From contig JAZBRI010000010.1 of assembly GCA_036874045.1 (NCBI GenBank), positions 20,001 to 84,000 of the forward strand: a stretch of 64,000 nucleotides of DNA. Reading direction: 5' to 3'. Below the pieces are notes generated by a model that was given only the letters and a program-made list of their open reading frames with translations, made no database searches and had not been told where the DNA came from. The DNA is from Cymodocea nodosa. Its lineage: Eukaryota; Streptophyta; Magnoliopsida; Alismatales; Cymodoceaceae. This document shows positions 1 through 64,000 of the stretch, piece by piece. The position numbers and the translations under genes are program-made. Positions within the stretch are counted from its first letter, which is position 1, and every line of letters starts with the position of its first letter.

Positions 1-1
1 A

Positions 2-3000
2 TCAAATGCCACTTACAAAGATTTATTTATTTCGGTTATTTATGCCTCTTGCAACCAATATACCAGACGTCAACTCTGGAATCAATTATCAGAGATTAAT
101 TCAATTGCAGATAAAGCAAGCTGGATTTTAGGGGGAGATTTCAATGTGGTCAGGAATATTGGAGAAACCAAAAATATTTTGTATAATCAACAATCAGCTA
201 TGCAGGATTTCAATGAATTTATTCATAACAATCTCCTCACGGAACCTTTTCATCACGGGAATCAATTATCTTGGTGCAATAACAGATCAGAATCTGATAG
301 AAGGTATGCCAGGCTAGATCGAGTCTTAATAAATGCACAGATGGCAACACATATAGCAGAAGATATAATTTATGGGAATCGAGTAAACTCGGACCATGCA
401 TATATTATCCTTCAGAATTCAAGCAATATCTCTTGGGGGCCAACCGCTTTTCGCTTCAAAAATATGTGGCTGACTTATGAAGATCTACCAAATATGATTC
501 AAGCGGTATGGCATAGTCTCACATATCAGAATCCTATTACAAATTTTAGTGCAAAACTCAAGCTGCTCAAAGAAAAACTAAAGATTTGGAATGCAGATAG
601 AGTGGGCAATATCTTTGTAGAAGAAAAGCAGATAATTAGAAAAATAAATTTTCTGGAACAGGACTTCCAACTCAATGGTAGCACCTCGGAGAAACTTTCC
701 TGTCTTCACAATTATCAAGAAGACCTGAGAAAAAACAATTATCGGCAATCTCTATATTTTAGACAATCTACACACATTGATTGGTTGAAGGAAATGGATC
801 GAAACACAAAATACTTTCACCAAATTATCAAAAGAAGAAGCACGAAGGACTGCTTCAGGAGTATGCTTAGATCAGATATGTCCAATATTTCTTGTGATCA
901 ACTCAAAATCAAAGGCAAAAATTATTTCAGCAATTTACTGACATCCCAACATACGCAAATGATGGATAGTATGATCAGCAATATTCCCAATATTCTTAAT
1001 CAGGAGGATAACAGAAAACTATGGGATATTCCCAACATCAATGAGATCAGAACAGTTGTATTTGATCTTCCCAATAACAAAGCTCCGGGTCCTGATGGCT
1101 TTACTGCAGAATTCTTCAAACATTTCTGGAATATTATTGGTAACGATTTTTGTCTAGCAGTTCAAAGTTTCTTCTCAGGATCTTCTCTGAATGATAAATG
1201 GAAATCTACTTTCATTACATTAATTCCAAAGAAGAAACAACCAGAGGAGTTTTCAGACTTTCGTCCTATTAGTCTTTGCAATATCTCTTATAAATGCATT
1301 GCCAAAATCTTAGCTAATCGGATATCGGAAATCATACCCAACATAATATCTAATACTCAAGCAGCATTTATTAAAGGCAGGAGTATTTTTGACAACATAT
1401 CTCTTACTCAGGAACTCATACAATATATAGACCAAGGTCATAGAGGGGGAAATCTCATGATTAAACTCGATATGGAAAAAGCCTTTGATAGAATGGAATG
1501 GTCAGCTATTTTTGACACACTTGCTGCCTTCGGATTCGACACTACTATTATTGATCTTATATCAAGATGTCTATCGTCGAATCCCACCTCAGTTCTTTTC
1601 AATGGAGCTAATTCTCAAGTATTTTATCCAACCCGAGGATTAAGACAAGGTGACCCTCTTTCTCCTCTTCTCTTCATTATCACGGAAGAATTATTATCCA
1701 GGGCTCTCCTTAAAATGCAAATGGAGCAAAATTATGTCCCTTATAAATGCCAAGGAAGACATTGGAAAATATCTCACCTACTTTTCGCTGATGATGCCAT
1801 TCTATTTCTCAATGGCCGCAAATCGATGTTAGACAAAGCTCTAACCATTTTGCAGCAATATGAAGCATCTACGGGTCAAAAAATCAACTACAATAAGAGT
1901 AACTTCTATGTTTCCAAAAAAAGTCCGGAACACAGGAAGATTGTTTTCTCTACTATGATTGGATGTCCTCAAGGCAAATGGCCTTTCATCTACCTCGGCT
2001 GTCCAATTTTCAAAGGTCAATCTCGTATCAAATATTTCCAATATCTCATTGACAAAATTCAAAACAAAGTTGCAGGTTGGAAGACTAAATTTCTTAGCCA
2101 AGGGGGAAGATTAATGCTTATTAAGCATGTGTTAAATTCTATTCCTATACACACTTTATCAGTTTTGCCCCTTCCATGTGGAATCGTTCAGAAGATCAAC
2201 AATATTTGTGCTCGTTTTTTCTGGTCAGGAGATAGTAATCAGAAAAACTATCATTGGCTCAAATGGGAAAAAATCTCCACCCCAATTCCTGAAGGAGGGC
2301 TCGATATCAGAAATTTAAAAGAGCAATTAATAGCATTCCAACTAAAGCAAATACACAAGCTGATCAATAATAATGGCATCTGGGCTGAAGCAATCAAGGC
2401 AATCTATGGCAGTATGGACCATATTTTTAATATCCACAGAGACAGCAACATAGGCAAAACATTGGGCAAAACGTGGCATAGATATTATCAAACTCTGCAG
2501 ATTCCAAGATTTTCAGTCAAAGTGGCTTGGAATTCTATCAGAAATCATCTACACTGTAACAACAAACTTTTGGGTTTTTGGAGTTCGGGAATACCTACAA
2601 AAATTTCTGTTTTTCTATGGAAACTCAAAAACAAATTCCTTCCAGTAGACGAAACCAGAAAAAAGATGGGACACCAATTACCATCCATATGCGGATTCTG
2701 CAGGAACGACACAGAAACTATCAAGCATATCTTTTATAATTGCTCTTTCACTCAAGATGTTATCAAATGGCTTCGATTATTGACCACAGCAAATCCTATC
2801 CACAACTGGGAAATATGGAGCAGTCAGCAGCTATATTCAAGAAAAAAATCTTCTCGGAATCACTTTTATAAATATCTATCGGCATTCACTCTTTGGAGCT
2901 TGTGGAAACACAGATGTGAGATAATATTCGGCAATAAAAAGCCTAATATTACTACTATCGTATCCCAGATTATTTATTATATCAATAGTTTCAATATCCG

Positions 3001-3007
3001 AGAATGA
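2..3007 (+). CDS. LINE ORF2 (endonuclease C-terminus, reverse transcriptase, zinc finger), 5' partial
   Basis: This frame is open from base 2 with no internal stop (about 1,001 visible codons). An ATG- or GTG-based start at 146 would be artificial, because homologous protein continues upstream. In order it shows: the C-terminal half of an APE-type endonuclease, with GGDFNV near codon 45 and an SDH motif near codon 130; a reverse transcriptase with NNKAPGPDGF near codon 357, a DMEKAFDR motif, GLRQGDPLSP and the catalytic FADD near codon 595; and a C-terminal zf-RVT-like motif (CGFC, then HIFYNC) near codon 896. There is no RNase H. The protein would nick target DNA and reverse-transcribe the LINE RNA from the nick. 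Unlike the family-B copies it has no nonsense codon in view, so it may be active or very recent. The stop TGA lies at 3005-3007. Confidence 0.93.
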   Translation, partial: SNATYKDLFISVIYASCNQYTRRQLWNQLSEINSIADKASWILGGDFNVVRNIGETKNILYNQQSAMQDFNEFIHNNLLTEPFHHGNQLSWCNNRSESDRRYARLDRVLINAQMATHIAEDIIYGNRVNSDHAYIILQNSSNISWGPTAFRFKNMWLTYEDLPNMIQAVWHSLTYQNPITNFSAKLKLLKEKLKIWNADRVGNIFVEEKQIIRKINFLEQDFQLNGSTSEKLSCLHNYQEDLRKNNYRQSLYFRQSTHIDWLKEMDRNTKYFHQIIKRRSTKDCFRSMLRSDMSNISCDQLKIKGKNYFSNLLTSQHTQMMDSMISNIPNILNQEDNRKLWDIPNINEIRTVVFDLPNNKAPGPDGFTAEFFKHFWNIIGNDFCLAVQSFFSGSSLNDKWKSTFITLIPKKKQPEEFSDFRPISLCNISYKCIAKILANRISEIIPNIISNTQAAFIKGRSIFDNISLTQELIQYIDQGHRGGNLMIKLDMEKAFDRMEWSAIFDTLAAFGFDTTIIDLISRCLSSNPTSVLFNGANSQVFYPTRGLRQGDPLSPLLFIITEELLSRALLKMQMEQNYVPYKCQGRHWKISHLLFADDAILFLNGRKSMLDKALTILQQYEASTGQKINYNKSNFYVSKKSPEHRKIVFSTMIGCPQGKWPFIYLGCPIFKGQSRIKYFQYLIDKIQNKVAGWKTKFLSQGGRLMLIKHVLNSIPIHTLSVLPLPCGIVQKINNICARFFWSGDSNQKNYHWLKWEKISTPIPEGGLDIRNLKEQLIAFQLKQIHKLINNNGIWAEAIKAIYGSMDHIFNIHRDSNIGKTLGKTWHRYYQTLQIPRFSVKVAWNSIRNHLHCNNKLLGFWSSGIPTKISVFLWKLKNKFLPVDETRKKMGHQLPSICGFCRNDTETIKHIFYNCSFTQDVIKWLRLLTTANPIHNWEIWSSQQLYSRKKSSRNHFYKYLSAFTLWSLWKHRCEIIFGNKKPNITTIVSQIIYYINSFNIRE

Positions 3008-4053
3008 TTATGCAGATTTCAAGATCTACAAGATACAAATCACAACTTACGAGGAGATTTTGCTCGTTGCATACAACAGTCTTCGGAAGTATACTCTCGA
3101 AGACCAGCTGTTCTGACACTTCTCTGTTCACACGGAAATTCGGTACACAGGGTAACCATGTTCACACGGGAAAGGCTCTTCGGAAGAACCACTCTGGCTT
3201 CGGTTTTCGAAGGATAAACCGAATCTGCCCCGGTTACACCGAAACCTGTACACGGTCACACCGACCTTTTATTCCGAAAGTTCTCCGGTTGGACCGATCT
3301 CAGAATTCGGTTTCACCGACAAGCAACAGGCTTCGATTGCAGACATGTCCCGGTTCACACCGAAAGCAGGTATCGGTCGCTGACAAGCTATGTTCACACC
3401 GAAACGGTTTCGGTCACAGATGTCTCTGTTCACACCGAAATCAGGTATCGGTCGCTGACAAATCCCTGTTCACACCGAAACCGTTTTCTCGAATGAAAAA
3501 TCCTGGTTCCGGTATGACCGTCATTTCAACGGTTAAACCGGATCTGCACCGGTCGATAAACAGACACGGTCTTACCGATCTAAATTCTCGGTTTAACCAT
3601 CTTCTCGGTTGGACCGCCCAGCCTTCTCGGTTTTCGAAGGCCAAACTGAGTCTGCCCCGGTTACACCGTAACCCGTATACGGTTACACCGACCTTTTATC
3701 TTCTACCGAATGTTCTCCGGTTGGACCGATCTCAGCGTCCGGTCTCACCGACAAGCAACAGGCTTCGATCTCTGTTCACACTGAAGGATCCTTGTTCCGG
3801 TATGACCGTCTTTTCAACGGTTAAACCGGATCTGCATCGGTCTCAACAACAGACACGGCTTCACCGATTTCTCAGGTGGGACCGGTCACAGTGCTCGACA
3901 ATTTCCGTCGACCGAAATTTTCGGTTAAGCCGAAAAGTATTTCTGATATTATTATATCTGATTTCACTCAATTTAAATTGAGTCTTGTAATGCCTTTTTT
4001 TAAGGTACACTCCTTTTTAGCAGGCCTATCCCCTGATGAATACAACGGATAGA

Positions 4054-4060
<7 letters not shown>
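3008..4060 (+). repeat. LINE-A 3' UTR packed with CGGT...ACCG palindromes
   Basis: From about 3130 to 3940 the sequence is dominated by imperfect short palindromes of the form CGGT, 2-5 variable bases, ACCG. Examples are CGGTTGGACCG, CGGTTTCACCG and CGGTCACACCG. The spacer varies while the two half-sites are kept. GC content is much higher than in neighbouring DNA. Parts recur in order: the block around 3280-3330 resembles that around 3715-3760, which suggests internal duplication. The same motif fills the 3' UTRs at 7870-8350 and 31090-31500. Function is unknown. RNA hairpins or protein-binding sites are both possible. Confidence 0.85.
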
Positions 4061-4102
<42 letters not shown>

Positions 4103-4104
<2 letters not shown>

Positions 4105-4320
4105 CTAAACCCTAACCCTAAACCCTAAACCCTAAACCCTAACCCTAAACCCTAAACCCTAAACCCTAAACCCTAAACCCTAAACCCTAACCCTAAACCC
4201 TAAACCCTAAACCCTAAACCCTAAACCCTAAACCCTAAACCCTAAACCCTAAACCCTAAACCCTAACCCTAAACCCTAAACCCTAAACCCTAAACCCTAA
4301 ACCCTAAACCCTAAACCCTT
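4103..4320 (+). repeat. Interstitial telomeric tract (CCCTAAA)n
   Basis: About 217 bases of CCCTAAA with occasional CCCTAA variants, beginning directly at the end of the LINE-A poly(A). On the right it is joined directly to the truncated 3' side of a minus-strand LINE-A at TGTTTTGCC (4321). The C-rich strand reads left to right, as at a left chromosome end, so the distal side is to the left. Confidence 0.97.
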
Positions 4321-7038
4321 TGTTTTGCCTATGTTGCTGTCTCTGTGTATATTAAAAATATGGTCCATACTGCCATAGATTGCCTTGATTGCTTCAGCCC
4401 AGATGCCATTATTATTGATCAGCTTGTGTATTTGCTTTAGTTGAAATGCTACTAATTGCTCTTTTAAATTTCTGATATCGAGCCCACCTTCGGGAATCGG
4501 GGTGGAGATTTTTTCCCATTTGAGCCAATGATAGTTTTTCTGATTACTATCTCCTGACCAGAAAAAACTAGCACAAATATTGTTGATCTTCTGAACGATT
4601 CCACATGGAAGGGGCAAAACTGATAAAGTGTGTATAGGAATAGAATTTAACACATGCTTAATAAGCATTAATCTTCCCCCTTGGCTAAGAAATTTAGTCT
4701 TCCAACCTGCAACTTTGTTTTGAATTTTGTCAATGAGATATTGAAAATATTTGATACGAGATTGACCTTTAAAAATTGGACAGCCAAGGTAGATGAAAGG
4801 CCATTTGCCTTGAGGACATCCAATCATAGTAGAGAAAACAATCTTCCTGTGCTCCGGACTTTTTTTGGAGACATAGAAGTTACTCTTATTGTAGTTGATT
4901 TTTTGACCCGTAGATGCTTCATATTGCTGCAAAATGGTTAGAGCTTTGTCTAACATCGATTTGCGGCCATTGAGAAAAAGAATAGCATCATCAGCGAAAA
5001 GTAGGTGAGATATTTTCCAATGTCTTCCTTGGCATTTATAAGGGACATAATTTTGCTCCATTTGCATTTTAAGGAGAGCCCTGGATAATAATTCTTCCGT
5101 GATAATGAAGAGAAGAGGAGAAAGAGGGTCACCTTGTCGTAATCCTCGGGTTGGATAAAATACTTGAGAATTAGCTCCATTGAAAAGAACTGAGGTGGGA
5201 TTCGACGATAGACATCTTGATATTAGATCAATAATAGTAGTGTCAAATCCGAAGGCAGCAAGTGTGTCAAAAATAGCTGACCATTCCATTCTATCAAAAG
5301 CTTTTTCCATATCGAGTTTAATCATAAGATTTCCCCCTCTATGACCTTGGTCTATATATTGAATGAGCTCCTGAGTAAGAGATATGTTGTCAAAAATACT
5401 CCTGCCTTTAATAAATGCTGCTTGAGTATTAGATATTATGTTGGGTATGATTTTCGATATCCGATTAGCTAGGATTTTGGCAATGCATTTATAAGAGATG
5501 TTGCAAAGACTAATAGGACGAAAGTCTGAAAACTCCTCTGGTTGTTTCTTCTTTGGAATTAATGAAATGAAAGTAGATTTCCATTTATCATTCAGAGAAG
5601 ATCCTGAGAAGAAACTTTGAACTGCTAGACAAAAGTCGTTACCAATAATATTCCAGAAGTGTTTGAAGAATTCTGCAGTGAAGCCATCAGGACCTGGAGC
5701 TTTGTTATTGGGAAGATCAAATACAACTGTTCTGATCTCATTGATGTTGGGAATATCCCATAGTTTTCTGTTATCCTCCTGATTAAGAATATTGGGAATA
5801 TTGCTGATCATACTATTCATCATTTGCGTATGTTGGGATGTCAGTAAATTGCTGAAATAATTTTTTCCTTTGATTTTGAGTTGATCACAAGAAATATTGG
5901 ACATATCTGATCTAAGCATACTCCTGAAGCAGTCCTTCGTGCTTCTTCTTTTGATAATTTGATGAAAGTATTTTGTGTTTCGATCCATTTCCTTCAACCA
6001 ATCAATGTGTGTAGATTGTCTAAAATATAGAGATTGCCGATAATTGTTTTTCCTCAGGTCTTCTTGATAATTGTGAAGACAGGAAAGTTTTTCCGAGGTG
6101 CTACCATTGAGTTGGAAGTCCTGTTCCAGAAAATTTATTTTTCTTATTATCTGCTTTTCTTCTACAAAGATATTGCCCACTCTATCTGCATTCCAAATCT
6201 TTAGTTTTTCTTTGAGCAGCTTGAGTTTTGCACTAAAATTTGTAATAGGATTCTGATATGTGAGACTATGCCATACCGCTTGAATCATATTTGGTAGATC
6301 TTCATTAGTCAGCCACATATTTTTGAAGCGAAAAGCGGTTGGCCCCCAAGAGATATTGCTCGTATTCTGAAGGATAATATATGCATGGTCCGAGTTTACT
6401 CGAGTCCCTTAAATTATATCTTCTGTAATATGTGTTGCCATCTGTGCATTTATTAAGACTCGATCTAGTCTGGCATACCTTCTATCAGATTCTGATCTGT
6501 TATTGCACCAAGATAATTGATTCCCGTGATGAAAAGGTTCCGTGAGGAGATTGTTATGAATAAATTCATTGAAATCCTGCATAGCTGATTGTTGATTATA
6601 CAAAATATTTTTGGTTTCTCCAATATTCCTTACCACATTGAAATCTCCCCCTAAAATCCAGCTTGCTTTATCTGCAATCGAATTAATCTCTGATAATTGA
6701 TTCCAGAGTTGACGTCTGGTATATTGATTGCAAGAGGCATAAATAACCGAAATAAATAAATCTTTGTAAGTGGCATTTGATACTTTATAAGTACAAACTT
6801 GAGGATGTATATCAATAATCTGAAAAGTAAGATTATCCGACCAGAGAGTGCAGATTTTGGAATTGCCATAATGATAATTCCAATTAATATTATCAGCAAA
6901 TTTTTGAGTATCTTCAGGCTTCATAAAATGTTCTAATATGCATATTGCCTCTAATTTTTGAGTTTTGATAAGATTTTTGAGATATATTTGGGTTGATCGA
7001 TTGATCAGCCCACGGCAATTCCAAAATAATATATTCAT
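4321..7038 (-). pseudogene. LINE-A ORF2, 3'-truncated, one nonsense codon
   Basis: The frame starts with ATG at 7038, 26 bases after the ORF1 stop. It has the N-terminal APE endonuclease motifs (WNCRGL near residue 6, an EHF glutamate near 36, GGDFNV), then reverse transcriptase including GLRQGDPLSP and FADD. A stop codon at 6409-6411 (TAT to TAA relative to copy 1) splits the frame into 209 codons and a long downstream part that stays in frame. The coding sequence ends abruptly at 4321, where telomeric repeat begins, so the C-terminal zinc finger is missing. Apart from the stop, protein differences from copy 1 are few single substitutions. This copy supplies the endonuclease start that is missing from copy 1. 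Confidence 0.92.
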
Positions 7039-7064
7039 ATAAAAACAAGAAGTAAGAAAGAGAA

Positions 7065-7500
7065 TTATTGAGAAATGCTGCTGTTGCTGTGGGAAGATAC
7101 AGTATCATTAGAAATTTTGCTTTTTTTCTGTCGGAGACGAATGCTTTGTCTCTTTGATCTGGTTATTCTAAAATCTTGCTGTGAGATCGTATCTTCTGTG
7201 TCAGATTGATGGTTGCTTGAGGAAAAAGAGTCGTCTTCTGAGCTGGGTCCTTCTGACAAGTGCTTCAGCTTTCCTTTTAAAATTTCTAAGGACATTTGAT
7301 TTCGTAGAATGCCTGAATCTTTCTGATTTAATAAGATATGTTCTGTTAATGGATGCTTGTCTGGTAAGTGTTCCGCCGATAGCTGTTCATAAGGTTGCTC
7401 GAGTTCTACGGAAGGAGTGACAGCTTTATTTGATTTCCTGTTGCGTGTAACCAGTCTCAACATATTTTTTACGACTGCAGATTCGTCAAAGATTTGATAC
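7065..7500 (-). pseudogene. LINE-A ORF1, C-terminal part only
   Basis: About 145 codons are readable on the minus strand. The C-terminus is acidic and serine-rich, followed by a basic stretch around RSKRQSIRLRQKK. The same acidic-then-basic layout ends ORF1 of family B (27360-27626), which is the basis for the call. The N-terminal DUF4283-like region and CCHC knuckle are absent because the element stops at the joint with the plus-strand LINE at about 7497. The apparent ATG at 7502 straddles the joint and is not the true start. In L1-type elements ORF1 protein binds the element RNA. Confidence 0.75.
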
Positions 7501-7754
7501 ATCGACTCAACAACATCCTAAATATTGACGGGATTACCAACTGGAAAGAATGGAGCAAACAAAAAATATTTTCTCGGAAAAAAGATCCTAGACTGAATAT
7601 TCTAAAATACTTAACAGCAACAACATTATGGTGCATCTGGACACACAGGTGCGATATTATCTTTCGTAACATGCAACCAAATATTTCTGCAGTAATCGGG
7701 AGAATATCACATTTTTTCCAACTTTTCAAAGTTTCGGAAGAAATGAGAAGATAG
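7498..7754 (+). pseudogene. LINE-B ORF2, C-terminal 85 codons
   Basis: This short open frame matches the very C-terminus of family-B ORF2 (30700-30940), including NILNIDGITNWKEWS and TTLWCIW-HRCDIIF. The stop at 7752-7754 is in the homologous position. It is the 5'-truncated remainder of a LINE-B insertion. The 3' UTR, poly(A) and telomeric tract follow in order. The zinc finger and all upstream domains are missing. Confidence 0.85.
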
Positions 7755-8505
7755 CAGTCTACTGTTCTTAAAAAACAAAGATCGAGGAATACAGCCTGCC
7801 GCTTTTTTCAGTCTGACAGCCGCTCGTCAGACGCTATCAGCAGCTTCGGCAGATGCACATGCAATAGTCAAAACATCCGGTTACACCGTTCACTTCACGG
7901 TCAAACCGACCCCAGTCTTGGTTTTTGGTATAAACCAAATTTTTCTCCGGTCGGACCGTGTCCAGTGTTCGGCCTCACCGTTGAGCAACAGGGAATCTGA
8001 CAACTTCGCCGGTCGGACCGAGCTCAGAGTTCGGCCTCACCGTTGAGCAACAGGCGATCTGACAACTTCTCCGGTCGGACCGAGCTCAGAGTTCGGCCTC
8101 ACCGTTGAGCAACAGGCGATCTGACAACTTTACTAAAGTCTCTGTTCACACCGAGAAACAGGTATCGGCCGCGTTCACACCGGCTTCTCGACTGGATATA
8201 CCGGTTTGACCGTTTTTTCAACGGCTAAACCGGAGCTGCTCCGGCCACACCTGAATCTGACACGGTCTCACCGATTGCTACTCGGTCGGACCGCTCTGCA
8301 CAAGGTTTAACAGGAAAGTCTCCGGTGGGACCGGTCTCAGAACTCGGTCTCACCGACATTTCTTCGGTTAAAACTGTTTTCTGACATTATTTAAATCTGT
8401 TTTCACTCAAATTATATTTGAGTCTTGTTATGCCTTTTATAGGCACACTCCTTTTTTAGCAGGACTATCCCCTGATGAATGCAAAGGATAGACATTTTAT
8501 AAAAT
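7755..8505 (+). repeat. LINE-B 3' UTR with CGGT...ACCG palindromes
   Basis: Between about 7875 and 8360 there are many CGGT-N3-ACCG palindromes, for example CGGTCGGACCG several times and CGGTTTGACCG. A block of about 55-60 bases containing GTTCGGCCTCACCGTTGAGC is repeated three times in tandem (about 7965-8125). The terminal stretch with ATTTGAGTCTTG and CCCCTGATGAATG matches the LINE-A 3' end. Poly(A) follows. Confidence 0.85.
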
Positions 8506-8527
8506 AAAAAAAAAAAAAAAAAAAAAA

Positions 8528-8802
8528 CCCTAAACCCTAAACCCTAAACCCTCAAACCTTAAACCCAAACCCTAAACCCTTTCCCTAAACCCTAAACCCT
8601 AAACCCTAAAACCCTAAACCCTAAACCCTAAACCCTAAACCCTAAACCCTAAACCCTAAACCCTAAACCCTAAACCCTAAACCCTAAACCTTAAACCCTA
8701 AACCCTAAACCCTAAACCCTAACCCTAAACCCTAAACCCTAAACCCTAAACCCTAACCCTAAACCCTAAATCCTAAACCCTAACCCTAAACTCTAAACCC
8801 TA
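8528..8802 (+). repeat. Interstitial telomeric tract (CCCTAAA)n, mildly degenerate
   Basis: About 275 bases of CCCTAAA with variants (CCTTAAACC, CCCTTTCCC, TCCTAAA). It starts directly at the poly(A) of the LINE-B fragment and ends where the 5S-derived SINE begins (GGTGCATTTACACC). The substitutions suggest it is older than the tract at 4103. Confidence 0.96.
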
Positions 8803-9155
8803 GGTGCATTTACACCTACTATTAAGCACTGACTCTTATAAGAACTCTAGAGTTAACTATGTTTGGGTAGGAGTAGAATCAAGATGGGTGACCACTTGGG
8901 AAGTTCTCGTGCAATGCCTATGGGCAGTAGTGTTAGCTCTACTCAAGCATTGGCAAGCTGTAACTGTGTGCACCACTTACTAAAGTCAGCCTAGTAAGGC
9001 CCCCTATAGGCTTTCGTCTCCTTGGATACTCTTGGTGTATACCAAGTTGTTTGAGTGTCTATGAAGGTTCACCTTCTATCACCTCTAAGGATACTCCTAG
9101 TGTTCACCAGGCTGTTTGAGTGTCTAAGGAGGACCTTTAAAAAAAAAAAAAAAAA
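8803..9155 (+). mobile_element. 5S rRNA-derived SINE, copy A
   Basis: The first 115 bases or so are recognisably plant 5S rRNA. They include an AAGCAC..., AGAACTCTAGAGTTAACTA and TTTGGG segment and a well-kept box C region, GATGGGTGACCACTTGGGAA. A body of about 110 bases follows, then two copies of a roughly 65-base repeat containing GGATACTC and CACCAGGCTGTTTGAGTGTC, then AGGAGGACCTTT and poly(A) (9139-9155). It begins directly after telomeric repeat. A 5S head, non-5S body and poly(A) tail without LTRs is the SINE3-type layout. The internal 5S promoter would drive Pol III transcription. Two further copies lie at 31721 and 32155. Confidence 0.85.
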
Positions 9156-9250
9156 CCATCAGACAGTTAAACCTTGACTTTGGGTTTCTTTTAATTCAAA
9201 GGAGTGCATTGTTAGCTTCCCTATTTCAATATATTTTGGTGGATGATTTT
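9156..9250. other. Short unassigned spacer
   Basis: After the SINE poly(A) comes about 95 bases of non-telomeric sequence (starting CCATCAGACAG) before the next recognisable LINE homology. This SINE is therefore the only one of the three not followed by CCCTAAA. Confidence 0.5.
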
Positions 9251-10135
9251 GTTGGCCGAAAGATTAATCATGGGAAAAGTAATTTCTGTATTTCCAAGAG
9301 AAGTTCAACTCAGTGCATTCAAAATATTTACAATTCTCTTGGTTGCCCTCAAGGTAATTAACCTTTTATATATAGATAAGACAACCAAGGCAAAAATATT
9401 TTCAATATCTTATAGATAAAATTCAAAACAAAGTGGTTGGCTAGAAAGTTAAATTCCTTAGTCAAGGAGGAAGACTCATGCTCATTAAACATGTTATGAA
9501 CTTTATACTCTATCGATTATCCTCTCCTTTTTGATATTATCAACAAAATTAACTCTATATGTGCTCAATTCTTTTGGTCAAGAGACAACAACAAGAAAAA
9601 TTTACACTGGCTCAATTGGACTAAGGTTACTACACCAATTATAGAAGGAGGCTTGGATATCAGAAATATGCATGATATCTTAATTACTTTCCAATTAAAT
9701 CAAATTCACAAACTCATTCATAGAAATGGACTTTGGGTAAGGCAATAAACTCCAATTATGGCACTCTAGACCAGATTGAAACTCACCACAAGGCTAGGCA
9801 AAACTTGGGCATAGTTTAAGCATCTATTCAGTACAAGTAATCTTCAACAACATAATTTCTCTATTAAAGTTGCATGGAATTCTATTTGAAGTCACAATAC
9901 TCACAACAATCATCTATTAAGAAGCTGGAATAAAAGAATCTCTACAAAAATTTCTATTTTTCTATGGAAATTCCTCAATAAATCCCTTCCTTTGGATGAC
10001 ATTAGGACTAAATTTGGTTTTCATCTCACTTCTATCTACTAGTTCTGCAACCATTCAATAGAAAACTTCAATCATACCTTTTTTCAATGCTCATTTATTA
10101 TAGAGATTGTTAAATGGTTGCAATTATAGAGATAG
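9251..10135 (+). pseudogene. Degenerate LINE ORF2 fragment (RT C-terminal half to zinc finger)
   Basis: Translation with frame changes and stops still follows LINE ORF2. It runs from the GRKIN-HGKSNF region through KYFQYLIDKIQNK, FLSQGGRLMLIKHV and SICAQFFW, on to the C-terminal zinc-finger region, ending near a KWLQL motif at about 10125. It has several stops and small indels and is much older than the family-A and -B copies. No 3' UTR palindromes or poly(A) follow. Confidence 0.8.
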
Positions 10136-10364
10136 AGTTACTTGTAGGTTTTGTCCCACATTATCCTAATAATCTTCTCTATATAACCTCTATATATAGA
10201 GGTTTTTTTAATGGTTAACATATCAATCAATCTCCATCATTTCTTGTCTTCACTAGTTGTAATTTGAAATTTACTAAGGAAAGAAATTTAATTCACAAAG
10301 ACAACATATCTTATTTTAATTCTTAAGTACACAACAAATTATATTAAGTTGTATAATTGGAAGT
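10136..10364. other. AT-rich unassigned DNA, possible LTR scrap
   Basis: No coding signal. Around 10145-10205 there is GTAGGTTTTGTCCCACATTA followed by CCTCTATATATAGAGG. This resembles the start and promoter of some plant LTRs, but no partner or terminus was found. Confidence 0.3.
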
Positions 10365-11745
10365 TAATCAATTTCAACTTAAGAATTTAATTTTAATCCC
10401 CATCTTTGTAGGGACTAACTTGTACTTATTAGTAATTTTAATAAACATTATGTACTTGTAGTTATGAATTTTAAACATTAAAGTCTTATTAATTAATTTA
10501 TTAATATTAATTTTAAAAATTAAAATTTGCTAATTACTATAATTATATAATATATATCTTAATATATAATTTGTTTAGATAGATCAAAATTATGTTTAGT
10601 ATGATCGAATGGAAATAACATTAATATAATATATATATATATATTTAATATATTGATGTATATGAATATATATTAATAACATTATTATATATTAATGTTA
10701 TTAATATAAATATGGATTTATTTATGACTATTAATTAAAATAATTGATTTGATTTAAACATTTATGATTATTATTAAAAAATTAATGAATACTATTTAAA
10801 ATTAATACAATGATTTTAAATATTTATAATGCAAACATTAATGAATTGATTACTATTAATTCTAAAATTGAAATTTACTAATTATTGTAATTATGTAATA
10901 CATATATATAATATATAATACGTTCGGTCATAACGGAATTATGCTCGGTACGACCGAAAATAAATATCATTATAAATGTTATTTACTTTCGGTTGTAAGT
11001 TCGGTATGACCGAACGTAATTAACAGTAATATATTAATATAAACCATTCGGTCGAACCGAATCCATGCTTCGGTCCAACCAAAGTACTTTTATTTTTAAA
11101 AAATATAAAAAATATAATAATATATATATGTTTCGGTCGAACTGAAATTACCGAAAGTAAGTTCGATCCGATTGAACTCTTTTGCTTTTCTTTGAAAAAA
11201 ATAATGATATGTATAAAGGCTTTGGTTGAATCAAATCAAAGGTTTTCTTTTTTGTTATTATTTTTACTTTTAGATTTGGTCGAATCAAAGGGTCCGACTG
11301 AAGGTTTTCTTTTTTTAAAAAAAAAAGAAATGTTGGTTATAACATTTTAAAAAAATTAAATTAATATATTGTCAATATGAAATGTGAATATTTAAAAATA
11401 ATAAAAAGAAGAAAAAAATAAATCTTTTAGATATAATATATAAATATTAAAAAAAGATAATTAATAAATAATATAAAATGCTTTGGGCATAATATAAAAC
11501 ATCCAAAATAAGAACATTTGACTCAAATTAGCTTAATCTGATTGTATTCCAACAAAAGAATAATAAAATAAAGAACAACAAAATAATGAACATATTTTAT
11601 TAAAATACATTAAAAATGACTATTAGAAGTGAATTTATAATATTTTTGATAAAAAATATCTAAAATATAAATCTAGCCACTTAAGAGGTAACATAAATAT
11701 CTAAGGTAATATATTTATATATATATGCATATATATATTAAATGC
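10365..11745 (+). repeat. AT-rich repeat R1, longer copy, with CGGT...ACCG palindromes
   Basis: Both ends of this segment match 17554-18160. The left end (AGTTAATCAATTT, then CTTAAGAATTTAATTTT) matches 17554. The right end (AAATGCTTTGGGCATAATATAA through GAGGTAACATAAATATCTAAGG) matches 17973-18140. The middle contains sequences such as CGGTCGAACCGAA, CGGTATGACCGAA and CGGTCATAACGG (about 10920-11170), with GGTCGAATCAAAGGGTCCGA at 11277. A short GGGACTAACTTGTACTT...TGTACTTGTAGTT stretch resembles the leader of the gypsy elements in this window. R1 may therefore be a degenerate LTR or leader, but no coding sequence supports a class. Confidence 0.6.
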
Positions 11746-11912
11746 TCTTAGATATGAGCCTAAACTACATAACCTATATTTTGATATGAAACATAAATAT
11801 ATAAAAAATCAAATGTGAGTGGAATTTATCAAAATATTTGAAATATCTAAAAGACAAAGTGCTAACAAAATTCATCAAACTCTTGAATAAATTACATCCC
11901 ATATATTAATTA
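11746..11912. other. AT-rich intergenic DNA
   Basis: No gene, repeat or motif recognised. TTA at 11910-11912 is the left target duplication of the following MITE candidate. Confidence 0.4.
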
Positions 11913-12120
11913 AGGAGGTGTTTGTGCATAGGGAAAATGGTGGAATAGAAAATAGCAAAAAAAAATTCACCATTTTTCAAGTATTTGTGCATCTATGTAT
12001 CTTCCACTATTTATCCTCATTTTCCATCGGTATAAAACCAAAATTTTCCATCAATTTCCCACCCCCTATGTACTGAATCGATCAAAAAATTTCCCCCTTG
12101 CGAATGTGTATGACACATCC
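11913..12120. mobile_element. Candidate PIF/Harbinger-type MITE (about 208 bp)
   Basis: The left end AGGAGGTGTTTGTGCATAGG resembles the terminal repeat of the MITE at 54407 (AGGGGGGTTTGTGCA). The right end, read in reverse, begins GGATGTGTCATACACAT, a diverged match. TTA flanks both sides (11910-11912, 12121-12123), as expected for PIF/Harbinger. No coding capacity. The right terminus is the weak point. Confidence 0.45.
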
Positions 12121-13200
12121 TTATGAAAAACTCCTTTACAATGCAATCTACCTTGTCACATGGAGATCTCCCTCATCACATTGATCCTATATGTTTTCTT
12201 CCTCCTCATTGTGTCTCTTCCCTTTTAGAGATCTCATCCTAAACTACCCTCAAAATGAACCCTTGTTCACCCCAACTCTATTCTCATTGATCCATTGACA
12301 TCCACCTTGTTTACCAACCTTGATCTTCAATTGTTTGATTGTTGTGAAGCTTGGTGGATAGACAAAGCTTGAGGTAGTGTTTGCCTACTTCTCACTAAAC
12401 TCTCTTGTATTATAGGTTTACAAATTGTAGTTTCTTCAACAAGATGATGAGATAATCTTAACTCTCCTTTGTGATGTTATCAATTAAGGAAACATTAAGA
12501 CACCCAATGGCAAGATTAAAGTGAACACATGGAATCAAGTGATCAATGATTATAATACTAAAACAAATGCTCGGCTAAAAAAAAACTGTTGATAATCACT
12601 TAAAGACGTGACAACAAATGTATAAAAATTATAGTAATATCATCAATTAAAATGGTTAGGGATGAGACTCCATACATGATTATATAATTGTTTCTTATGA
12701 AATTTAGGAAGAATTTGTGAATGTGACTTTAATTATTATGAAGCATATATCTTTCTCTTAATTTACATGTAGTTGATTTTTTCTCAATTTGTAAAGTCAT
12801 CATGAATGTAATGCCTTGAAAGGGAAGTCTTGTTCAACGTATGAGTAATTGAAAATGATTTTTGACACAAGTGTTGCTAAAGGAGGAACAAACTTTCATA
12901 CGAGATCTTCCAACAAATATATATTTAATCTCTACTTCACTTATATGTACTAGTATTATATATATTTTTTTATAAGGAAAATTATGTTAACATGTATAAA
13001 AAGATTTAAAACTCGAGTACATGAATAACGACACCTCATAAAACTAATCGTCAAACTAAAATATAAAAGTAAACGTAAAATAGAAAACCTTTTTTTTAAT
13101 CTACAGAAAATAAAAGTTACCGTTGAATGAAAGAAAAGCAAGAAAGCCGTTCTTGCCTTTTAATTTATTAAAAAAAGAAGACAAACAGGAGAGACGTCGG
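12121..13200. other. AT-rich intergenic DNA
   Basis: No convincing ORF, RNA gene or repeat seen. A pyrimidine-rich stretch (about 12150-12310) and long A/T runs are the only notable features. It ends in GC-rich sequence that may be a promoter. Confidence 0.4.
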
Positions 13201-13207
13201 CATGGGC

Positions 13208-13218
13208 GGCTATATAAA
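13208..13218 (+). promoter_or_regulatory. Candidate TATA box
   Basis: CTATATAAATG sits at the start of a sharp rise in GC content (13200-13420) within AT-rich surroundings, about 50 bases upstream of an ATG. AAACCCTCGC (13239-13248), a telo-box-like element common in plant promoters, lies between them. The placement fits a Pol II promoter, but there is no transcript evidence. Confidence 0.4.
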
Positions 13219-13264
13219 TGACAACCGTGCGACTGTAAACCCTCGCCCACGCCATTCCCGCGAA

Positions 13265-13414
13265 ATGCCGGATGAGGAGAAACGCCAAACAGAGCGATCG
13301 CTGTTCCTTTCCTGCGCTGTTTCCTTCGGTCGTCGGAGAAATATTAGGACGGGAGTGTATGGATCGGACGAGGAGCTCGGGCATCCAAATGTCGGACGAG
13401 GCGCCGCAATGCAG
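13265..13414 (+). CDS. Candidate first exon of an unidentified gene
   Basis: The ATG at 13265 begins an open frame starting MPDEEKRQTERSL that runs to a good plant donor site (CAG|GTAAGA) at about 13415. A second ATG at 13360, in another frame, starts MDRTRSSGIQMSDEAPQ and also reaches the donor, so the true frame is undecided. A possible next exon, after an acceptor near 15540, reads TGTGATCTTTATGGACTTCA and is open in both frames. Codon content is GC-rich, unlike its surroundings. I do not recognise the product. It could be the 5' end of a real host gene with an intron holding the 14.2 kb tandem array, or a chance GC-rich island. Confidence 0.3.
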
Positions 13415-13529
13415 GTAAGACATTCACAACAATATACTCTTCATTTGTATTTCCCTCCTCACCTTCGTTCTCATCCCCCTTCCCTCCACATCTCCCTCCC
13501 CTTCACATCGTTTCTTTCATATTGATGAT

Positions 13530-14204
13530 CGATCGTTCTACTTCCCTTGCACCCTTAATACTTTCCACACGTCTTCACTTCAAGATTTTCCAAAGTCCAT
13601 CCTACTGACATTGAACTCAAAATTTTACAAAAGGAAAATTGATAGAGAGTTCAGTTGTGGAACCACCACAAACTTCTTTTCGTGGCTTTTGAAAGTCAAT
13701 ACCAAGTTGGAATATGCTAATTGAACTATGGAGATGAATGTTTTCCTTTTCCTTCGTCTCCTTGTATATAGGGACCTATAGTTTCTAATATGATGTACGA
13801 CAAGAGTCAATTATGAAAGATTGATGAAAATATATGAATGAAACTAGAGTTTTAGATTTTGACCATTTTACAGGTTTACACCATTTCATTTTTTATATTC
13901 TTTTTTTCTTGTGCTGTAAAATTTTTGAAGTTGCCCATAAGAATTTAGCTAGTTAGAAGTAACTAATTAGCCTATAGTTGAAATTTGTAAGTGAAACTAA
14001 TGGTAGAGAATCCTTTGAACTTTAGTTTAGAAATTTAGTCTGAAAAAGAGCATACATCTATCTTATTGTTAGCCTTGCATATTTTACCACACTTACACTA
14101 TGTCCTTGATTTAAAGGAATAAAGGGAGCCTAGACATATGTATTTGTGCTAAGAAGAGAAAAGAGAAAGGCAATGTTTACTTGAGGTATCTCTCTTAGGG
14201 TTGT
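13530..14204. other. AT-rich non-coding DNA
   Basis: No supported gene. If the exon at 13265 is real, this is the start of a long intron. The stretch near 14170-14205 (AATGTTTACTT, CTCTTAGGGTTGTCT) recurs in diverged form at 14845-14882 on the other side of the tandem array. Confidence 0.4.
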
Positions 14205-14835
14205 CTCCAAAAAAAAAAGAACACTGAAGTTCAAAGATCACTGAGTAACCGGGTGCCTCTTCCTCAGACAAGAAAGGGTATTCGCGTAAAAAGGTGGTTA
14301 AAGGACAAAGGTGGAAAAAAAAGAAAACTGATGTTCAAAGATCACTGAGTAACCGGGTGCCCCTTCCTCGGACAAGAAAGGGTATTCGCGTAAAAAGGTG
14401 GTTGAAGGACAAAGGTGGAAAAAAAAGAAAACTGATGTTCAAAGATCACTGAGTAACCGGGTGCCCCTTCCTCGGACAAGAAAGGGTATTCGCGTAAAAA
14501 GGTGGTTGAAGGACAAAGGTGGAAAAAAAAGAAAATTGATGTTCAAAGATCACTGAGTAACCGGGTGCCCCTTCCTTGGACAAGAAAGGGTATTCGCGTA
14601 AAAGGAGGTTGGAGGACAAAGGTTAAAAAAAAGAAAACCAATGTTCAAAAATCACTGAGTAACCGGGTGCCCATTCCTCGGACAAGAAAGGGTATTCGCA
14701 TAAAAAGGTGGTTGAAGGACAAAGGTCAAAAAAAAGAAAACTGATGTTCAAAGATCATTGAGTAACCGGGTGCCCCTTCCTCGGACAAGAAAGGGTATTC
14801 GCGTAAAAAGATGGTTGAAGGACAAAGGTTGAAAA
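14205..14835 (+). repeat. Tandem array, six units of 102-104 bp
   Basis: GTTCAAAGATCACTGAGTAA starts each unit at 14229, 14333, 14437, 14541, 14643 and 14745, giving spacings of 104, 104, 104, 102 and 102. Each unit also carries CCGGGTGCC, GGACAAGAAAGGGTATTCGC, GGTGGTTGAAGGACAAAGGT and an A-rich tract. Units differ by a few bases, and the 102-bp units share changes. The array is more GC-rich than its surroundings. The 80-codon frame reading through it at 14502-14744 is a by-product of the repeat. Confidence 0.95.
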
Positions 14836-16868
14836 AAAGGGAGGTAATGTTTACTTAGGAAGGTATTCTTGGGGTTGTCTTAAGAATTAAAAGAGAAAAT
14901 GAAAAGTGTTTAGGTGAACTTGAAACCCTTAATCAAGGATTATTTACATGTACACATTGCATGTAAGATTTAGCATTAAGTAGATGATGCAAAAATTGAG
15001 ATCAATTTCCATGTTTAAAGGTAAAAGAGATTTCTCAACTAGAGGTGGACTTATTGAACAACAACTTGGGGTGCATTAGAAACTCTCTAACTAATTAAAT
15101 GATTATGGGCAATCCCTTCAAAAATGTTTTGCTCTCTTTATTAGGGAGAATTTGTTTGACATAAAATAGGATATTTTATTGTATGTGTTTTATCTTGATA
15201 ACCTTCTGATTATTAGTATACTTTTCATCTTTTATTTTTTGATATGAATAGTCGTACACTTTATGACCAAAGATTTTATCAAGTGATTTATTAGTGTAAT
15301 TTTCATCCTTTATTTTTTCATCTAAATACTATTGTTAACCTACATTTTAAATGACCTGAAATTTTAAAAGCACTTTTTTGCACACTTGAGAAAAGGAGGA
15401 TCTTTAGTTGAATACGTTGCATTATATTAGGATCTTTAGTTAGAATATATTATAGTTGGTTTCCTTGGAGTTTCATTGTATTATATTTGTAGTTTTATTT
15501 TACTAATTCCTAGCTAACCATTTTTGATGCACTTGAATACAGTGTGATCTTTATGGACTTCAGCCAAGAGTTGCCATGGCAAGTAATTAATTTTATCTTC
15601 TTCTTTTTTGTTGTTTTATTGTATTGTAGTGCCATAGGATCTGACGTGTTCTTTTCAGTTAGATATGTACATGTTGGCCCCCTTCATTTTTGTTAAACTC
15701 TTGCTTTAAAATTGTTTGATTCTAGTGCACCATTTGGGTTTTTCTTTGATGAAGGATGGATTTCTTACTGAATTGGCTCAATGCAGGATTAATTTTTGTC
15801 TATAATTTAAGGCTTGCAGGCTTGCTAAAGATATAGGAAATGATAAAATGGAGCAACAAAAATGATTTGGAAATAAATTTCTTTGCCCATGTATGCTACA
15901 ATACATAATTTTCTTTTGCACAATTGAGTGCCATTTGAATAGTGTGCAATTATGTTTGACACGTACTGCTACCCATTTCTTATTGAATTTAATTGTTATA
16001 GCCTAATGTTTTATTATACCTCTAATCATAGGGTTGTACAGGTGAGAAGTGAGTTGTAGGTACTTGTTATACTTTGTGAATCTGCTTCTCCTTATCAATT
16101 TTGGTGTTGTTTTCATCTTTTATTTTCAATTTATTTAGTTTTTATGGAAACAATACAATGATTAAATTGCACATGCATGCTACAATCACATTTTGTGAGT
16201 GCCATTTGAATTGCAAGTTTCCTTTAGTGGACTTCAATTTAAGTGCTCTTTTTATGTTATTTTATTGTATTGCATGGTCTATGTGTCCCCTTCATTTTTT
16301 TTAAACTCTTAATTTAAAATTGTTTGATTCCTCTTGAAATTCATTAGTTGTCTACTGTCTTTGGGTTAGTTTAGCCTTGACATATAGTGGTGTTTGTACG
16401 ATTTTATTTTACATCTTTTTTGACATTAACACATGTAAGTGAATTTTTTTCTACACATGTAGGTGAATTTTTTAAAAATTTTGTTAATTTATTGATATGC
16501 TGATGAGTGATTATATAAAAAAGAAAGAAAATTATTATGGACCACAAGCCTTTTTGGTTTTATCTATTTGTTTGTTTGTACAGTAGTGTCTGTTTTTATG
16601 TTTGTTTGTGTGCAGAGATTTGAGTCGCTGTTTTAATGTCATTTTACACAAGGTAGTTCTTTGATTTATTTGATTCAATGTTTTGTGCGCGCACACATAT
16701 ATTTATTTTCTATTACGATTCCATTCTATTTTCTAGTCATGAAATTTGTTGATTGATAAAAAGAAAGAAAATTGTTGGCATTTGACCTAAACCCTAACCT
16801 TTAAAGTTAAATATTAAGACCCCCTGGATAGCTTTATTATTGCACTAAGAAAAATGATCACTAAGATG
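14836..16868. other. AT-rich non-coding DNA with local duplications
   Basis: No supported gene. Two short tracts recur about 600 bases apart. CCCCTTCATTTTTGTTAAACTC followed by TTAAAATTGTTTGATTC appears at about 15680 and again at about 16288. ATGCTACAAT...GAGTGCCATTTGAAT appears at about 15892 and 16177. This suggests an old duplication of roughly 600 bases. A short telomere-like CCTAAACCCTAACC lies at 16786. Confidence 0.45.
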
Positions 16869-17124
16869 GTTTGGCTCCAAAAGTTGATGAAATCGTTAAA
16901 TTCTTGTATTGCTGAGTTGTGAATGTGTAAAATATTCAACATTAAAATCCTCCCTCCCAAAATCCACAGGGAGTTGTGGAAGCATAAATTACAGAGATAA
17001 ATAACTTATTGTAATAGGAGTTAGAAGCCTGAAAAGTAATAACTTGCGGGTGAGAATCCCAGAGCTGAATATTAGTAATCAAACATGTTCTTAATTCCAT
17101 CCCTATGCACATCCTTTCAGTCAT
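16869..17124 (-). pseudogene. LINE ORF2 endonuclease fragment, degenerate
   Basis: The minus-strand translation matches the LINE endonuclease: a HPQVITFQASNSYYNKLF segment followed by FISVIYAS, corresponding to HPQVCTYKVSNATYKDLF in LINE-A. It continues with a shifted GGDFN region and a QEFNDF-like region. Stops and frameshifts are present. It abuts a plus-strand LINE fragment at about 17125, so it is another inverted/direct pair. Confidence 0.7.
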
Positions 17125-17205
17125 CCCCCTCCCTTATAGTATTATTAACATAATCAATTCAATCTGTGCTCCATTTTTTCATAACCATTTATCATAACCA
17201 TTTAT
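17125..17205 (+). pseudogene. LINE ORF2 fragment, direct orientation, degenerate
   Basis: About 80 bases match the region encoding PLGIINRINSICAKFF in LINE-B, with substitutions and a stop. It directly adjoins the inverted endonuclease fragment on its left. Downstream (17206-17440) the sequence is unassigned, with a 27-base stretch ACTTGGCCACAAGCAACTAA repeated at 17370 and 17406. Confidence 0.55.
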
Positions 17206-17553
17206 TTCTTCATTCAAAAGAGGCTACAAAAATGGCAACATACATGGTACACGAACGCCACCAAACACAAAGAATGGTGGAGTAAAAAGGAATACTTCAG
17301 GTTTGAACCAACTCCTAAGACCCTACAAAACATCAAGAAAAGTTGGGCAACCCCTCTCACCCCAAGACTTGGCCACAAGCAACTAATGAAAAAGCAGGGG
17401 GCTTGGACTTGGCCACAAGCAACTAATGAAAAAAATTCATTGATTGAATATTGGTTTTAAGTGTTTTAAGTGTTTTAATTAAATCATTTGAATGCTAATA
17501 ATATAAGGTAGAAATTTATTATTAAGGCAACTAATGTCTTAATCATTCCCTCT
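17206..17553. other. Unassigned DNA
   Basis: Apart from the short direct repeat at 17370/17406 and the AT-rich lead-in to repeat R1, nothing is recognised. Confidence 0.35.
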
Positions 17554-18160
17554 AAGTTAATCAATTTGAACTTAAGAATTTAATTTTCATCCCCAAGGGA
17601 TTGACATATACTTGTTGGTATTTTTAATAGATGTTGTGTACTTGTAGTTATAAATTTTAAACCTTAAAGTATTATTAATTAATTGATTAATATTAATTTT
17701 AAAAATTAAAATTTACTAGTTACTATAATTTGTCTAGTCGAATCGAAATTTATATATATAAACTATTCGGTCGAACCGAAGCCATGCTTCGGTCCAACCA
17801 AAAGACTTTTATTTAATATATGTAAGTTTCGGTCGAATCGAAATTATGCTTCGGTCCGACCGAAGACTTTGGCCTTTTCTTTTAAAAAACCGATTCGAAT
17901 CAAATCAAAGGGTCCGATAGAAGGTTTTCTTTTTAGTTTCTTTTTTAAATATAAATATTTTAAAAAATAATATAAAATGCTTTGGGCATAATATAATTTG
18001 ACTCAAATATGCTTGATCTGATCGTATTCCAACAAAAGAAACTATCGGAAGTGAACTTATAATATTTTTGATAAAAAATATATATCTAAAATATAAATCT
18101 AGACACTTAAGAGGTAACATAAATATCTAAGGTAATATATATATATATATATATATATTA
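17554..18160 (+). repeat. AT-rich repeat R1, shorter copy
   Basis: This matches both ends of 10365-11745 but lacks about 0.75 kb of the middle. The centre keeps CGGTCGAACCGAA, CGGTCCAACCAAA and CGGTCCGACCGAA at 17765-17870. It ends in an AT dinucleotide run (18137-18160). Confidence 0.65.
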
Positions 18161-18375
18161 ATGAGGTGCGGGGCTTTGCATCTGACATTCATTGGGCTTC
18201 CCACATAGGGAGCCAGCGTTTTTGTGCAATAAACCCCTCCTGGTCGAAGACTTAGCGATAGGTGGTCCTGCGGAGCTTTCGGAGAAGGGTAGACGGGGTG
18301 TAAGCATAACAATGAATCGCGGCGAACCCTCGACTCATGAGTTTTCTTGGAGGGTTATCGGTAGAACCTTCCGAA
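18161..18375. other. GC-richer unassigned segment
   Basis: This starts GAGGTGCGGGGCTTTGCATC. The short frames on both strands show no recognisable domain. It may be the left part of the LTR-like sequence that follows. Confidence 0.3.
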
Positions 18376-18660
18376 ATGCTTGAAAAGACACTTAAGTGAG
18401 TTTTCAGATAGTTAAGGTATAACTATTCGAAAGACATGTAGTTTTCGGTGAGTTATCAGCATAACCTTCCGAAAGGACAGAGAGAGAAAAGTAAGTGACT
18501 TTTCAGACAGTTAAGTCTGTAATTGTCTGAAATACAGAATCTCTCGGACAGTTAACCTGGTACTGTATCGCCCGTTCAGAAAGAATATTCTCTTCGGATA
18601 GTTAGGTCTGTAACTATATGAAATGTTGCAGATTTTGGAGAGTTAAGAAGATAAGGCTTC
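18340..18660 (+). repeat. Cluster of TTCGGAnAGTTA...TAACTnTCCGAAA palindromes
   Basis: At least five imperfect palindromes follow one another. Each pairs a left half such as CGGATAGTTA, CAGACAGTTA or GGAGGGTTA with a right half such as TAACTATTCGAAA, TAATTGTCTGAAA or AACCTTCCGAAA. The spacer is 4-8 bases, and the unit spacing is about 55-70 bases. Related single units lie in the U3 of the gypsy LTR at 45540 and 45670-45750. Function unknown. Confidence 0.7.
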
Positions 18661-18663
18661 AAA

Positions 18664-18950
18664 ATTAATAGCCTCTTCTCCTAAGCATTGTTTCTCTACT
18701 GTAATGGCTTGTATGTAATTAAAGGTTTATAAACCCTAAGTTGGGTAGTATATAAACCTTTATGATGTTGTAAAACATTGAGGTTGATTGTGCCGAAGCT
18801 CATAAGGAACCCTCAACTCTCCATGGACGTAGGCTGTTGCTGAACCACGTAAATCCTATTTCTTCTCTGTATTATTTCTTCTCTTACTCTTCACTCCTAG
18901 CATCGGTGAGTTTAGAGCTGAATGTTTCAGTATTGTGTCATAGAAGGCTA
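18664..18950 (+). mobile_element. LTR-like fragment with promoter
   Basis: GTATATAAACC at 18748 looks like a TATA region. About 80 bases further on, CCATGGACGTAGGCTGTTGC and GAACCACGTAAATC resemble the R/U5 region of many plant LTR retroelements. No terminus, primer site or coding region was found next to it, so this is probably a fragment joined to the gypsy LTR at about 18951. Confidence 0.45.
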
Positions 18951-20750
18951 ATTGAACGATCCGTTAAGAATTAACTCTACGGATCAGCTATTTTCTAATA
19001 TTTAATGTGAAACAATTGTAGAAATAGGAAAGTCGAAGGAAAACCACAATTGCACGTATCACACATGATTTAAATCACAGAATGAAGAAGAAATCATCAC
19101 CATTGATACAAATGAAGGAAATCCAATTGATCATTTAGGAAGAAGTAGTTACCATTGAAAGAAATATAAAAAGAAGAGGAGAAAAATGAAGTGTGTGGAG
19201 AGTGGTGGAGAGCCATGCTAATTACAAGAAGCATTGAAAGTTTCCTGAAACTTCACAACACCACCACTAATCACCAACCATCGAAGGTCTGTGAGGATAC
19301 TTTCTAGATGTTAGGTCGATTCTGAGCCAAACACAGTGACTTACAACCACTGTGAGAAGCTATTTTCTAATATTTAATGTGAAGTAGTTGTAGAAACAAG
19401 AAAGTCGAAGGAAAACCACAATTGCACGTATCACACAGGATTTAAATCATGGAATGAAGAAGAAATTATCATCGTTGATACTAATGAAGGAAATCCAACC
19501 GATCATTTAGGCAAAAGCAGTTACTATTGAAAGAAATATAAAAAGAAGAGAAAAATGAAGGAAATGTGTGGAGAGTGGTGGAGAATCGTGCTAACTATAG
19601 GAAGCATTGAAAGTTCTCTGAAGCTCCACAACACCACCACCAATCATCAAGCATCAGAGGTCTATAAGGATACTTTTCAGATGTCGGGTCGATTCTGAGC
19701 CAAACACGATTGACAACCACTGTGAAGAGTGATCACATCATAGAAAGGGAAGTCATTTTCACTAAGCACTGACTCATTTCTTAGGAGATCGTAAAGCTTC
19801 TAACATTGGTTTTGAGTTGATGCCAATATACTAAAGAAGAAATCAACTTACAAGTCTTGATTCACAATTCTATAGGGAGAGGAGGCTAGACTATAAGTGA
19901 TTAAGTTTTCAGTGGTGTAATCGGGTCGCATGTAGTGATAGAAGTTTTTTACTGTCAATTGAGAATTTCTACATTTCACCTTTTGTTCATCTTTAAGAGC
20001 ATATCAAAACAAAAATACCAAAACAAAACTAATTATCTGTGTTTATAGTTAGCATTTATGTATTGTAATATTTATTTTGTATTGTGATTAATGTTATTAT
20101 TATCAATATTGTGAATGTTTCGTATTTATTTGATTCAGAACATAGGAAATAGTTTTAGTAATTACTAAAGTTGATTCATACAAAATACCTAAAATCTTAA
20201 TGGTTATTATTTGAAATACCTAAATGTTAGTGTTGATTAATGATAAATCTCAAATTAACTAACATTAAAAGTTTAATTGATGTTATTTACATCCTATGGA
20301 ATTGCCCAATAGATGGTTGAATTCCTTTGTGAATAGAAAAATTTAATTGAAAATTACTAGTTAGGCCTGTGGAGTTAGCTTAAGTCCACAAAGTTAGTTT
20401 GTTGAATTAACTGTAACTTCACAAACTAAGTCTATTGAGTTAGCAGTAAGTTAACAGAGTGTGTAATTTAATACACATGAAAATTTGGTTATAAAATTAA
20501 AAATAGTACGCAATTTTTACTCAATCACTATAGGATTGACCTATACTTGTACACAAATACAATAGACACTGTGCACTTATAGTTAAAACAAATTGGATTT
20601 AATATCTAATTTGTGAAAATTGTTTGTTTACTTTTAAAAGAAATTATCAATATATAATTACAACAAATGAAAATTACACAAACAAAGTTTTAAAGTAAAT
20701 ATACATATATAAGTAAACAAAACAAACCAAATTGGCATTTAACAAAAAAA
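18951..20750 (+). mobile_element. Athila-type LTR, 5'-truncated, with internal duplication
   Basis: This matches the LTR at 45327-47170 from CTCTACGGATCAGCTATTTT onward, including CCACAATTGCACGTATCAC, the TTTAGGCAAAAGCAGTTAC region, AGTGATCACATCA and GATAGAAGTTTTTTACTGTC. It then has the GTTGAGTTA palindromes (20360-20460) and the motif GGATTGACCTATACTTGTAC...GTGCACTTATAGTTA (20532-20590). It contains a tandem duplication of about 366 bp that is not seen in the other copies. Confidence 0.75.
18986..19720 (+). repeat. Tandem duplication of about 366 bp inside the LTR
   Basis: CTATTTTCTAATATTTAATG occurs at about 18988 and again at about 19352. The sequence after each runs in parallel through CACAATTGCACGTATCAC, GTGTGGAGAGTGGTGGAGA and GATTCTGAGCCAAACAC. 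The two units differ by scattered substitutions, so the duplication is not recent. Confidence 0.85.
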
Positions 20751-20799
20751 ATTAGAAATACGACACGGGAAAAGGAGTTGTAGCAGGTAGAAGTTGACA

Positions 20800-21246
20800 T
20801 TTTTCATTTTACAATGAGACTAGTAGATTTAAATGTCAGAATACCTGCGATTATAGAAATAAGAATAAGAGTGGTGACAGAGAGTCGTTAATGGAGAAAG
20901 AAGATTACAACTTAATAATGAAGTTACCCTAGAACTTATAAGACAAAAATCAAGGTTATGGTTTGTAAGAAGTATACCTGCCCATGTGGCTATTCAACAA
21001 AAGAAACAAGAATAGAAAGAACAAATAGAAGCACCAAGAGTAGCAACCAGGACTTTTAGTTCCACAAATAGGACCAAGGGAGCAAGTTAGATTTTTTTGG
21101 CTGAGAATTGAAGAAGAAGAGGAGTTTGCGAACTTGGTCAAAGTAGGAAAAGACCAAGGAGATGGAGAGGAAATGACTTTAGCCAAGGAAGCAGTAGAGA
21201 AATGACTTTAGCCATGCAGAGGAGACGGGCTGAAGAAAGGTTAAAA
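20800..21246 (+). pseudogene. Fragment of the Athila env-like ORF
   Basis: Nucleotides and translation match the minus-strand ORF at 61000-61570: LVDLNVRIPAIIE (LVDLGIQIPQIME there), EVTLELIRQKSRLWFVR (EVTLELIQCKARLWFLR there), then the FSSTNRTKG/LVPPPRL region. Several stops and a frame change are present. Immediately after it the TTC-rich inverted repeat begins, in the part of the gene that naturally has GAAGAAGA codons. Function of the family ORF is unproven. Confidence 0.7.
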
Positions 21247-24200
21247 GCATAGTATAAAAGTTAAACAATATCAGGAAGCAATAGGAGCACCAATTGCAAG
21301 AGAATTTGAGGCTAGTCCTTCACATTATTCTTGTTCTTATTCTTCTTCACATTCTTCTTTTCTTCACATTATTCTTGTTCTTATTCTTCTTCACGTTCTT
21401 CTTCTCCTTCACATTCTTCTTCTTATTCTCCTTCTTCTTCTTAACATTCTTCTTCCCCTTCTTATTCTTATTCACATTTTTATTCTTCTACACCTTCTTC
21501 TTCTTCTTCTTCACATTCTCCTTCCTCTTCTTAACATTTTTCTTCCCCTTCTTCTTATTCTTATTCACATTTTTATTCTTCTTAACATTCTTCTTCACCT
21601 TCTTCTTATTCTTATTCACATTTTTATTCTTTTACACCTTCTTCTTCTTCTTCTTCTTCTTCACATCCTCCTTCCTCTTCTTAACATTCTCCTTCCTCTT
21701 CTTAACATTCTTCTTCCCCTTCTTCTTCTTCTTCTTCACATTCTCCTTCCTCTTCTTAACATTCTTCTTCTTCTTTTTCTTCTTCTTCTTCTTCTTCTTC
21801 TTCTTCTTCTTCTTCTTCTTCTTCTTCTTCTTCTTCTTCTTCACATTACTCTTCTACTTCTTCAAATTATTCTTCTTCCCCTTCTTCTTATTCACATTTT
21901 TATTCTTCTTCTTCTTCTTCTTTTTCTTCTTCTTCACATTGTTCTTCTTCTTCTTCTTTTTATTCACATTTTTCTTCTTCTTCTTCTTCTTCACTTTACT
22001 CTTCTTCTTTTCTTCTTCACACGTTCTTCTTCTTCTTCTTCTTCTTCTTCTTCTTCTTCTTCACATTCTTCTTCTTCTTCTTCTTCTTCTTCTTCTTCTT
22101 CTTCACATTCTTCTTCTTCTTCTTCTTCTTCTTCTTCACATTCTTCTTCTTCTTCTTCTTCTTCTTCACATTCTTCTACTTCTTATTCACATTCTTCTTC
22201 CTCTTCTTCCTCACATTACTCTTCTACTTCTTCATATTGTTCTTCTTCTTCCCCTTCTCCTTCACATTCTCCTTCTTATTCACATTACTCTTCTACTTCT
22301 TATTCACATTCTCCTTCTTCTTCTTAACATTCTTCTTCCCCTTCTTCTTATTCTTATTCACATTTTTATTCTTCTACACCTTCTTCTTCTTCTTAACATT
22401 CTTCTTCTCCTTCTTCATCGTCTACATAATCTTATTCTTCTTCTTCACATTTCTCTTACTCTTCTTCACATTCCTCTTCTTCTTCTACTAGTTCTATTTC
22501 TCTTTATCTATAGTTTTTCTTGTTCTCCTCCTTTTTCTTCGTTCTACTTCTTCTTTTTCTATATAGTTCTTCTTCCTCTTCTTATTCTTCTTTCACATTC
22601 TTCTTCTTCTTCAAATTGTTTTTCATGTTCAAATTCTTCTTCTTCTTCACATTACTCTTCTACTTCTTATTCACATTTTTCCTCTTCATGTTCTTCTTCT
22701 TATTCTTCTTTCACATTCTTCTTCTTCTTCAAATTGTTCTTCATGTTCAAATTCTTCTTCTTCTTCTTCTTGTTCTTCTTCTTGTTCTTCTTCTTGTTCT
22801 TCTACTTCTTCTTATTCACATTCTTCTTCTTCTTAACATTCTTCTTCCCCTTCTTCTTCTTCTTATTCTTCTTCATGTTCTTCTTCACATTACTCTTCTA
22901 CTTCTTCTTCTTCACATTACTCTTCCACTTCTTATTCACATTTTTCCTCTTCATGTTCTTCTTCTTCTTCTTCTTATTCTTCTTTCACATTCTTCTTCTT
23001 CTTCTTCAAATTGTTCTTCATGTTCAAATTCTTCTTCTTCTTCTTCTTCTTCTTCTTCTTCTTCTTCTTCTTCTTCTTCTTCTTCTTCACATTCTTCTTC
23101 TTCTTAACATTCTTCTTCCCCTTCTTCTTCTTCTTATTCTTCTTCATGTTCTTCTTCACATTACTCTTCTACTTCTTGTTCTTCACATTACTCTTCCACT
23201 TCTTATTCACATTCTCCTTCTTCACATTACTCTTCCACTTCATCTTATTCACATTCCCCTTCTTCACATTACTCTTCCACTTCATCTTATTCACATTCCC
23301 CCTTCTTCTTCTTCTCCTTCTTCTTCTTCTTCTTCTTCTATAAATTGTTTTTCTTCTTCACATTACTCTTCCACTTCTTCTTATTCACATTTTTCTTCTT
23401 CTTCAAATATTTCTTCTTCTTCACATGTATTCTACTACTTCTTCTTCTTCACATTACCCATCTTCTTAACGTTCTTCTTCTTCTTCTTCTTCTTCTTCTT
23501 CTTCTTCTTCTTCTTCTTCTTCTTCTTCTTCTTCACATAACTCTTCTGCTTCTTCTTATTCATATTTTTCTTCTTCTTCTTGTTCAAATATTTCTTCTTA
23601 TTTTTATTCACATTTTTCTTCTTCTTCTTGTTCAAATATTTCTTCTTCACATTTTTCTTCTTCTTTTTCTTCACGTGTATTCTACTTCTTCACGTTAAGA
23701 AGAAGAACGTGAAGAAGTAGAATAGTAATGTGAAGAAGAAGAGGAATGCTAAGAAGAAGAAGAACGTGTAGAAGAAGAAGAATGTTAAGAAGAAGAGGAA
23801 TGTTAAGAAGAAGAAGAACGTGTAGAAGAAGAAGAATGTTAAGAAGAAGAAGAAGAATGTGAAGAAGAATGTTAGGAAGAAGAAAAAGAACAATGTGAAG
23901 AAGAAGAAAAAGAAGCAAAATGTGAATAAGAAGAAGAAGAAAAATTTGAACATGAAGAATAATTTGAAGATGAAGAACAACAACAATGTGAAGAAGAAGA
24001 AGAAGAATGCTAAGGAGAAGAATAATTTGAGGAAGAACAACAACGTGAAGAAGAAGAAGGGGAAGAAGAATGTTAAGAACAAGAACAATTTGAGGAGGAA
24101 GAAGAAGAATTTAAAAAGAAGAAAAATAATAATAAGAAGAACGTGAAGAAGAATAAGAAGAATGTGAAGAAGAATTTAAGAAGAAGAAGAAGAAGAATAA

Positions 24201-24719
24201 TAATAAGAACATGAAGAAGAAGAAGAAAAATGTGAATAAGAAGAAAGGGAAGAAGAATGTTAAGAAGAAGAAGGAGAAGAAGAATGTGTATAAGAAGAAG
24301 TAGGAGAGTAATGTGAAGAACAAGAAGAAGAAGAAAAACAATGTAAAGAAGAAGAATGTGAAGAAGAATAATTTGAAGAAGTAGAAGAGTAGGAGAGAAT
24401 GTGAAGAAGAATAATTTGAAGAAGTAGAAGAGTAGAAGATAATGTGAATAACAAGAAGTAGAAGAGTAATGTGACGAATGTGAAGATTGTGAAGAAGAAG
24501 AAGAAGAAAAATGTGAATAAGAAGAAGGGGAAGAAGAATGTTAAGAAGAAGAAGGAGAATCTGAATAAGAAGAAGTAGAAGAATGTGAAGAAGAAGAAGA
24601 ATAAGAAATATTTGAACATGAAGAACAATTTGAAAAAGAAGAACAACAATAATGTAAAGAAGAAGAAGAAAAATGTGAATAAGAAGAAGGGGAAGAATAA
24701 TGTGAATAAGAAAGAAGCG

Positions 24720-24751
<32 letters not shown>

Positions 24752-25843
24752 AGAAGAAGAAGAAGAAGAATGTTAGGAGAAGAAGAAGTAGAAGAGTAAT
24801 GTGAAGAAGAAGAAGAACAAAAATGTGAATAAAAAGAAGAAGGGGAAGAAGAATAAGAAGAAGAACAATATGAAGAAGTAGAAGAGTATTGTGAAGAAGA
24901 ATATGAATAAGAAGTAGAAGAATGTGAAGAAGAAGAAGAACACGTGATGAAGAAGAAGAAGAAGAAAAATGTGAATAAGTAGAAGAATGTGAAGAAGAAG
25001 AAGAAGAAGAAGAAGAAGAAGAATGTGAATAAGTAGAAGAAGAAGAAAAAGAAGAAGAAAAATGTGAAAAAGAAGAAGGGGAAGAAGAAAAAGAAGAAGG
25101 GGAAGAAGAATGTTAAGAAGAATAAAAATGTGAATAAGAAGAAGGGGAAGAAGAATAATTTGAAGAAGTAGAAGAGTAATGTGAAGAAGAAGAAAAAGAA
25201 GAAGAAGAAGAAGAAGAAGAAAAATGTGAATAAGAAGAAGGGGAAGAAGAAAAAGAAGAAGAAGGGGAAGAAGAATGTTAAGAAGAAGAAGGAGAAGAAG
25301 AAGAATGTTAAGAAGAGGAAGGAGAATGTGAAGAAGAAGAAGAAGAAGGGGAAGAAGAATGTTAAGAAGAGGAAGGAGAATGTTAAGAAGAGGAAGGAGG
25401 ATGTGAAGAAGAAGAAGAAGAAGAAGAAGAAGAAGAAGAAGAAGAAGGTGTAAAAGAATAAAAATGTGAATAAGAATAAGAAGAAGGTGAAGAAGAATGT
25501 TAAGAAGAATAAAAATGTGAATAAGAATAAGAAGAAGGGGAAGAAAAATGTTAAGAAGAGGAAGGAGAATGTGAAGAAGAAGAAGAAGAAGGTGTAGAAG
25601 AATAAAAATGTGAATAAGAATAAGAAGGGGAAGAAGAATGTTAAGAAGAAGAAGGAGAATAAGAAGAAGAATGTGAAGGAGAAGAAGAACGTGAAGAAGA
25701 ATAAGAACAAGAATAATGTGAAGAAAAGAAGAATGTGAAGAAGAATAAGAATAAGAATAATGTGAAAGACTAGCCTCAGATTCTCTTGCAATTGGTGCTC
25801 CTATTGCTTTCTGATATTGTTTAACTTTTACTCTATACTATGC
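21247..25843. repeat. Giant imperfect inverted repeat of TTC/GAA microsatellite
   Basis: The left arm (21247-23696) is almost pure (TTC)n interspersed with CACATT and similar variants. The right arm (23706-25843) is its reverse complement in composition and order. The unique outer edges also pair: GCATAGTATA, AAAGTTAAACAATATCAG and GGAGCACCAATTGCAAGAGA on the left are mirrored at 25780-25843. The centre is a perfect hairpin, CTACTTCTTCACGTT, loop AAGAAGAAG, AACGTGAAGAAGTAG. The arms differ in length (2,450 versus 2,138 bases). Long frames rich in F, L and S or K, N and E on both strands are composition artefacts. The right arm ends exactly where telomeric repeat begins. Confidence 0.95.
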
Positions 25844-25900
25844 CTAAACCCTAAACCCTAAACTCTAACCCTAAACCCTAAACCCTAAATCCTAAACCCT
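25844..25900 (+). repeat. Interstitial telomeric tract
   Basis: About 57 bases of CCCTAAA with one CTCTAA and one TCCTAAA variant. It sits between the right arm of the TTC/GAA palindrome and the 5' end of a full-length LINE-B. Confidence 0.95.
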
Positions 25901-26006
25901 CTAAAACCTCTTTTCTTCCCCTCAACTTTCTCTCTCTAAGTAGAGCTTCTCTCTCTAAGTGATTTTTGTCAAGAGAGTTGGAGTTCTTATTTTCTCTTGA
26001 GTTTTC

Positions 26007-27626
26007 ATGGTGGATGATCTGCCACCGGCTCCGACGTAGGTCTTAGGAGATCCCCCTCCTTTTGTCAACCCAAATGCTTGGCAAAAGGACTCTCCTCGTC
26101 CTTCTTTTGCAGCAACTATCCGGGAGCATTTTGTTCCTCCAACATTTCCAGAGATTCCGGTGAGAGACCCTATCTCGGTGGAAGGCCAACTTAGAATATC
26201 TTTCTCCAATGAAGAAATCTCAAATCTGGCAGCTCCATTCCAACACACGCTGGTCGGGAGATTTGCAGGACAACGGCCAGATCTTCACTCCATTCTTGAA
26301 GGTATCAAGGCTACCCTTAACATCACGGAAGGAGTTTTCCCAGCAGCTTTGGATAATCGATATGTTCTTTTACGTTTTCAAAGTCATACACATTTTTTAC
26401 AAGCTCTAGTTAAGGATAACTGGAGCATTAAAGGGAAAAGAATGTCTATTTTTCGTTGGTCTCATTCCTTCTCACCTGGAATGGAAGCAATATGGGCTCC
26501 TGTTTGGGTTCACTTACCTCATTTGCGTGCACATCTTCGTGCTCCAAGAGCCATTAAGTCCATCGCCAAACTCCTTGGTAAATACCTTCGTGCTCATAAA
26601 GATGTCTGCAATTTTACGAGACCTAGGTTGGCAGCAATATGCGTGGAGATGGATCTGTCGAAGCCTCTCCCACGCTCAATCACCATCGATAATGGAGGAG
26701 AGATAATAGTCCAAAAGATCTTATATCCATTCGAACCAAAATTTTGTACGCATTACTGTAAAATCGGGCACACGGTTCAACAATGCAAAAAGAAAGCTGC
26801 CTCTAACAATGTTGGGCCGTCGACAAGTCAGAAAAATACGGATGGAAATCACAATGCGTGGAAGGTAGTTTCACGCAAAAAATCTTCGGATATCAGATCT
26901 TCGCAACCAGTCAACACCGATAAAAATGTTTTAAATCATACAACCGATATCCCTCTGATTGAGAAAGATTTGCCGTAGAACGTCCCTGAGACTCTCTCTC
27001 CAAGTCGTGCAGTTGTTGCACCTGCAAATGCTCCAGAGATAGTTAGACACGCAACCGCTACTGCAACATCGGGGAAGGAGGTAATGCTAGACACGCAAGC
27101 GTTGCAGGTGGCGAATCCTGACAACAAGCAAATGCAGCGGATGCGCCGAACCCCTCTAACACACGAACAGGCGTCCGACGGAAAGCAGGCCCCGGTTCAA
27201 CCGAGCTCTTCCACGGTTAAGCCGGGTATCGCGTTGTCAGACAGTCTGGACAACCCTACTGACAACACGCGACCGGTTCGGTCGCACCGGATTCAGACCG
27301 GTAAGCAGGCGTTGGAAGTTAACATAAATCAGGTTCAACCGGACACATCTACGGTTAAACTGAGACATGAATCTTTTCAAAATCTTGCTTTACAGATTTT
27401 AAAAGAAAAATTAAAAAATAAAGGTATTGAATCAAATTCGGACGAAGAGGATTCTTGTCCTGAGAAGCTTATGTCAGACTCTTCAGACGAGGAAGCAGAA
27501 ACTCCAAGGCAGAAAATCTACATGAATCGGCTATCCAAAAGACAAAGTACTCGACTTAGACAGAAAAAATTACAGCTCATCCACGACTCAGAATCTTCGC
27601 AGAGTGTTAGTCTTACATCCTTGTAA
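26007..27626 (+). pseudogene. LINE-B ORF1 (DUF4283-like, CCHC knuckle), two nonsense codons
   Basis: From ATG 26007 the frame is unbroken by indels for 540 codons, with TAG at 26037-26039 and 26976-26978. The second is CAG in the copy at 32594. Codons from about 60 to 215 look like the DUF4283 region of plant LINE ORF1, with phrases such as WAPVWVHLP and ICVEMDLSKPLP. A CCHC zinc knuckle follows near codon 247. Here its second cysteine is tyrosine (CTHYCKIGH), whereas the copy at 32945 has the regular CX2CX4HX4C form, so this knuckle is damaged. The C-terminal third is low-complexity, acidic, then basic. CGGT...ACCG palindromes occur inside the coding sequence at 27190-27360. The expected role is RNA binding in the retrotransposition particle. 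Confidence 0.88.
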
Positions 27627-27652
27627 GATTGAAGCGGCCTAACATTGATAAT

Positions 27653-30600
27653 ATGGACATATTATTTTGGAATTGCCGAGGGTTGGTAAATAAATCAACC
27701 CAAAATTTTGTCAAAAATCTGATAGAGAAGCATAAGTTACAATCTATATTCATTCAGGAACACTTTATGTCTTAAGATGATGCCCGAAAATTTGCAGATA
27801 ATATTAATTGGAATCATCACTATGGAAATTCAAAGATATGTGCCTTTTGGTCTGATAATCTGGATATACAACATTGGGAGACACACTCGCAAGCCATCAC
27901 TTACAAGGTTTCAAAATCGTCTTATCAAGATCTTCTAGTTTCGGTGGTTTATGCTTCATGCAATCAGAATATCCGTAGAAATCTTTGGGATTATTTAACA
28001 GATCTGAATACAAGAATTGCACATGGCCCGCGGTTGCTTGGGGGAGATTTCAATGTTACTAGACATACAGATGAAGTTCAGAATATTATTCACATACATC
28101 AGTCAGCAAGATAGGAGTTCAATGATTTCATAAATCAAAACCAACTCATAGAACCCACTCATTTTGGAGATTCGTTTTCCTGGTGCAACAATAGAACTGG
28201 CAATAACAGAAAATTAGCAAGATTAGACCGCATTTTGTTGAATAATCCTCTGTTTGAACAATTCAAAGACGAGATTATTTATGGAGAATGGATTTGCTCA
28301 GATCATGCTTACATCAGGATACAAAACAAAAACATCAAAGGTTGGGGCCCAAGATCGTTCAAATTTAAAAATTTCTGGTTATCTTATGAAGATATAAATC
28401 ATATAGTCAGAAATGTTTGGAGTAGTGCAAAATTCCAGAATCCAATCACAAACTTCAGTGCTAAGCTCAAGATTCTAAAGAAAGCTCTCATTAGTTGGAA
28501 TAGAAATAAAGTGGGAAATATTTTTTCTGAGGAACAGAATATATTGAAACAAATTCATTCTTTAGAGCAGAAATTTCAGAAAGAGCCTGAGACTTGTACG
28601 CTAGAGGAAAATGCTATGGTCATCAATCTCAAAGATAAGCTTATAAAGAATACAACTCGACAATATAGTTTACTGAAACAATGTTCTCACATTAATTGGT
28701 TGTCAGAAATGGACAGAAATACAAGATTCTTCCATCAACTTATCAAAAGGAGAAACTCGAAGGATCATTTCAAAAGTATGCATACAGGAAGCGAAGATGA
28801 AGAACAAATTAAAAAGAGAGGTAAAGACTACTTTTCAGAATTATTACATTCTCAACAAGTTACTGAGGATCAGAGTCTGTTTGATAATATATCGAGAGTC
28901 TTAAATGAAAGTCACAATCAGTGCTTATGGGAAATTCCTACTATTGTTGAAATAAAAGATGTCTTAGTCTCTCTCCCCAATAATAAAGCACCCGGGCTAG
29001 ATGGTTTCACAACAGAATTCTATACGAAATTCTGGGAGGTAATCGGTACAGATTTTTGTGCTGCTGTACAATATTTTTTTACAGGTGCAAGACTTAACAA
29101 TAAATGGAAAGCCACATTTATTGCTTTGATTCCAAAAAGAAAGCAACCAGGAAATTTTGCAGATTTTAGGTCTATCAGCTTATGTAACATCTCTTACAAG
29201 ATAATAGCCAAAGTTATTGCCAACATAATCTCCAAAGTGATTTCACTTATGATATCTCCCACTCAAGCAGCTTTCATCAAGGAAAGAAGTATTCAAGATA
29301 ATATTTCCTTAGCACAAGAATTGATTCAATATATTGATCAAGGCCATCGAGGAGGTAATCTCATTGTCAAATTAAATATGGAAAAAGCTTTTGATAGAAT
29401 GAACTGGACGGTTATTTTTCGTACCCTTAAAGCCTTTGGTTTTGACTCCACAATCATCAACATCATCTCAAACTGCATCTCTGACAACCCTACGTCAGTG
29501 TTATTCAATGGAGCACCCTCACAATTTTTTTACCCTTCTAGAGGTCTTCGTCAAGGGGATCCACTTTTACCTTTCCTTTTTATTATCACTAAAGAATTGC
29601 TAGGTAGAGCGCTCCTCAAGCTCCAACAGGAATCAAATTATATTCCTTATAAATGTCAAAGCAGACATTGGCGTATTTCTCACTTGCTTTTTGCAGATGA
29701 TGCCCTTTTATTCCTAAATGGTAGGAAATCTATGCTTCAGAAAGTCATTGATATTCTCAAGAAATATGAAATGACTACAGGCCAAAAGATAAATTACGAA
29801 AAAAGCAACTTCTTCGTATCTAAGAAAAGTCCAACACATCGTATTGCATTCATAAAGGACACTTTTGGTTGCAAGCAATGTGATTGGCCGTTCATCTACT
29901 TAGGTTGCCCTATCTTCAAAGGACAACCGAGGTTAAAATATTTTCAATATCTGATTGACAAGATTCAAAATAAAATGGCAGGTTGGAAGGCAAGATTTCT
30001 TAGTCAAGGAGGTAGACTAATGCTGATAAAGTATATTCTGAATTCCATACCTATACACACTCTAAGTGCCATTCCACTTCCTTTAGGCATTATCAACAGA
30101 ATCAATTCCATTTGTGCTAAATTTTTCTGGTCTGGCGACAATACCAAAAAGAATTTTCATTGGCTTTCATGGAGAAGAATAGCTAGACCTATTATAGAGA
30201 ATGGACTTGATATCAGAAATACAAGAGATTAGATTACCACTTTCAGATTGAAGCAAATCAAAAAAATACTGGAAAACTCAGGTATCTGGGCTCATGCCAT
30301 AAATGCTATACATGGGTCGATGGATCAAATAGCAGAAGGACAAGGCAATAATATCAATAAAATGTTCAATAGCTGTTGGAGAAATTACAAACATTTATTT
30401 CAGGAATCTGGAGCTTTATGCAGACATAAGTTCTCAATCAAAACAGCTTGGGAATTAGTGCGAGTCCATCACCATCAAGACAATAAGCTTAAAGGCATGT
30501 GGTCTACATAGATTCCCACAAAAATTTCAATTTTCCTATGGAAATTAAACAGAAATATCATTCTAGTGGATGATATTAGGATGCAGGCTGGATATTATCT

Positions 30601-30940
30601 CCCTTCTATGTGCAGCTTCTGCAGCAATAATTCAGAAACATCCCATCATATTTTTTACGATTGCAGGTTTGTCAAGGAGTTGGTACATCGGCTCAACAAT
30701 ATCCTAAATATTGACGGGATTACCAACTGGAAAGAATGGAGCAAACAAAAAATTTTCTCTCAGAAAAAATCTCCATGGTTGAATATTCTAAAATATTTAA
30801 CAGCAACTACATTATGGTGCATTTGGATCCACAGGTGCGATATTATTTTTTGCAACATTCAACCAAACATTTCTGCGATAATCGGGAGAATATCTCATTT
30901 TTTCCAACTATTTAAAGTTTCAGAAGAAATGAGCAGATAG
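27653..30940 (+). pseudogene. LINE-B ORF2 (endonuclease, RT, zinc finger), four nonsense codons
   Basis: ATG 27653 lies 26 bases after the ORF1 stop, the same gap as in LINE-A. The frame keeps 1,096 codons with no indel but has stops at 27773 (TAA), 28112, 30230 and 30509 (all TAG). At the last three, a relative has CAG. Domains: APE endonuclease (WNCRGL, EHF, LGGDFNV, SDHAYI) up to about residue 225; reverse transcriptase with NNKAPGLDGF near 442, GLRQGDPL and FADD near 679; zf-RVT-like CSFC...HHIFYDC near 986. One RT motif reads VKLNMEKAFDR instead of VKLDMEKAFDR, so a catalytic aspartate has become asparagine. The element cannot move by itself. Confidence 0.92.
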
Positions 30941-31620
30941 CAGTTCACTGTTCTCGGAGATACAACAACAAAAATCGAGGAATACGGATCCCAAGTAAGT
31001 CTACAGTTCTTTAGTCTAATAGTCGCTCGTCAGACACTAGCCGTACAGCGGTCCCTCTAGCAGACGCACCTGACCATTGTCAGAACATCTGGTCGAACCA
31101 ATCTAGTCTCAAGCTAAACCGATCCCCTATCCGGTCAAATCGACCCCAGGATCGGTCTAGACGACAGTCTACAACTGAAATTCGTGTCCTCCGGTTTAAC
31201 CGTAAAGTTTTAGGTTACACCGAAGTCACTTCGGTTCAACCGCTCTGTAGAGACGATTGAACCGAAAATAGCTTTATATCTCTTTCTCGGTAAAACCGCT
31301 TTCCAACGGTTCAACCTGCGCCAGTTTGATCGGTCAGGTTCTTCGGTCAGACCGTTCCTTTTCGGTCTTACCGATACCTAGGATCGATTTCATCGAAAAG
31401 TCTTCATCCTCTCCATTAACGGTTAGACCGTTTTGAAATTTCGGCTAGACCGATTTTCTTATCGGTCAAACTAGAATCTCTCTAGGTCAAACCGATTTTC
31501 AAGGCTTTTCCTTCTTGCATCTTTTTCGAGAATTGTATCTTTATTTCAAACCAAATTTATTTGGTTTCTCTTCCCCTTTTGCAGGACTATCCTCTGATGA
31601 ATATTATAGGATAGATTTTG
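30941..31620 (+). repeat. LINE-B 3' UTR with CGGT...ACCG palindromes
   Basis: Between about 31080 and 31510 there are numerous variants such as CGGTTTAACCG, CGGTTCAACCG, CGGTAAAACCG and CGGTCAGACCG, usually 20-45 bases apart. The end (CAGGACTATCCTCTGATGAA, GGATAGATTTTG) matches the other LINE 3' ends, followed by poly(A). Confidence 0.85.
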
Positions 31621-31634
31621 AAAAAAAAAAAAAA

Positions 31635-31720
31635 CCCTAAACCCTAAACCCCTAAACCTTAAACCCTAAACCCTAAATCCTAACCCTAAACCCTAAATCC
31701 TAACCCTAAACCCTAAACTT
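31635..31720 (+). repeat. Interstitial telomeric tract
   Basis: About 85 bases of CCCTAAA with small variants, directly joined to the LINE-B poly(A) on the left and to SINE copy B on the right. Confidence 0.95.
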
Positions 31721-32135
31721 GGTGCATTTACACCTACTACCAAGCAATGACTCCTATAAGAACTCTGGAGTTAACTATGTTTGGGCGGGAGCGGAACTAG
31801 GATGGGTGACCACTTGGGATGTTCTCGTGCAGTGCCTATGGGCAGTTGTGTTGGCTCTGCTCAAGCATTGGCAAGCTGTAGTTGTGTCCACCACTTACCA
31901 AAGTGGGCCTAGCAAGGCCCCCTACAAGCTTTCTTCTCCTTGGATACTCCTAGTGTATGCCAGGCCATTTGAGTGTCCATCGAGGCTCACATGTTATCAC
32001 CTCCATGGATACTCCTAGTGTATACCAGGCTGTTTGAGTGTCTATGAAGGTTCACCTTCTATCACCTTTAAAGATACTCTTGGTGTTCACCAGGCTTTTT
32101 GAGTGTCTAAGGAGGACCTTTGAAAAAAAAAAAAA
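31721..32135 (+). mobile_element. 5S rRNA-derived SINE, copy B
   Basis: The layout matches copy A, but with three roughly 65-base tail units instead of two. The 5S head keeps AGAACTCTGGAGTTAACTA, GTTTGGGCGGGAGCGGAACT and GGATGGGTGACCACTTGGGA, closer to plant 5S rRNA than copy A. It ends GGAGGACCTTTG plus poly(A) and then CCCTAAA. The reading frame across it (31719-32018) is not a gene. Confidence 0.87.
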
Positions 32136-32154
32136 CCCTAAACCCTAACCCTAA
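32136..32154 (+). repeat. Short telomeric tract between two SINEs
   Basis: Only about two and a half repeats (CCCTAAACCCTAACCCTAA) separate the poly(A) of SINE B from the start of SINE C. A tract this short between two elements argues for insertion within telomeric repeat rather than chance neighbours. Confidence 0.93.
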
Positions 32155-32575
32155 GGTGCATTTACACCTACTACCAAGAACTAACTCCTATAATAACTCT
32201 GGAGTTAACTGTGTTTGGCTGAGAGCAGAACCAGGATGGGTGACCACTTGGGAAGTTCTCGTGCAATGCCTATGGGCAGTTGTGTTGGCTCTACTCAAGC
32301 ATTGGCAAGGTGTAGTTGTGTCCACCACTTACCAAAGTGGGCCTAGCAAGGCCCCCTACAAGCTTTCGTCTCCTTGCATACTCTTGGTGTATACCAGGCC
32401 ATTTGAGTGTCCATTGAGACTCACATGTTATCACCTCCATGGATAATCCTGGTGTATACCAGGCTGTTTGAGTGTCCATGAAGGTTCACCTTCTATCACC
32501 TCTAAAGATACTCCTGGTGTTCACCAGGCTGTTTGAGTGTCTAAGGAGGACCTTTGAAAAAAAAAAGAAAAAAAA
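32155..32575 (+). mobile_element. 5S rRNA-derived SINE, copy C
   Basis: A near-duplicate of copy B with three tail units, including GGATGGGTGACCACTTGGGA and the CTAAGGAGGACCTTTG end, poly(A) with one G, then CCCTAACCCTAAACCCTA. Differences from copy B are scattered over the whole length. The pair could be two insertions, or an older tandem duplication that includes the telomeric spacer. Confidence 0.87.
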
Positions 32576-32593
32576 CCCTAACCCTAAACCCTA
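32576..32593 (+). repeat. Short telomeric tract
   Basis: About 18 bases of CCCTAA(A) between the poly(A) of SINE C and the 5'-truncated LINE-B that starts at TTTTCAAAGTC. Confidence 0.9.
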
Positions 32594-33881
32594 TTTTCAA
32601 AGTCATAAACATTTTTTACAAGCTCTAGTTAAGGATAACTGGAGCATTAAAGGGAGAAGAATGTCTGTTTTTCATTGGTCTCCTTCCTTCTCACTTGGAA
32701 TGGAAGCAATTTGGGCTCCTGTTTGGGTTCACTTACCTCATCTGCATGCACATCTCCATGCTCCGGGAGCCATAAAGTCCATCGCCAAACTCCTTGGTAA
32801 ATACCTCTGTGCTCATAAAGATGTCTGCAATTTCACGAGACCTGGGTTGGCAACGATATGCGTTGAGATGGATCTGTCGAAGCCTCTCCCACGCTCAATC
32901 ACCATCGATAATGGAGGAGAGATCATAGTCCAAAAAATCTTATATCCATTCGAGCCAAAATTCTGTACTCATTGCTGTAAAATCGGGCACATAGCTCAAC
33001 AATGCAAAAAGAAAGCTGCTTCTGACAATGCTGGGCCATCGATAAGTTAGAAAAATACGGATGGAAATCACAATGCGTGGAAGGTAGTTTCACACAAAAA
33101 ATCCACGGAGATCAGAACTTCGCAACCAGTCAACTCCGACAAAAATGTATTAAATCAAACTACTAATATCCCTTTGACTGAGAAAGATTTGCCGCAGACC
33201 GTCCCTAAGACTCTCTCTCCAAGTCGTGCAGCTGTTGCACCTACAAATGCTCTAGAGCTGGTCAGATACGCAACCGCTACTTGCAATGTTGCAACATCGG
33301 GGAAGGTGGTAGAAAATCAGAAGAATATTATGCCAAACACGCAAACGTTGCAGGCGGCGAATACTGACAACATGCTAATTCAACGGATGCGCCGGACCCC
33401 TCTAACACACGAACAGGTGTCCGACGCAAAGCAGACCCCAGTTCAACCGAGCTCTTCCACGGTTAAACCGAGTCTCGAATTGTCAGACAGTCAAAAATTG
33501 CTGGACAACCCACCTAACAACATGCGACCGGTTCGGTCGCACCGGATTTAGATCGATAAGCAGGCGCTCGAAGTAAATATAAATCAGGTACAACCGGACA
33601 CATCTACGGTTAAACCGAGACATGAATCTTTTCAAAATCTTGCTTTACAGATTTTTAAATAAAAATTAAAAAATAAAGGTATAGAATCAAATTCGGACGA
33701 AGAAGATTCTTGTCCTGAGAAGCTTATGTCAGACTCTACAGACGAGGAAGCAGAATCTCCAAGGCAGAAAATCAACACGAATCGGCTATCCAAAAGACAA
33801 AGTACTCAGCTTAGACAGAAAAAATTACAGCTCATCCATGACTCAGAATCCTCGTAGAGTGTTAGTCTTACGTCCTTGTAA
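32594..33881 (+). pseudogene. LINE-B ORF1, 5'-truncated, several nonsense codons
   Basis: This matches ORF1 at 26370-27626 with the frame preserved throughout. It has the C-terminal half of the DUF4283-like region, an intact CX2CX4HX4C knuckle (CTHCCKIGH...QQC) at about 32968-33010, and the acidic/basic tail. Stops occur at about 33048 (CAG in the relative), 33549 (CAG), 33659 (GAA) and 33855 (CAG). CGGT...ACCG palindromes occur within the coding sequence around 33430-33620, as in the other copy. Confidence 0.87.
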
Positions 33882-33907
33882 GATTGAAGCGGCCTAGCAT
33901 TGATAAT

Positions 33908-36900
33908 ATGGATATATTATTTTGGAATTGTCGAGGGTTGGTAAATAAATCAACCCAAAATTTCGTCAAAAATCTTATAGAGAAGCATAAGTTACAAACT
34001 ATATTCATCCAAGAACACTTTATGTCTTAAGATGATGCCTGAAAATTTGTAGATAATATAAATTGGAATCATCACTATGGAAATTCAAAGATATGTGCCT
34101 TTTGGTCTGATAATCTGGATATACAACATTGGGAGTCACACTCGCAAGCCATCACCTACAAGGTTTCAAAATCGTCTTATCAAGATCTTCTAATTTCGGT
34201 GGTTTATGCTTCATGCAATCAGACTATCCGTAGAAATCTTTGGGATTATTTAACGGATCTGAATACAAGAACTACACATGGCCCATGGATGCTTGGGGGA
34301 GATTTCAATGTTACTAGACATATAGATGAAGTTCAGAATATTATTCACATACATCAGTCAACAAGACAGGAGTTTAATGATTTCATAAATCAAAACCAAC
34401 TCATAGAGCCTGCTCATTTTGGAGATACGTTTTCCTAGTGCAACAATAGAACTGACAATAACAGAAAATTAGCAAGATTAGATCGCATTTTGTTGAATAA
34501 TTCTCTGTTTGAACAATTCAAAGACGAGATTATTTATGGAGAACGGATTTGCTCAGATCATGCTTATATCAGGATACAAAACAAAAACATCAAAGGTTGG
34601 GGCCTAAGATTGTTCAAATTTAAAAATTTCTAATTAACTTATGAAGATATAAATCATATTGTCAGAAATGTTTAGAGCAGTGTAAAATTCCAGAATCCAA
34701 TCACAAACTTCAGTGCTAAGCTCAAGATTCTAAAGAAAGCTCTCATTAGTTGGAATAGAAATAAAGTGGGAAATATTTTTTCTGAGGAACAGAATATATT
34801 GAAACAAATTCATTCATTAAAGTAGAATTTTCAGAAAGAGCCTGAGACTTGCACGTTAGAGGAAAATTCTATGGTTATCAATCTCAAAGAAAAGCTTATA
34901 AAGAATACAGCTCGACAATCTAATTTACTAAAACAAAGTTCTCACATTAATTGGTTGTCAGAAATGGACAGAAATACAAGATTCTTCCATCAACTTATCA
35001 AACGGAGAAACTCGAAGGATCATTTCAAAAGTTTACATACAAGCAGTGAAGATGAAGATCAAATTAAAAAGAGAGGTAAAGACTACTTTTCAGAATTATT
35101 ACATTCTCAACAAGTTACTAAGGATCAGAGTCTGTTTGATAATATATCGAGAGTTTTAAATGAAAGTCACAATCAATGCTTATGGGAAATTCCTACTATT
35201 GTTGAAATAAAAGATGTCTTAGCCTCTCTCCCCAATAGTAAAGCACCCGGGCTAGATGGTTTCACAGCAGAATTCTATATGAAATTTTGGGAGGTAATTG
35301 GTACAGATTTTTGAGTTGCTGTACAATACTTTTTTACAGGTGCAAGACTTAACAATAAATGGAAAGCCACATTTATTGCTTTGATTCCCAAAAGAAAGCA
35401 ACCAGGAAATTTTGCAGATTTTAGGCCTATCAGCTTATGTAATATCTCTTACAAGATAATAGCCAAAATTATTGCCAACAGAATCTCCAAAGTGATTACA
35501 CTTATGATATCTCCCACTCAAGCAGCTTTCATCAAGGAAAGAAGTATTCATGATAACATTTCCTTAGCATAAGAATTGATTCAATATATTGATCAAGGCC
35601 ATCGGAGAGGTAATCTCATTGTCAAATTAGATATGGAAAAAGCTTTTGATAGAATGAACTGGACGGTTATTTTTCATACCCTTAAAGCTTTCGATTTTGA
35701 CTCCAAAATCATCAACATCATCTCAAATTGCATCTCTGACAACCCTACGTCAGTGTTATTCAATGGAGCACCCTCACAATTTTTTTACCCTTCTAGAGGT
35801 CTCCGTCAAGGGGATCCACTTTCACCTTTCCTTTTTATCATCACTGAAGAATTGCTGGGTAGAGCGCTCCTCAAGCTCCAACAGGAATCAAATTATGTTC
35901 CTTATAAATGTCAAAGCAGACATTGGCGTATTTCTCACTTGCTCTTTGCAGATGATGCCCTTTTATTCCTAAATGGTAGGAAATCTATGCTTCAAAAAGT
36001 CATTGATATCCTCAAGAAATATGAAATGACTACAGGCCAAAAGATAAATTACGAAAAAAGCAACTTCTTTGTATCAAAGAAAAGTCCAGCACATCGCATT
36101 GCATTCATAAAGGACACTCTTGGTTGCAAGCAAAGTGATTGGCCTTTCATCTACTTAGGTTGTCCTATCTTCAAAGGACAACCTAGGATAAAATATTTTC
36201 AATATCTGATTGACAAGATTCAAAATAAAATGGCAGGCTGGAAAGCAAGATTTCTCAGTCAAGGAGGTAGACTAATGCTGATAAAGCATGTTCTGAATTC
36301 CATACCTATACACACTCTAAGTGCCATTCCACTTCCATTGGGCATTATCAACAGAATCAATTCCATTTGTGCTAAATTTTTCTAGTCTGGCGACAATACC
36401 AAAAAGAATTTTCATTGGCTTTCATGGAGAAGAATAGCTAGACCTATTACAGAGAATGGACTTGATATCAGAAATACGAGAGATCAGATTACCGCTTTTA
36501 GATTGAAGCAAATCAAAAAAATACTGGATAACTCAGGTACCTGGGCTCAAGCCATAAATGCTATACACGGGTCGATGGATCAAATAGCAGAAGGACACGA
36601 CAATAATATAAATAAAATGTTCAATAGCTATTGGAGTAATTATAAACACTTATTTCAGGAATCTGGAGCTTTATGCGGACATAAGTTCTCAATCAAAGCT
36701 GCTTGGGACTTAGTGCGAGTTCATCACCATCAAGATAACAAGCTTAAAGGCATGTGGTCTACGCAGATTCCCACAAAAATTTCAGTTTTCCTGTGGAAAT
36801 TAAACAGAAATATCATTCCAATGGATGATATTCGGACTCAGGCTGGATATTATCTCCCTTCTATGTGCAGCTTCTGCAGCAATTATTCAGAAACATCCCA

Positions 36901-37195
36901 TCATATTTTTTACGATTGCAGGTTTGTCAAGGAGTTGGTACATCGGCTCAACAATATCCTAAATATTGACGAGATTACCAACTGGAAAGAATGGAGCAAG
37001 CAAAAAATTTTCTCTCAGAAAAAATCTCCTTAGTTGAATATTCTTAAATATTTAACATCAACTACGTTATGGTGCATTTGGATCCATATGTGTGATATTA
37101 TTTTCCATGACATTCAACCAAACATTTCTGCGGTAATCGGGAGGATATCTCATTTTATTCAACTTTTTAAAGTATAAGAAGAAATGAGTAGATAG
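33908..37195 (+). pseudogene. LINE-B ORF2, frame kept but about eleven nonsense codons
   Basis: It has the same 1,096-codon length as the copy at 27653, with no net indel. Stops lie near 34028, 34040, 34436, 34631, 34673, 34823, 35312, 35570, 36383, 37031 and 37172. Against the other copy most replace CAG, CAA, CGA or TGG. RT motifs survive, with VKLDMEKAFDR, GLRQGDPLSP and FADD all regular, as does the zinc finger CSFC...HHIFYDC. The RT aspartate missing in the full-length copy is present here. An old, decayed copy. Confidence 0.9.
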
Positions 37196-37243
37196 CAATT
37201 CACAGTTCTCGGAGATGAAATAACAAAAATCGAGGAATACGGA

Positions 37244-37978
37244 GTGTAGAACATGTTTGCAAAGTTTCATTTTTTTTTAGACTATTTTTCAAAGGTTTTT
37301 AATTTTATTTTCTAAAGGTATCAACAATTTTGAGTTTATCGAGTGCTAGTTTTAAGCTCGACGCCTATGCAGTGCTTGCATCGTATGTTTTGTGAAATTC
37401 AATTTTGTAAATTTTCCTTGTTAGTGTAACGAATCTACTTTCAAGGTGCATTTATTTCGTAGTGTTTCATGAAGATTTGACAGATATCTGATTTTTGCAT
37501 CGAAGGTGCGTTTATGGAAAGTTTCCATAACCGTCTGCACCCCTTTCTTAAATAAGATATTGCTAGCATTTTAAGTGGAGTTAATCAACGAAATTACTAT
37601 CATTTTAAAGATATTTCGAGGATCCTTCCAATCGTTATTTTTGCTAGATTTTTAGACATTCAAGTTAGAAGTTATTAGAGTTAAAAATCGAGCATAAATT
37701 CTGTGATTTTAGGGTTGATACTCATTGATTTCTTGAATATCTTATGATAACTTAAGAATTAATTGGATTTTGGGGAAATCTTATAAACCTTAATTGTGCT
37801 ATGAATTTTGTATATTAATATCAAGTAATTAGAGTTTAATTATGAATTAATTTAGTGTGGGTATTTTATCGGATAATCATTTCAATAAAATTAATTTAGA
37901 TAAACTCCTTGTGGATTCGACTTGTACTTGCACATGCTTATTACAATGGGTACCGTGCGCTTGCAGTTATAAATGTAA
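37244..37978 (+). repeat. LTR/leader-like remnant
   Basis: Non-coding. CTTGTGGATTCGACTTGTACTTGCAC at 37907 and GTGCGCTTGCAGTTATAAAT at 37955 match the conserved leader just before the primer site of the gypsy elements here. GTGCATTTAT and GTGCGTTTAT repeats lie at 37447 and 37505. The left edge cuts LINE-B. The class is inferred only from the leader-like motif. Confidence 0.45.
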
Positions 37979-38525
37979 AATTTGCGCTTTTGTCATAAAA
38001 GTGTTGTAGTTACTATTTGAAATATCTAAATGTTAGTATTGATTAATGACAAATCTAATATTAACTAACATTAAAGAACTTAATCGATGTTATTTACATT
38101 CTATGGAACCGTCCAATGGTTGGCCGAATTCCTCTATAAATAGCAATATTTAATTGGAAAGGTAGGCTCATGGAGTTAACTTAAGTCTACAAGGTTAGTC
38201 TGTTGAGTTAACTATAACTCCACGAACTAAGTCCGTTGAGTTGATTATAACTCAACGGAGTGCTTAACTAAACATATATAAACTTCAATATAAAAATTGA
38301 AATAGTACACAATTCTTACTCAATCTCTGTGGGATCGACCTATACTTGCACACAAATACAATATACACTATGCACTTGTAGTTAAAATACAAATTGAGCT
38401 TAATATCTAATTTGTGTGAATAGTTGTTTGTTTACTTCTAAAAGAATTTATTAATATAAGCATAAAAACAAATCAAATAAGTTTCTAATTTAACTTTTCA
38501 CAATAATATAGAGGGCTACATTCCT
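37979..38525 (+). mobile_element. Athila-type LTR, 3' part
   Basis: Closely similar to 46672-47165, including TATTTGAAATATCTAAATG, CCAATGGTTGGCCGAATTCC, the TATA-like CTCTATAAATAGC, the GTTGAGTTA palindromes, GGGATCGACCTATACTTGCA and the end TTTAACTTTTCACAA. It is joined to degenerate LINE-C at about 38525 without a primer site. Confidence 0.75.
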
Positions 38526-40478
38526 AGCGCTTCTCCCCAAGACTAACTCCCCCACTTTTTTTCGAGACTTCTAACCTATTAGTCTTTGCCAAGTGCGCTA
38601 CAAGGTCATATCCAAAATCTTAACCAATCGGATCTTCTCCTTTCTTAATTGGCTTATCTCTCCTTCCTAAGGTGCTTTTGTTCCTAGCCATAACATTTTC
38701 TACAACATTGCCCTAGCACAGGACTTACTATAAAAGTTGAGTAGAGGAGACAACATTATTATCAACCTAGATATGGAAAAGGCTTACAACAAACTTGAGT
38801 GAGATTGTGTCTACAGGGTGCTTTCTACCTTTGGTTTTGACCAAAGTTGTATTTGACTCATCAAAGGATGCATGGAATCTATGACCTTCTCAGTTCTACT
38901 TAATGGGACCTCCTCCCCCTTTTTTTTCTTCCTCTCGTGGTCTTAGGCAAGGGGACCCCCTTTTCCCATACCTCTTTATTTTGATCGAAGAGTTACTTTG
39001 CAAGGGGCTATGTTGGATGGAAAAGCTCCTAATTTTGTTCCTTTTCAGATTGGGGCCCCTGGTTTCTATCTTCCTCACCTATTGTATGCGGATGACACTC
39101 TCCTTTTCCTCAATGGTGGTAAGAACCAATTTATTACCTATATGGACATCCTTAAGGAGTACCAAAGGGCCTCAGGTAAGAAGGTCAACATCTCCAAGAG
39201 TTTCTTCATGACTGCTGATGCCAACCCCTCCCCCCCCCCTAATCGAGTTTATCGCATTGAACAAATCACCAGTTTTGTTAGGCATCAACCCCTGTTTTTC
39301 TACCTAAGTTGTCCCCTCTTTTAGTGCTCCTCGAACGACTTCTTTTCAATTCTTGGTTGACAAGATTACTAAGAAGTTGGCTAATTGAAAAGCTAAATGC
39401 CTATTGATTGGTGGGTGACTCACCCTCATCAAACACGTGTTGGCGAATGTCCTGTGCCATGTGTTTAGTGTTTATGATGTCCCCTAGAAGATCATAAACA
39501 AGCTCCACATTGTTTGCGCCTATTTCCTGTGGGGGAGTTTTGATGATTTAAAGGCTAAGCACTAGGTGTAGTGGGATACAGTTTCCAAAACCCTCTTAGA
39601 GGGGGGTCTTGGCATTCGTGACTTTGAGGAGTTCACACTTGCTCTTCGAATCAAGTTGGTGACTCAGACCCAAAATGGGGAGGGTCTTTAGCTCTCTTCT
39701 TTTCGGGCTACTTATGGTGGTGTGGTATCCACACCACGTCCCTATGCCTCACGTCTTTGGATTTTCCTACACTTCGCATGGAAGAGAGTTAAAGACTTTT
39801 TCTCTTAGGAGGGGGGGGACAGGACTCTTCCAACTCTTTATTCTCTTGACCTTGGAGATGGTGGATTTTGATCTCCTACTTGGTGAAACTTTTCATCTCC
39901 TTCAAGCAGATAGAGTTGACTTGTTCCTCATTCCATTCATGATGTGGTGGTGGGCATGGGGGGGTGTATCGATAGACACCACGATCGATTTTCCTAGGTG
40001 GGGAGTAGAAAAGGTGTAGTTCCTATTGCATGTACTTGGGATGTGATTAGGAAACGTTCCCCATGCACTCCTTGGAATGAGCCACTTTAGTAGAGATACC
40101 TTTCAATGAAGATATCCTTCTTCCTTTAGCAGTTAGGTTGAGGGGTTCTCCCCTTCGACGAGTTCATTCAGGCTAGGGGAACTACGTTGGCCTCGATCTA
40201 CTCCTATTGCCACTAGTTCCATGATATTGACACTACTCAATACACTTTCTTTGTTGGGGAGTGGGTCGTGTGTTCCTAGGCTTGGGTTAGTGCTATCCTT
40301 GGTTTGGAGATCTCCAACGTCATTCACTAGAAGTGTTGGGTGGTTGATGCTCTCTAGTACACTAGGAAAAACTTAAATAAGAGAAGAAACAAGTTCATTG
40401 CTAGAGCCATCCTTTGGGAGATATGGAAGGCTCGATGTAAAGTTATAGTCACGAGGTTCTCTAGATCCTTTAGTTGAG
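38526..40478 (+). pseudogene. LINE family C ORF2, degenerate
   Basis: Translation across frame changes follows LINE reverse transcriptase: a PISLCQVRYKVISKILTNR-like block, NLDMEKAYNK, SRGLRQGDPLFPYLF, then LLYADDTLLFLNGGKN, with YADD in place of FADD. It ends with a C-terminal ILWEIWKARCKVIV motif near 40440. Stops and frameshifts are frequent. It is GC-richer than families A and B and clearly more distant from them. It is cut on the right by a minus-strand gypsy fragment at about 40480. Confidence 0.8.
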
Positions 40479-41036
40479 GGGTTGTAGATGTAAATTCATC
40501 CAGTGTATTTAGCTTCCTTTCTAGATCATCTAATCTCATTGCATTTAGTTTTCGATCAATTTTCATTATGGTTTTTTCAGTTTCATAGATGATATCGATT
40601 TTAGGTTTTGAATAATTTTCCTTATAGTTTATTTGGTTGACTTATTACTAATAATACATGTATTATTCCAATTTGTCTAGGTTTTGTTCTAAACTTCATT
40701 TAAGTCTGTCATACCTATCTCAAACTTCTCTGTCTCTTGACATATTACTTGTCCTAAATTGACTATTGGTTGAGTAAATATAAGATTTTCATATTCAGTT
40801 CTATTGTATTGAATATAATTCATTTGTTGCTCATTTGATCTACCCATCTGCAATCATCTCAGTTTCAAATAATGAACAATGTCATGCTCTTCCAAATTGT
40901 AGAACTCACATATGCTAACTACAAGTTTCAGAAATCCTTGAGTATAAGCATATGTCATATTCTCAAAAATAAAAACACAACACTTCTTATGCTATGAAAA
41001 CAAAATAGTCACTACAATTTTTTTAAGTTTTCATTC
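40479..41036 (-). pseudogene. Gypsy internal 5' region (gag leader part), degenerate
   Basis: On the minus strand, directly after a primer-binding-site-like sequence, this matches 48160-48738 in order, including the RLNDLKRKLNAL-type coiled segment (here RLDDLERKLNTLDEF). No catalytic domain is in view. Only a 5' piece remains, joined at about 40480 to LINE-C. Confidence 0.6.
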
Positions 41037-41054
41037 CTTTGCAATGGTGCTAGG
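41037..41054 (-). promoter_or_regulatory. Primer binding site, tRNA-Asp-like (degenerate)
   Basis: The minus strand reads CCTAGCACCATTGCAAAG. The plant gypsy site complementary to tRNA-Asp is TGGCGCCGTTGCCGGGG. The position, between an LTR end and the internal region, supports the call. Confidence 0.55.
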
Positions 41055-41074
41055 AAAACTTGATTGGTTGTTCT

Positions 41075-41872
41075 TATTTACTTAAATATATGTTTATATT
41101 TTCTTTTAGAAGTAAACAAATAATTTTCATGAATAAGATATTAAATCCAATTCATAATTAACTGCAAGTGCACAATGTTTATTGCATAAATGTGCAAGTA
41201 TAGGTTGATCCTACAGAGAATGAGTAAAAATTTCAAACTATTTAAATTTTTATAGTTAGAGGTTTTTGTGTTCTAAATTATTCACTTTGTTGAATTAATA
41301 CTAACTCAATGGACTTAGTTCGTTGAGTTATAGTTATCTCAATGGACTATCCTTGTAGAGTTAAGTTAAATCAACGAGCCTTACTAGTAATTTCAAATTA
41401 AAATTACTGTCTATAGGGAATACAGCCATCCATTGGGCAGTTCTACAGAATGTAAATAATATCAATTAAACTTTTAATGTTAGTTTATATGATATTTATC
41501 ATTAATTAGCACTAACATTTAGATATTTCAAATAGTAACCATATTAATCAGGATTTTAGAATTGAGTACTAACTGGTTTTAGTAATTAGTAATACAATTT
41601 TCTAATTTTTGGAATGAAATAAACATAAAACATTCAACAATAATGACAATACAAAACAAACGATACAACATAGATTTGAAAAACACAAAAATAGATAATG
41701 AGTTTTTGTTTGTTTTTGCTATGATATGTTCTTGAAGATAAACAAAAGGTGAAATGTAAAATTCTCTATTGATAGTAATAACTCCTGTCACTACATGCAA
41801 CGTGGTTACACTACTAAAAACTTAATCACTTACTGTCACACATTCCTCTCCCTATAGAATCATGAACCGAGA
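41075..41872 (-). mobile_element. Athila-type LTR, 3' part
   Basis: The reverse complement matches the 3' half of the LTR at 45327-47170: the region TAAGTTTTTAGTAGTGTAA, then ATTTCACCTTTTG, the GTTGAGTTA palindromes (41290-41390) and the GTGCACTTGCAGTTA leader motif (41167-41181). It is truncated at 41872, where a plus-strand gag piece begins. Confidence 0.75.
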
Positions 41873-42124
41873 AATATCAACAATTAAACAATCGTCTAGA
41901 ATAGAGAAGTTAGAAAAGATAATTCAACAATTAAACAATCGTCTAGATCATATATTTGGAAATACTACCATTCAAAATCAAAATATGAATAGAAATATAC
42001 CCCCTAGATAGAAGGAATCAATAGAAGTTAGACCTATTGGAGGATTGCCAATGCAAGCAATGCCTAACCCGGTCAATAGAACTATTAATGAAATTGATAC
42101 CTCCTTTACGAGGGAAACTGAATG
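41873..42124 (+). pseudogene. Gypsy gag C-terminal piece (F-box element, copy 1)
   Basis: The translation matches the end of gag on the minus strand at 57141-57400: IEKLEKIIQQLNNRLD, then NQNMNRNIPPR and NEIDTSF. The frame has a TAG where the other copy has CAG. The upstream part of gag is lost at the junction with the minus-strand LTR. The F-box-like gene follows about 210 bases downstream, as in copy 2. Confidence 0.75.
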
Positions 42125-42336
42125 AAGCAGTATAATTGAAGCAACTATATATAATATAGTAAGTAGAAAAATATATAAAAAAAAATGTAAGTTTAATTAT
42201 AGTTAGTAATATCGTAGAGTTATTACTTAACTCATCGAACTAGTCTGTTGAGTTGTGACCTAACTCCACGAGAGTAAGTAGCTATGTTAATTTTATCTCT
42301 ATTAAATTTTGTTTATGTTATATAGAATCATAACAG

Positions 42337-43475
42337 ATGGAATTGATGAAATTATCACTGAATGCACTAAGGGAAGTACTAAGTAACTTATCAGCTAAAG
42401 ATTTGTGCAGATTGTATTGTGTGTCAAAAGAAATTAAAGAATGCGATAGAGAAAAATATTTTCATGGACTACAAGTTGCAAAAATGACTAATATTAGATA
42501 TGGATTTTTATGGAAGTCATTTAATCGTAGTTCAATCAACTATGAATATCTAGATATGGAAGAAACTACTGGAATTCCACCCAATACATTAGAAGGAATA
42601 GATCATATTATGGGGATAGATGAATGATTAATTATTTACAAAATCAAACCAATGTATGCAATTCTATTACTCAATATTTTGATTAGAAATCCTATCACTA
42701 GAGAAGAATGGAATATAGGAAGGCCTAATAGATTTGAACTACCAATTGAAAATTGTGGGTCAGCTTTAACATTTTCTAATAAAAATTCGACCATTCTTGA
42801 AAAATTGTATTATTGGAGACCAATTGGAAATTGGGATGAAGATTTATGTTTAAGTGTGTATAATTTTCTAAATAGATCTTGGACTGAAAATACTATGATA
42901 TATCTAGATCAGAAAACATTAATTAACAACATGCATGTCATACTTGATGGATATATATATCTAGTCACAAATATATCAGTTGCATTTAGATCTGATTTAT
43001 ACATAGTAAGCATAGATAGTTATGATAATGACTTTATAGAAATATTGCCTATACCTAGTGATATAGCTAAACCACCGTCTATAGAACATGATAAAATTCA
43101 ATTAGGAATGTGATATAATGAATATGATGATCCTACTTTATTCTGATAAGATAGTGGGATGAATTGATGAAATTTCAAATATGGATTATGAAAAACCTAA
43201 ATGAATGGAAGTGGAAAGAGGAATATATTGAAATATATGTAGAAATAGAAACAACTACATTATCTTGGAACAGAAGAGGATCCCTTTCTGCATTTCAATT
43301 CATTAATGGTAATACACTTATATTTAGTATTGATAACATACTACAAGTTTACAAGTTAAAAAGGAAAGTAGACTACATTAAAATAGAATTAATAGCAAAA
43401 AGAATTATGCTTAAAAAGTTTGCTTGGACTGACACGTTTATTTCATTTGTCACTACTTTTCAATCATGTTCTTAA
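42337..43475 (+). pseudogene. F-box-like gene carried by a gypsy element, copy 1
   Basis: A protein of about 379 residues can be followed. Residues 1-40 resemble an F-box (LSLNALREVLSNLSAKDLCR, then VSKEIK). The rest has features of F-box-associated domains: an NPITREEW-type phrase, a DLYIVSIDSYDND strand pattern and a WIMKNLNEW motif. F-box proteins usually link a target to an SCF ubiquitin ligase. The frame is broken by TGA at 42625-42627 (GGA in copy 2), TGA at 43111 (TGG in copy 2), a one-base deletion near 43140 and a TAG nearby. It follows gag in the same orientation and precedes the element's UTR and LTR. Dead copy of a captured gene. The F-box call rests on pattern recognition only. 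Confidence 0.7.
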
Positions 43476-45315
43476 ACTGTGATTTTGTACTTTTAATGTT
43501 GTGTGTATTCTACATTTATTTTTAGAAAAAAAAGAAGAAAGAAAAAAATTTAGTTTTAGTTTTATTTTATAAGAAAAAGAAAAACAAAAACAAAATATCA
43601 ATCCAGTTTGTTGGTATTTGTTCTGGGAAACTAACTAGCTTGCTTGTGAACCACCAAAGGCATAGGAGCCTATGTTTTACACGACACTGATTTAACAATT
43701 TATGTTTTGTTGTTAAATGTTATTTTGTTATATATTCTACTTTTATGTGTGAATGAAAAGTTTTTCAGAATCAAAAGTTGGAAGATATTGAAGGAGATAC
43801 AAAAGAACAATGTATGTAATTAATTACTTATCCTGAATTTACATTCAAACTTAGTTTGTGGAGTTATTCATTAACTCAATGAATTAAGTTCGTTGAGTTA
43901 GGTGCTAAGTCAACGAAACAATATTCATGCTTGCTAACATTTACTATATTTACTGTAAATCTTTTATATTGAGGACAATGTAAAATGTAGGTATGAGGGG
44001 AGGTAATTAGATTAAAAGCCAAGTAATTTTGTTAATTAGAGGAATTAGAATTGTGCTGCAAATTTCTATGGAAATTGAAATTTTTTTTTATGAATTTGTT
44101 GTAACTAACTGAAATTTCCTGTAACTATCCGATAATTGAGACTCAAATTTTTAAGAATTGTAACTACTTGAATGGTATATTTAGAATATTATATAAGATG
44201 TTACAAATTTTACTATTAATACAAATCTAGATATAGTATCTTATGTTTTTATTGAATTTTATAAGTTTAACAGTTTCACAATTTTAAAAAAGAAATTAGA
44301 ATGCTTAACTGAAACTCAATAAATGATCTGAAGGTTTGGAAGAGTTGAAATGTTGATTTTTGGATTAAATGAAATACATATGATCAAGAATACATTTAAT
44401 TTAATTGATTAAACTTGTAGAATGATTTATGTGTAAATCTTATTAAACTACAGAAAAAGTATGAGCTTATTGATATGGATTCATATTTTCAGTAAATTAT
44501 AGAAGCATGATTATATGAGATTTGTGTTTTATTGCATCTGTATTAATGAAATACGTATATATACTATGTTGAAAAGAAAAAAAAAAAGAGAAAAACTTTG
44601 AGAGTTTATTGATTTGTTTGATCATGAGCCTTTTGTACTTGAGTAGATAGGTATATAAGGATTGTTGACCTGAAAAAAGACTCTTTAAATTTAGCAACCT
44701 AAGATCTTGATTAGATCTGGGATTGTTGACTGAAAGCTCGATACATGGGTACACTAGAAAGCTCTTGTATGATTCAAGCTTTTCAAATTAACTTTTAAAG
44801 TACAAATATGCATATACTGTTCTGAAAAGATAAAAGTGTTTTGTGAAATACAAAAATCTTTTGAATTGAGTATATTTTCTGTTATCTAAGATTACAGAAG
44901 TATGAATCTAGATTAGACTTTTGAAGTTGTTTATTTGAGATACAATTCATTATTCTTCTTGTTTTAATCATATTGAGTTGGATTGTGTTTTAATTTGTAT
45001 GTAGTTGAAATTTATTCTAGAAATCATATTGGAAAATTCAGGATAATAGATGTTTGAAAAGAAAAAATTGATAATATAATTACTGCCTATAAGATGCTAA
45101 TATATTTTATATGTAATTTACATATATTTAAATATATTTGCAAGTTGAAGAGGAGAAAACAATGCTAAAATAGATTACTAAATTAATATAGAATATCTTT
45201 ATATTAATCTGATCTATGTATTCTGAAGAAAAAAAATGAAGAATTAGTTCTAGCACTTTTGAAAGACCAACTAGTTAGATCTTAGTAGTTTGCTAAGGGA
45301 CTAGCAAAATTTAAG
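43476..45315 (+). other. Long 3' UTR of the F-box-carrying gypsy element
   Basis: Non-coding and AT-rich. It matches, in opposite orientation, 52990-55780 minus the MITE. It contains GTTGAGTTA-type palindromes at 43855-43920. Position 43906-43908 (TAA, TTA on the other strand) corresponds to the empty target site of the MITE at 54407. The short frames here are not supported. Confidence 0.65.
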
Positions 45316-45326
45316 TATGGGGGAAG
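45314..45326 (+). promoter_or_regulatory. Polypurine tract
   Basis: TTTAAGTATGGGGGAAG runs directly into the LTR start. A purine-rich tract of this form just before the 3' LTR primes plus-strand synthesis. The minus copy has TCTAGGGAAAG at the same place (52977-52987). Confidence 0.75.
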
Positions 45327-47168
45327 CGTTTAGAATGAAAAAATGCATAATATTAATGGTTAAATGATGGTTAATTGCATAATATTTAGCTTATCATATG
45401 AAAATTAAGTTATTATATTATAATTGCACTGTTATATGCTTTAATGAAAGAATTTGCATAATTGCAAGGAATTAACGTTAATTAAGTATATTTCCGAACT
45501 GTCGGTGAATTACAGGCTTTGAAAGTCCTAAGTCTCTGAATTTTCTATTATTTCGGAGAGTTATATTGCATGTACTAGATAGTGATGTTTTAAATGATAG
45601 AAGAATATTTTATTATTTCCTGGAGTACACATGTTGAAACCATAATGCATGACTTAAGTGAATTTTCGATAAGTTATTTGGTAACTATCCAAAATGCATC
45701 TAAGCATCGGATAGTTAGGTTTATAAGTATCCAAAATATCTGAACTCGTTATTTCTTTATTGCACGTGTTTTATAATTAAATCAACGAAGTAAGTCCGTT
45801 GAATTACACTAACTCCATGGATCATTTATTTTCTAATATGCCACGGTAGTAGTTGTAGAAATAAGAAATTTGAAGGAAAACCACGATTGCACGTATCACT
45901 CAGGAATTCACTCGTTGAATGAAGAAGAAATTACCATCGTTGATATGAATAAAGGAAATCCAACCGATCATTTAAGCAGAAGCAATTATTACGAAAAGAA
46001 ATATAAATAAGAGGAGAAAGACAAAGAAGTGTGTGTGTGTAGGTGGAGAACCGTGCTAATTGCAGGAAGCGTTGGAAGTTCCCTAAAGCTCCACATCACC
46101 ACCAAAATCATCAACCATCAGAGGTTTGTGAGGATACTCTTCAGATGTTAAGTCGATTCCAAGCCAAACATGGTAACTGACAACCACTGTGATGAGTGAT
46201 CACGTCATGAGAAGGGAAGCCATTTTCACCAAGCACCGACTCATATCTCAGGAGATCATAAAGCTTCTAGCCTTGGTTTCAGGTTGATGCCAGTATGTTG
46301 AAGAGGAGATCATCTTATAATTCTTGATTCACGATTCTATAAGGAGAGGAGGCAAGATTGTAAGTGATTAAGTTTTTAGTAGTGTAATCGTGTCGCATGT
46401 AGTGATAGAAGTTTTTACTATCGATAGAGATTTTTACATTTCACCTTTCGCTCATCTTTAGGAACATATCAAAACAAAAATACCAAAAACAACTAATTAT
46501 CTGTGTTTACATTTAGTATTAAAGTGTTGTATTATTTGTTTTGTATCGTGATTAATGTTATCATTATTAGTATTGTGAATGTTTTATGTTTGTTTGATTT
46601 AGAAAATAGAAAACAGTTTTATTGTTTACTGAAATTGATTCGTTCCAGATACTTAAAGATTTTAATGGTTACTATTTGAAATATCTGAATGTTAGTGTTG
46701 CTTAATTACAAATCTAATATTAACTAACATTAAAGAGCTTAATTGATGTTATTTACATTCTGTGGAATTGCCCAATGGTTGGCCGAATTCCTCTGTAAAT
46801 AGTAGTATTTAACTGGAAAGGTAGGCTCGCAAAGTTAACTTAAGTCCACGAGGTTAGTCCATTAAGTTAACCATAACTCCATGAACTAAGTTCGTTGTGT
46901 TAACTATAAGTCAACGGAGTGCTTAATTAAACACATATAAACTCCAATATAAAAATCAGAACAGTACACAATTCTTACTCAATCTTTGTGGGATAGACTT
47001 ATATTTGCACACAAATACAATATACATTGTGCACTTGCAGTTAAAATACAAATTGTATTTAATATCTAATTTGTGTAAAAGGTTATTTGTTTACTTTTAA
47101 AAGAATTTATTAATATAAGCATAAAAACAAATCAAACAAGTTTATGATTTAACTTTTCACAACCAATA
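45327..47168 (+). mobile_element. Athila-type LTR, about 1.85 kb
   Basis: It starts CGTTTAGAATGAAA (TG in the minus copies) after the polypurine tract and ends about TTTTCACAA just before a primer site. U3 carries the TCGGANAGTTA palindromes (45490-45750) and GTTGAGTTA units (45780-45830). A TATA-like CTCTGTAAATAG lies near 46790, further GTTGAGTTA palindromes at 46830-46920, and the leader-like GGGATAGACTTATATTTGCA...GTGCACTTGCAGTTA at 46989-47044. A polypurine tract before and a primer site after suggest two elements sharing this LTR. Confidence 0.78.
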
Positions 47169-47178
47169 CAAGACTTTC

Positions 47179-47195
47179 TAACGTCGTTGCTAGGG
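47179..47195 (+). promoter_or_regulatory. Primer binding site, tRNA-Asp-like
   Basis: TAACGTCGTTGCTAGGG, against TGGCGCCGTTGCCGGGG expected for tRNA-Asp. It lies 10-12 bases after the LTR end. A second weak match, TGGCACCGCC, lies at 47211. It marks the start of a second internal region that is soon cut off. Confidence 0.6.
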
Positions 47196-47339
47196 AAACA
47201 AACAAGTTTTCTGGCACCGCCTAACAAACAGATTTTCACACCAAACAAAATGGTCTCCCCAAAATTAAAGATGTATCTCTATTCTGATTCATAGTTTTTT
47301 GGGAATCTAAAACAATAATATCTACAAGATAAATGAAGT
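47196..47339 (+). other. Truncated gypsy internal start
   Basis: A short stretch after the primer site with no domain before it meets the minus-strand protease fragment. The junction is near 47340. Confidence 0.4.
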
Positions 47340-48738
47340 TCTTAATGTTAATTAAGACATCATCTATTTTTCCTCTAGGGTATCTTATACTTCGATCTAA
47401 TCCTAAGCCCTCTAGGATTTAAGCCTTCTAATCCTAAGGATATGAATATGTCACTTGGCATAATATTTATACCTGCACTTAGGTCTATTAAGGTTCTATC
47501 CAAAATTGTATTACATATTGTGCACGATATAACAAGTGTTCCTAGATTAGATAATTTTTTTGGAATCTGAGGTAGAAATACAGAACTACTTTGCTTTGCT
47601 TTTTTCAATACTTTCCTCTCTCTCTTCTTAATACACCAATCCTTAAGAAATTTAGCACAATGTGGTATTTTTTACAATTAGTCTAACAGAGGAATGTTAA
47701 CTTGCACTTTTTCAAATATCTCTTGAATTTTCTTTTATTTTTCAAGAAATGTTTGTTATAATCTTTCAGGATAGTGAGCTAATGCTTATGATTTAAAAGA
47801 TTCATTTTCTTGTCTCAAATTCCCTTTAGATTCTATCTTATCCTTATCTTTTTCTTCTCTATTTGCAATTTTATTTTCAGATTTAGATTTTTTTTCATTC
47901 ATTTGTATGTCTTTAGATATTATATGTTCATTTTCATTTTGAAAATTGTTCTTACTTAAATGTAATTCATTTTCTTTTTAAATTCTAGGTGGCATATAGG
48001 TTTTAGATCTCAATGTTACATATACGTTTTCCACATTATCAGAAATTTATGGTTTTTTTGCATTTTTGATTCTTTTTCAAAAATTTTAACTATGATGGTT
48101 TTCATATATTCTTCAGGTAGATTAATTTTCTTAATTCCTATTTCATTTATCTTCATGTTTTAACTATTCATTTATATTATATTATTGATCTTGCATGACT
48201 TGTAATTTCATGGTAAATTCATTAAGTGCATTTAACTTTCTTTTGAGATCATTTAATCTCATTGCATTCAGTTTTTGATTAATTTTTATTATAGTTTTCT
48301 TAGTTTCATAAATAATATCTATTTTAGGTTCTAAATAATTTTCCTAATAATTTACTTGGTTAACTTCTTGAAGATAATACATGTATTCGTCTAGTTTATC
48401 TAGGTTTTGTTCTATCATACCTATCCCAAATTTCTTTTTTTCTAGACATATTGCCCATCCTGAAGTGATTGTTAGTTTGGTAAACTATATGTGTTTCATA
48501 CTCAATCTTATATTGAATATAATTCATCTATTGCTCATTTGATCTAACCATCTACAATTGTCTCAACTTTAAACAATCAGTAATGTCATATATTTCTAAA
48601 TTGTAGAATTTACATATGCTAACTATAGGTTTCAGAAATCTTTGAGCATACGCATATGCTATATTCTCAATAATAAAATCACACACACTTTTACTATTAT
48701 GAAAACAAAATAGTGCTATGATCTTTAAATTTTCAATT
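47340..48738 (-). pseudogene. Gypsy gag-pro region, degenerate
   Basis: The part at 47375-47608 is an aspartic protease-like segment. The active-site motif reads LIDLSAGINIMP, where Athila-type elements usually have LDLGASINVMP, so the DxGA core is damaged. An ISLGLEGLNPRGL phrase follows, as in the family. Upstream, from 47611 to 48738, come lysine/glutamate-rich low-complexity sequence and the gag leader (RLNDLKRKLNAL-type segment), with many stops. No reverse transcriptase follows, because the fragment ends near 47340. Confidence 0.65.
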
Positions 48739-48755
48739 CCTTGGCAATGTTACTA
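48739..48755 (-). promoter_or_regulatory. Primer binding site, tRNA-Asp-like (degenerate)
   Basis: The minus strand reads TAGTAACATTGCCAAGG. The second half (ATTGCCAAGG) matches the tRNA-Asp-type site well, the first half poorly. It sits between the LTR and the gag region. Confidence 0.55.
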
Positions 48756-48769
48756 GAAAAACTTGTCTT

Positions 48770-50393
48770 GTCAGCTTAAGTGTATTTTTATAAGTAACAA
48801 GTAATTTCATAAATATTATTTAATTTTAGTAACTTAGTTCATTAAATTGATTGCAAGTGCACAACATCTATTGTATAAGTGTGCAAGTACAAGTTGAACC
48901 TATAGGGAATTATTGAAATCAATTTAACTCTATAAATTTTTATTACCAGAGTTTAGTATATATTTACAATATGCTTACTCTATTAATTTACAATTAACTT
49001 AACAGACTTAGCTCGTGGAGTTACAGTTAACTTAACAAACTTCCCCTATAGAGTTATGGTTAACTCAACAAGTCTTCCTAGTAACTTCAAATTAATATTG
49101 CTGCTTACAGAAGAACTCAACCATCTATTGGGCGATTCTATACATTACAAGCAACATCAATTAAGCTTTCGAATGCTACTTTATATTACATTCATCAATG
49201 ATCAATTCTAGCATTCAATACTCCAAATAGTAAATTTATCAATCAAGATTTCAGAGATTTAGATTAACTGGTTTAAGAAATCAGTAATATGATTTTCTAT
49301 TCACTGGAATAAAATACATACTAAACATTTAACAATAACTAACTAACAATACAAATACAAATGATACAACATAGACTTGATAAACATAAATTTGTAAGTG
49401 AAAATAGATAATGGTTTTTGTTTTATTTTTATTCTATTCCTTAAGATGAGTGAGTGATGAAAGATAAAATTCTCTATTGATAGTAAGAAACTTCCATCAC
49501 TATATGCGACACGATTACACCACTGAAAACTTAATCACTTACTATCAAATGCTCCTCTTCCTACTAGATTATGAACCTAGACTTCTGTAAGTTGATCTTC
49601 TCTTTAGTATAATGACATCAACCCAAAACCAAGGCTAGAAACTTTACTATCTTTTAAGAGATGATTCATTATTTGGTGAAAATATCCTTCCTTCCTATGG
49701 CATGATCACTCTTCATAGTGGTTGTCAGTCACTATATTTTACTTGGAATCGATCTGATATCTAGAAAGTATCCTTATAGACCTTCGATGGATGGTGGTAT
49801 TGGTGGGAGCTCAAGGAATGTTCAATGCTTTCTACAATGAGCACGGTTCTCCCCCCTTTCTTCGTTCTTTTTCTTTTTTTATATATTTCTTCCTTGTAAT
49901 AACTACTTCTACCTAAATGACTAGTTGAATTTCATTCATTTGCATCAACGATGGTGATTACTTCTCTATTCCATGATAAAAATCATGCGTTGTACATGCA
50001 ATCATAACTTCCTTCACATTTCCTATACCTACAACTACCTACAATTAAATGTAAGAAAATAACTGGTTCGTGGAGTTAGTGTAACTCAATGGATTTACTT
50101 CGTTCACTTAACTATAACTCAATAGACCGACCTCAACAAACTCATTCAGTTTTGTAGTTTAGTAAAACAAATATGTATATAACATTTAACACTTGATATG
50201 TAAAAGAAGTAATTTCTAATTCATTATAAATGATACTTAATTAAACACTAATTCTTTGAAATCATGCATATTCTTTAATTAAGGTGTGTACTCATATAAT
50301 TGTGACATAATGGCTTAATTCTTATATGATAAGCTAAATATTATGTAATTAACCATTTATTTACTAATATTATGCATAATTTCATTCTAAACA
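48770..50393 (-). mobile_element. Athila-type LTR, nearly complete
   Basis: It starts on the minus strand with TGTTTAGAATGAAATTATGC at 50393 and runs through the U3 block TTTAGCTTATCATATAAGAA, the LTR body and the GTTGAGTTA palindromes (49005-49070) to the leader motif GTGCACTTGCAATCAATTT near 48860. It serves as the 5' LTR of the gag-pro fragment to its left. Its start abuts a copia gag fragment at 50394-50395, so this element probably inserted into the copia element. Confidence 0.78.
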
Positions 50394-50394
50394 A

Positions 50395-50652
50395 TACTTT
50401 ATTATATTGTTTAGTAGAGAGTGCACAATATATAGTATTTAGCCCACGAGCATCCAATTGGATGAGTTTTTCATCCTCAGTCTAGTCTATTTCATTACTA
50501 GTAGGAAGGGATGTTCCAAGAATAACTATCTTCTAGAGTTTTACATTTGAACTCTTGAAGAAACACTCCATTATATTCTTCCAATAATTGTAATTGGATC
50601 CATTGAATAGGGAAGGTCTGTGAATGTTCTGTCCCTTAGTAAATTGAGTCAT
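50395..50652 (-). pseudogene. Ty1/copia gag, N-terminal fragment
   Basis: The minus-strand frame from ATG at 50652 reads like the copia gag N-terminus: a PSLFNGSNYNYWKNIMECFF segment, then KL-stop-KIVILG (usually LWKIV, so TGG became TAG), EDEKLIQLDARGLNTIYCAL and YNKVLF. At least two stops are present. It begins about 35 bases after a tRNA-iMet-type primer site and is cut off by the gypsy LTR at 50394. Confidence 0.8.
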
Positions 50653-50689
50653 AAATTTAGATGGTTAAATCTCAATAGAGATTAACCTT

Positions 50690-50701
50690 GCTTTGATACC
50701 A
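50690..50701 (-). promoter_or_regulatory. Primer binding site, tRNA-iMet-like
   Basis: The minus strand reads TGGTATCAAAGC, against TGGTATCAGAGC expected for plant initiator tRNA-Met. It starts two bases after the LTR end CCTAACA. Confidence 0.85.
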
Positions 50702-50703
50702 AT

Positions 50704-51562
50704 TGTTAGGATCGTATGAACTTACCAAAAGGGGGTGAATGGTGAGTGTGTTGTTTTTGCAACTAATTTGACTTAATTTAAAAACTTGTATGCAATGTAA
50801 GTTATGACAGTTAATATAGAACAAAATTAAAGCAAAGAATAAAATCATACAAGAGAATTTTAGGTGTTTCGCCACAAATGGTTAGTCCACCCCTAAGGTA
50901 CTACTTTGGCTTCACTAAGTGATTAACCACTTACACACTTCCTTTCAAGCCAAAGCAAGAACCAATCATTAGAGCTTTAAGGTCATAGCTCTAACCAATA
51001 CTTCTTAGAAGTTTTCAGGTAGAAACTTCAGCAAACTAACGAGTCTTTTCTTCAATAAGAGATTTGAGCGTAGAGAGCATTTTTTACTTGAGTCAGCTTG
51101 ATATATCTTCAACTTGAGCTTGATGTATCTGTAGGAATTTGAGACTATCTTTTTGCTCAATAGCTCTCACTATATATGTGTGTGTATATGATAATCATTA
51201 TCCTTATTCTTCACCTATTGATTATACTTATACCAAGAGATATAACGATCAGATTTCTTTTAATGGTATTCAACCTATTGTACTTGCTATTTGCTCAATC
51301 CCAAAAATTGCAAGTTACTGTTTAGATCTTTTTGAAACCTTCCGAACCTATTTGCTTTTTGGAATGTTTCACTTGAAACCTTTTGAAAACTATCGTGAAA
51401 CTATTCGAAGGCTCTAAGAAGTCTTTTTGTCCTTATCACATGAGTTTTTAAGTTCTTTACATGAGGTTACCTTAAATTTAGATTGCTTGATTTGTAATCT
51501 TCCAAAATCACTTATTTTTTGTACAATTTCATTTGAAACTTTCTAAAAATCCTTCTAAGAGT
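50704..51562 (-). mobile_element. Ty1/copia 5' LTR
   Basis: On the minus strand it ends with the CA of CCTAACA next to the primer site. It includes a TTCACCCCCTTTTGGTAAGT region near the end that is common in copia LTRs. The outer edge, near 51562, is placed where homology to the gypsy LTR resumes (GATAACTTTAATCACGATAC). The frame at 51139-51417 is not supported as a gene. Confidence 0.7.
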
Positions 51563-52976
51563 ATCAATGATAACTTTAATCACGATACAAAACAAACAAT
51601 ACAACACTTAAATACTAAATATAAACACAGATAAGTTGTTGTTTTTGGTATTTTTGTTTTGAGATGTTCATGAAAATGGGCGAAAGGTGAAATGTAAAAA
51701 TCTCTATCAATAGTAAATACTTCTGTCACTACATGCTACGTGATTAGACCACTGAAAACTTAATCACTTACAATCCTGCCTCCTCTCCCTATAGAATCGC
51801 GAGTCCAAAATTGTAAGATGATCTCCTCTTCAGCATACTGGCATTAACCCGAAACCAAGGCTAGAAGCTTTATGATCTCCTGAGATATGAATCGGTGATT
51901 GGTGAAAATGGCTTTCCTTCCCGCGACTCGATCACTCCTCACAGTGGTTGTTAGGCACCGTGTTTGGCTTGAAATCAACTCGACATTAGGAAAGTATCCT
52001 CACAGACCTTTGATGGTTGATGATTATGGTGATGTTGGTGAATTGTTGGTGATGGTGTGGATGCTTTAGTGAACTTCTGACGTTGTCTACAGTTAGCGCG
52101 GTCCTCCACTTTTACACACACTGCCACACACCGCCAACCACACCTTCTTCATTTTTTCTCCTATTCTTTAATATTTCTTCAGTAGTAACTGCTTCTACTT
52201 TAGATGATCGGTTGGATTTTCTTCATTCAGATCAACAATGGTGATTTCTTCTCCTTTCCATGAGTGAATTTCTGCGTGATACGTGCAATCGTGGTTTTCC
52301 TTCGAATGTCCTATTTCTATAACTGCTATAGTGGCATATTAGAAAATAAATAGTCCGTGGAGTTATAGATAACTCAATGAACTTACTTCGTTGATTTAAC
52401 TATAAAACATGTGCAATAAAGAAATAAGCTGCTAACATAACGAGTTACCTTAGTGTGTATTCATGTAACTCAACGCATATAGTTATGCTAACTTAACGAG
52501 TTAAACATGTGCATCTCACGTGATATACTAAAGCATTTAAATTCAACACTAATTCTAACTTAATAAGTTCAAATATTTCAAATACTTACGAACCTAACTA
52601 TCTGATGCCTAGATGCATTTAAGATAGTTAACAGATAACTTACCGAAAATCCACTTAAGTCATGTATTATGGTTTCAACACGTGTACTTCAGAAAATAAT
52701 AAAATATTCTTTAAAACACAACTGTCTGGTACATTAAACATAACTCTCCGAAATAACAGAAATTTCGGATACTCAAGAATTTCACAGCTTACAATTTACT
52801 GACAGTTCAGAAATGTACTAAATTAACATTAATTCCCTGAAATTATGTAGATTCTTTCATTAAAGCATATAATAGTGCAATTATATTATAATGGCTTAAT
52901 TCTCATATGATAAGCTAAATATTATGCAATTAACCATCATTTAACCGTTAATATTATGCACATTTTCATTCTAAAC
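51563..52976 (-). mobile_element. Athila-type 3' LTR of F-box element copy 2, interrupted by copia
   Basis: It starts on the minus strand with TGTTTAGAATGAAAATGTGC at 52976, immediately after the polypurine tract, and matches 45327-46560 in reverse. It includes the palindromes at 52350-52500 and 52600-52790, the CACGATTGCACGTATCAC block and ATGTAGTGACAGAAGTATTT. At about 51563, in the middle of GTGATTAA-AGTTATCATT, the match stops at the copia LTR. The rest of this LTR was not found on the far side. Confidence 0.8.
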
Positions 52977-52987
52977 ACTTTCCCTAG
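52977..52987 (-). promoter_or_regulatory. Polypurine tract
   Basis: The minus strand reads TCTAGGGAAAG followed by the LTR start TGTTTAGAATG. It is the counterpart of 45314-45326. Confidence 0.7.
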
Positions 52988-54403
52988 ACTTAAATTTTGC
53001 TAGTTCCTTAGCAAACTAAGATCTAATTAGTTGGTCTTTCTAAAGTGCTAGAATTAATTCTTCACTTAGTTCTTCTTTAGAATACATAATTTAGATTACT
53101 ATATAGATATTCTGTATTTTTTAGTAATCTGTTTTAACTTTGCTTTCTCCTCTTCAACTTGCAAATATATTTAGAATATATGTAAATTACATACAAAATA
53201 CATTAGCATCACATAGGTGTTAATTATATTATCATTTCTTTTTTTTTCAGCATCTGCCATCTTGAATTTTCCAATATGATTTCCAGAATAAATTTCAAGT
53301 ACATACAAATCAAAACATAATCCAATTCAATATGATTAAGACAAGTAGAATAAAGAATTGTATCTCAAATAAACAACTTCAAAAGTCTATTCTAGATTCA
53401 TACTTCCGTAATTTTAGATAACAGAGCATATACGTGATTCAAAAGATATCTGTATTTCACAAAACACTTGTATCTTTTCAAAACAGTATATGCATATTTA
53501 TACTTTAAAAGTTAATTTGACAAGCTTGAATCATACAAGAGCTTTCTAGTATACCCATGTATCGAGCTTTCAGTCAACAATCTCAAATCTAATCAAGATC
53601 ATAGGTTGCCAGATTTAAAGAGTCCTTTTCAGGTCAACAATTCTTACACACCTATTTGCTCAAGTACAAAAGGCTCGTGATCAAACAAGTAAATAAACTC
53701 TCAAAGTTTTTCTCTCTTTTTATTTTTATTTATTTATTTTAACACAGATAAACAATACTCACAGTATATATACGTATTTCATTAATATAGATGCAATAAA
53801 ATACAAATCTCATATAGTCCTGCTTCTATTATTTACTGAAAATATGAATCCATATCAATAAGCTCATACTTTTTTTGTAGTTTAATAAGCTCTACACATA
53901 AATCATTCTACAAGTTTAATCAATCAAATTAAATGTATCTTTGATCATATGTATTTCATTTAATCCAAAATTCAACATTTCAACTCTTCCAGGATTTCAG
54001 ATAATTTATTGAGTTTCAGTTAAGCATTTTCTTCTTAAAATCATGAAACTATTAAACTCATAAAATTCAGCAAAAACATAAGATACTATATCTAGATTTG
54101 TATGAATAATAAAATTTGTAGCATCTTATATAAGATTATAAATATAACATTCAAGCAGTTACAGTTCTTAAAAATTTTACAGTTTCAATTATCGGATAGT
54201 TACAGTAAATTCTTGTTCAAAAAATTTTCAATTTCCATAGACAAAACTTTTGCAGTACCATTCTAATTCCTCTAATTAACAAAATTACATGGCTGTTACT
54301 TTAATTACCTACCCCCCATACCTACATTTTGTATTATTCTCAATGTAAAAGATTTTACAATAAATATAGTAATTATAGCAGGCATGAATATTGTTTTGTT
54401 GAC
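52988..54403 (-). other. 3' UTR of F-box element copy 2, left part
   Basis: Matches 43900-45315 in reverse. Non-coding, AT-rich. No feature beyond the homology. Confidence 0.65.
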
Positions 54404-54406
54404 TTA

Positions 54407-55404
54407 AGGGGGGTTTGTGCACTCGGAATCTGACGGAATTGAAAATTTTTTTCGTCATATTCCGAGTCATGAGGTGTTTGTGCATTTTGGAATTCAAATT
54501 CCCAAGGAATTTGAATTCCAATCATGTGTAAAGGTTGGAAAAATGAATTCCCAACCTAAAAGGTCGGAATTCATTTTCCAAAAGATCGCTCGACGCTTAC
54601 CCTCCACTGTTGAAGTATATATTGTTAATATTTTTATTTAATTAATTATTTTAATATTTGTTTATTAAAAATAAAAATATTAATTATTTTATTATTATTA
54701 ATATTATTTAATTTTATAATATTAAAATCATAAATATTATTTAATTCAATTATTATTATTATTTTATTTATTATATTATATTATTTAATATATAATATCA
54801 AATTTTCAAAAACCATATAATTTTCCTAACTTTCTATGGCTAACACAAATGAAGTCTTAAAAGTCATTTATGGCTAATAAAATGTTTAGAATTATATTTT
54901 TTTATAATCAAAGTATTTCAATAATTATTTATTATTTACTTTCATTTATTCACTTCATAATAATTATATTTTTATAAAAGTTATTTATTATTACATTACA
55001 AGGAATATAAAATTTATAATTAACCTTTTGTTGTTTTAAACATGTATTATAACTAAAAAGTTATCAATTTTTGTAATTTTTGATTTATTTTATATAATGA
55101 TAAATGATATATAAACATTTATTTTAATAATATATTCATTTATTAATGTCAACAATTCATTAATAAATTAATTACATTTTCACTAATTATTTTAAGTCAA
55201 TACTTAATTTTATTAAAAATCAATTTTATTCAATTCCCTCCAATTCTGTCATGTGCACAAACACCTGGAATTCAATTTCCGTCAAATTCCTGAATGTGCA
55301 CAAACACCTAGATTTTGAATTCTTTCCGTCAAATTCTGTAGAATTCAAATTCCGTTAGAATTCAAATTCTGCGGAATTCAAATTCCAGATGCACAAACCC
55401 CCCC
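54407..55404. mobile_element. PIF/Harbinger-type non-autonomous element (998 bp)
   Basis: Terminal inverted repeats AGGGGGGTTTGTGCA and (in reverse) GGGGGGGTTTGTGCA are flanked by TTA at 54404-54406 and 55405-55407. The paralogous UTR at 43890-43930 gives the empty site: GTTGAC-TTA-GCACCTAACTC there, against GTTGAC-TTA-element-TTA-ACATCTAACTC here. This confirms both ends and the 3-bp duplication. Subterminal regions are rich in GGAATTTGAATTCC-like palindromes, and the middle (54640-55200) is AT-rich. There is no transposase, so mobility would need one from elsewhere. It arose after the F-box element copies diverged. Confidence 0.9.
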
Positions 55405-55407
55405 TTA

Positions 55408-55782
55408 ACATCTAACTCAACGAACTTAGTTGAAATGTAAATTCAAGATAAGTAATCAATTACATACCTCGTCCTTATGTATCTTCTTCAATATCTTCCG
55501 ATTTTTTATTCTAAAAAACTTTTCATTCACACATAAAAGCAAAGTATATAACAAAATAACAACTTAACTTGTTAAATCAGTGTCTTGTGTGGAACTTAGA
55601 CTCCTATGCCTTTGGTGGCTCACAAGTAAGCCAGTTGGTTTCCCAGAACAGATACCAACAAACTGGATTGATATTTTGTTTTTCTTTTCTTTTTTTTATA
55701 GAATAAAACTAAAACTAAAATTTTTCTTTTCAAAAAAAAAAAATGCAGAATACACACAACATTAAAAGCATAGAATCATATT
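55408..55782 (-). other. 3' UTR of F-box element copy 2, right part
   Basis: Matches 43476-43905 in reverse, including CCAACAAACTGGATTGATAT. No coding function. The 61-codon plus-strand frame at 55580 is a shadow. Confidence 0.6.
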
Positions 55783-56921
55783 TTAAAAACATGATTGAAA
55801 AGTAGTAACAAATGAAATAAACATGTTAGTCCATGCAAACTTTTTAGGCATAATTCTTCTTGCTATTAATTCTGTTTTAATGCAATTTGCTTTCCTTTTT
55901 AACTTGTAAACTTGTAGTATGTTATCAATACTAAATATATGTATATTACTATTAATGAAATGAAATGCAAAAAGGGATCCTCTTCTATTCCAAGATAATG
56001 TAGTCGTTTCTATTTCTACATCTATTTCAATATATTCTTCTTCCCACTTCCATTCATTTAGGTCTTTCATAATCCATATTTGAAATTTCTTTAATTCATC
56101 CCACCATCTTATCAGACATACAGTAGGATCATCATATTCATTATACCACATTCCCAATTGAATTTGATCATATTCTGAAGATGGTGATTTCGCTATATCA
56201 CTAGGTATAGGTAATATTTCTATAAAGTCATTATCATAACTATCTATGCTTACTATGTATAAATCAGATCTAAATGCAACTGATATATCTGTGACTAGAT
56301 ATATATATCCATCAAGTATGACATGTATGTTGTTAATTAATGATTTCTGTCCTAGATATATCATAGTATTTTCAGTCCAAGATCTATTCAGAAAATTATA
56401 CACACTTAAGCATAAATCTTCATCCCAATTTCCACTTGGTCTTCAATAATATAATCTTTCAGGAATGGTTGAATTTTTATCAGAAAATATTAAAGCTGAC
56501 CTACAATTTTCAGTTGGTACTTCATATCTATTAGGCCTTCCTATATTCCATTCTTCTCTTGTGATAGGATTTCTAATCAAAATGTTGGGTAACAGAATTG
56601 CATACCTTGGTTTGGTTTTGTATATTATTAATCCTTCATCCATCCCCATAATATGGTCTATTCTTTCTAATGTATTGGGTGGAATTCCAGTAGTTTCTTT
56701 CATATTCAGATAGTCATAGCAGATTGAACTACGATTAAATGACTTCCATAAAAATCCATCTCTAATCTTAGTCATCTTTGCAGCTTGTAGTCCATGAAAA
56801 TATTTTTCTCTAACACAGTCTTTGATTTCTTTGATACACAACACAATCTGCATAGATCTTTACCTGACAAGTTATTCAATACTTCCCTTAGTGCATCCAG
56901 TGGTAATTTCATCAATTCCAT
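55783..56921 (-). pseudogene. F-box-like gene carried by a gypsy element, copy 2
   Basis: ATG at 56921 begins an F-box-like N-terminus (LPLDALREVLNNLSGKDLCR, then CVSK), closer to the usual F-box pattern than copy 1. A one-base deletion near 56840 shifts the frame. After it the frame continues through NPITREEW, then TGA at 56443-56445 (TGG in copy 1), then DLYIVSIDSYDND, a WDELKKFQIWIMKDLNEW region and the C-terminus at 55783. The lesions differ from those in copy 1, so the gene was intact when the element was copied. Length about 379 codons, normal for plant F-box proteins. Gag lies directly upstream on the same strand. F-box function is inferred from sequence pattern only. Confidence 0.72.
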
Positions 56922-57140
56922 TTGTTGTGATTCTGTATAACATAAACAATAATTAACAAAGACAAAATTAACATAGCTACTTCACACCGTCGTGGAGTTA
57001 GGTCATAACTCAACAGACTAAGTTCGTTGAGTTAAGTAATAACTCTACAATATTACTAACTATAATTAAACTTACATTTTTTTTCTTTTTTATATTTTTC
57101 TACTTACTATATTATACATAGTTACTTCAGTTATACTGTT

Positions 57141-58490
57141 TCATTCAGCTACCCTCCCAAAGGAGGTATCAATTTCATTAACAGTTCTGTTGATAAGATT
57201 AGGTATTGCTTGCATTGGCAATCCTCTAGTAGGTCTAACTTCCATTGATTCTTTCTGTCTAGGGGGTATATTTCTATTTATATTTTGATTTTGAATTGCA
57301 GCATTTCCAAATACAAGATCTAGACGATTGTTTAATTGTTGGATTATCTTTTCTAATTTTTCTATTCTAGATCCTTGTTCAATTAAAGCTTCATAACTTA
57401 TATTTTTGTCATTTATATTTTCTCCTCCCTGGAAATTATTGTTTCTCCAAGATAAATTCGGGTGATTTCTCCAATTAGGGTTATAAGAATTTCCAAAGTT
57501 ATCTTTCTGGTTTCTAGCATAAATAATATCTAAATCATTAACCTTTGCATTCTTTTCTGTTAGCTTTTGATTTAATGATAACTCTTCTATTTTCTTTATT
57601 AATTCAGTTAATTTAACTTCAAGCATAGTGCTTGAATCTATTTCATGCATTCCTCTTGGCAATATTCTTTTATTTGTAATAGCTTCAACTGAGTTTTCCC
57701 ATTGTGTAGTTCTTTTTGCAAAGTTTTCTAAATTTACCCATGCTTCTTCACTACATAGTTTTAAAAATCCATTCTGACAAGTAAATTCTAATAAAGATTT
57801 TGTTGAAACATCTATGCCTTCATAAATTATACCTATTAACTATGCTTTACTCATTATATGATGTGAACATTGAGTCAGTAAATCTTTAAATCTTTCAAAA
57901 TATTTTTATAATGATTCTCCCTATTTTTGGCTACACATTAATATTTCCTTCTTCTTTTTAATCATTTGATGTGTTGGATAATATTTTTCTAAAAAAACAA
58001 AGTAAAATTCAGTCCATGCAGAAATTGAATCAAGCGATAGAGTATATAACTATCTCTTAGCTGTGTCTTTTAAAGCAAAAGAGATATATCTAAGTTTAAT
58101 AGCATCAATACTCATGTTTGGCATTTTCATCATTTGACAAACTTCTTTAAATTCTCTAAGGAAATAATAGGCATCCTCTCTTTCTAATCCATGAAAATAT
58201 GGCAATTGACTAATATAATTAGATTTCAGTTCAAACCTATCTCCTTCAAAGTTTGGCAATCGAATACATGAAGGTTCATCAACTAATTCAGGATACACAA
58301 TTTTCCCTAATGGTTTCTCTACTGGAGCAGCTATATCTTCATTCTCTTCTAAAGAAAGGTTAGCTACACCCCTAAGGATTTCGTTAAAGTCTAATTCAGA
58401 AAATATTTCAATACGTCTCTGTATTGAATAATCCTATGTAGGTGTTCTTACTAATCGTTTAGTGCTAGGAGAACGAATCCATGTGCTCAT
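57141..58490 (-). pseudogene. Athila-type gag, degenerate (F-box element copy 2)
   Basis: Begins ATG 58490 (MSTWIRSPSTKRLVRTPT). The retrotransposon gag core includes DEPSCIRLPNFEGDRFELK, LPYFHGLEREDAYYFLREFK and IKLRYISFALKDTAKR, and beyond a stop, a SISAWTEFYFVFLEKYYP segment and FERFKDLLTQCSHH. The C-terminal part has coiled-coil-like IEKLEKIIQQLNNRLD. At least five in-frame stops, one at 58050-58052 where a tryptophan is expected. No zinc knuckle or protease follows; the F-box-like gene begins about 220 bases downstream. Gag would form the particle that packages the RNA. Confidence 0.82.
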
Positions 58491-59470
58491 AAACTCTTAA
58501 CATATAGTAAAATAATAGAAGATTAATTACATACCAGTCTGAAGCTTTATATTCAGTAAATAGTTGTTGACGGATGAAGTTGAATCAGCTGCTTCTCCTT
58601 CTAGTTCCCCAACGAAGTTCCTTTTCTTTCAAAAGTGCTGGTAACTCGTAAATAATATTCTGTTCTATATTTATAATGCACGTCCATAAAGCAAATGAAT
58701 CTCGTTGCAAGAACCTGTCTTGTAACATGTAGTGCGGTTCCTATTTTATGGGTACGTGTGTCACTTCTAATTTCAAATTTTAGTAACAACTAAACCTATG
58801 AAGTTTCATTCATGGCAAAAAGAATAACTATTTAGCTTAATCCACGAACTAACCTCGTTGAGTTACAGTTAACTCAATAGACAAGTTTCAATTACTGTTG
58901 CTAACTCCACAGACTAACTTTGTTGAGTTACAGATAACTCAACGGAGTGACCTTATATTATATTATTGACCTCGTGAAGTTAAGGTTAACTCAACAAACT
59001 TACTTTATTGAGTTAACACTTAGCAACTTCTAAGCTTACTCCTCGTATTAACTTCTATATATATATATTTTTCTCCTGTATTCTGTTAACTTAAATAAAG
59101 TTAAATACATGCCATTAATGAAGTGTTCTAATTTAAAACTCATTTGAATTTGAACATTATATAAATATTTAACTTCAATTCATTACATGTTATGCAGAAT
59201 TTATATTTTACTTTGCAGCATGCAGATATTTTCAGGCATGAACTAGTTATCTTGCATTTAATCCTATCATTCAACAAATTTGTATATATTTTAAACAATC
59301 TTGCATCTTGTTCAAACAATTATATAATATTTAAGATAATTCATCCATTACATCATTCTCAAACATAAATGTAAACACATCTAAAAAAAACATACATTCA
59401 TTTATATAGATAGTTTATATTACAATCAATCAGATATTTTTCATACAAATATATACAAGTAGACGAACAA
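58491..59470 (-). other. Spacer, possible divergent LTR end and primer site
   Basis: Non-coding. GTTGAGTTA palindromes cluster at 58840-59035, about where they sit in the gypsy LTRs relative to the primer site. AACTTCGTTGGGGAACTAG (minus strand, about 58600-58620) loosely resembles a tRNA-Asp-type site. The remainder (59040-59470) is AT-rich without match to the 45327 LTR. It may be the 5' LTR of another subfamily, or merely a spacer. Confidence 0.35.
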
Positions 59471-59524
59471 TACAATTTAATCTTTTCTCCTAAGTTCATC
59501 TACTTCCTTCTGGAGTTTTTCTAC

Positions 59525-61727
59525 TTATTGCTCTAATTGATTAATCCTTTCTACAGCTCCTGTAACTCCTCTAGAAGGTTCAACAATCTCTGCAGTAGCA
59601 TAATTTCTACACTCTTTCACTGAAATGGTTCTAGATCTTATCCTTTTGGATGCCCATTTCATGAAATCGATACAGTCCACCATCAGTAGTAGAATCAGAT
59701 CTCTATAAAATAATTTCTTCTTCATTATTCTCAGTTTGGAGATAAAAACTACAGACCAATTTATCTGAATTTTGTTCACAACTACATATGTGGCTCATTT
59801 GACAAATTGACTTAATTCTATATCATGGCCTTGTCGTTGGTAGACATTCTTTATCAAAATGTTAGCTATCATGTATGCTTTACCATTTAATTGCTTTAGT
59901 CTATTTAATAATGGTACACCAAGATTGATAGCTAAATAATCCTTTATGGTCTGTTCTGTCCACTCGACTACAGTTGTGCTTTCCAAAATTTCTAGTCCTT
60001 CATTCTTCAATCCTAAAATGTTATGGAGAAGCTCTGGTGTTATTTGTACATCAGCTTGCTCCATGTTGAAAATTAATCCTCCTTCTCCTTCTCTTAAGTT
60101 TGCATAAAAGTAGGACACTAGATTCTCATATACTGCATACCCTCTTTCTTGAGAAATAAACTACAGTAGACCTTAGAACTCAAATAAATCTTTGATTTCT
60201 TGCATTCTGTCTCAATTTACTAGTCTAGTGTAAATGATATCATAACCTCTTATCTCTTGGTATTTATTATAAGCTTCCTAACTCCAAAAGTGTACTTCAT
60301 TCAAAATTGTTGTTTCAGTCGGGTTAGGAATGTGAATTTGTTGCTCTAGATGGGTTTGTTCTAGAACTTCCTCTTCCATGTGCTGAACTTGAACTTGCTG
60401 AAAACGCTCTGAAGATTCCTACATTTTTGCTTTTGCTTTTGTCTGTGGTGGTGAGCTGGCAAAACTCTCCACTCTATCTTGAATTCTATCCAAAAGTTGC
60501 TGAAGAGTTCTTTGCTTTTTAGTGGAATCTATTGAGTCATCTCTTTCCATATGTAATTGTTCAGCTTCTTGTTCATTTTATTCTTTTTCTTCTTCCTCCT
60601 AACTACTAATCTGTAATGTCACTATTCTTTCTGATTCTGTGGCAGATTGGGATGGAGTTACAAGCAAATCAACTTCTACTCTAATTTTTGTTTCTTCTGC
60701 TTGTACAGGCTGCAGACTAGTTTCAGTTTGATTTTCTTCTTTTCTTTGCTCTTGCTGCTGCTGCTCCTACTCCTCTTCAGAATCGGATAGCAGGTTTACA
60801 AAAATCAGCTCTACAGGCCCTACTGATCTTGGTATTTTAGATTTAATCTCCTCTTAATAATCAGACACTATCTCTTTTCCTTTCATTCTTCTGATTAATT
60901 GTGCTTAGTCTTCCTCTTCTTCTTTTGAGATTAAATCTACAAAAATGGGCTCTACAAGCCTTTGAGCCACAAGTACTCTTCCTATTTAACTCTTTCTATA
61001 ATTGCTGGTCTCGAAGGACTAGCTTTAGCTCCTCTTGTAGTAGGTCTAGCAGTAGCTTCTCGATGCTGTTCCACTTTAATTTTATATTGGGTTTCAACTT
61101 TTCTGCAGCCCTCTTTTTACACCGTGCATCAAAAACCAAATGTGTTAGAGCTATTGCCAATTCTTTTGGTTCTCCTTGGTCTTTTCTAACTTGAACCAAT
61201 TCTTGAAATTCTTTTATTTCTTCCTCAATAGAAGGCCCCAAAATTGTTGCTCGTTCCAACAGCCTTGGTGGTGGAACTAAAGGTCCTAGCTGCTGTTCCT
61301 CAGGAATAGGTCTTTCAGCAATTGGCTCATCTTGTTCTTTAGTTGCTTGTTCTTCATTTTCTTTCCTTTGTTGTTGCCGCCTAATCTCACCCCTTACACA
61401 ACCAACAATTTCTCGCAAAAACCATAATCTAGCCTTGCATTGGATTAGCTCTAGGGTAACTTCGTTATTTGGCCTGATTCTTCTCTCTCTACTTACAGCA
61501 ACTTCCGTAGCAACTTTGATTCTAGTTTCCATTATCTGAGGTATTTGTATACCCAAATCTACTAACACTTTTCTCTAGTAGAAAAGGTCAGATTCTACCT
61601 TTTGTAGCTCTTTTTCCCTCATCATATTCCTGATTTTTTGCCTTGTGTGCCATTCCTTCGAATCTTTGAGAAATTCTAACATGTCAACTGCTTTTTCTCA
61701 GAACTTAGGTGTCATCTTCCTCATCAT
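59525..61727 (-). pseudogene. Athila env-like/accessory ORF, degenerate
   Basis: A long minus-strand coding trace starts near ATG 61727, downstream of integrase. The N-terminal half is charged and rich in Q and E (61570-60400). The C-terminal half has a VSYFYANLREGEGGLIFNM segment, ITPELLHNILGLKNEG, then a TIKDYLAINLGVPLLNRL region and a final basic stretch. This resembles the plant retroelement domain often found after integrase in Athila-type elements, sometimes called env-like, whose function is unproven. I see no convincing signal peptide or membrane segment. Many stops and at least one frame change. A fragment of the same ORF lies at 20800-21246. Confidence 0.65.
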
Positions 61728-61737
61728 GGAGTTACAC

Positions 61738-62463
61738 AACGGAACAGAATCGCTCTGATCTCTAATGTTCTAAGTTCTAAATGATTCTACGGATAATGCC
61801 CCAAACCCTAAGTTTAGTATAAATAAGCCCTAAGGTTAGGTAGGTAATCAAGTCACTTCCCACGCAAAACTCTCACTCTCTCATCTGTGGAATTACGGTT
61901 AACTCCACGGACTTAGTCCGTGGACTTAACTACAGTACTTCGTTGAGTTATAGTTAACTCAACGGAGTAAGTTCGTTAACTTATCCTAGACTCAATGAAG
62001 TAAGTTCATTGAGTTAAGTGTAACTCAACGGACTTCCCATAAAGTTATATCTAATAAAAATACATATAATAATAATTTTTACTTCGGTCAAGATCGAAGA
62101 ATTTTCGATCTAGCCGACTTACTTTTCAACACTTTAAAATTTTTCGGTCAAATCGTTATATTCTTCGATTGAACCTAAATTAAATATTTTCTTTCTTTTT
62201 TTATTTTTTTCTCTGTTAGTTGAAACGATACTATACTTCGGTAACACCGACATTAAACTAAATATAATATATATATCTTTTTATGTTTTTGTGTTTCGAT
62301 CAGACCGATGGATCCTATCGGTTGAACCGCAACAATTTTTTTCTTTTTAAGATATGTTTCGGTAAAATCGATAATTCCTTTCGGTTTAACCGTGATTATA
62401 TTTAAATAAGTTTTTTTTTATATATACTTAGAAAATTTCTTACTAAGTGAAGCTCGAGTAATC
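61738..62463 (-). repeat. Non-coding gap with two palindrome families
   Basis: Between integrase and the env-like ORF. 61885-62035 holds GTTGAGTTA...TAACTCAAC units (for example GGAATTACGGTTAACTCCAC, ACTCAACGGAGTAAGTTCGT). 62090-62400 holds CGGT...ACCG-type units (CGGTAACACCG, CGGTTGAACCG, CGGTTTAACCG). It is the one place where both families sit side by side. Confidence 0.7.
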
Positions 62464-64000
62464 CTATACTCTTACTTCTTCTATAATTCCAAATGAACTT
62501 TTTGGTATTTTCAAAATAGGCCTAAGTCTTTGTCCATTTACTTTAAATATATTCTGATTTTTAGGATTTTCAATTTCAATAACTCCATAGGGATAAATAT
62601 TTTGAACTATGTAAGGTTCTGCACATCTAGATCTTAATTTTCCTAGATGGTTATGGAGTCTAGTCATGTAAAGATATACTTCTTGTCTTATTTTAAAGGT
62701 TTTTGGAATAATTTTCCTGTCATGCCAGAACTTCATTTTCTCTTTTTCTCTTATAGTTTTTGAATAAGCTTCATTCCTAAATTCTTCTAATTCAATCAAT
62801 TGTATTTTCCTATTTTCAGCGACTTGATTTAAATTAGTGTTTAGAGTTTTTAATGCCCAATAAGCTTTATGTTCAATTTCAGCTGTTAAATGACAACTTT
62901 TTTCATATACTAGTCTAAAAGGTGACATACCTAAACTTGTCTTATAAGCAGTTCTATAAGCCCAAAGTGCATCTATTAATCTATTAGCCTAATCTGTTCT
63001 AGTAGAATTTGCTACTTTTTCTAAGATTAACTTAATTTATTTGTTTGCACTTTCTACTTGTCCACTTGTTTGCAGATGATATGATGTTGCAATTTTGTGA
63101 TTTACTCCATATTTCTTCATTAAGGCTTCAAAACTTCTATTATAGAAATGAGTTCCTCTATCACTGATAATAGCTTTAGGTATTCCAAATCTAGCAATTA
63201 TATTAGTTCTTATAAAATGTATTACTACTTTGTTGTCATTAGTTTTTGTAGGAATAGCTTCTATCCATTTAGATACATAATCCACTCCCAACAATATATA
63301 ATTAAATTCATTAGACATAGGAAATGGACCTATAAAATCTATTCCCCACACATCAAAGATTTCAACCTCAACAATAGGATTAAGAGGCAGCATATTCCTC
63401 TTTGATATTCTTCTTATTTGTTGACATTTTAAACAACTTAAGCAATATTTATGAGCATCTTTGAATAGTGTTGGCCAATAAAATCCACATTGTAGAATTT
63501 TAGCAGTAGTTTTCCCTAAACCAAAATACCCTCTACATGCTTGGTCATGGTAGAAAGACAATATGCTTTGATATTCAATTTTTGGAACACACCTCCTTAA
63601 AACCAGATCAGGACATTTCTTAAATAAGTATAGGTCTTCCCAATAGTAATATTTTACTCTTGAAAAGAATAATTTCTTATCCTGTCTATTCCAATCCTTA
63701 GGTGTTAAACCAGTAACTAAGTAATTAACTATGTCTGCATATCAATGCATCGTGTTGATGGTCATTAATTGTTCATTAGGAAAATTATCCTTAATTTCAA
63801 TATTTGATTTTTCTATTTGTAATCTTGATAAATGATCTGCTACTACATTCTCACAACATTTTTTATCTTTAATTTCTAGTTCAAATTCTTGTAATAATAA
63901 TATCCCTCGGATCAATCTAGGTTTGGTCACTTTCTTTGCTATTAGGTATTTTAAAGCTGAATGATCCATGTATACTATCACTTTAGCTCCAATCAGATAT
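62464..64000 (-). pseudogene. Athila-type pol: RNase H end and integrase, right-partial
   Basis: The frame is open to the window's right edge. It has the end of RNase H ([11 protein letters not shown], then VADHLSRL), then integrase: a damaged HHCC finger (HDQACRGYFG, where the second His is usual, then CLSCLKCQQ), the core with VWGIDFIGPFP, VDYVSKWIEAIPTKTND, IISDRGTHF and TSGQVES, and a C-terminal part with [14 protein letters not shown] and [12 protein letters not shown]. In-frame stops at 63742 (HW expected, TGG to TGA), 63037 and about 62985 (TGG to TAG). The family inserts cDNA into the genome. Order and motifs match Athila/Tat elements. Confidence 0.88.

Follow-up and report, generated by a model that had tools for sequence, protein, structure and literature searches.

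Described telomeric retrotransposons and the Cymodocea nodosa arrays

The HeT-A, TART, and TAHRE elements of Drosophila have a fixed orientation, with the 5′ end outward and the tail inward, and the elements described here are likewise oriented. HeT-A and TART replace the simple telomeric repeats, whereas, among 13 right contig ends fetched from the Cymodocea nodosa assembly (374.6 Mb in total), 5 terminate in TTTAGGG arrays and 4 (namely, C3, C8, C12, and C13) showed no tract of at least three repeats in their last 10 kb. The TRAS and SART elements of the silkworm and other insects are, like the LINEs here, two-ORF non-LTR elements inside telomerase-type repeats, and the passages devoted to them in PMC4700185 describe an endonuclease that cuts TTAGG between T and A. 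An earlier note on this DNA had compared the locus with such a system; the comparison fits in that the junctions here keep a fixed repeat position with an apparent cut between T and A, but it fails in that TRAS and SART target telomeric repeats and are (almost) telomere-only, whereas the families here are not telomere-restricted, also occupying ordinary DNA, and have plant L1 elements as their protein relatives.

Among fungi, MoTeR of rice blast and FoTeR of Fusarium oxysporum are telomeric and point their 5′ ends at the terminus, in the account that PMC12857005 gives of them. Like these, the arrays here hold a short, internally deleted LINE between tracts (L058, 6872-7350). FoTeR, however, has been reported only at chromosome ends and groups with CRE/SLACS, whereas the elements here also occur elsewhere and carry a predicted Exo_endo_phos (APE-type) endonuclease; MoTeR and FoTeR are typified by a restriction-like endonuclease and a CRE/SLACS-type RT. 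In the green lineage, Zepp of Chlorella, which PMC10088271 names, is a telomere-associated retrotransposon. The same paper describes a G-quadruplex strand bias of published telomeric elements; we rejected such a bias here, as both strands of the tested pieces lacked G3 quadruplex motifs. The host of Zepp is an alga, whereas the host here is a land plant. We know of no SINE partner of Zepp.

According to the section of a 2025 review that deals with the subject (PMC12477314), no similar telomeric retrotransposons are known in plants. Retrotransposon insertion into telomeric repeats has been described for insects, fungi, and an alga; for flowering plants, none was found in the open-licence literature, within which the C. 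nodosa LINE/SINE arrays would be the first of their kind. Our analysis confirmed that the insertion of L1-type LINEs and of a 5S-headed SINE into telomeric repeats is genome-wide, repeated, and same-facing.

LINEs and a 5S-headed SINE in the window

The window, which is the whole 64-kb stretch that was analysed, comes from a 5.06-Mb contig and is close to one of its ends. A motif count in it gave 75 CCCTAAA versus 2 TTTAGGG, with all tracts being C-strand on the plus strand. Six elements starting after a CCCTAAA tract and five poly(A) ends running into CCCTAAA in one orientation had been noted previously, and all of them are present, within 1-3 bases (Table 1).

Table 1. Telomeric tracts and retroelements of the window
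Feature	Position	Strand	Details
LINE type LA1, cut by window start	1..4102	+	3′UTR with CGGTNNNACCG array; poly(A) 4061-4102 into CCCTAAA
(CCCTAAA)n tract	4100..4319	+	220 bp; CCCTAAA 4103-4315
Inverted 5′ segment of LA1-type LINE	4320..7454	-	Endonuclease 6412-7104; RT 4321-6408
3′ end of LINE-B-like LINE	7455..8527	+	3′UTR; poly(A) into CCCTAAA
(CCCTAAA)n tract	8525..8802	+	278 bp; CCCTAAA 8528-8790
SINE copy	8803..9156	+	Start CCCT/AGGTGCA; poly(A) into non-telomeric DNA; under Rfam 5S threshold
Degenerate CCCTAAA tract preceding LINE-B, CCCTAAA 25849-25889	25843..25900	+	
LINE-B	25901..31634	+	ORF1 DUF4283 within 26040-26978; ORF2 RT 28115-30232; ~0.6-kb 3′UTR; poly(A) into CCCTAAA
CCCTAAA tract	31632..31718	+	87 bp; CCCTAAA 31635-31717
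5S-headed SINE	31719..32135	+	Rfam 5S_rRNA at 31720-31838; 65-bp repeats in body; poly(A)
Short telomeric tract separating two SINEs	32133..32154	+	CCCTAAA 32136-32142 plus degenerate units
Second SINE of pair	32154..32575	+	Matching AAACCCTAACCCTA stretches on both flanks
Short telomeric tract preceding second LINE-B copy	32573..32593	+	CCCTAAA 32582-32588
Second LINE-B copy	32594..37243	+	5′-truncated at tract, 3′-truncated too; zf-RVT domain in 36386-37033

The LINEs are of plant L1 type, as judged by their protein relatives carrying names (Linum and Juglans) and by Pfam domains in pieces of different copies: LINE-B has DUF4283 and RT, its second copy has zf-RVT, and the LA1-type piece has RT together with an Exo_endo_phos (APE-type) endonuclease. 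LINE-B is not intact, because it contains several stops; its second copy (93.0% identity to 26375-30988) does start after a tract, as had been claimed, but lacks both its 5′ and 3′ ends. The region 4321-8527, previously read as one forward LINE, is not one: its first part is inverted and has 98.1% identity to window positions 1-2461 over their overlap, whereas its second part belongs to another LINE type and has 97% identity to copies at the right ends of C1 and C16. A single twin-primed LINE was rejected on the same grounds: with halves from different LINE types, the region could reflect no more than a twin priming in which the template changed, or else recombination.

The SINE has the 5S rRNA-like head, poly(A) tail, and target duplications of a 5S-headed (SINE3-type) element, with the head reaching the Rfam threshold (RF00001) in one of the three window copies and in 18 of the 20 other loci searched. 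The copy at 8803 starts after telomeric DNA, as had been described, but its poly(A) runs into non-telomeric sequence. While SINE3 and Cassandra are likewise 5S-derived, Cassandra is, in the passages of PMC10886601 concerned with it, a plant TRIM, i.e., an LTR element with 5S in its LTRs; we rejected this identity, as the SINE is a single unit without LTRs that has a poly(A) tail and duplications of ~14 bp. No plant 5S-derived SINE appeared in those parts of the literature found, which cover animals and a fungus.

Positions, orientation, and register across the assembly

Across the assembly, the junction pattern A8-CCCTAAACCCTAA has 56 occurrences, 4 of which fall in the window, whereas the pattern read backwards has none, which excludes chance as the source of the junctions. 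Of the 56, 52 are no more than 100 kb away from a contig end, spread over 22 ends, and in all 52 the poly(A) faces the centromere. Among scored copies near ends, the tail points inward in 24/24 and 24/27 cases for the two LINE tails (best 40 of 51 and best 40 of 79 matches scored) and in 10/10 for the SINE (best 40 of 881). The register AAA/CCC has 56 exact-pattern matches in the assembly versus 0 for the other phases, although the exact other-phase pattern overlooks off-register junctions with a changed base (e.g., L052 and L068); among 32 directly read junctions, one of which (L063 680) is probably an A-run within a tract, 29 are in register and 3 are off-register. Ends share duplicated stretches, as seen for window positions 9168-16819 and the right end of C21 (97.8% identity) and for the right-end arrays of C1 and C16 (98.8% identity across 5.2 kb); copies at different ends are therefore not all independent, and there were fewer events than the counts suggest. 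Three near-end LINE-B copies are oppositely oriented, and the one whose flank was read, L087, lies in ordinary DNA.

Among the best 150 of 1926 L1-type zf-RVT domains, 60 are no more than 120 kb away from ends, and 57 of these 60 are oriented with the tail toward the centromere. Of the 96 domains for which no tail matched, some probably belong to the same group but have diverged. LTR integrases lie near ends in 2 of the best 150 of 12776 matches, a count taken from the table by eye with the eight nearest checked. The right ends of C19, C20, and C22 were left out of these end counts (5 of the 150 integrase matches are on C19), and copies count as "interior" when they are >100 or >120 kb away from any known contig end. 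The telomeric tract has a median length of 17 bp past SINE tails (n = 11) and 82 bp past LINE tails (n = 23), with two L068 tracts dropped.

We rejected exclusivity to telomeres, as interior copies exist. All 13 interior LINE-B tails scored are in ordinary DNA and, together with one near an end, make up the 14 ordinary flanks among 20 LINE-B 3′ flanks read (of 40, chosen so that every interior copy was included); 34 of the 44 SINE matches scored are interior. The earlier note had contemplated that most copies might have ordinary flanks and this locus alone telomeric ones: the former is true of most scored SINE copies and of those LINE-B flanks, but many other telomeric loci exist, such that the proposed telomere-dwelling LINE/SINE system survives as fixed-orientation insertion at 22 contig ends and not as an exclusive habitat. 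In the target-duplication test, which covers interior SINE copies (L039, with its 5′ end missing, was dropped), 27 of 33 copies have duplications with a mode of 14 bp (range 8-22), the base preceding the nick being T or C in 24/27 and the base following it A in 23/27. The flanks of 15 hand-picked telomeric elements also match as duplications, 9 of them perfectly over 11-16 bp and 6 imperfectly, against a shuffled mean of 6.2, which is moderately significant (p 0.03-0.04); three further cases (window 32153, L056, and L054) are informative through a common variant unit or base. By hand count, exactly CCCT or CCCTA precedes the SINE at no more than 8 of 17 telomeric starts. On a SINE tree, telomeric and interior copies are intermixed (10 label changes versus 11.6 in shuffles, 78 of 500 being as low), and a distinct telomeric SINE lineage was thus rejected.

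Insertion mechanism and rival explanations

From the observed positions, orientation, and register, the interior SINE duplications, and the one mixed SINE family, we consider the most likely mechanism, and a reasonably probable one, to be ordinary L1 target-primed insertion with a G-strand nick at GGGTTT/AGGG and a duplication of about two repeats. The sites used by the interior SINEs mostly have T or C ahead of the nick and AA behind it, and in telomeric DNA such a site occurs on the G-strand only, at GGGTTT/AGGG, every 7 bp. The nick would free a GGGTTT-3′ end to prime on the poly(A) tail, which would yield the order element-poly(A)-AAACCC and leave the tail on the centromere side, and a second-strand cut ~14 bp off would duplicate two repeats, such that the left junction would tend to be ...CCCT/element. 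Arrays would grow by successive insertions and by exchange between ends. The LINE enzyme would presumably both nick telomeric DNA and mobilise the SINE, and the APE-type endonuclease domain in the LA1-type copy supports the mechanism. The short tracts past SINE tails count against it, as random insertion into long telomeres predicts otherwise; so do the imperfect flank pairs and moderate significance of the telomeric duplication test, the SINE starts not preceded by CCCT or CCCTA, the 3 off-register junctions, the partial dependence among copies at different ends, and a share of L1 domains near ends that site density alone should not produce.

A nick could be dispensed with if the 3′ G-overhang of a broken telomere or of an intact chromosome end primed on the poly(A) and telomerase then capped the 5′ end with new repeats. 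Such terminal addition, in the manner of HeT-A- or MoTeR-like growth, strikes us as rather unlikely. It predicts identical orientation, its brief capping would fit the shortness of the tracts that separate SINEs from the following element, and the AAACCC register would be favoured if overhangs ended in TTT; on the other hand, the SINE family elsewhere uses internal sites with ~14-bp duplications, some elements have variant repeats common to both sides, and the inverted segment abuts a telomeric C-strand end, for which either recombination or another target end would be required. We judge it improbable that L1s insert anywhere and that telomeric or subtelomeric copies are kept as harmless and multiplied by end-to-end exchange: while such exchange or duplication is real, interior copies are common, and interior SINEs are no older than telomeric ones, LTR elements show no pile-up at ends, and exchange alone would not set the register. 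Runs of N in some fetched ends mean that scaffolding was used or parts were withheld, but a misjoining of LINE/SINE-bearing contigs to telomeric ends is highly implausible, given that at many ends the junctions fall in sequence free of gaps and agree in orientation and register, and that L036, a SINE far from ends, has CCCTAAA within its own tail.

Target-primed insertion suggests that telomere-dwelling needs no specialised endonuclease, because plain L1 nicking at TTT/A would by itself fix orientation and register in TTTAGGG; with the host retaining ordinary telomeric repeats, a transition from generalist to telomere specialist becomes testable. Telomeric repeats presumably make up a very small genome fraction, so site density alone should not place 40% of the scored L1 domains near ends, and homing, retention, and exchange between ends are candidate causes of the enrichment. 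Further, the niche might reinforce itself, a conjecture to which we give little credence: embedded copies would be transcribed into CCCTAAA, and their CCCUAAA-ended RNAs would pair with TTTAGGG primer ends, drawing an unspecific L1/SINE machinery back to the ends while seeding the rest of the genome. The interior copy L036 carries CCCTAAACCCTAAA within its poly(A), as read-through RNA would leave.

Telomere-embedded elements and their orientation

All six element starts directly after CCCTAAA and all five poly(A) ends running into it, as described in the earlier note, were located again in the window, where the telomeric tracts are C-strand and AAACCC directly follows the five tails. The window is C10:20001-84000. 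Its TTTAGGG-type repeats mark it as plant DNA, as do its L1 proteins, which have named relatives mostly in flowering plants (e.g. Linum, Juglans). An APE-type endonuclease domain was seen in the LA1-type copy.

Features of the window, and the four junction matches outside the near-end set
Feature	Position	Remarks
LA1, first element	1-4102	LINE type different from LINE-B
Chimera	4320-8527	two parts from different LINE types
Chimera, inverted LA1-type piece	4320-7454	98.1% to 1-2461, 66% to LINE-B
Chimera, 3' end of LINE-B-like type	7455-8527	97% to copies at right ends of contigs C1 and C16
LINE-B	25901-31634	ORF1 with DUF4283, ORF2 with RT; stops present
Second LINE-B copy, truncated	32594-37243	93% identical to LINE-B; zf-RVT found
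CGGTNNNACCG arrays in LINE 3'UTRs	3000-4060, 7790-8500, 30990-31620	palindromes
104-bp unit	14211-14838	six tandem copies
Inverted repeat	21246-25839	two ~2.2 kb arms, 79% identical, largely degenerate TTC/GAA; stops just ahead of the CCCTAAA tract at 25843; resembles a foldback element
Large inverted duplications	41882-57384	41882-43866 vs 57384-55413, 88.9%; 43906-45746 vs 54406-52566, 85.7%
LTR retrotransposon integrase fragment	63037-63741	PF00665, PF17921
Remaining junction matches	C3:15542766, C17:6057607, C18:12909310, C20:1588630	C20 of unknown length

Across the assembly (374.6 Mb, 28 contigs), the exact poly(A)-telomere junction pattern A8-CCCTAAACCCTAA gave 56 matches, 4 of them inside the window, and the pattern read backwards gave none. 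By hand count, 52 of the 56 lie <100 kb from a contig end, spread over 22 contig ends, and in every one of these 52 the poly(A) faces the centromere (left ends +, right ends -).

Element searches, each count holding among the matches listed, placed 27 of 40 LINE-B 3'UTR copies <100 kb from an end (0.45 expected), 24 of these 27 being tail-inward (poly(A) pointing to the centromere). Near ends were also 24 of 40 copies of a second LINE tail and 10 of 44 copies of the SINE, a 5S rRNA-headed element, and every one of these was tail-inward; interior copies are mixed in orientation (LINE-B 8/5, second LINE tail 9/7, SINE 18/16). L1 zf-RVT domains lay <120 kb from ends in 60 of 150 matches listed (57 tail-inward), and LTR integrase domains near ends in 2 of 150 listed, counted by eye. 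The proposed residence in telomeric DNA is only partly borne out for LINE-B: among 20 3' flanks read, CCCTAAA follows six copies near ends and ordinary DNA follows 14, namely all 13 interior copies and one near an end in opposite orientation (locus L087).

Insertion into telomeric repeats

Of 33 interior SINE copies tested, 27 carry target duplications, which range from 8 to 22 bp with a mode of 14 bp. Among these 27, the base preceding the nick is T or C at 24 sites and the base following it is A at 23. In (TTTAGGG)n, the same preference predicts a nick at GGGTTT/AGGG. Such a G-strand nick in telomeric repeats, followed by L1 target-primed insertion, would (i) join poly(A) to AAACCC and (ii) leave CCCT or CCCTA at the left junction, with a 14- or 15-bp duplication. 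Exactly CCCT or CCCTA precedes 8 of 17 telomeric SINE starts, and CCC precedes 2 more (hand count). For the three other junction phases that can be told apart, the assembly contains no exact match; a random phase would fall in the observed class with probability 4/7, so that P(56/56) would be ~2e-14 if all junctions were independent, which not all are. Of junctions read directly in individual loci, 29 of 32 are in register and 3 are off.

The flanks of 15 hand-picked telomeric elements gave 9 perfect left/right matches against a shuffled mean of 6.2 (p 0.03-0.04). Three cases, window 32153 and loci L056 and L054, are more informative, as each has the same variant unit or non-telomeric base on its two sides. 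These flank matches make internal nicking more probable than priming from the chromosome end itself. Given the poly(A), places and orientation common to both, we infer that the SINE is moved by the LINE enzyme.

The nearest functional parallel to the predicted TTT/A nick is the cut between T and A in TTAGG by TRAS/SART endonucleases (PMC4700185). As hosts of telomeric retrotransposons, a 2023 paper (PMC10088271) names insects, Giardia, Chlorella, rice blast and an anole; earlier reports of plant telomere-embedded LINEs or SINEs outside the open-licence literature are possible.

Exact copies of CGGTNNNACCG number 14, 10 and 6 in the LINE 3'UTRs and 0.01-0.05 in shuffled sequence (a hundreds-fold excess), the spacer being 3 bases in all but one near-case. 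The motif is not confined to the 3'UTR, because two copies lie in ORF1 and three in the window's final 26 kb. The LINE-B 3'UTR fold is more stable than 20 shuffles (z -6.7), and the arrays are perhaps protein- or RNA-recognition arrays.

Arrays at chromosome ends and exchange between them

Among the ends examined, LINEs and SINEs separated by tracts occur at C1, C2, C11, C14, C15 and C17, and LINEs with tract between them at C16; the C1 order is LINE, SINE, SINE, SINE, LINE, with a tract between each. A short LINE with its middle deleted also sits between tracts (locus L058, 6872-7350). Tracts that follow SINE tails are much shorter than those that follow LINE tails (medians 17 vs 82 bp). Plain TTTAGGG arrays, 1.2-5 kb within the stretch read, terminate 5 of 13 right contig ends examined (C1, C5, C7, C14, C18), so telomeric repeats are still outermost at some ends, with elements among shorter inner tracts; four of the 13 (C3, C8, C12, C13) lack any tract of three or more repeats within their final 10 kb.

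The end enrichment may reflect homing, retention, or spread through exchange between ends. Exchange or duplication between ends does occur, since window 9168-16819 (7.7 kb) shares 97.8% identity with the right end of C21 and the right-end arrays of C1 and C16 are 98.8% identical over 5.2 kb. At the C21 end, a telomeric tract adjoins the common DNA directly, without the SINE.

When 47 SINE copies, 13 of them telomeric, are placed on one tree, the two classes (telomeric and interior) are interleaved (10 changes vs a shuffled mean of 11.6), and each contains very short branches. One SINE in ordinary DNA far from ends (locus L036, C17:6057120-6058539), bounded by a 12-bp target duplication with one mismatch, carries CCCTAAACCCTAAA within the A run of its poly(A); the simplest reading of this single case is a read-through transcript of a copy embedded in telomeric DNA.
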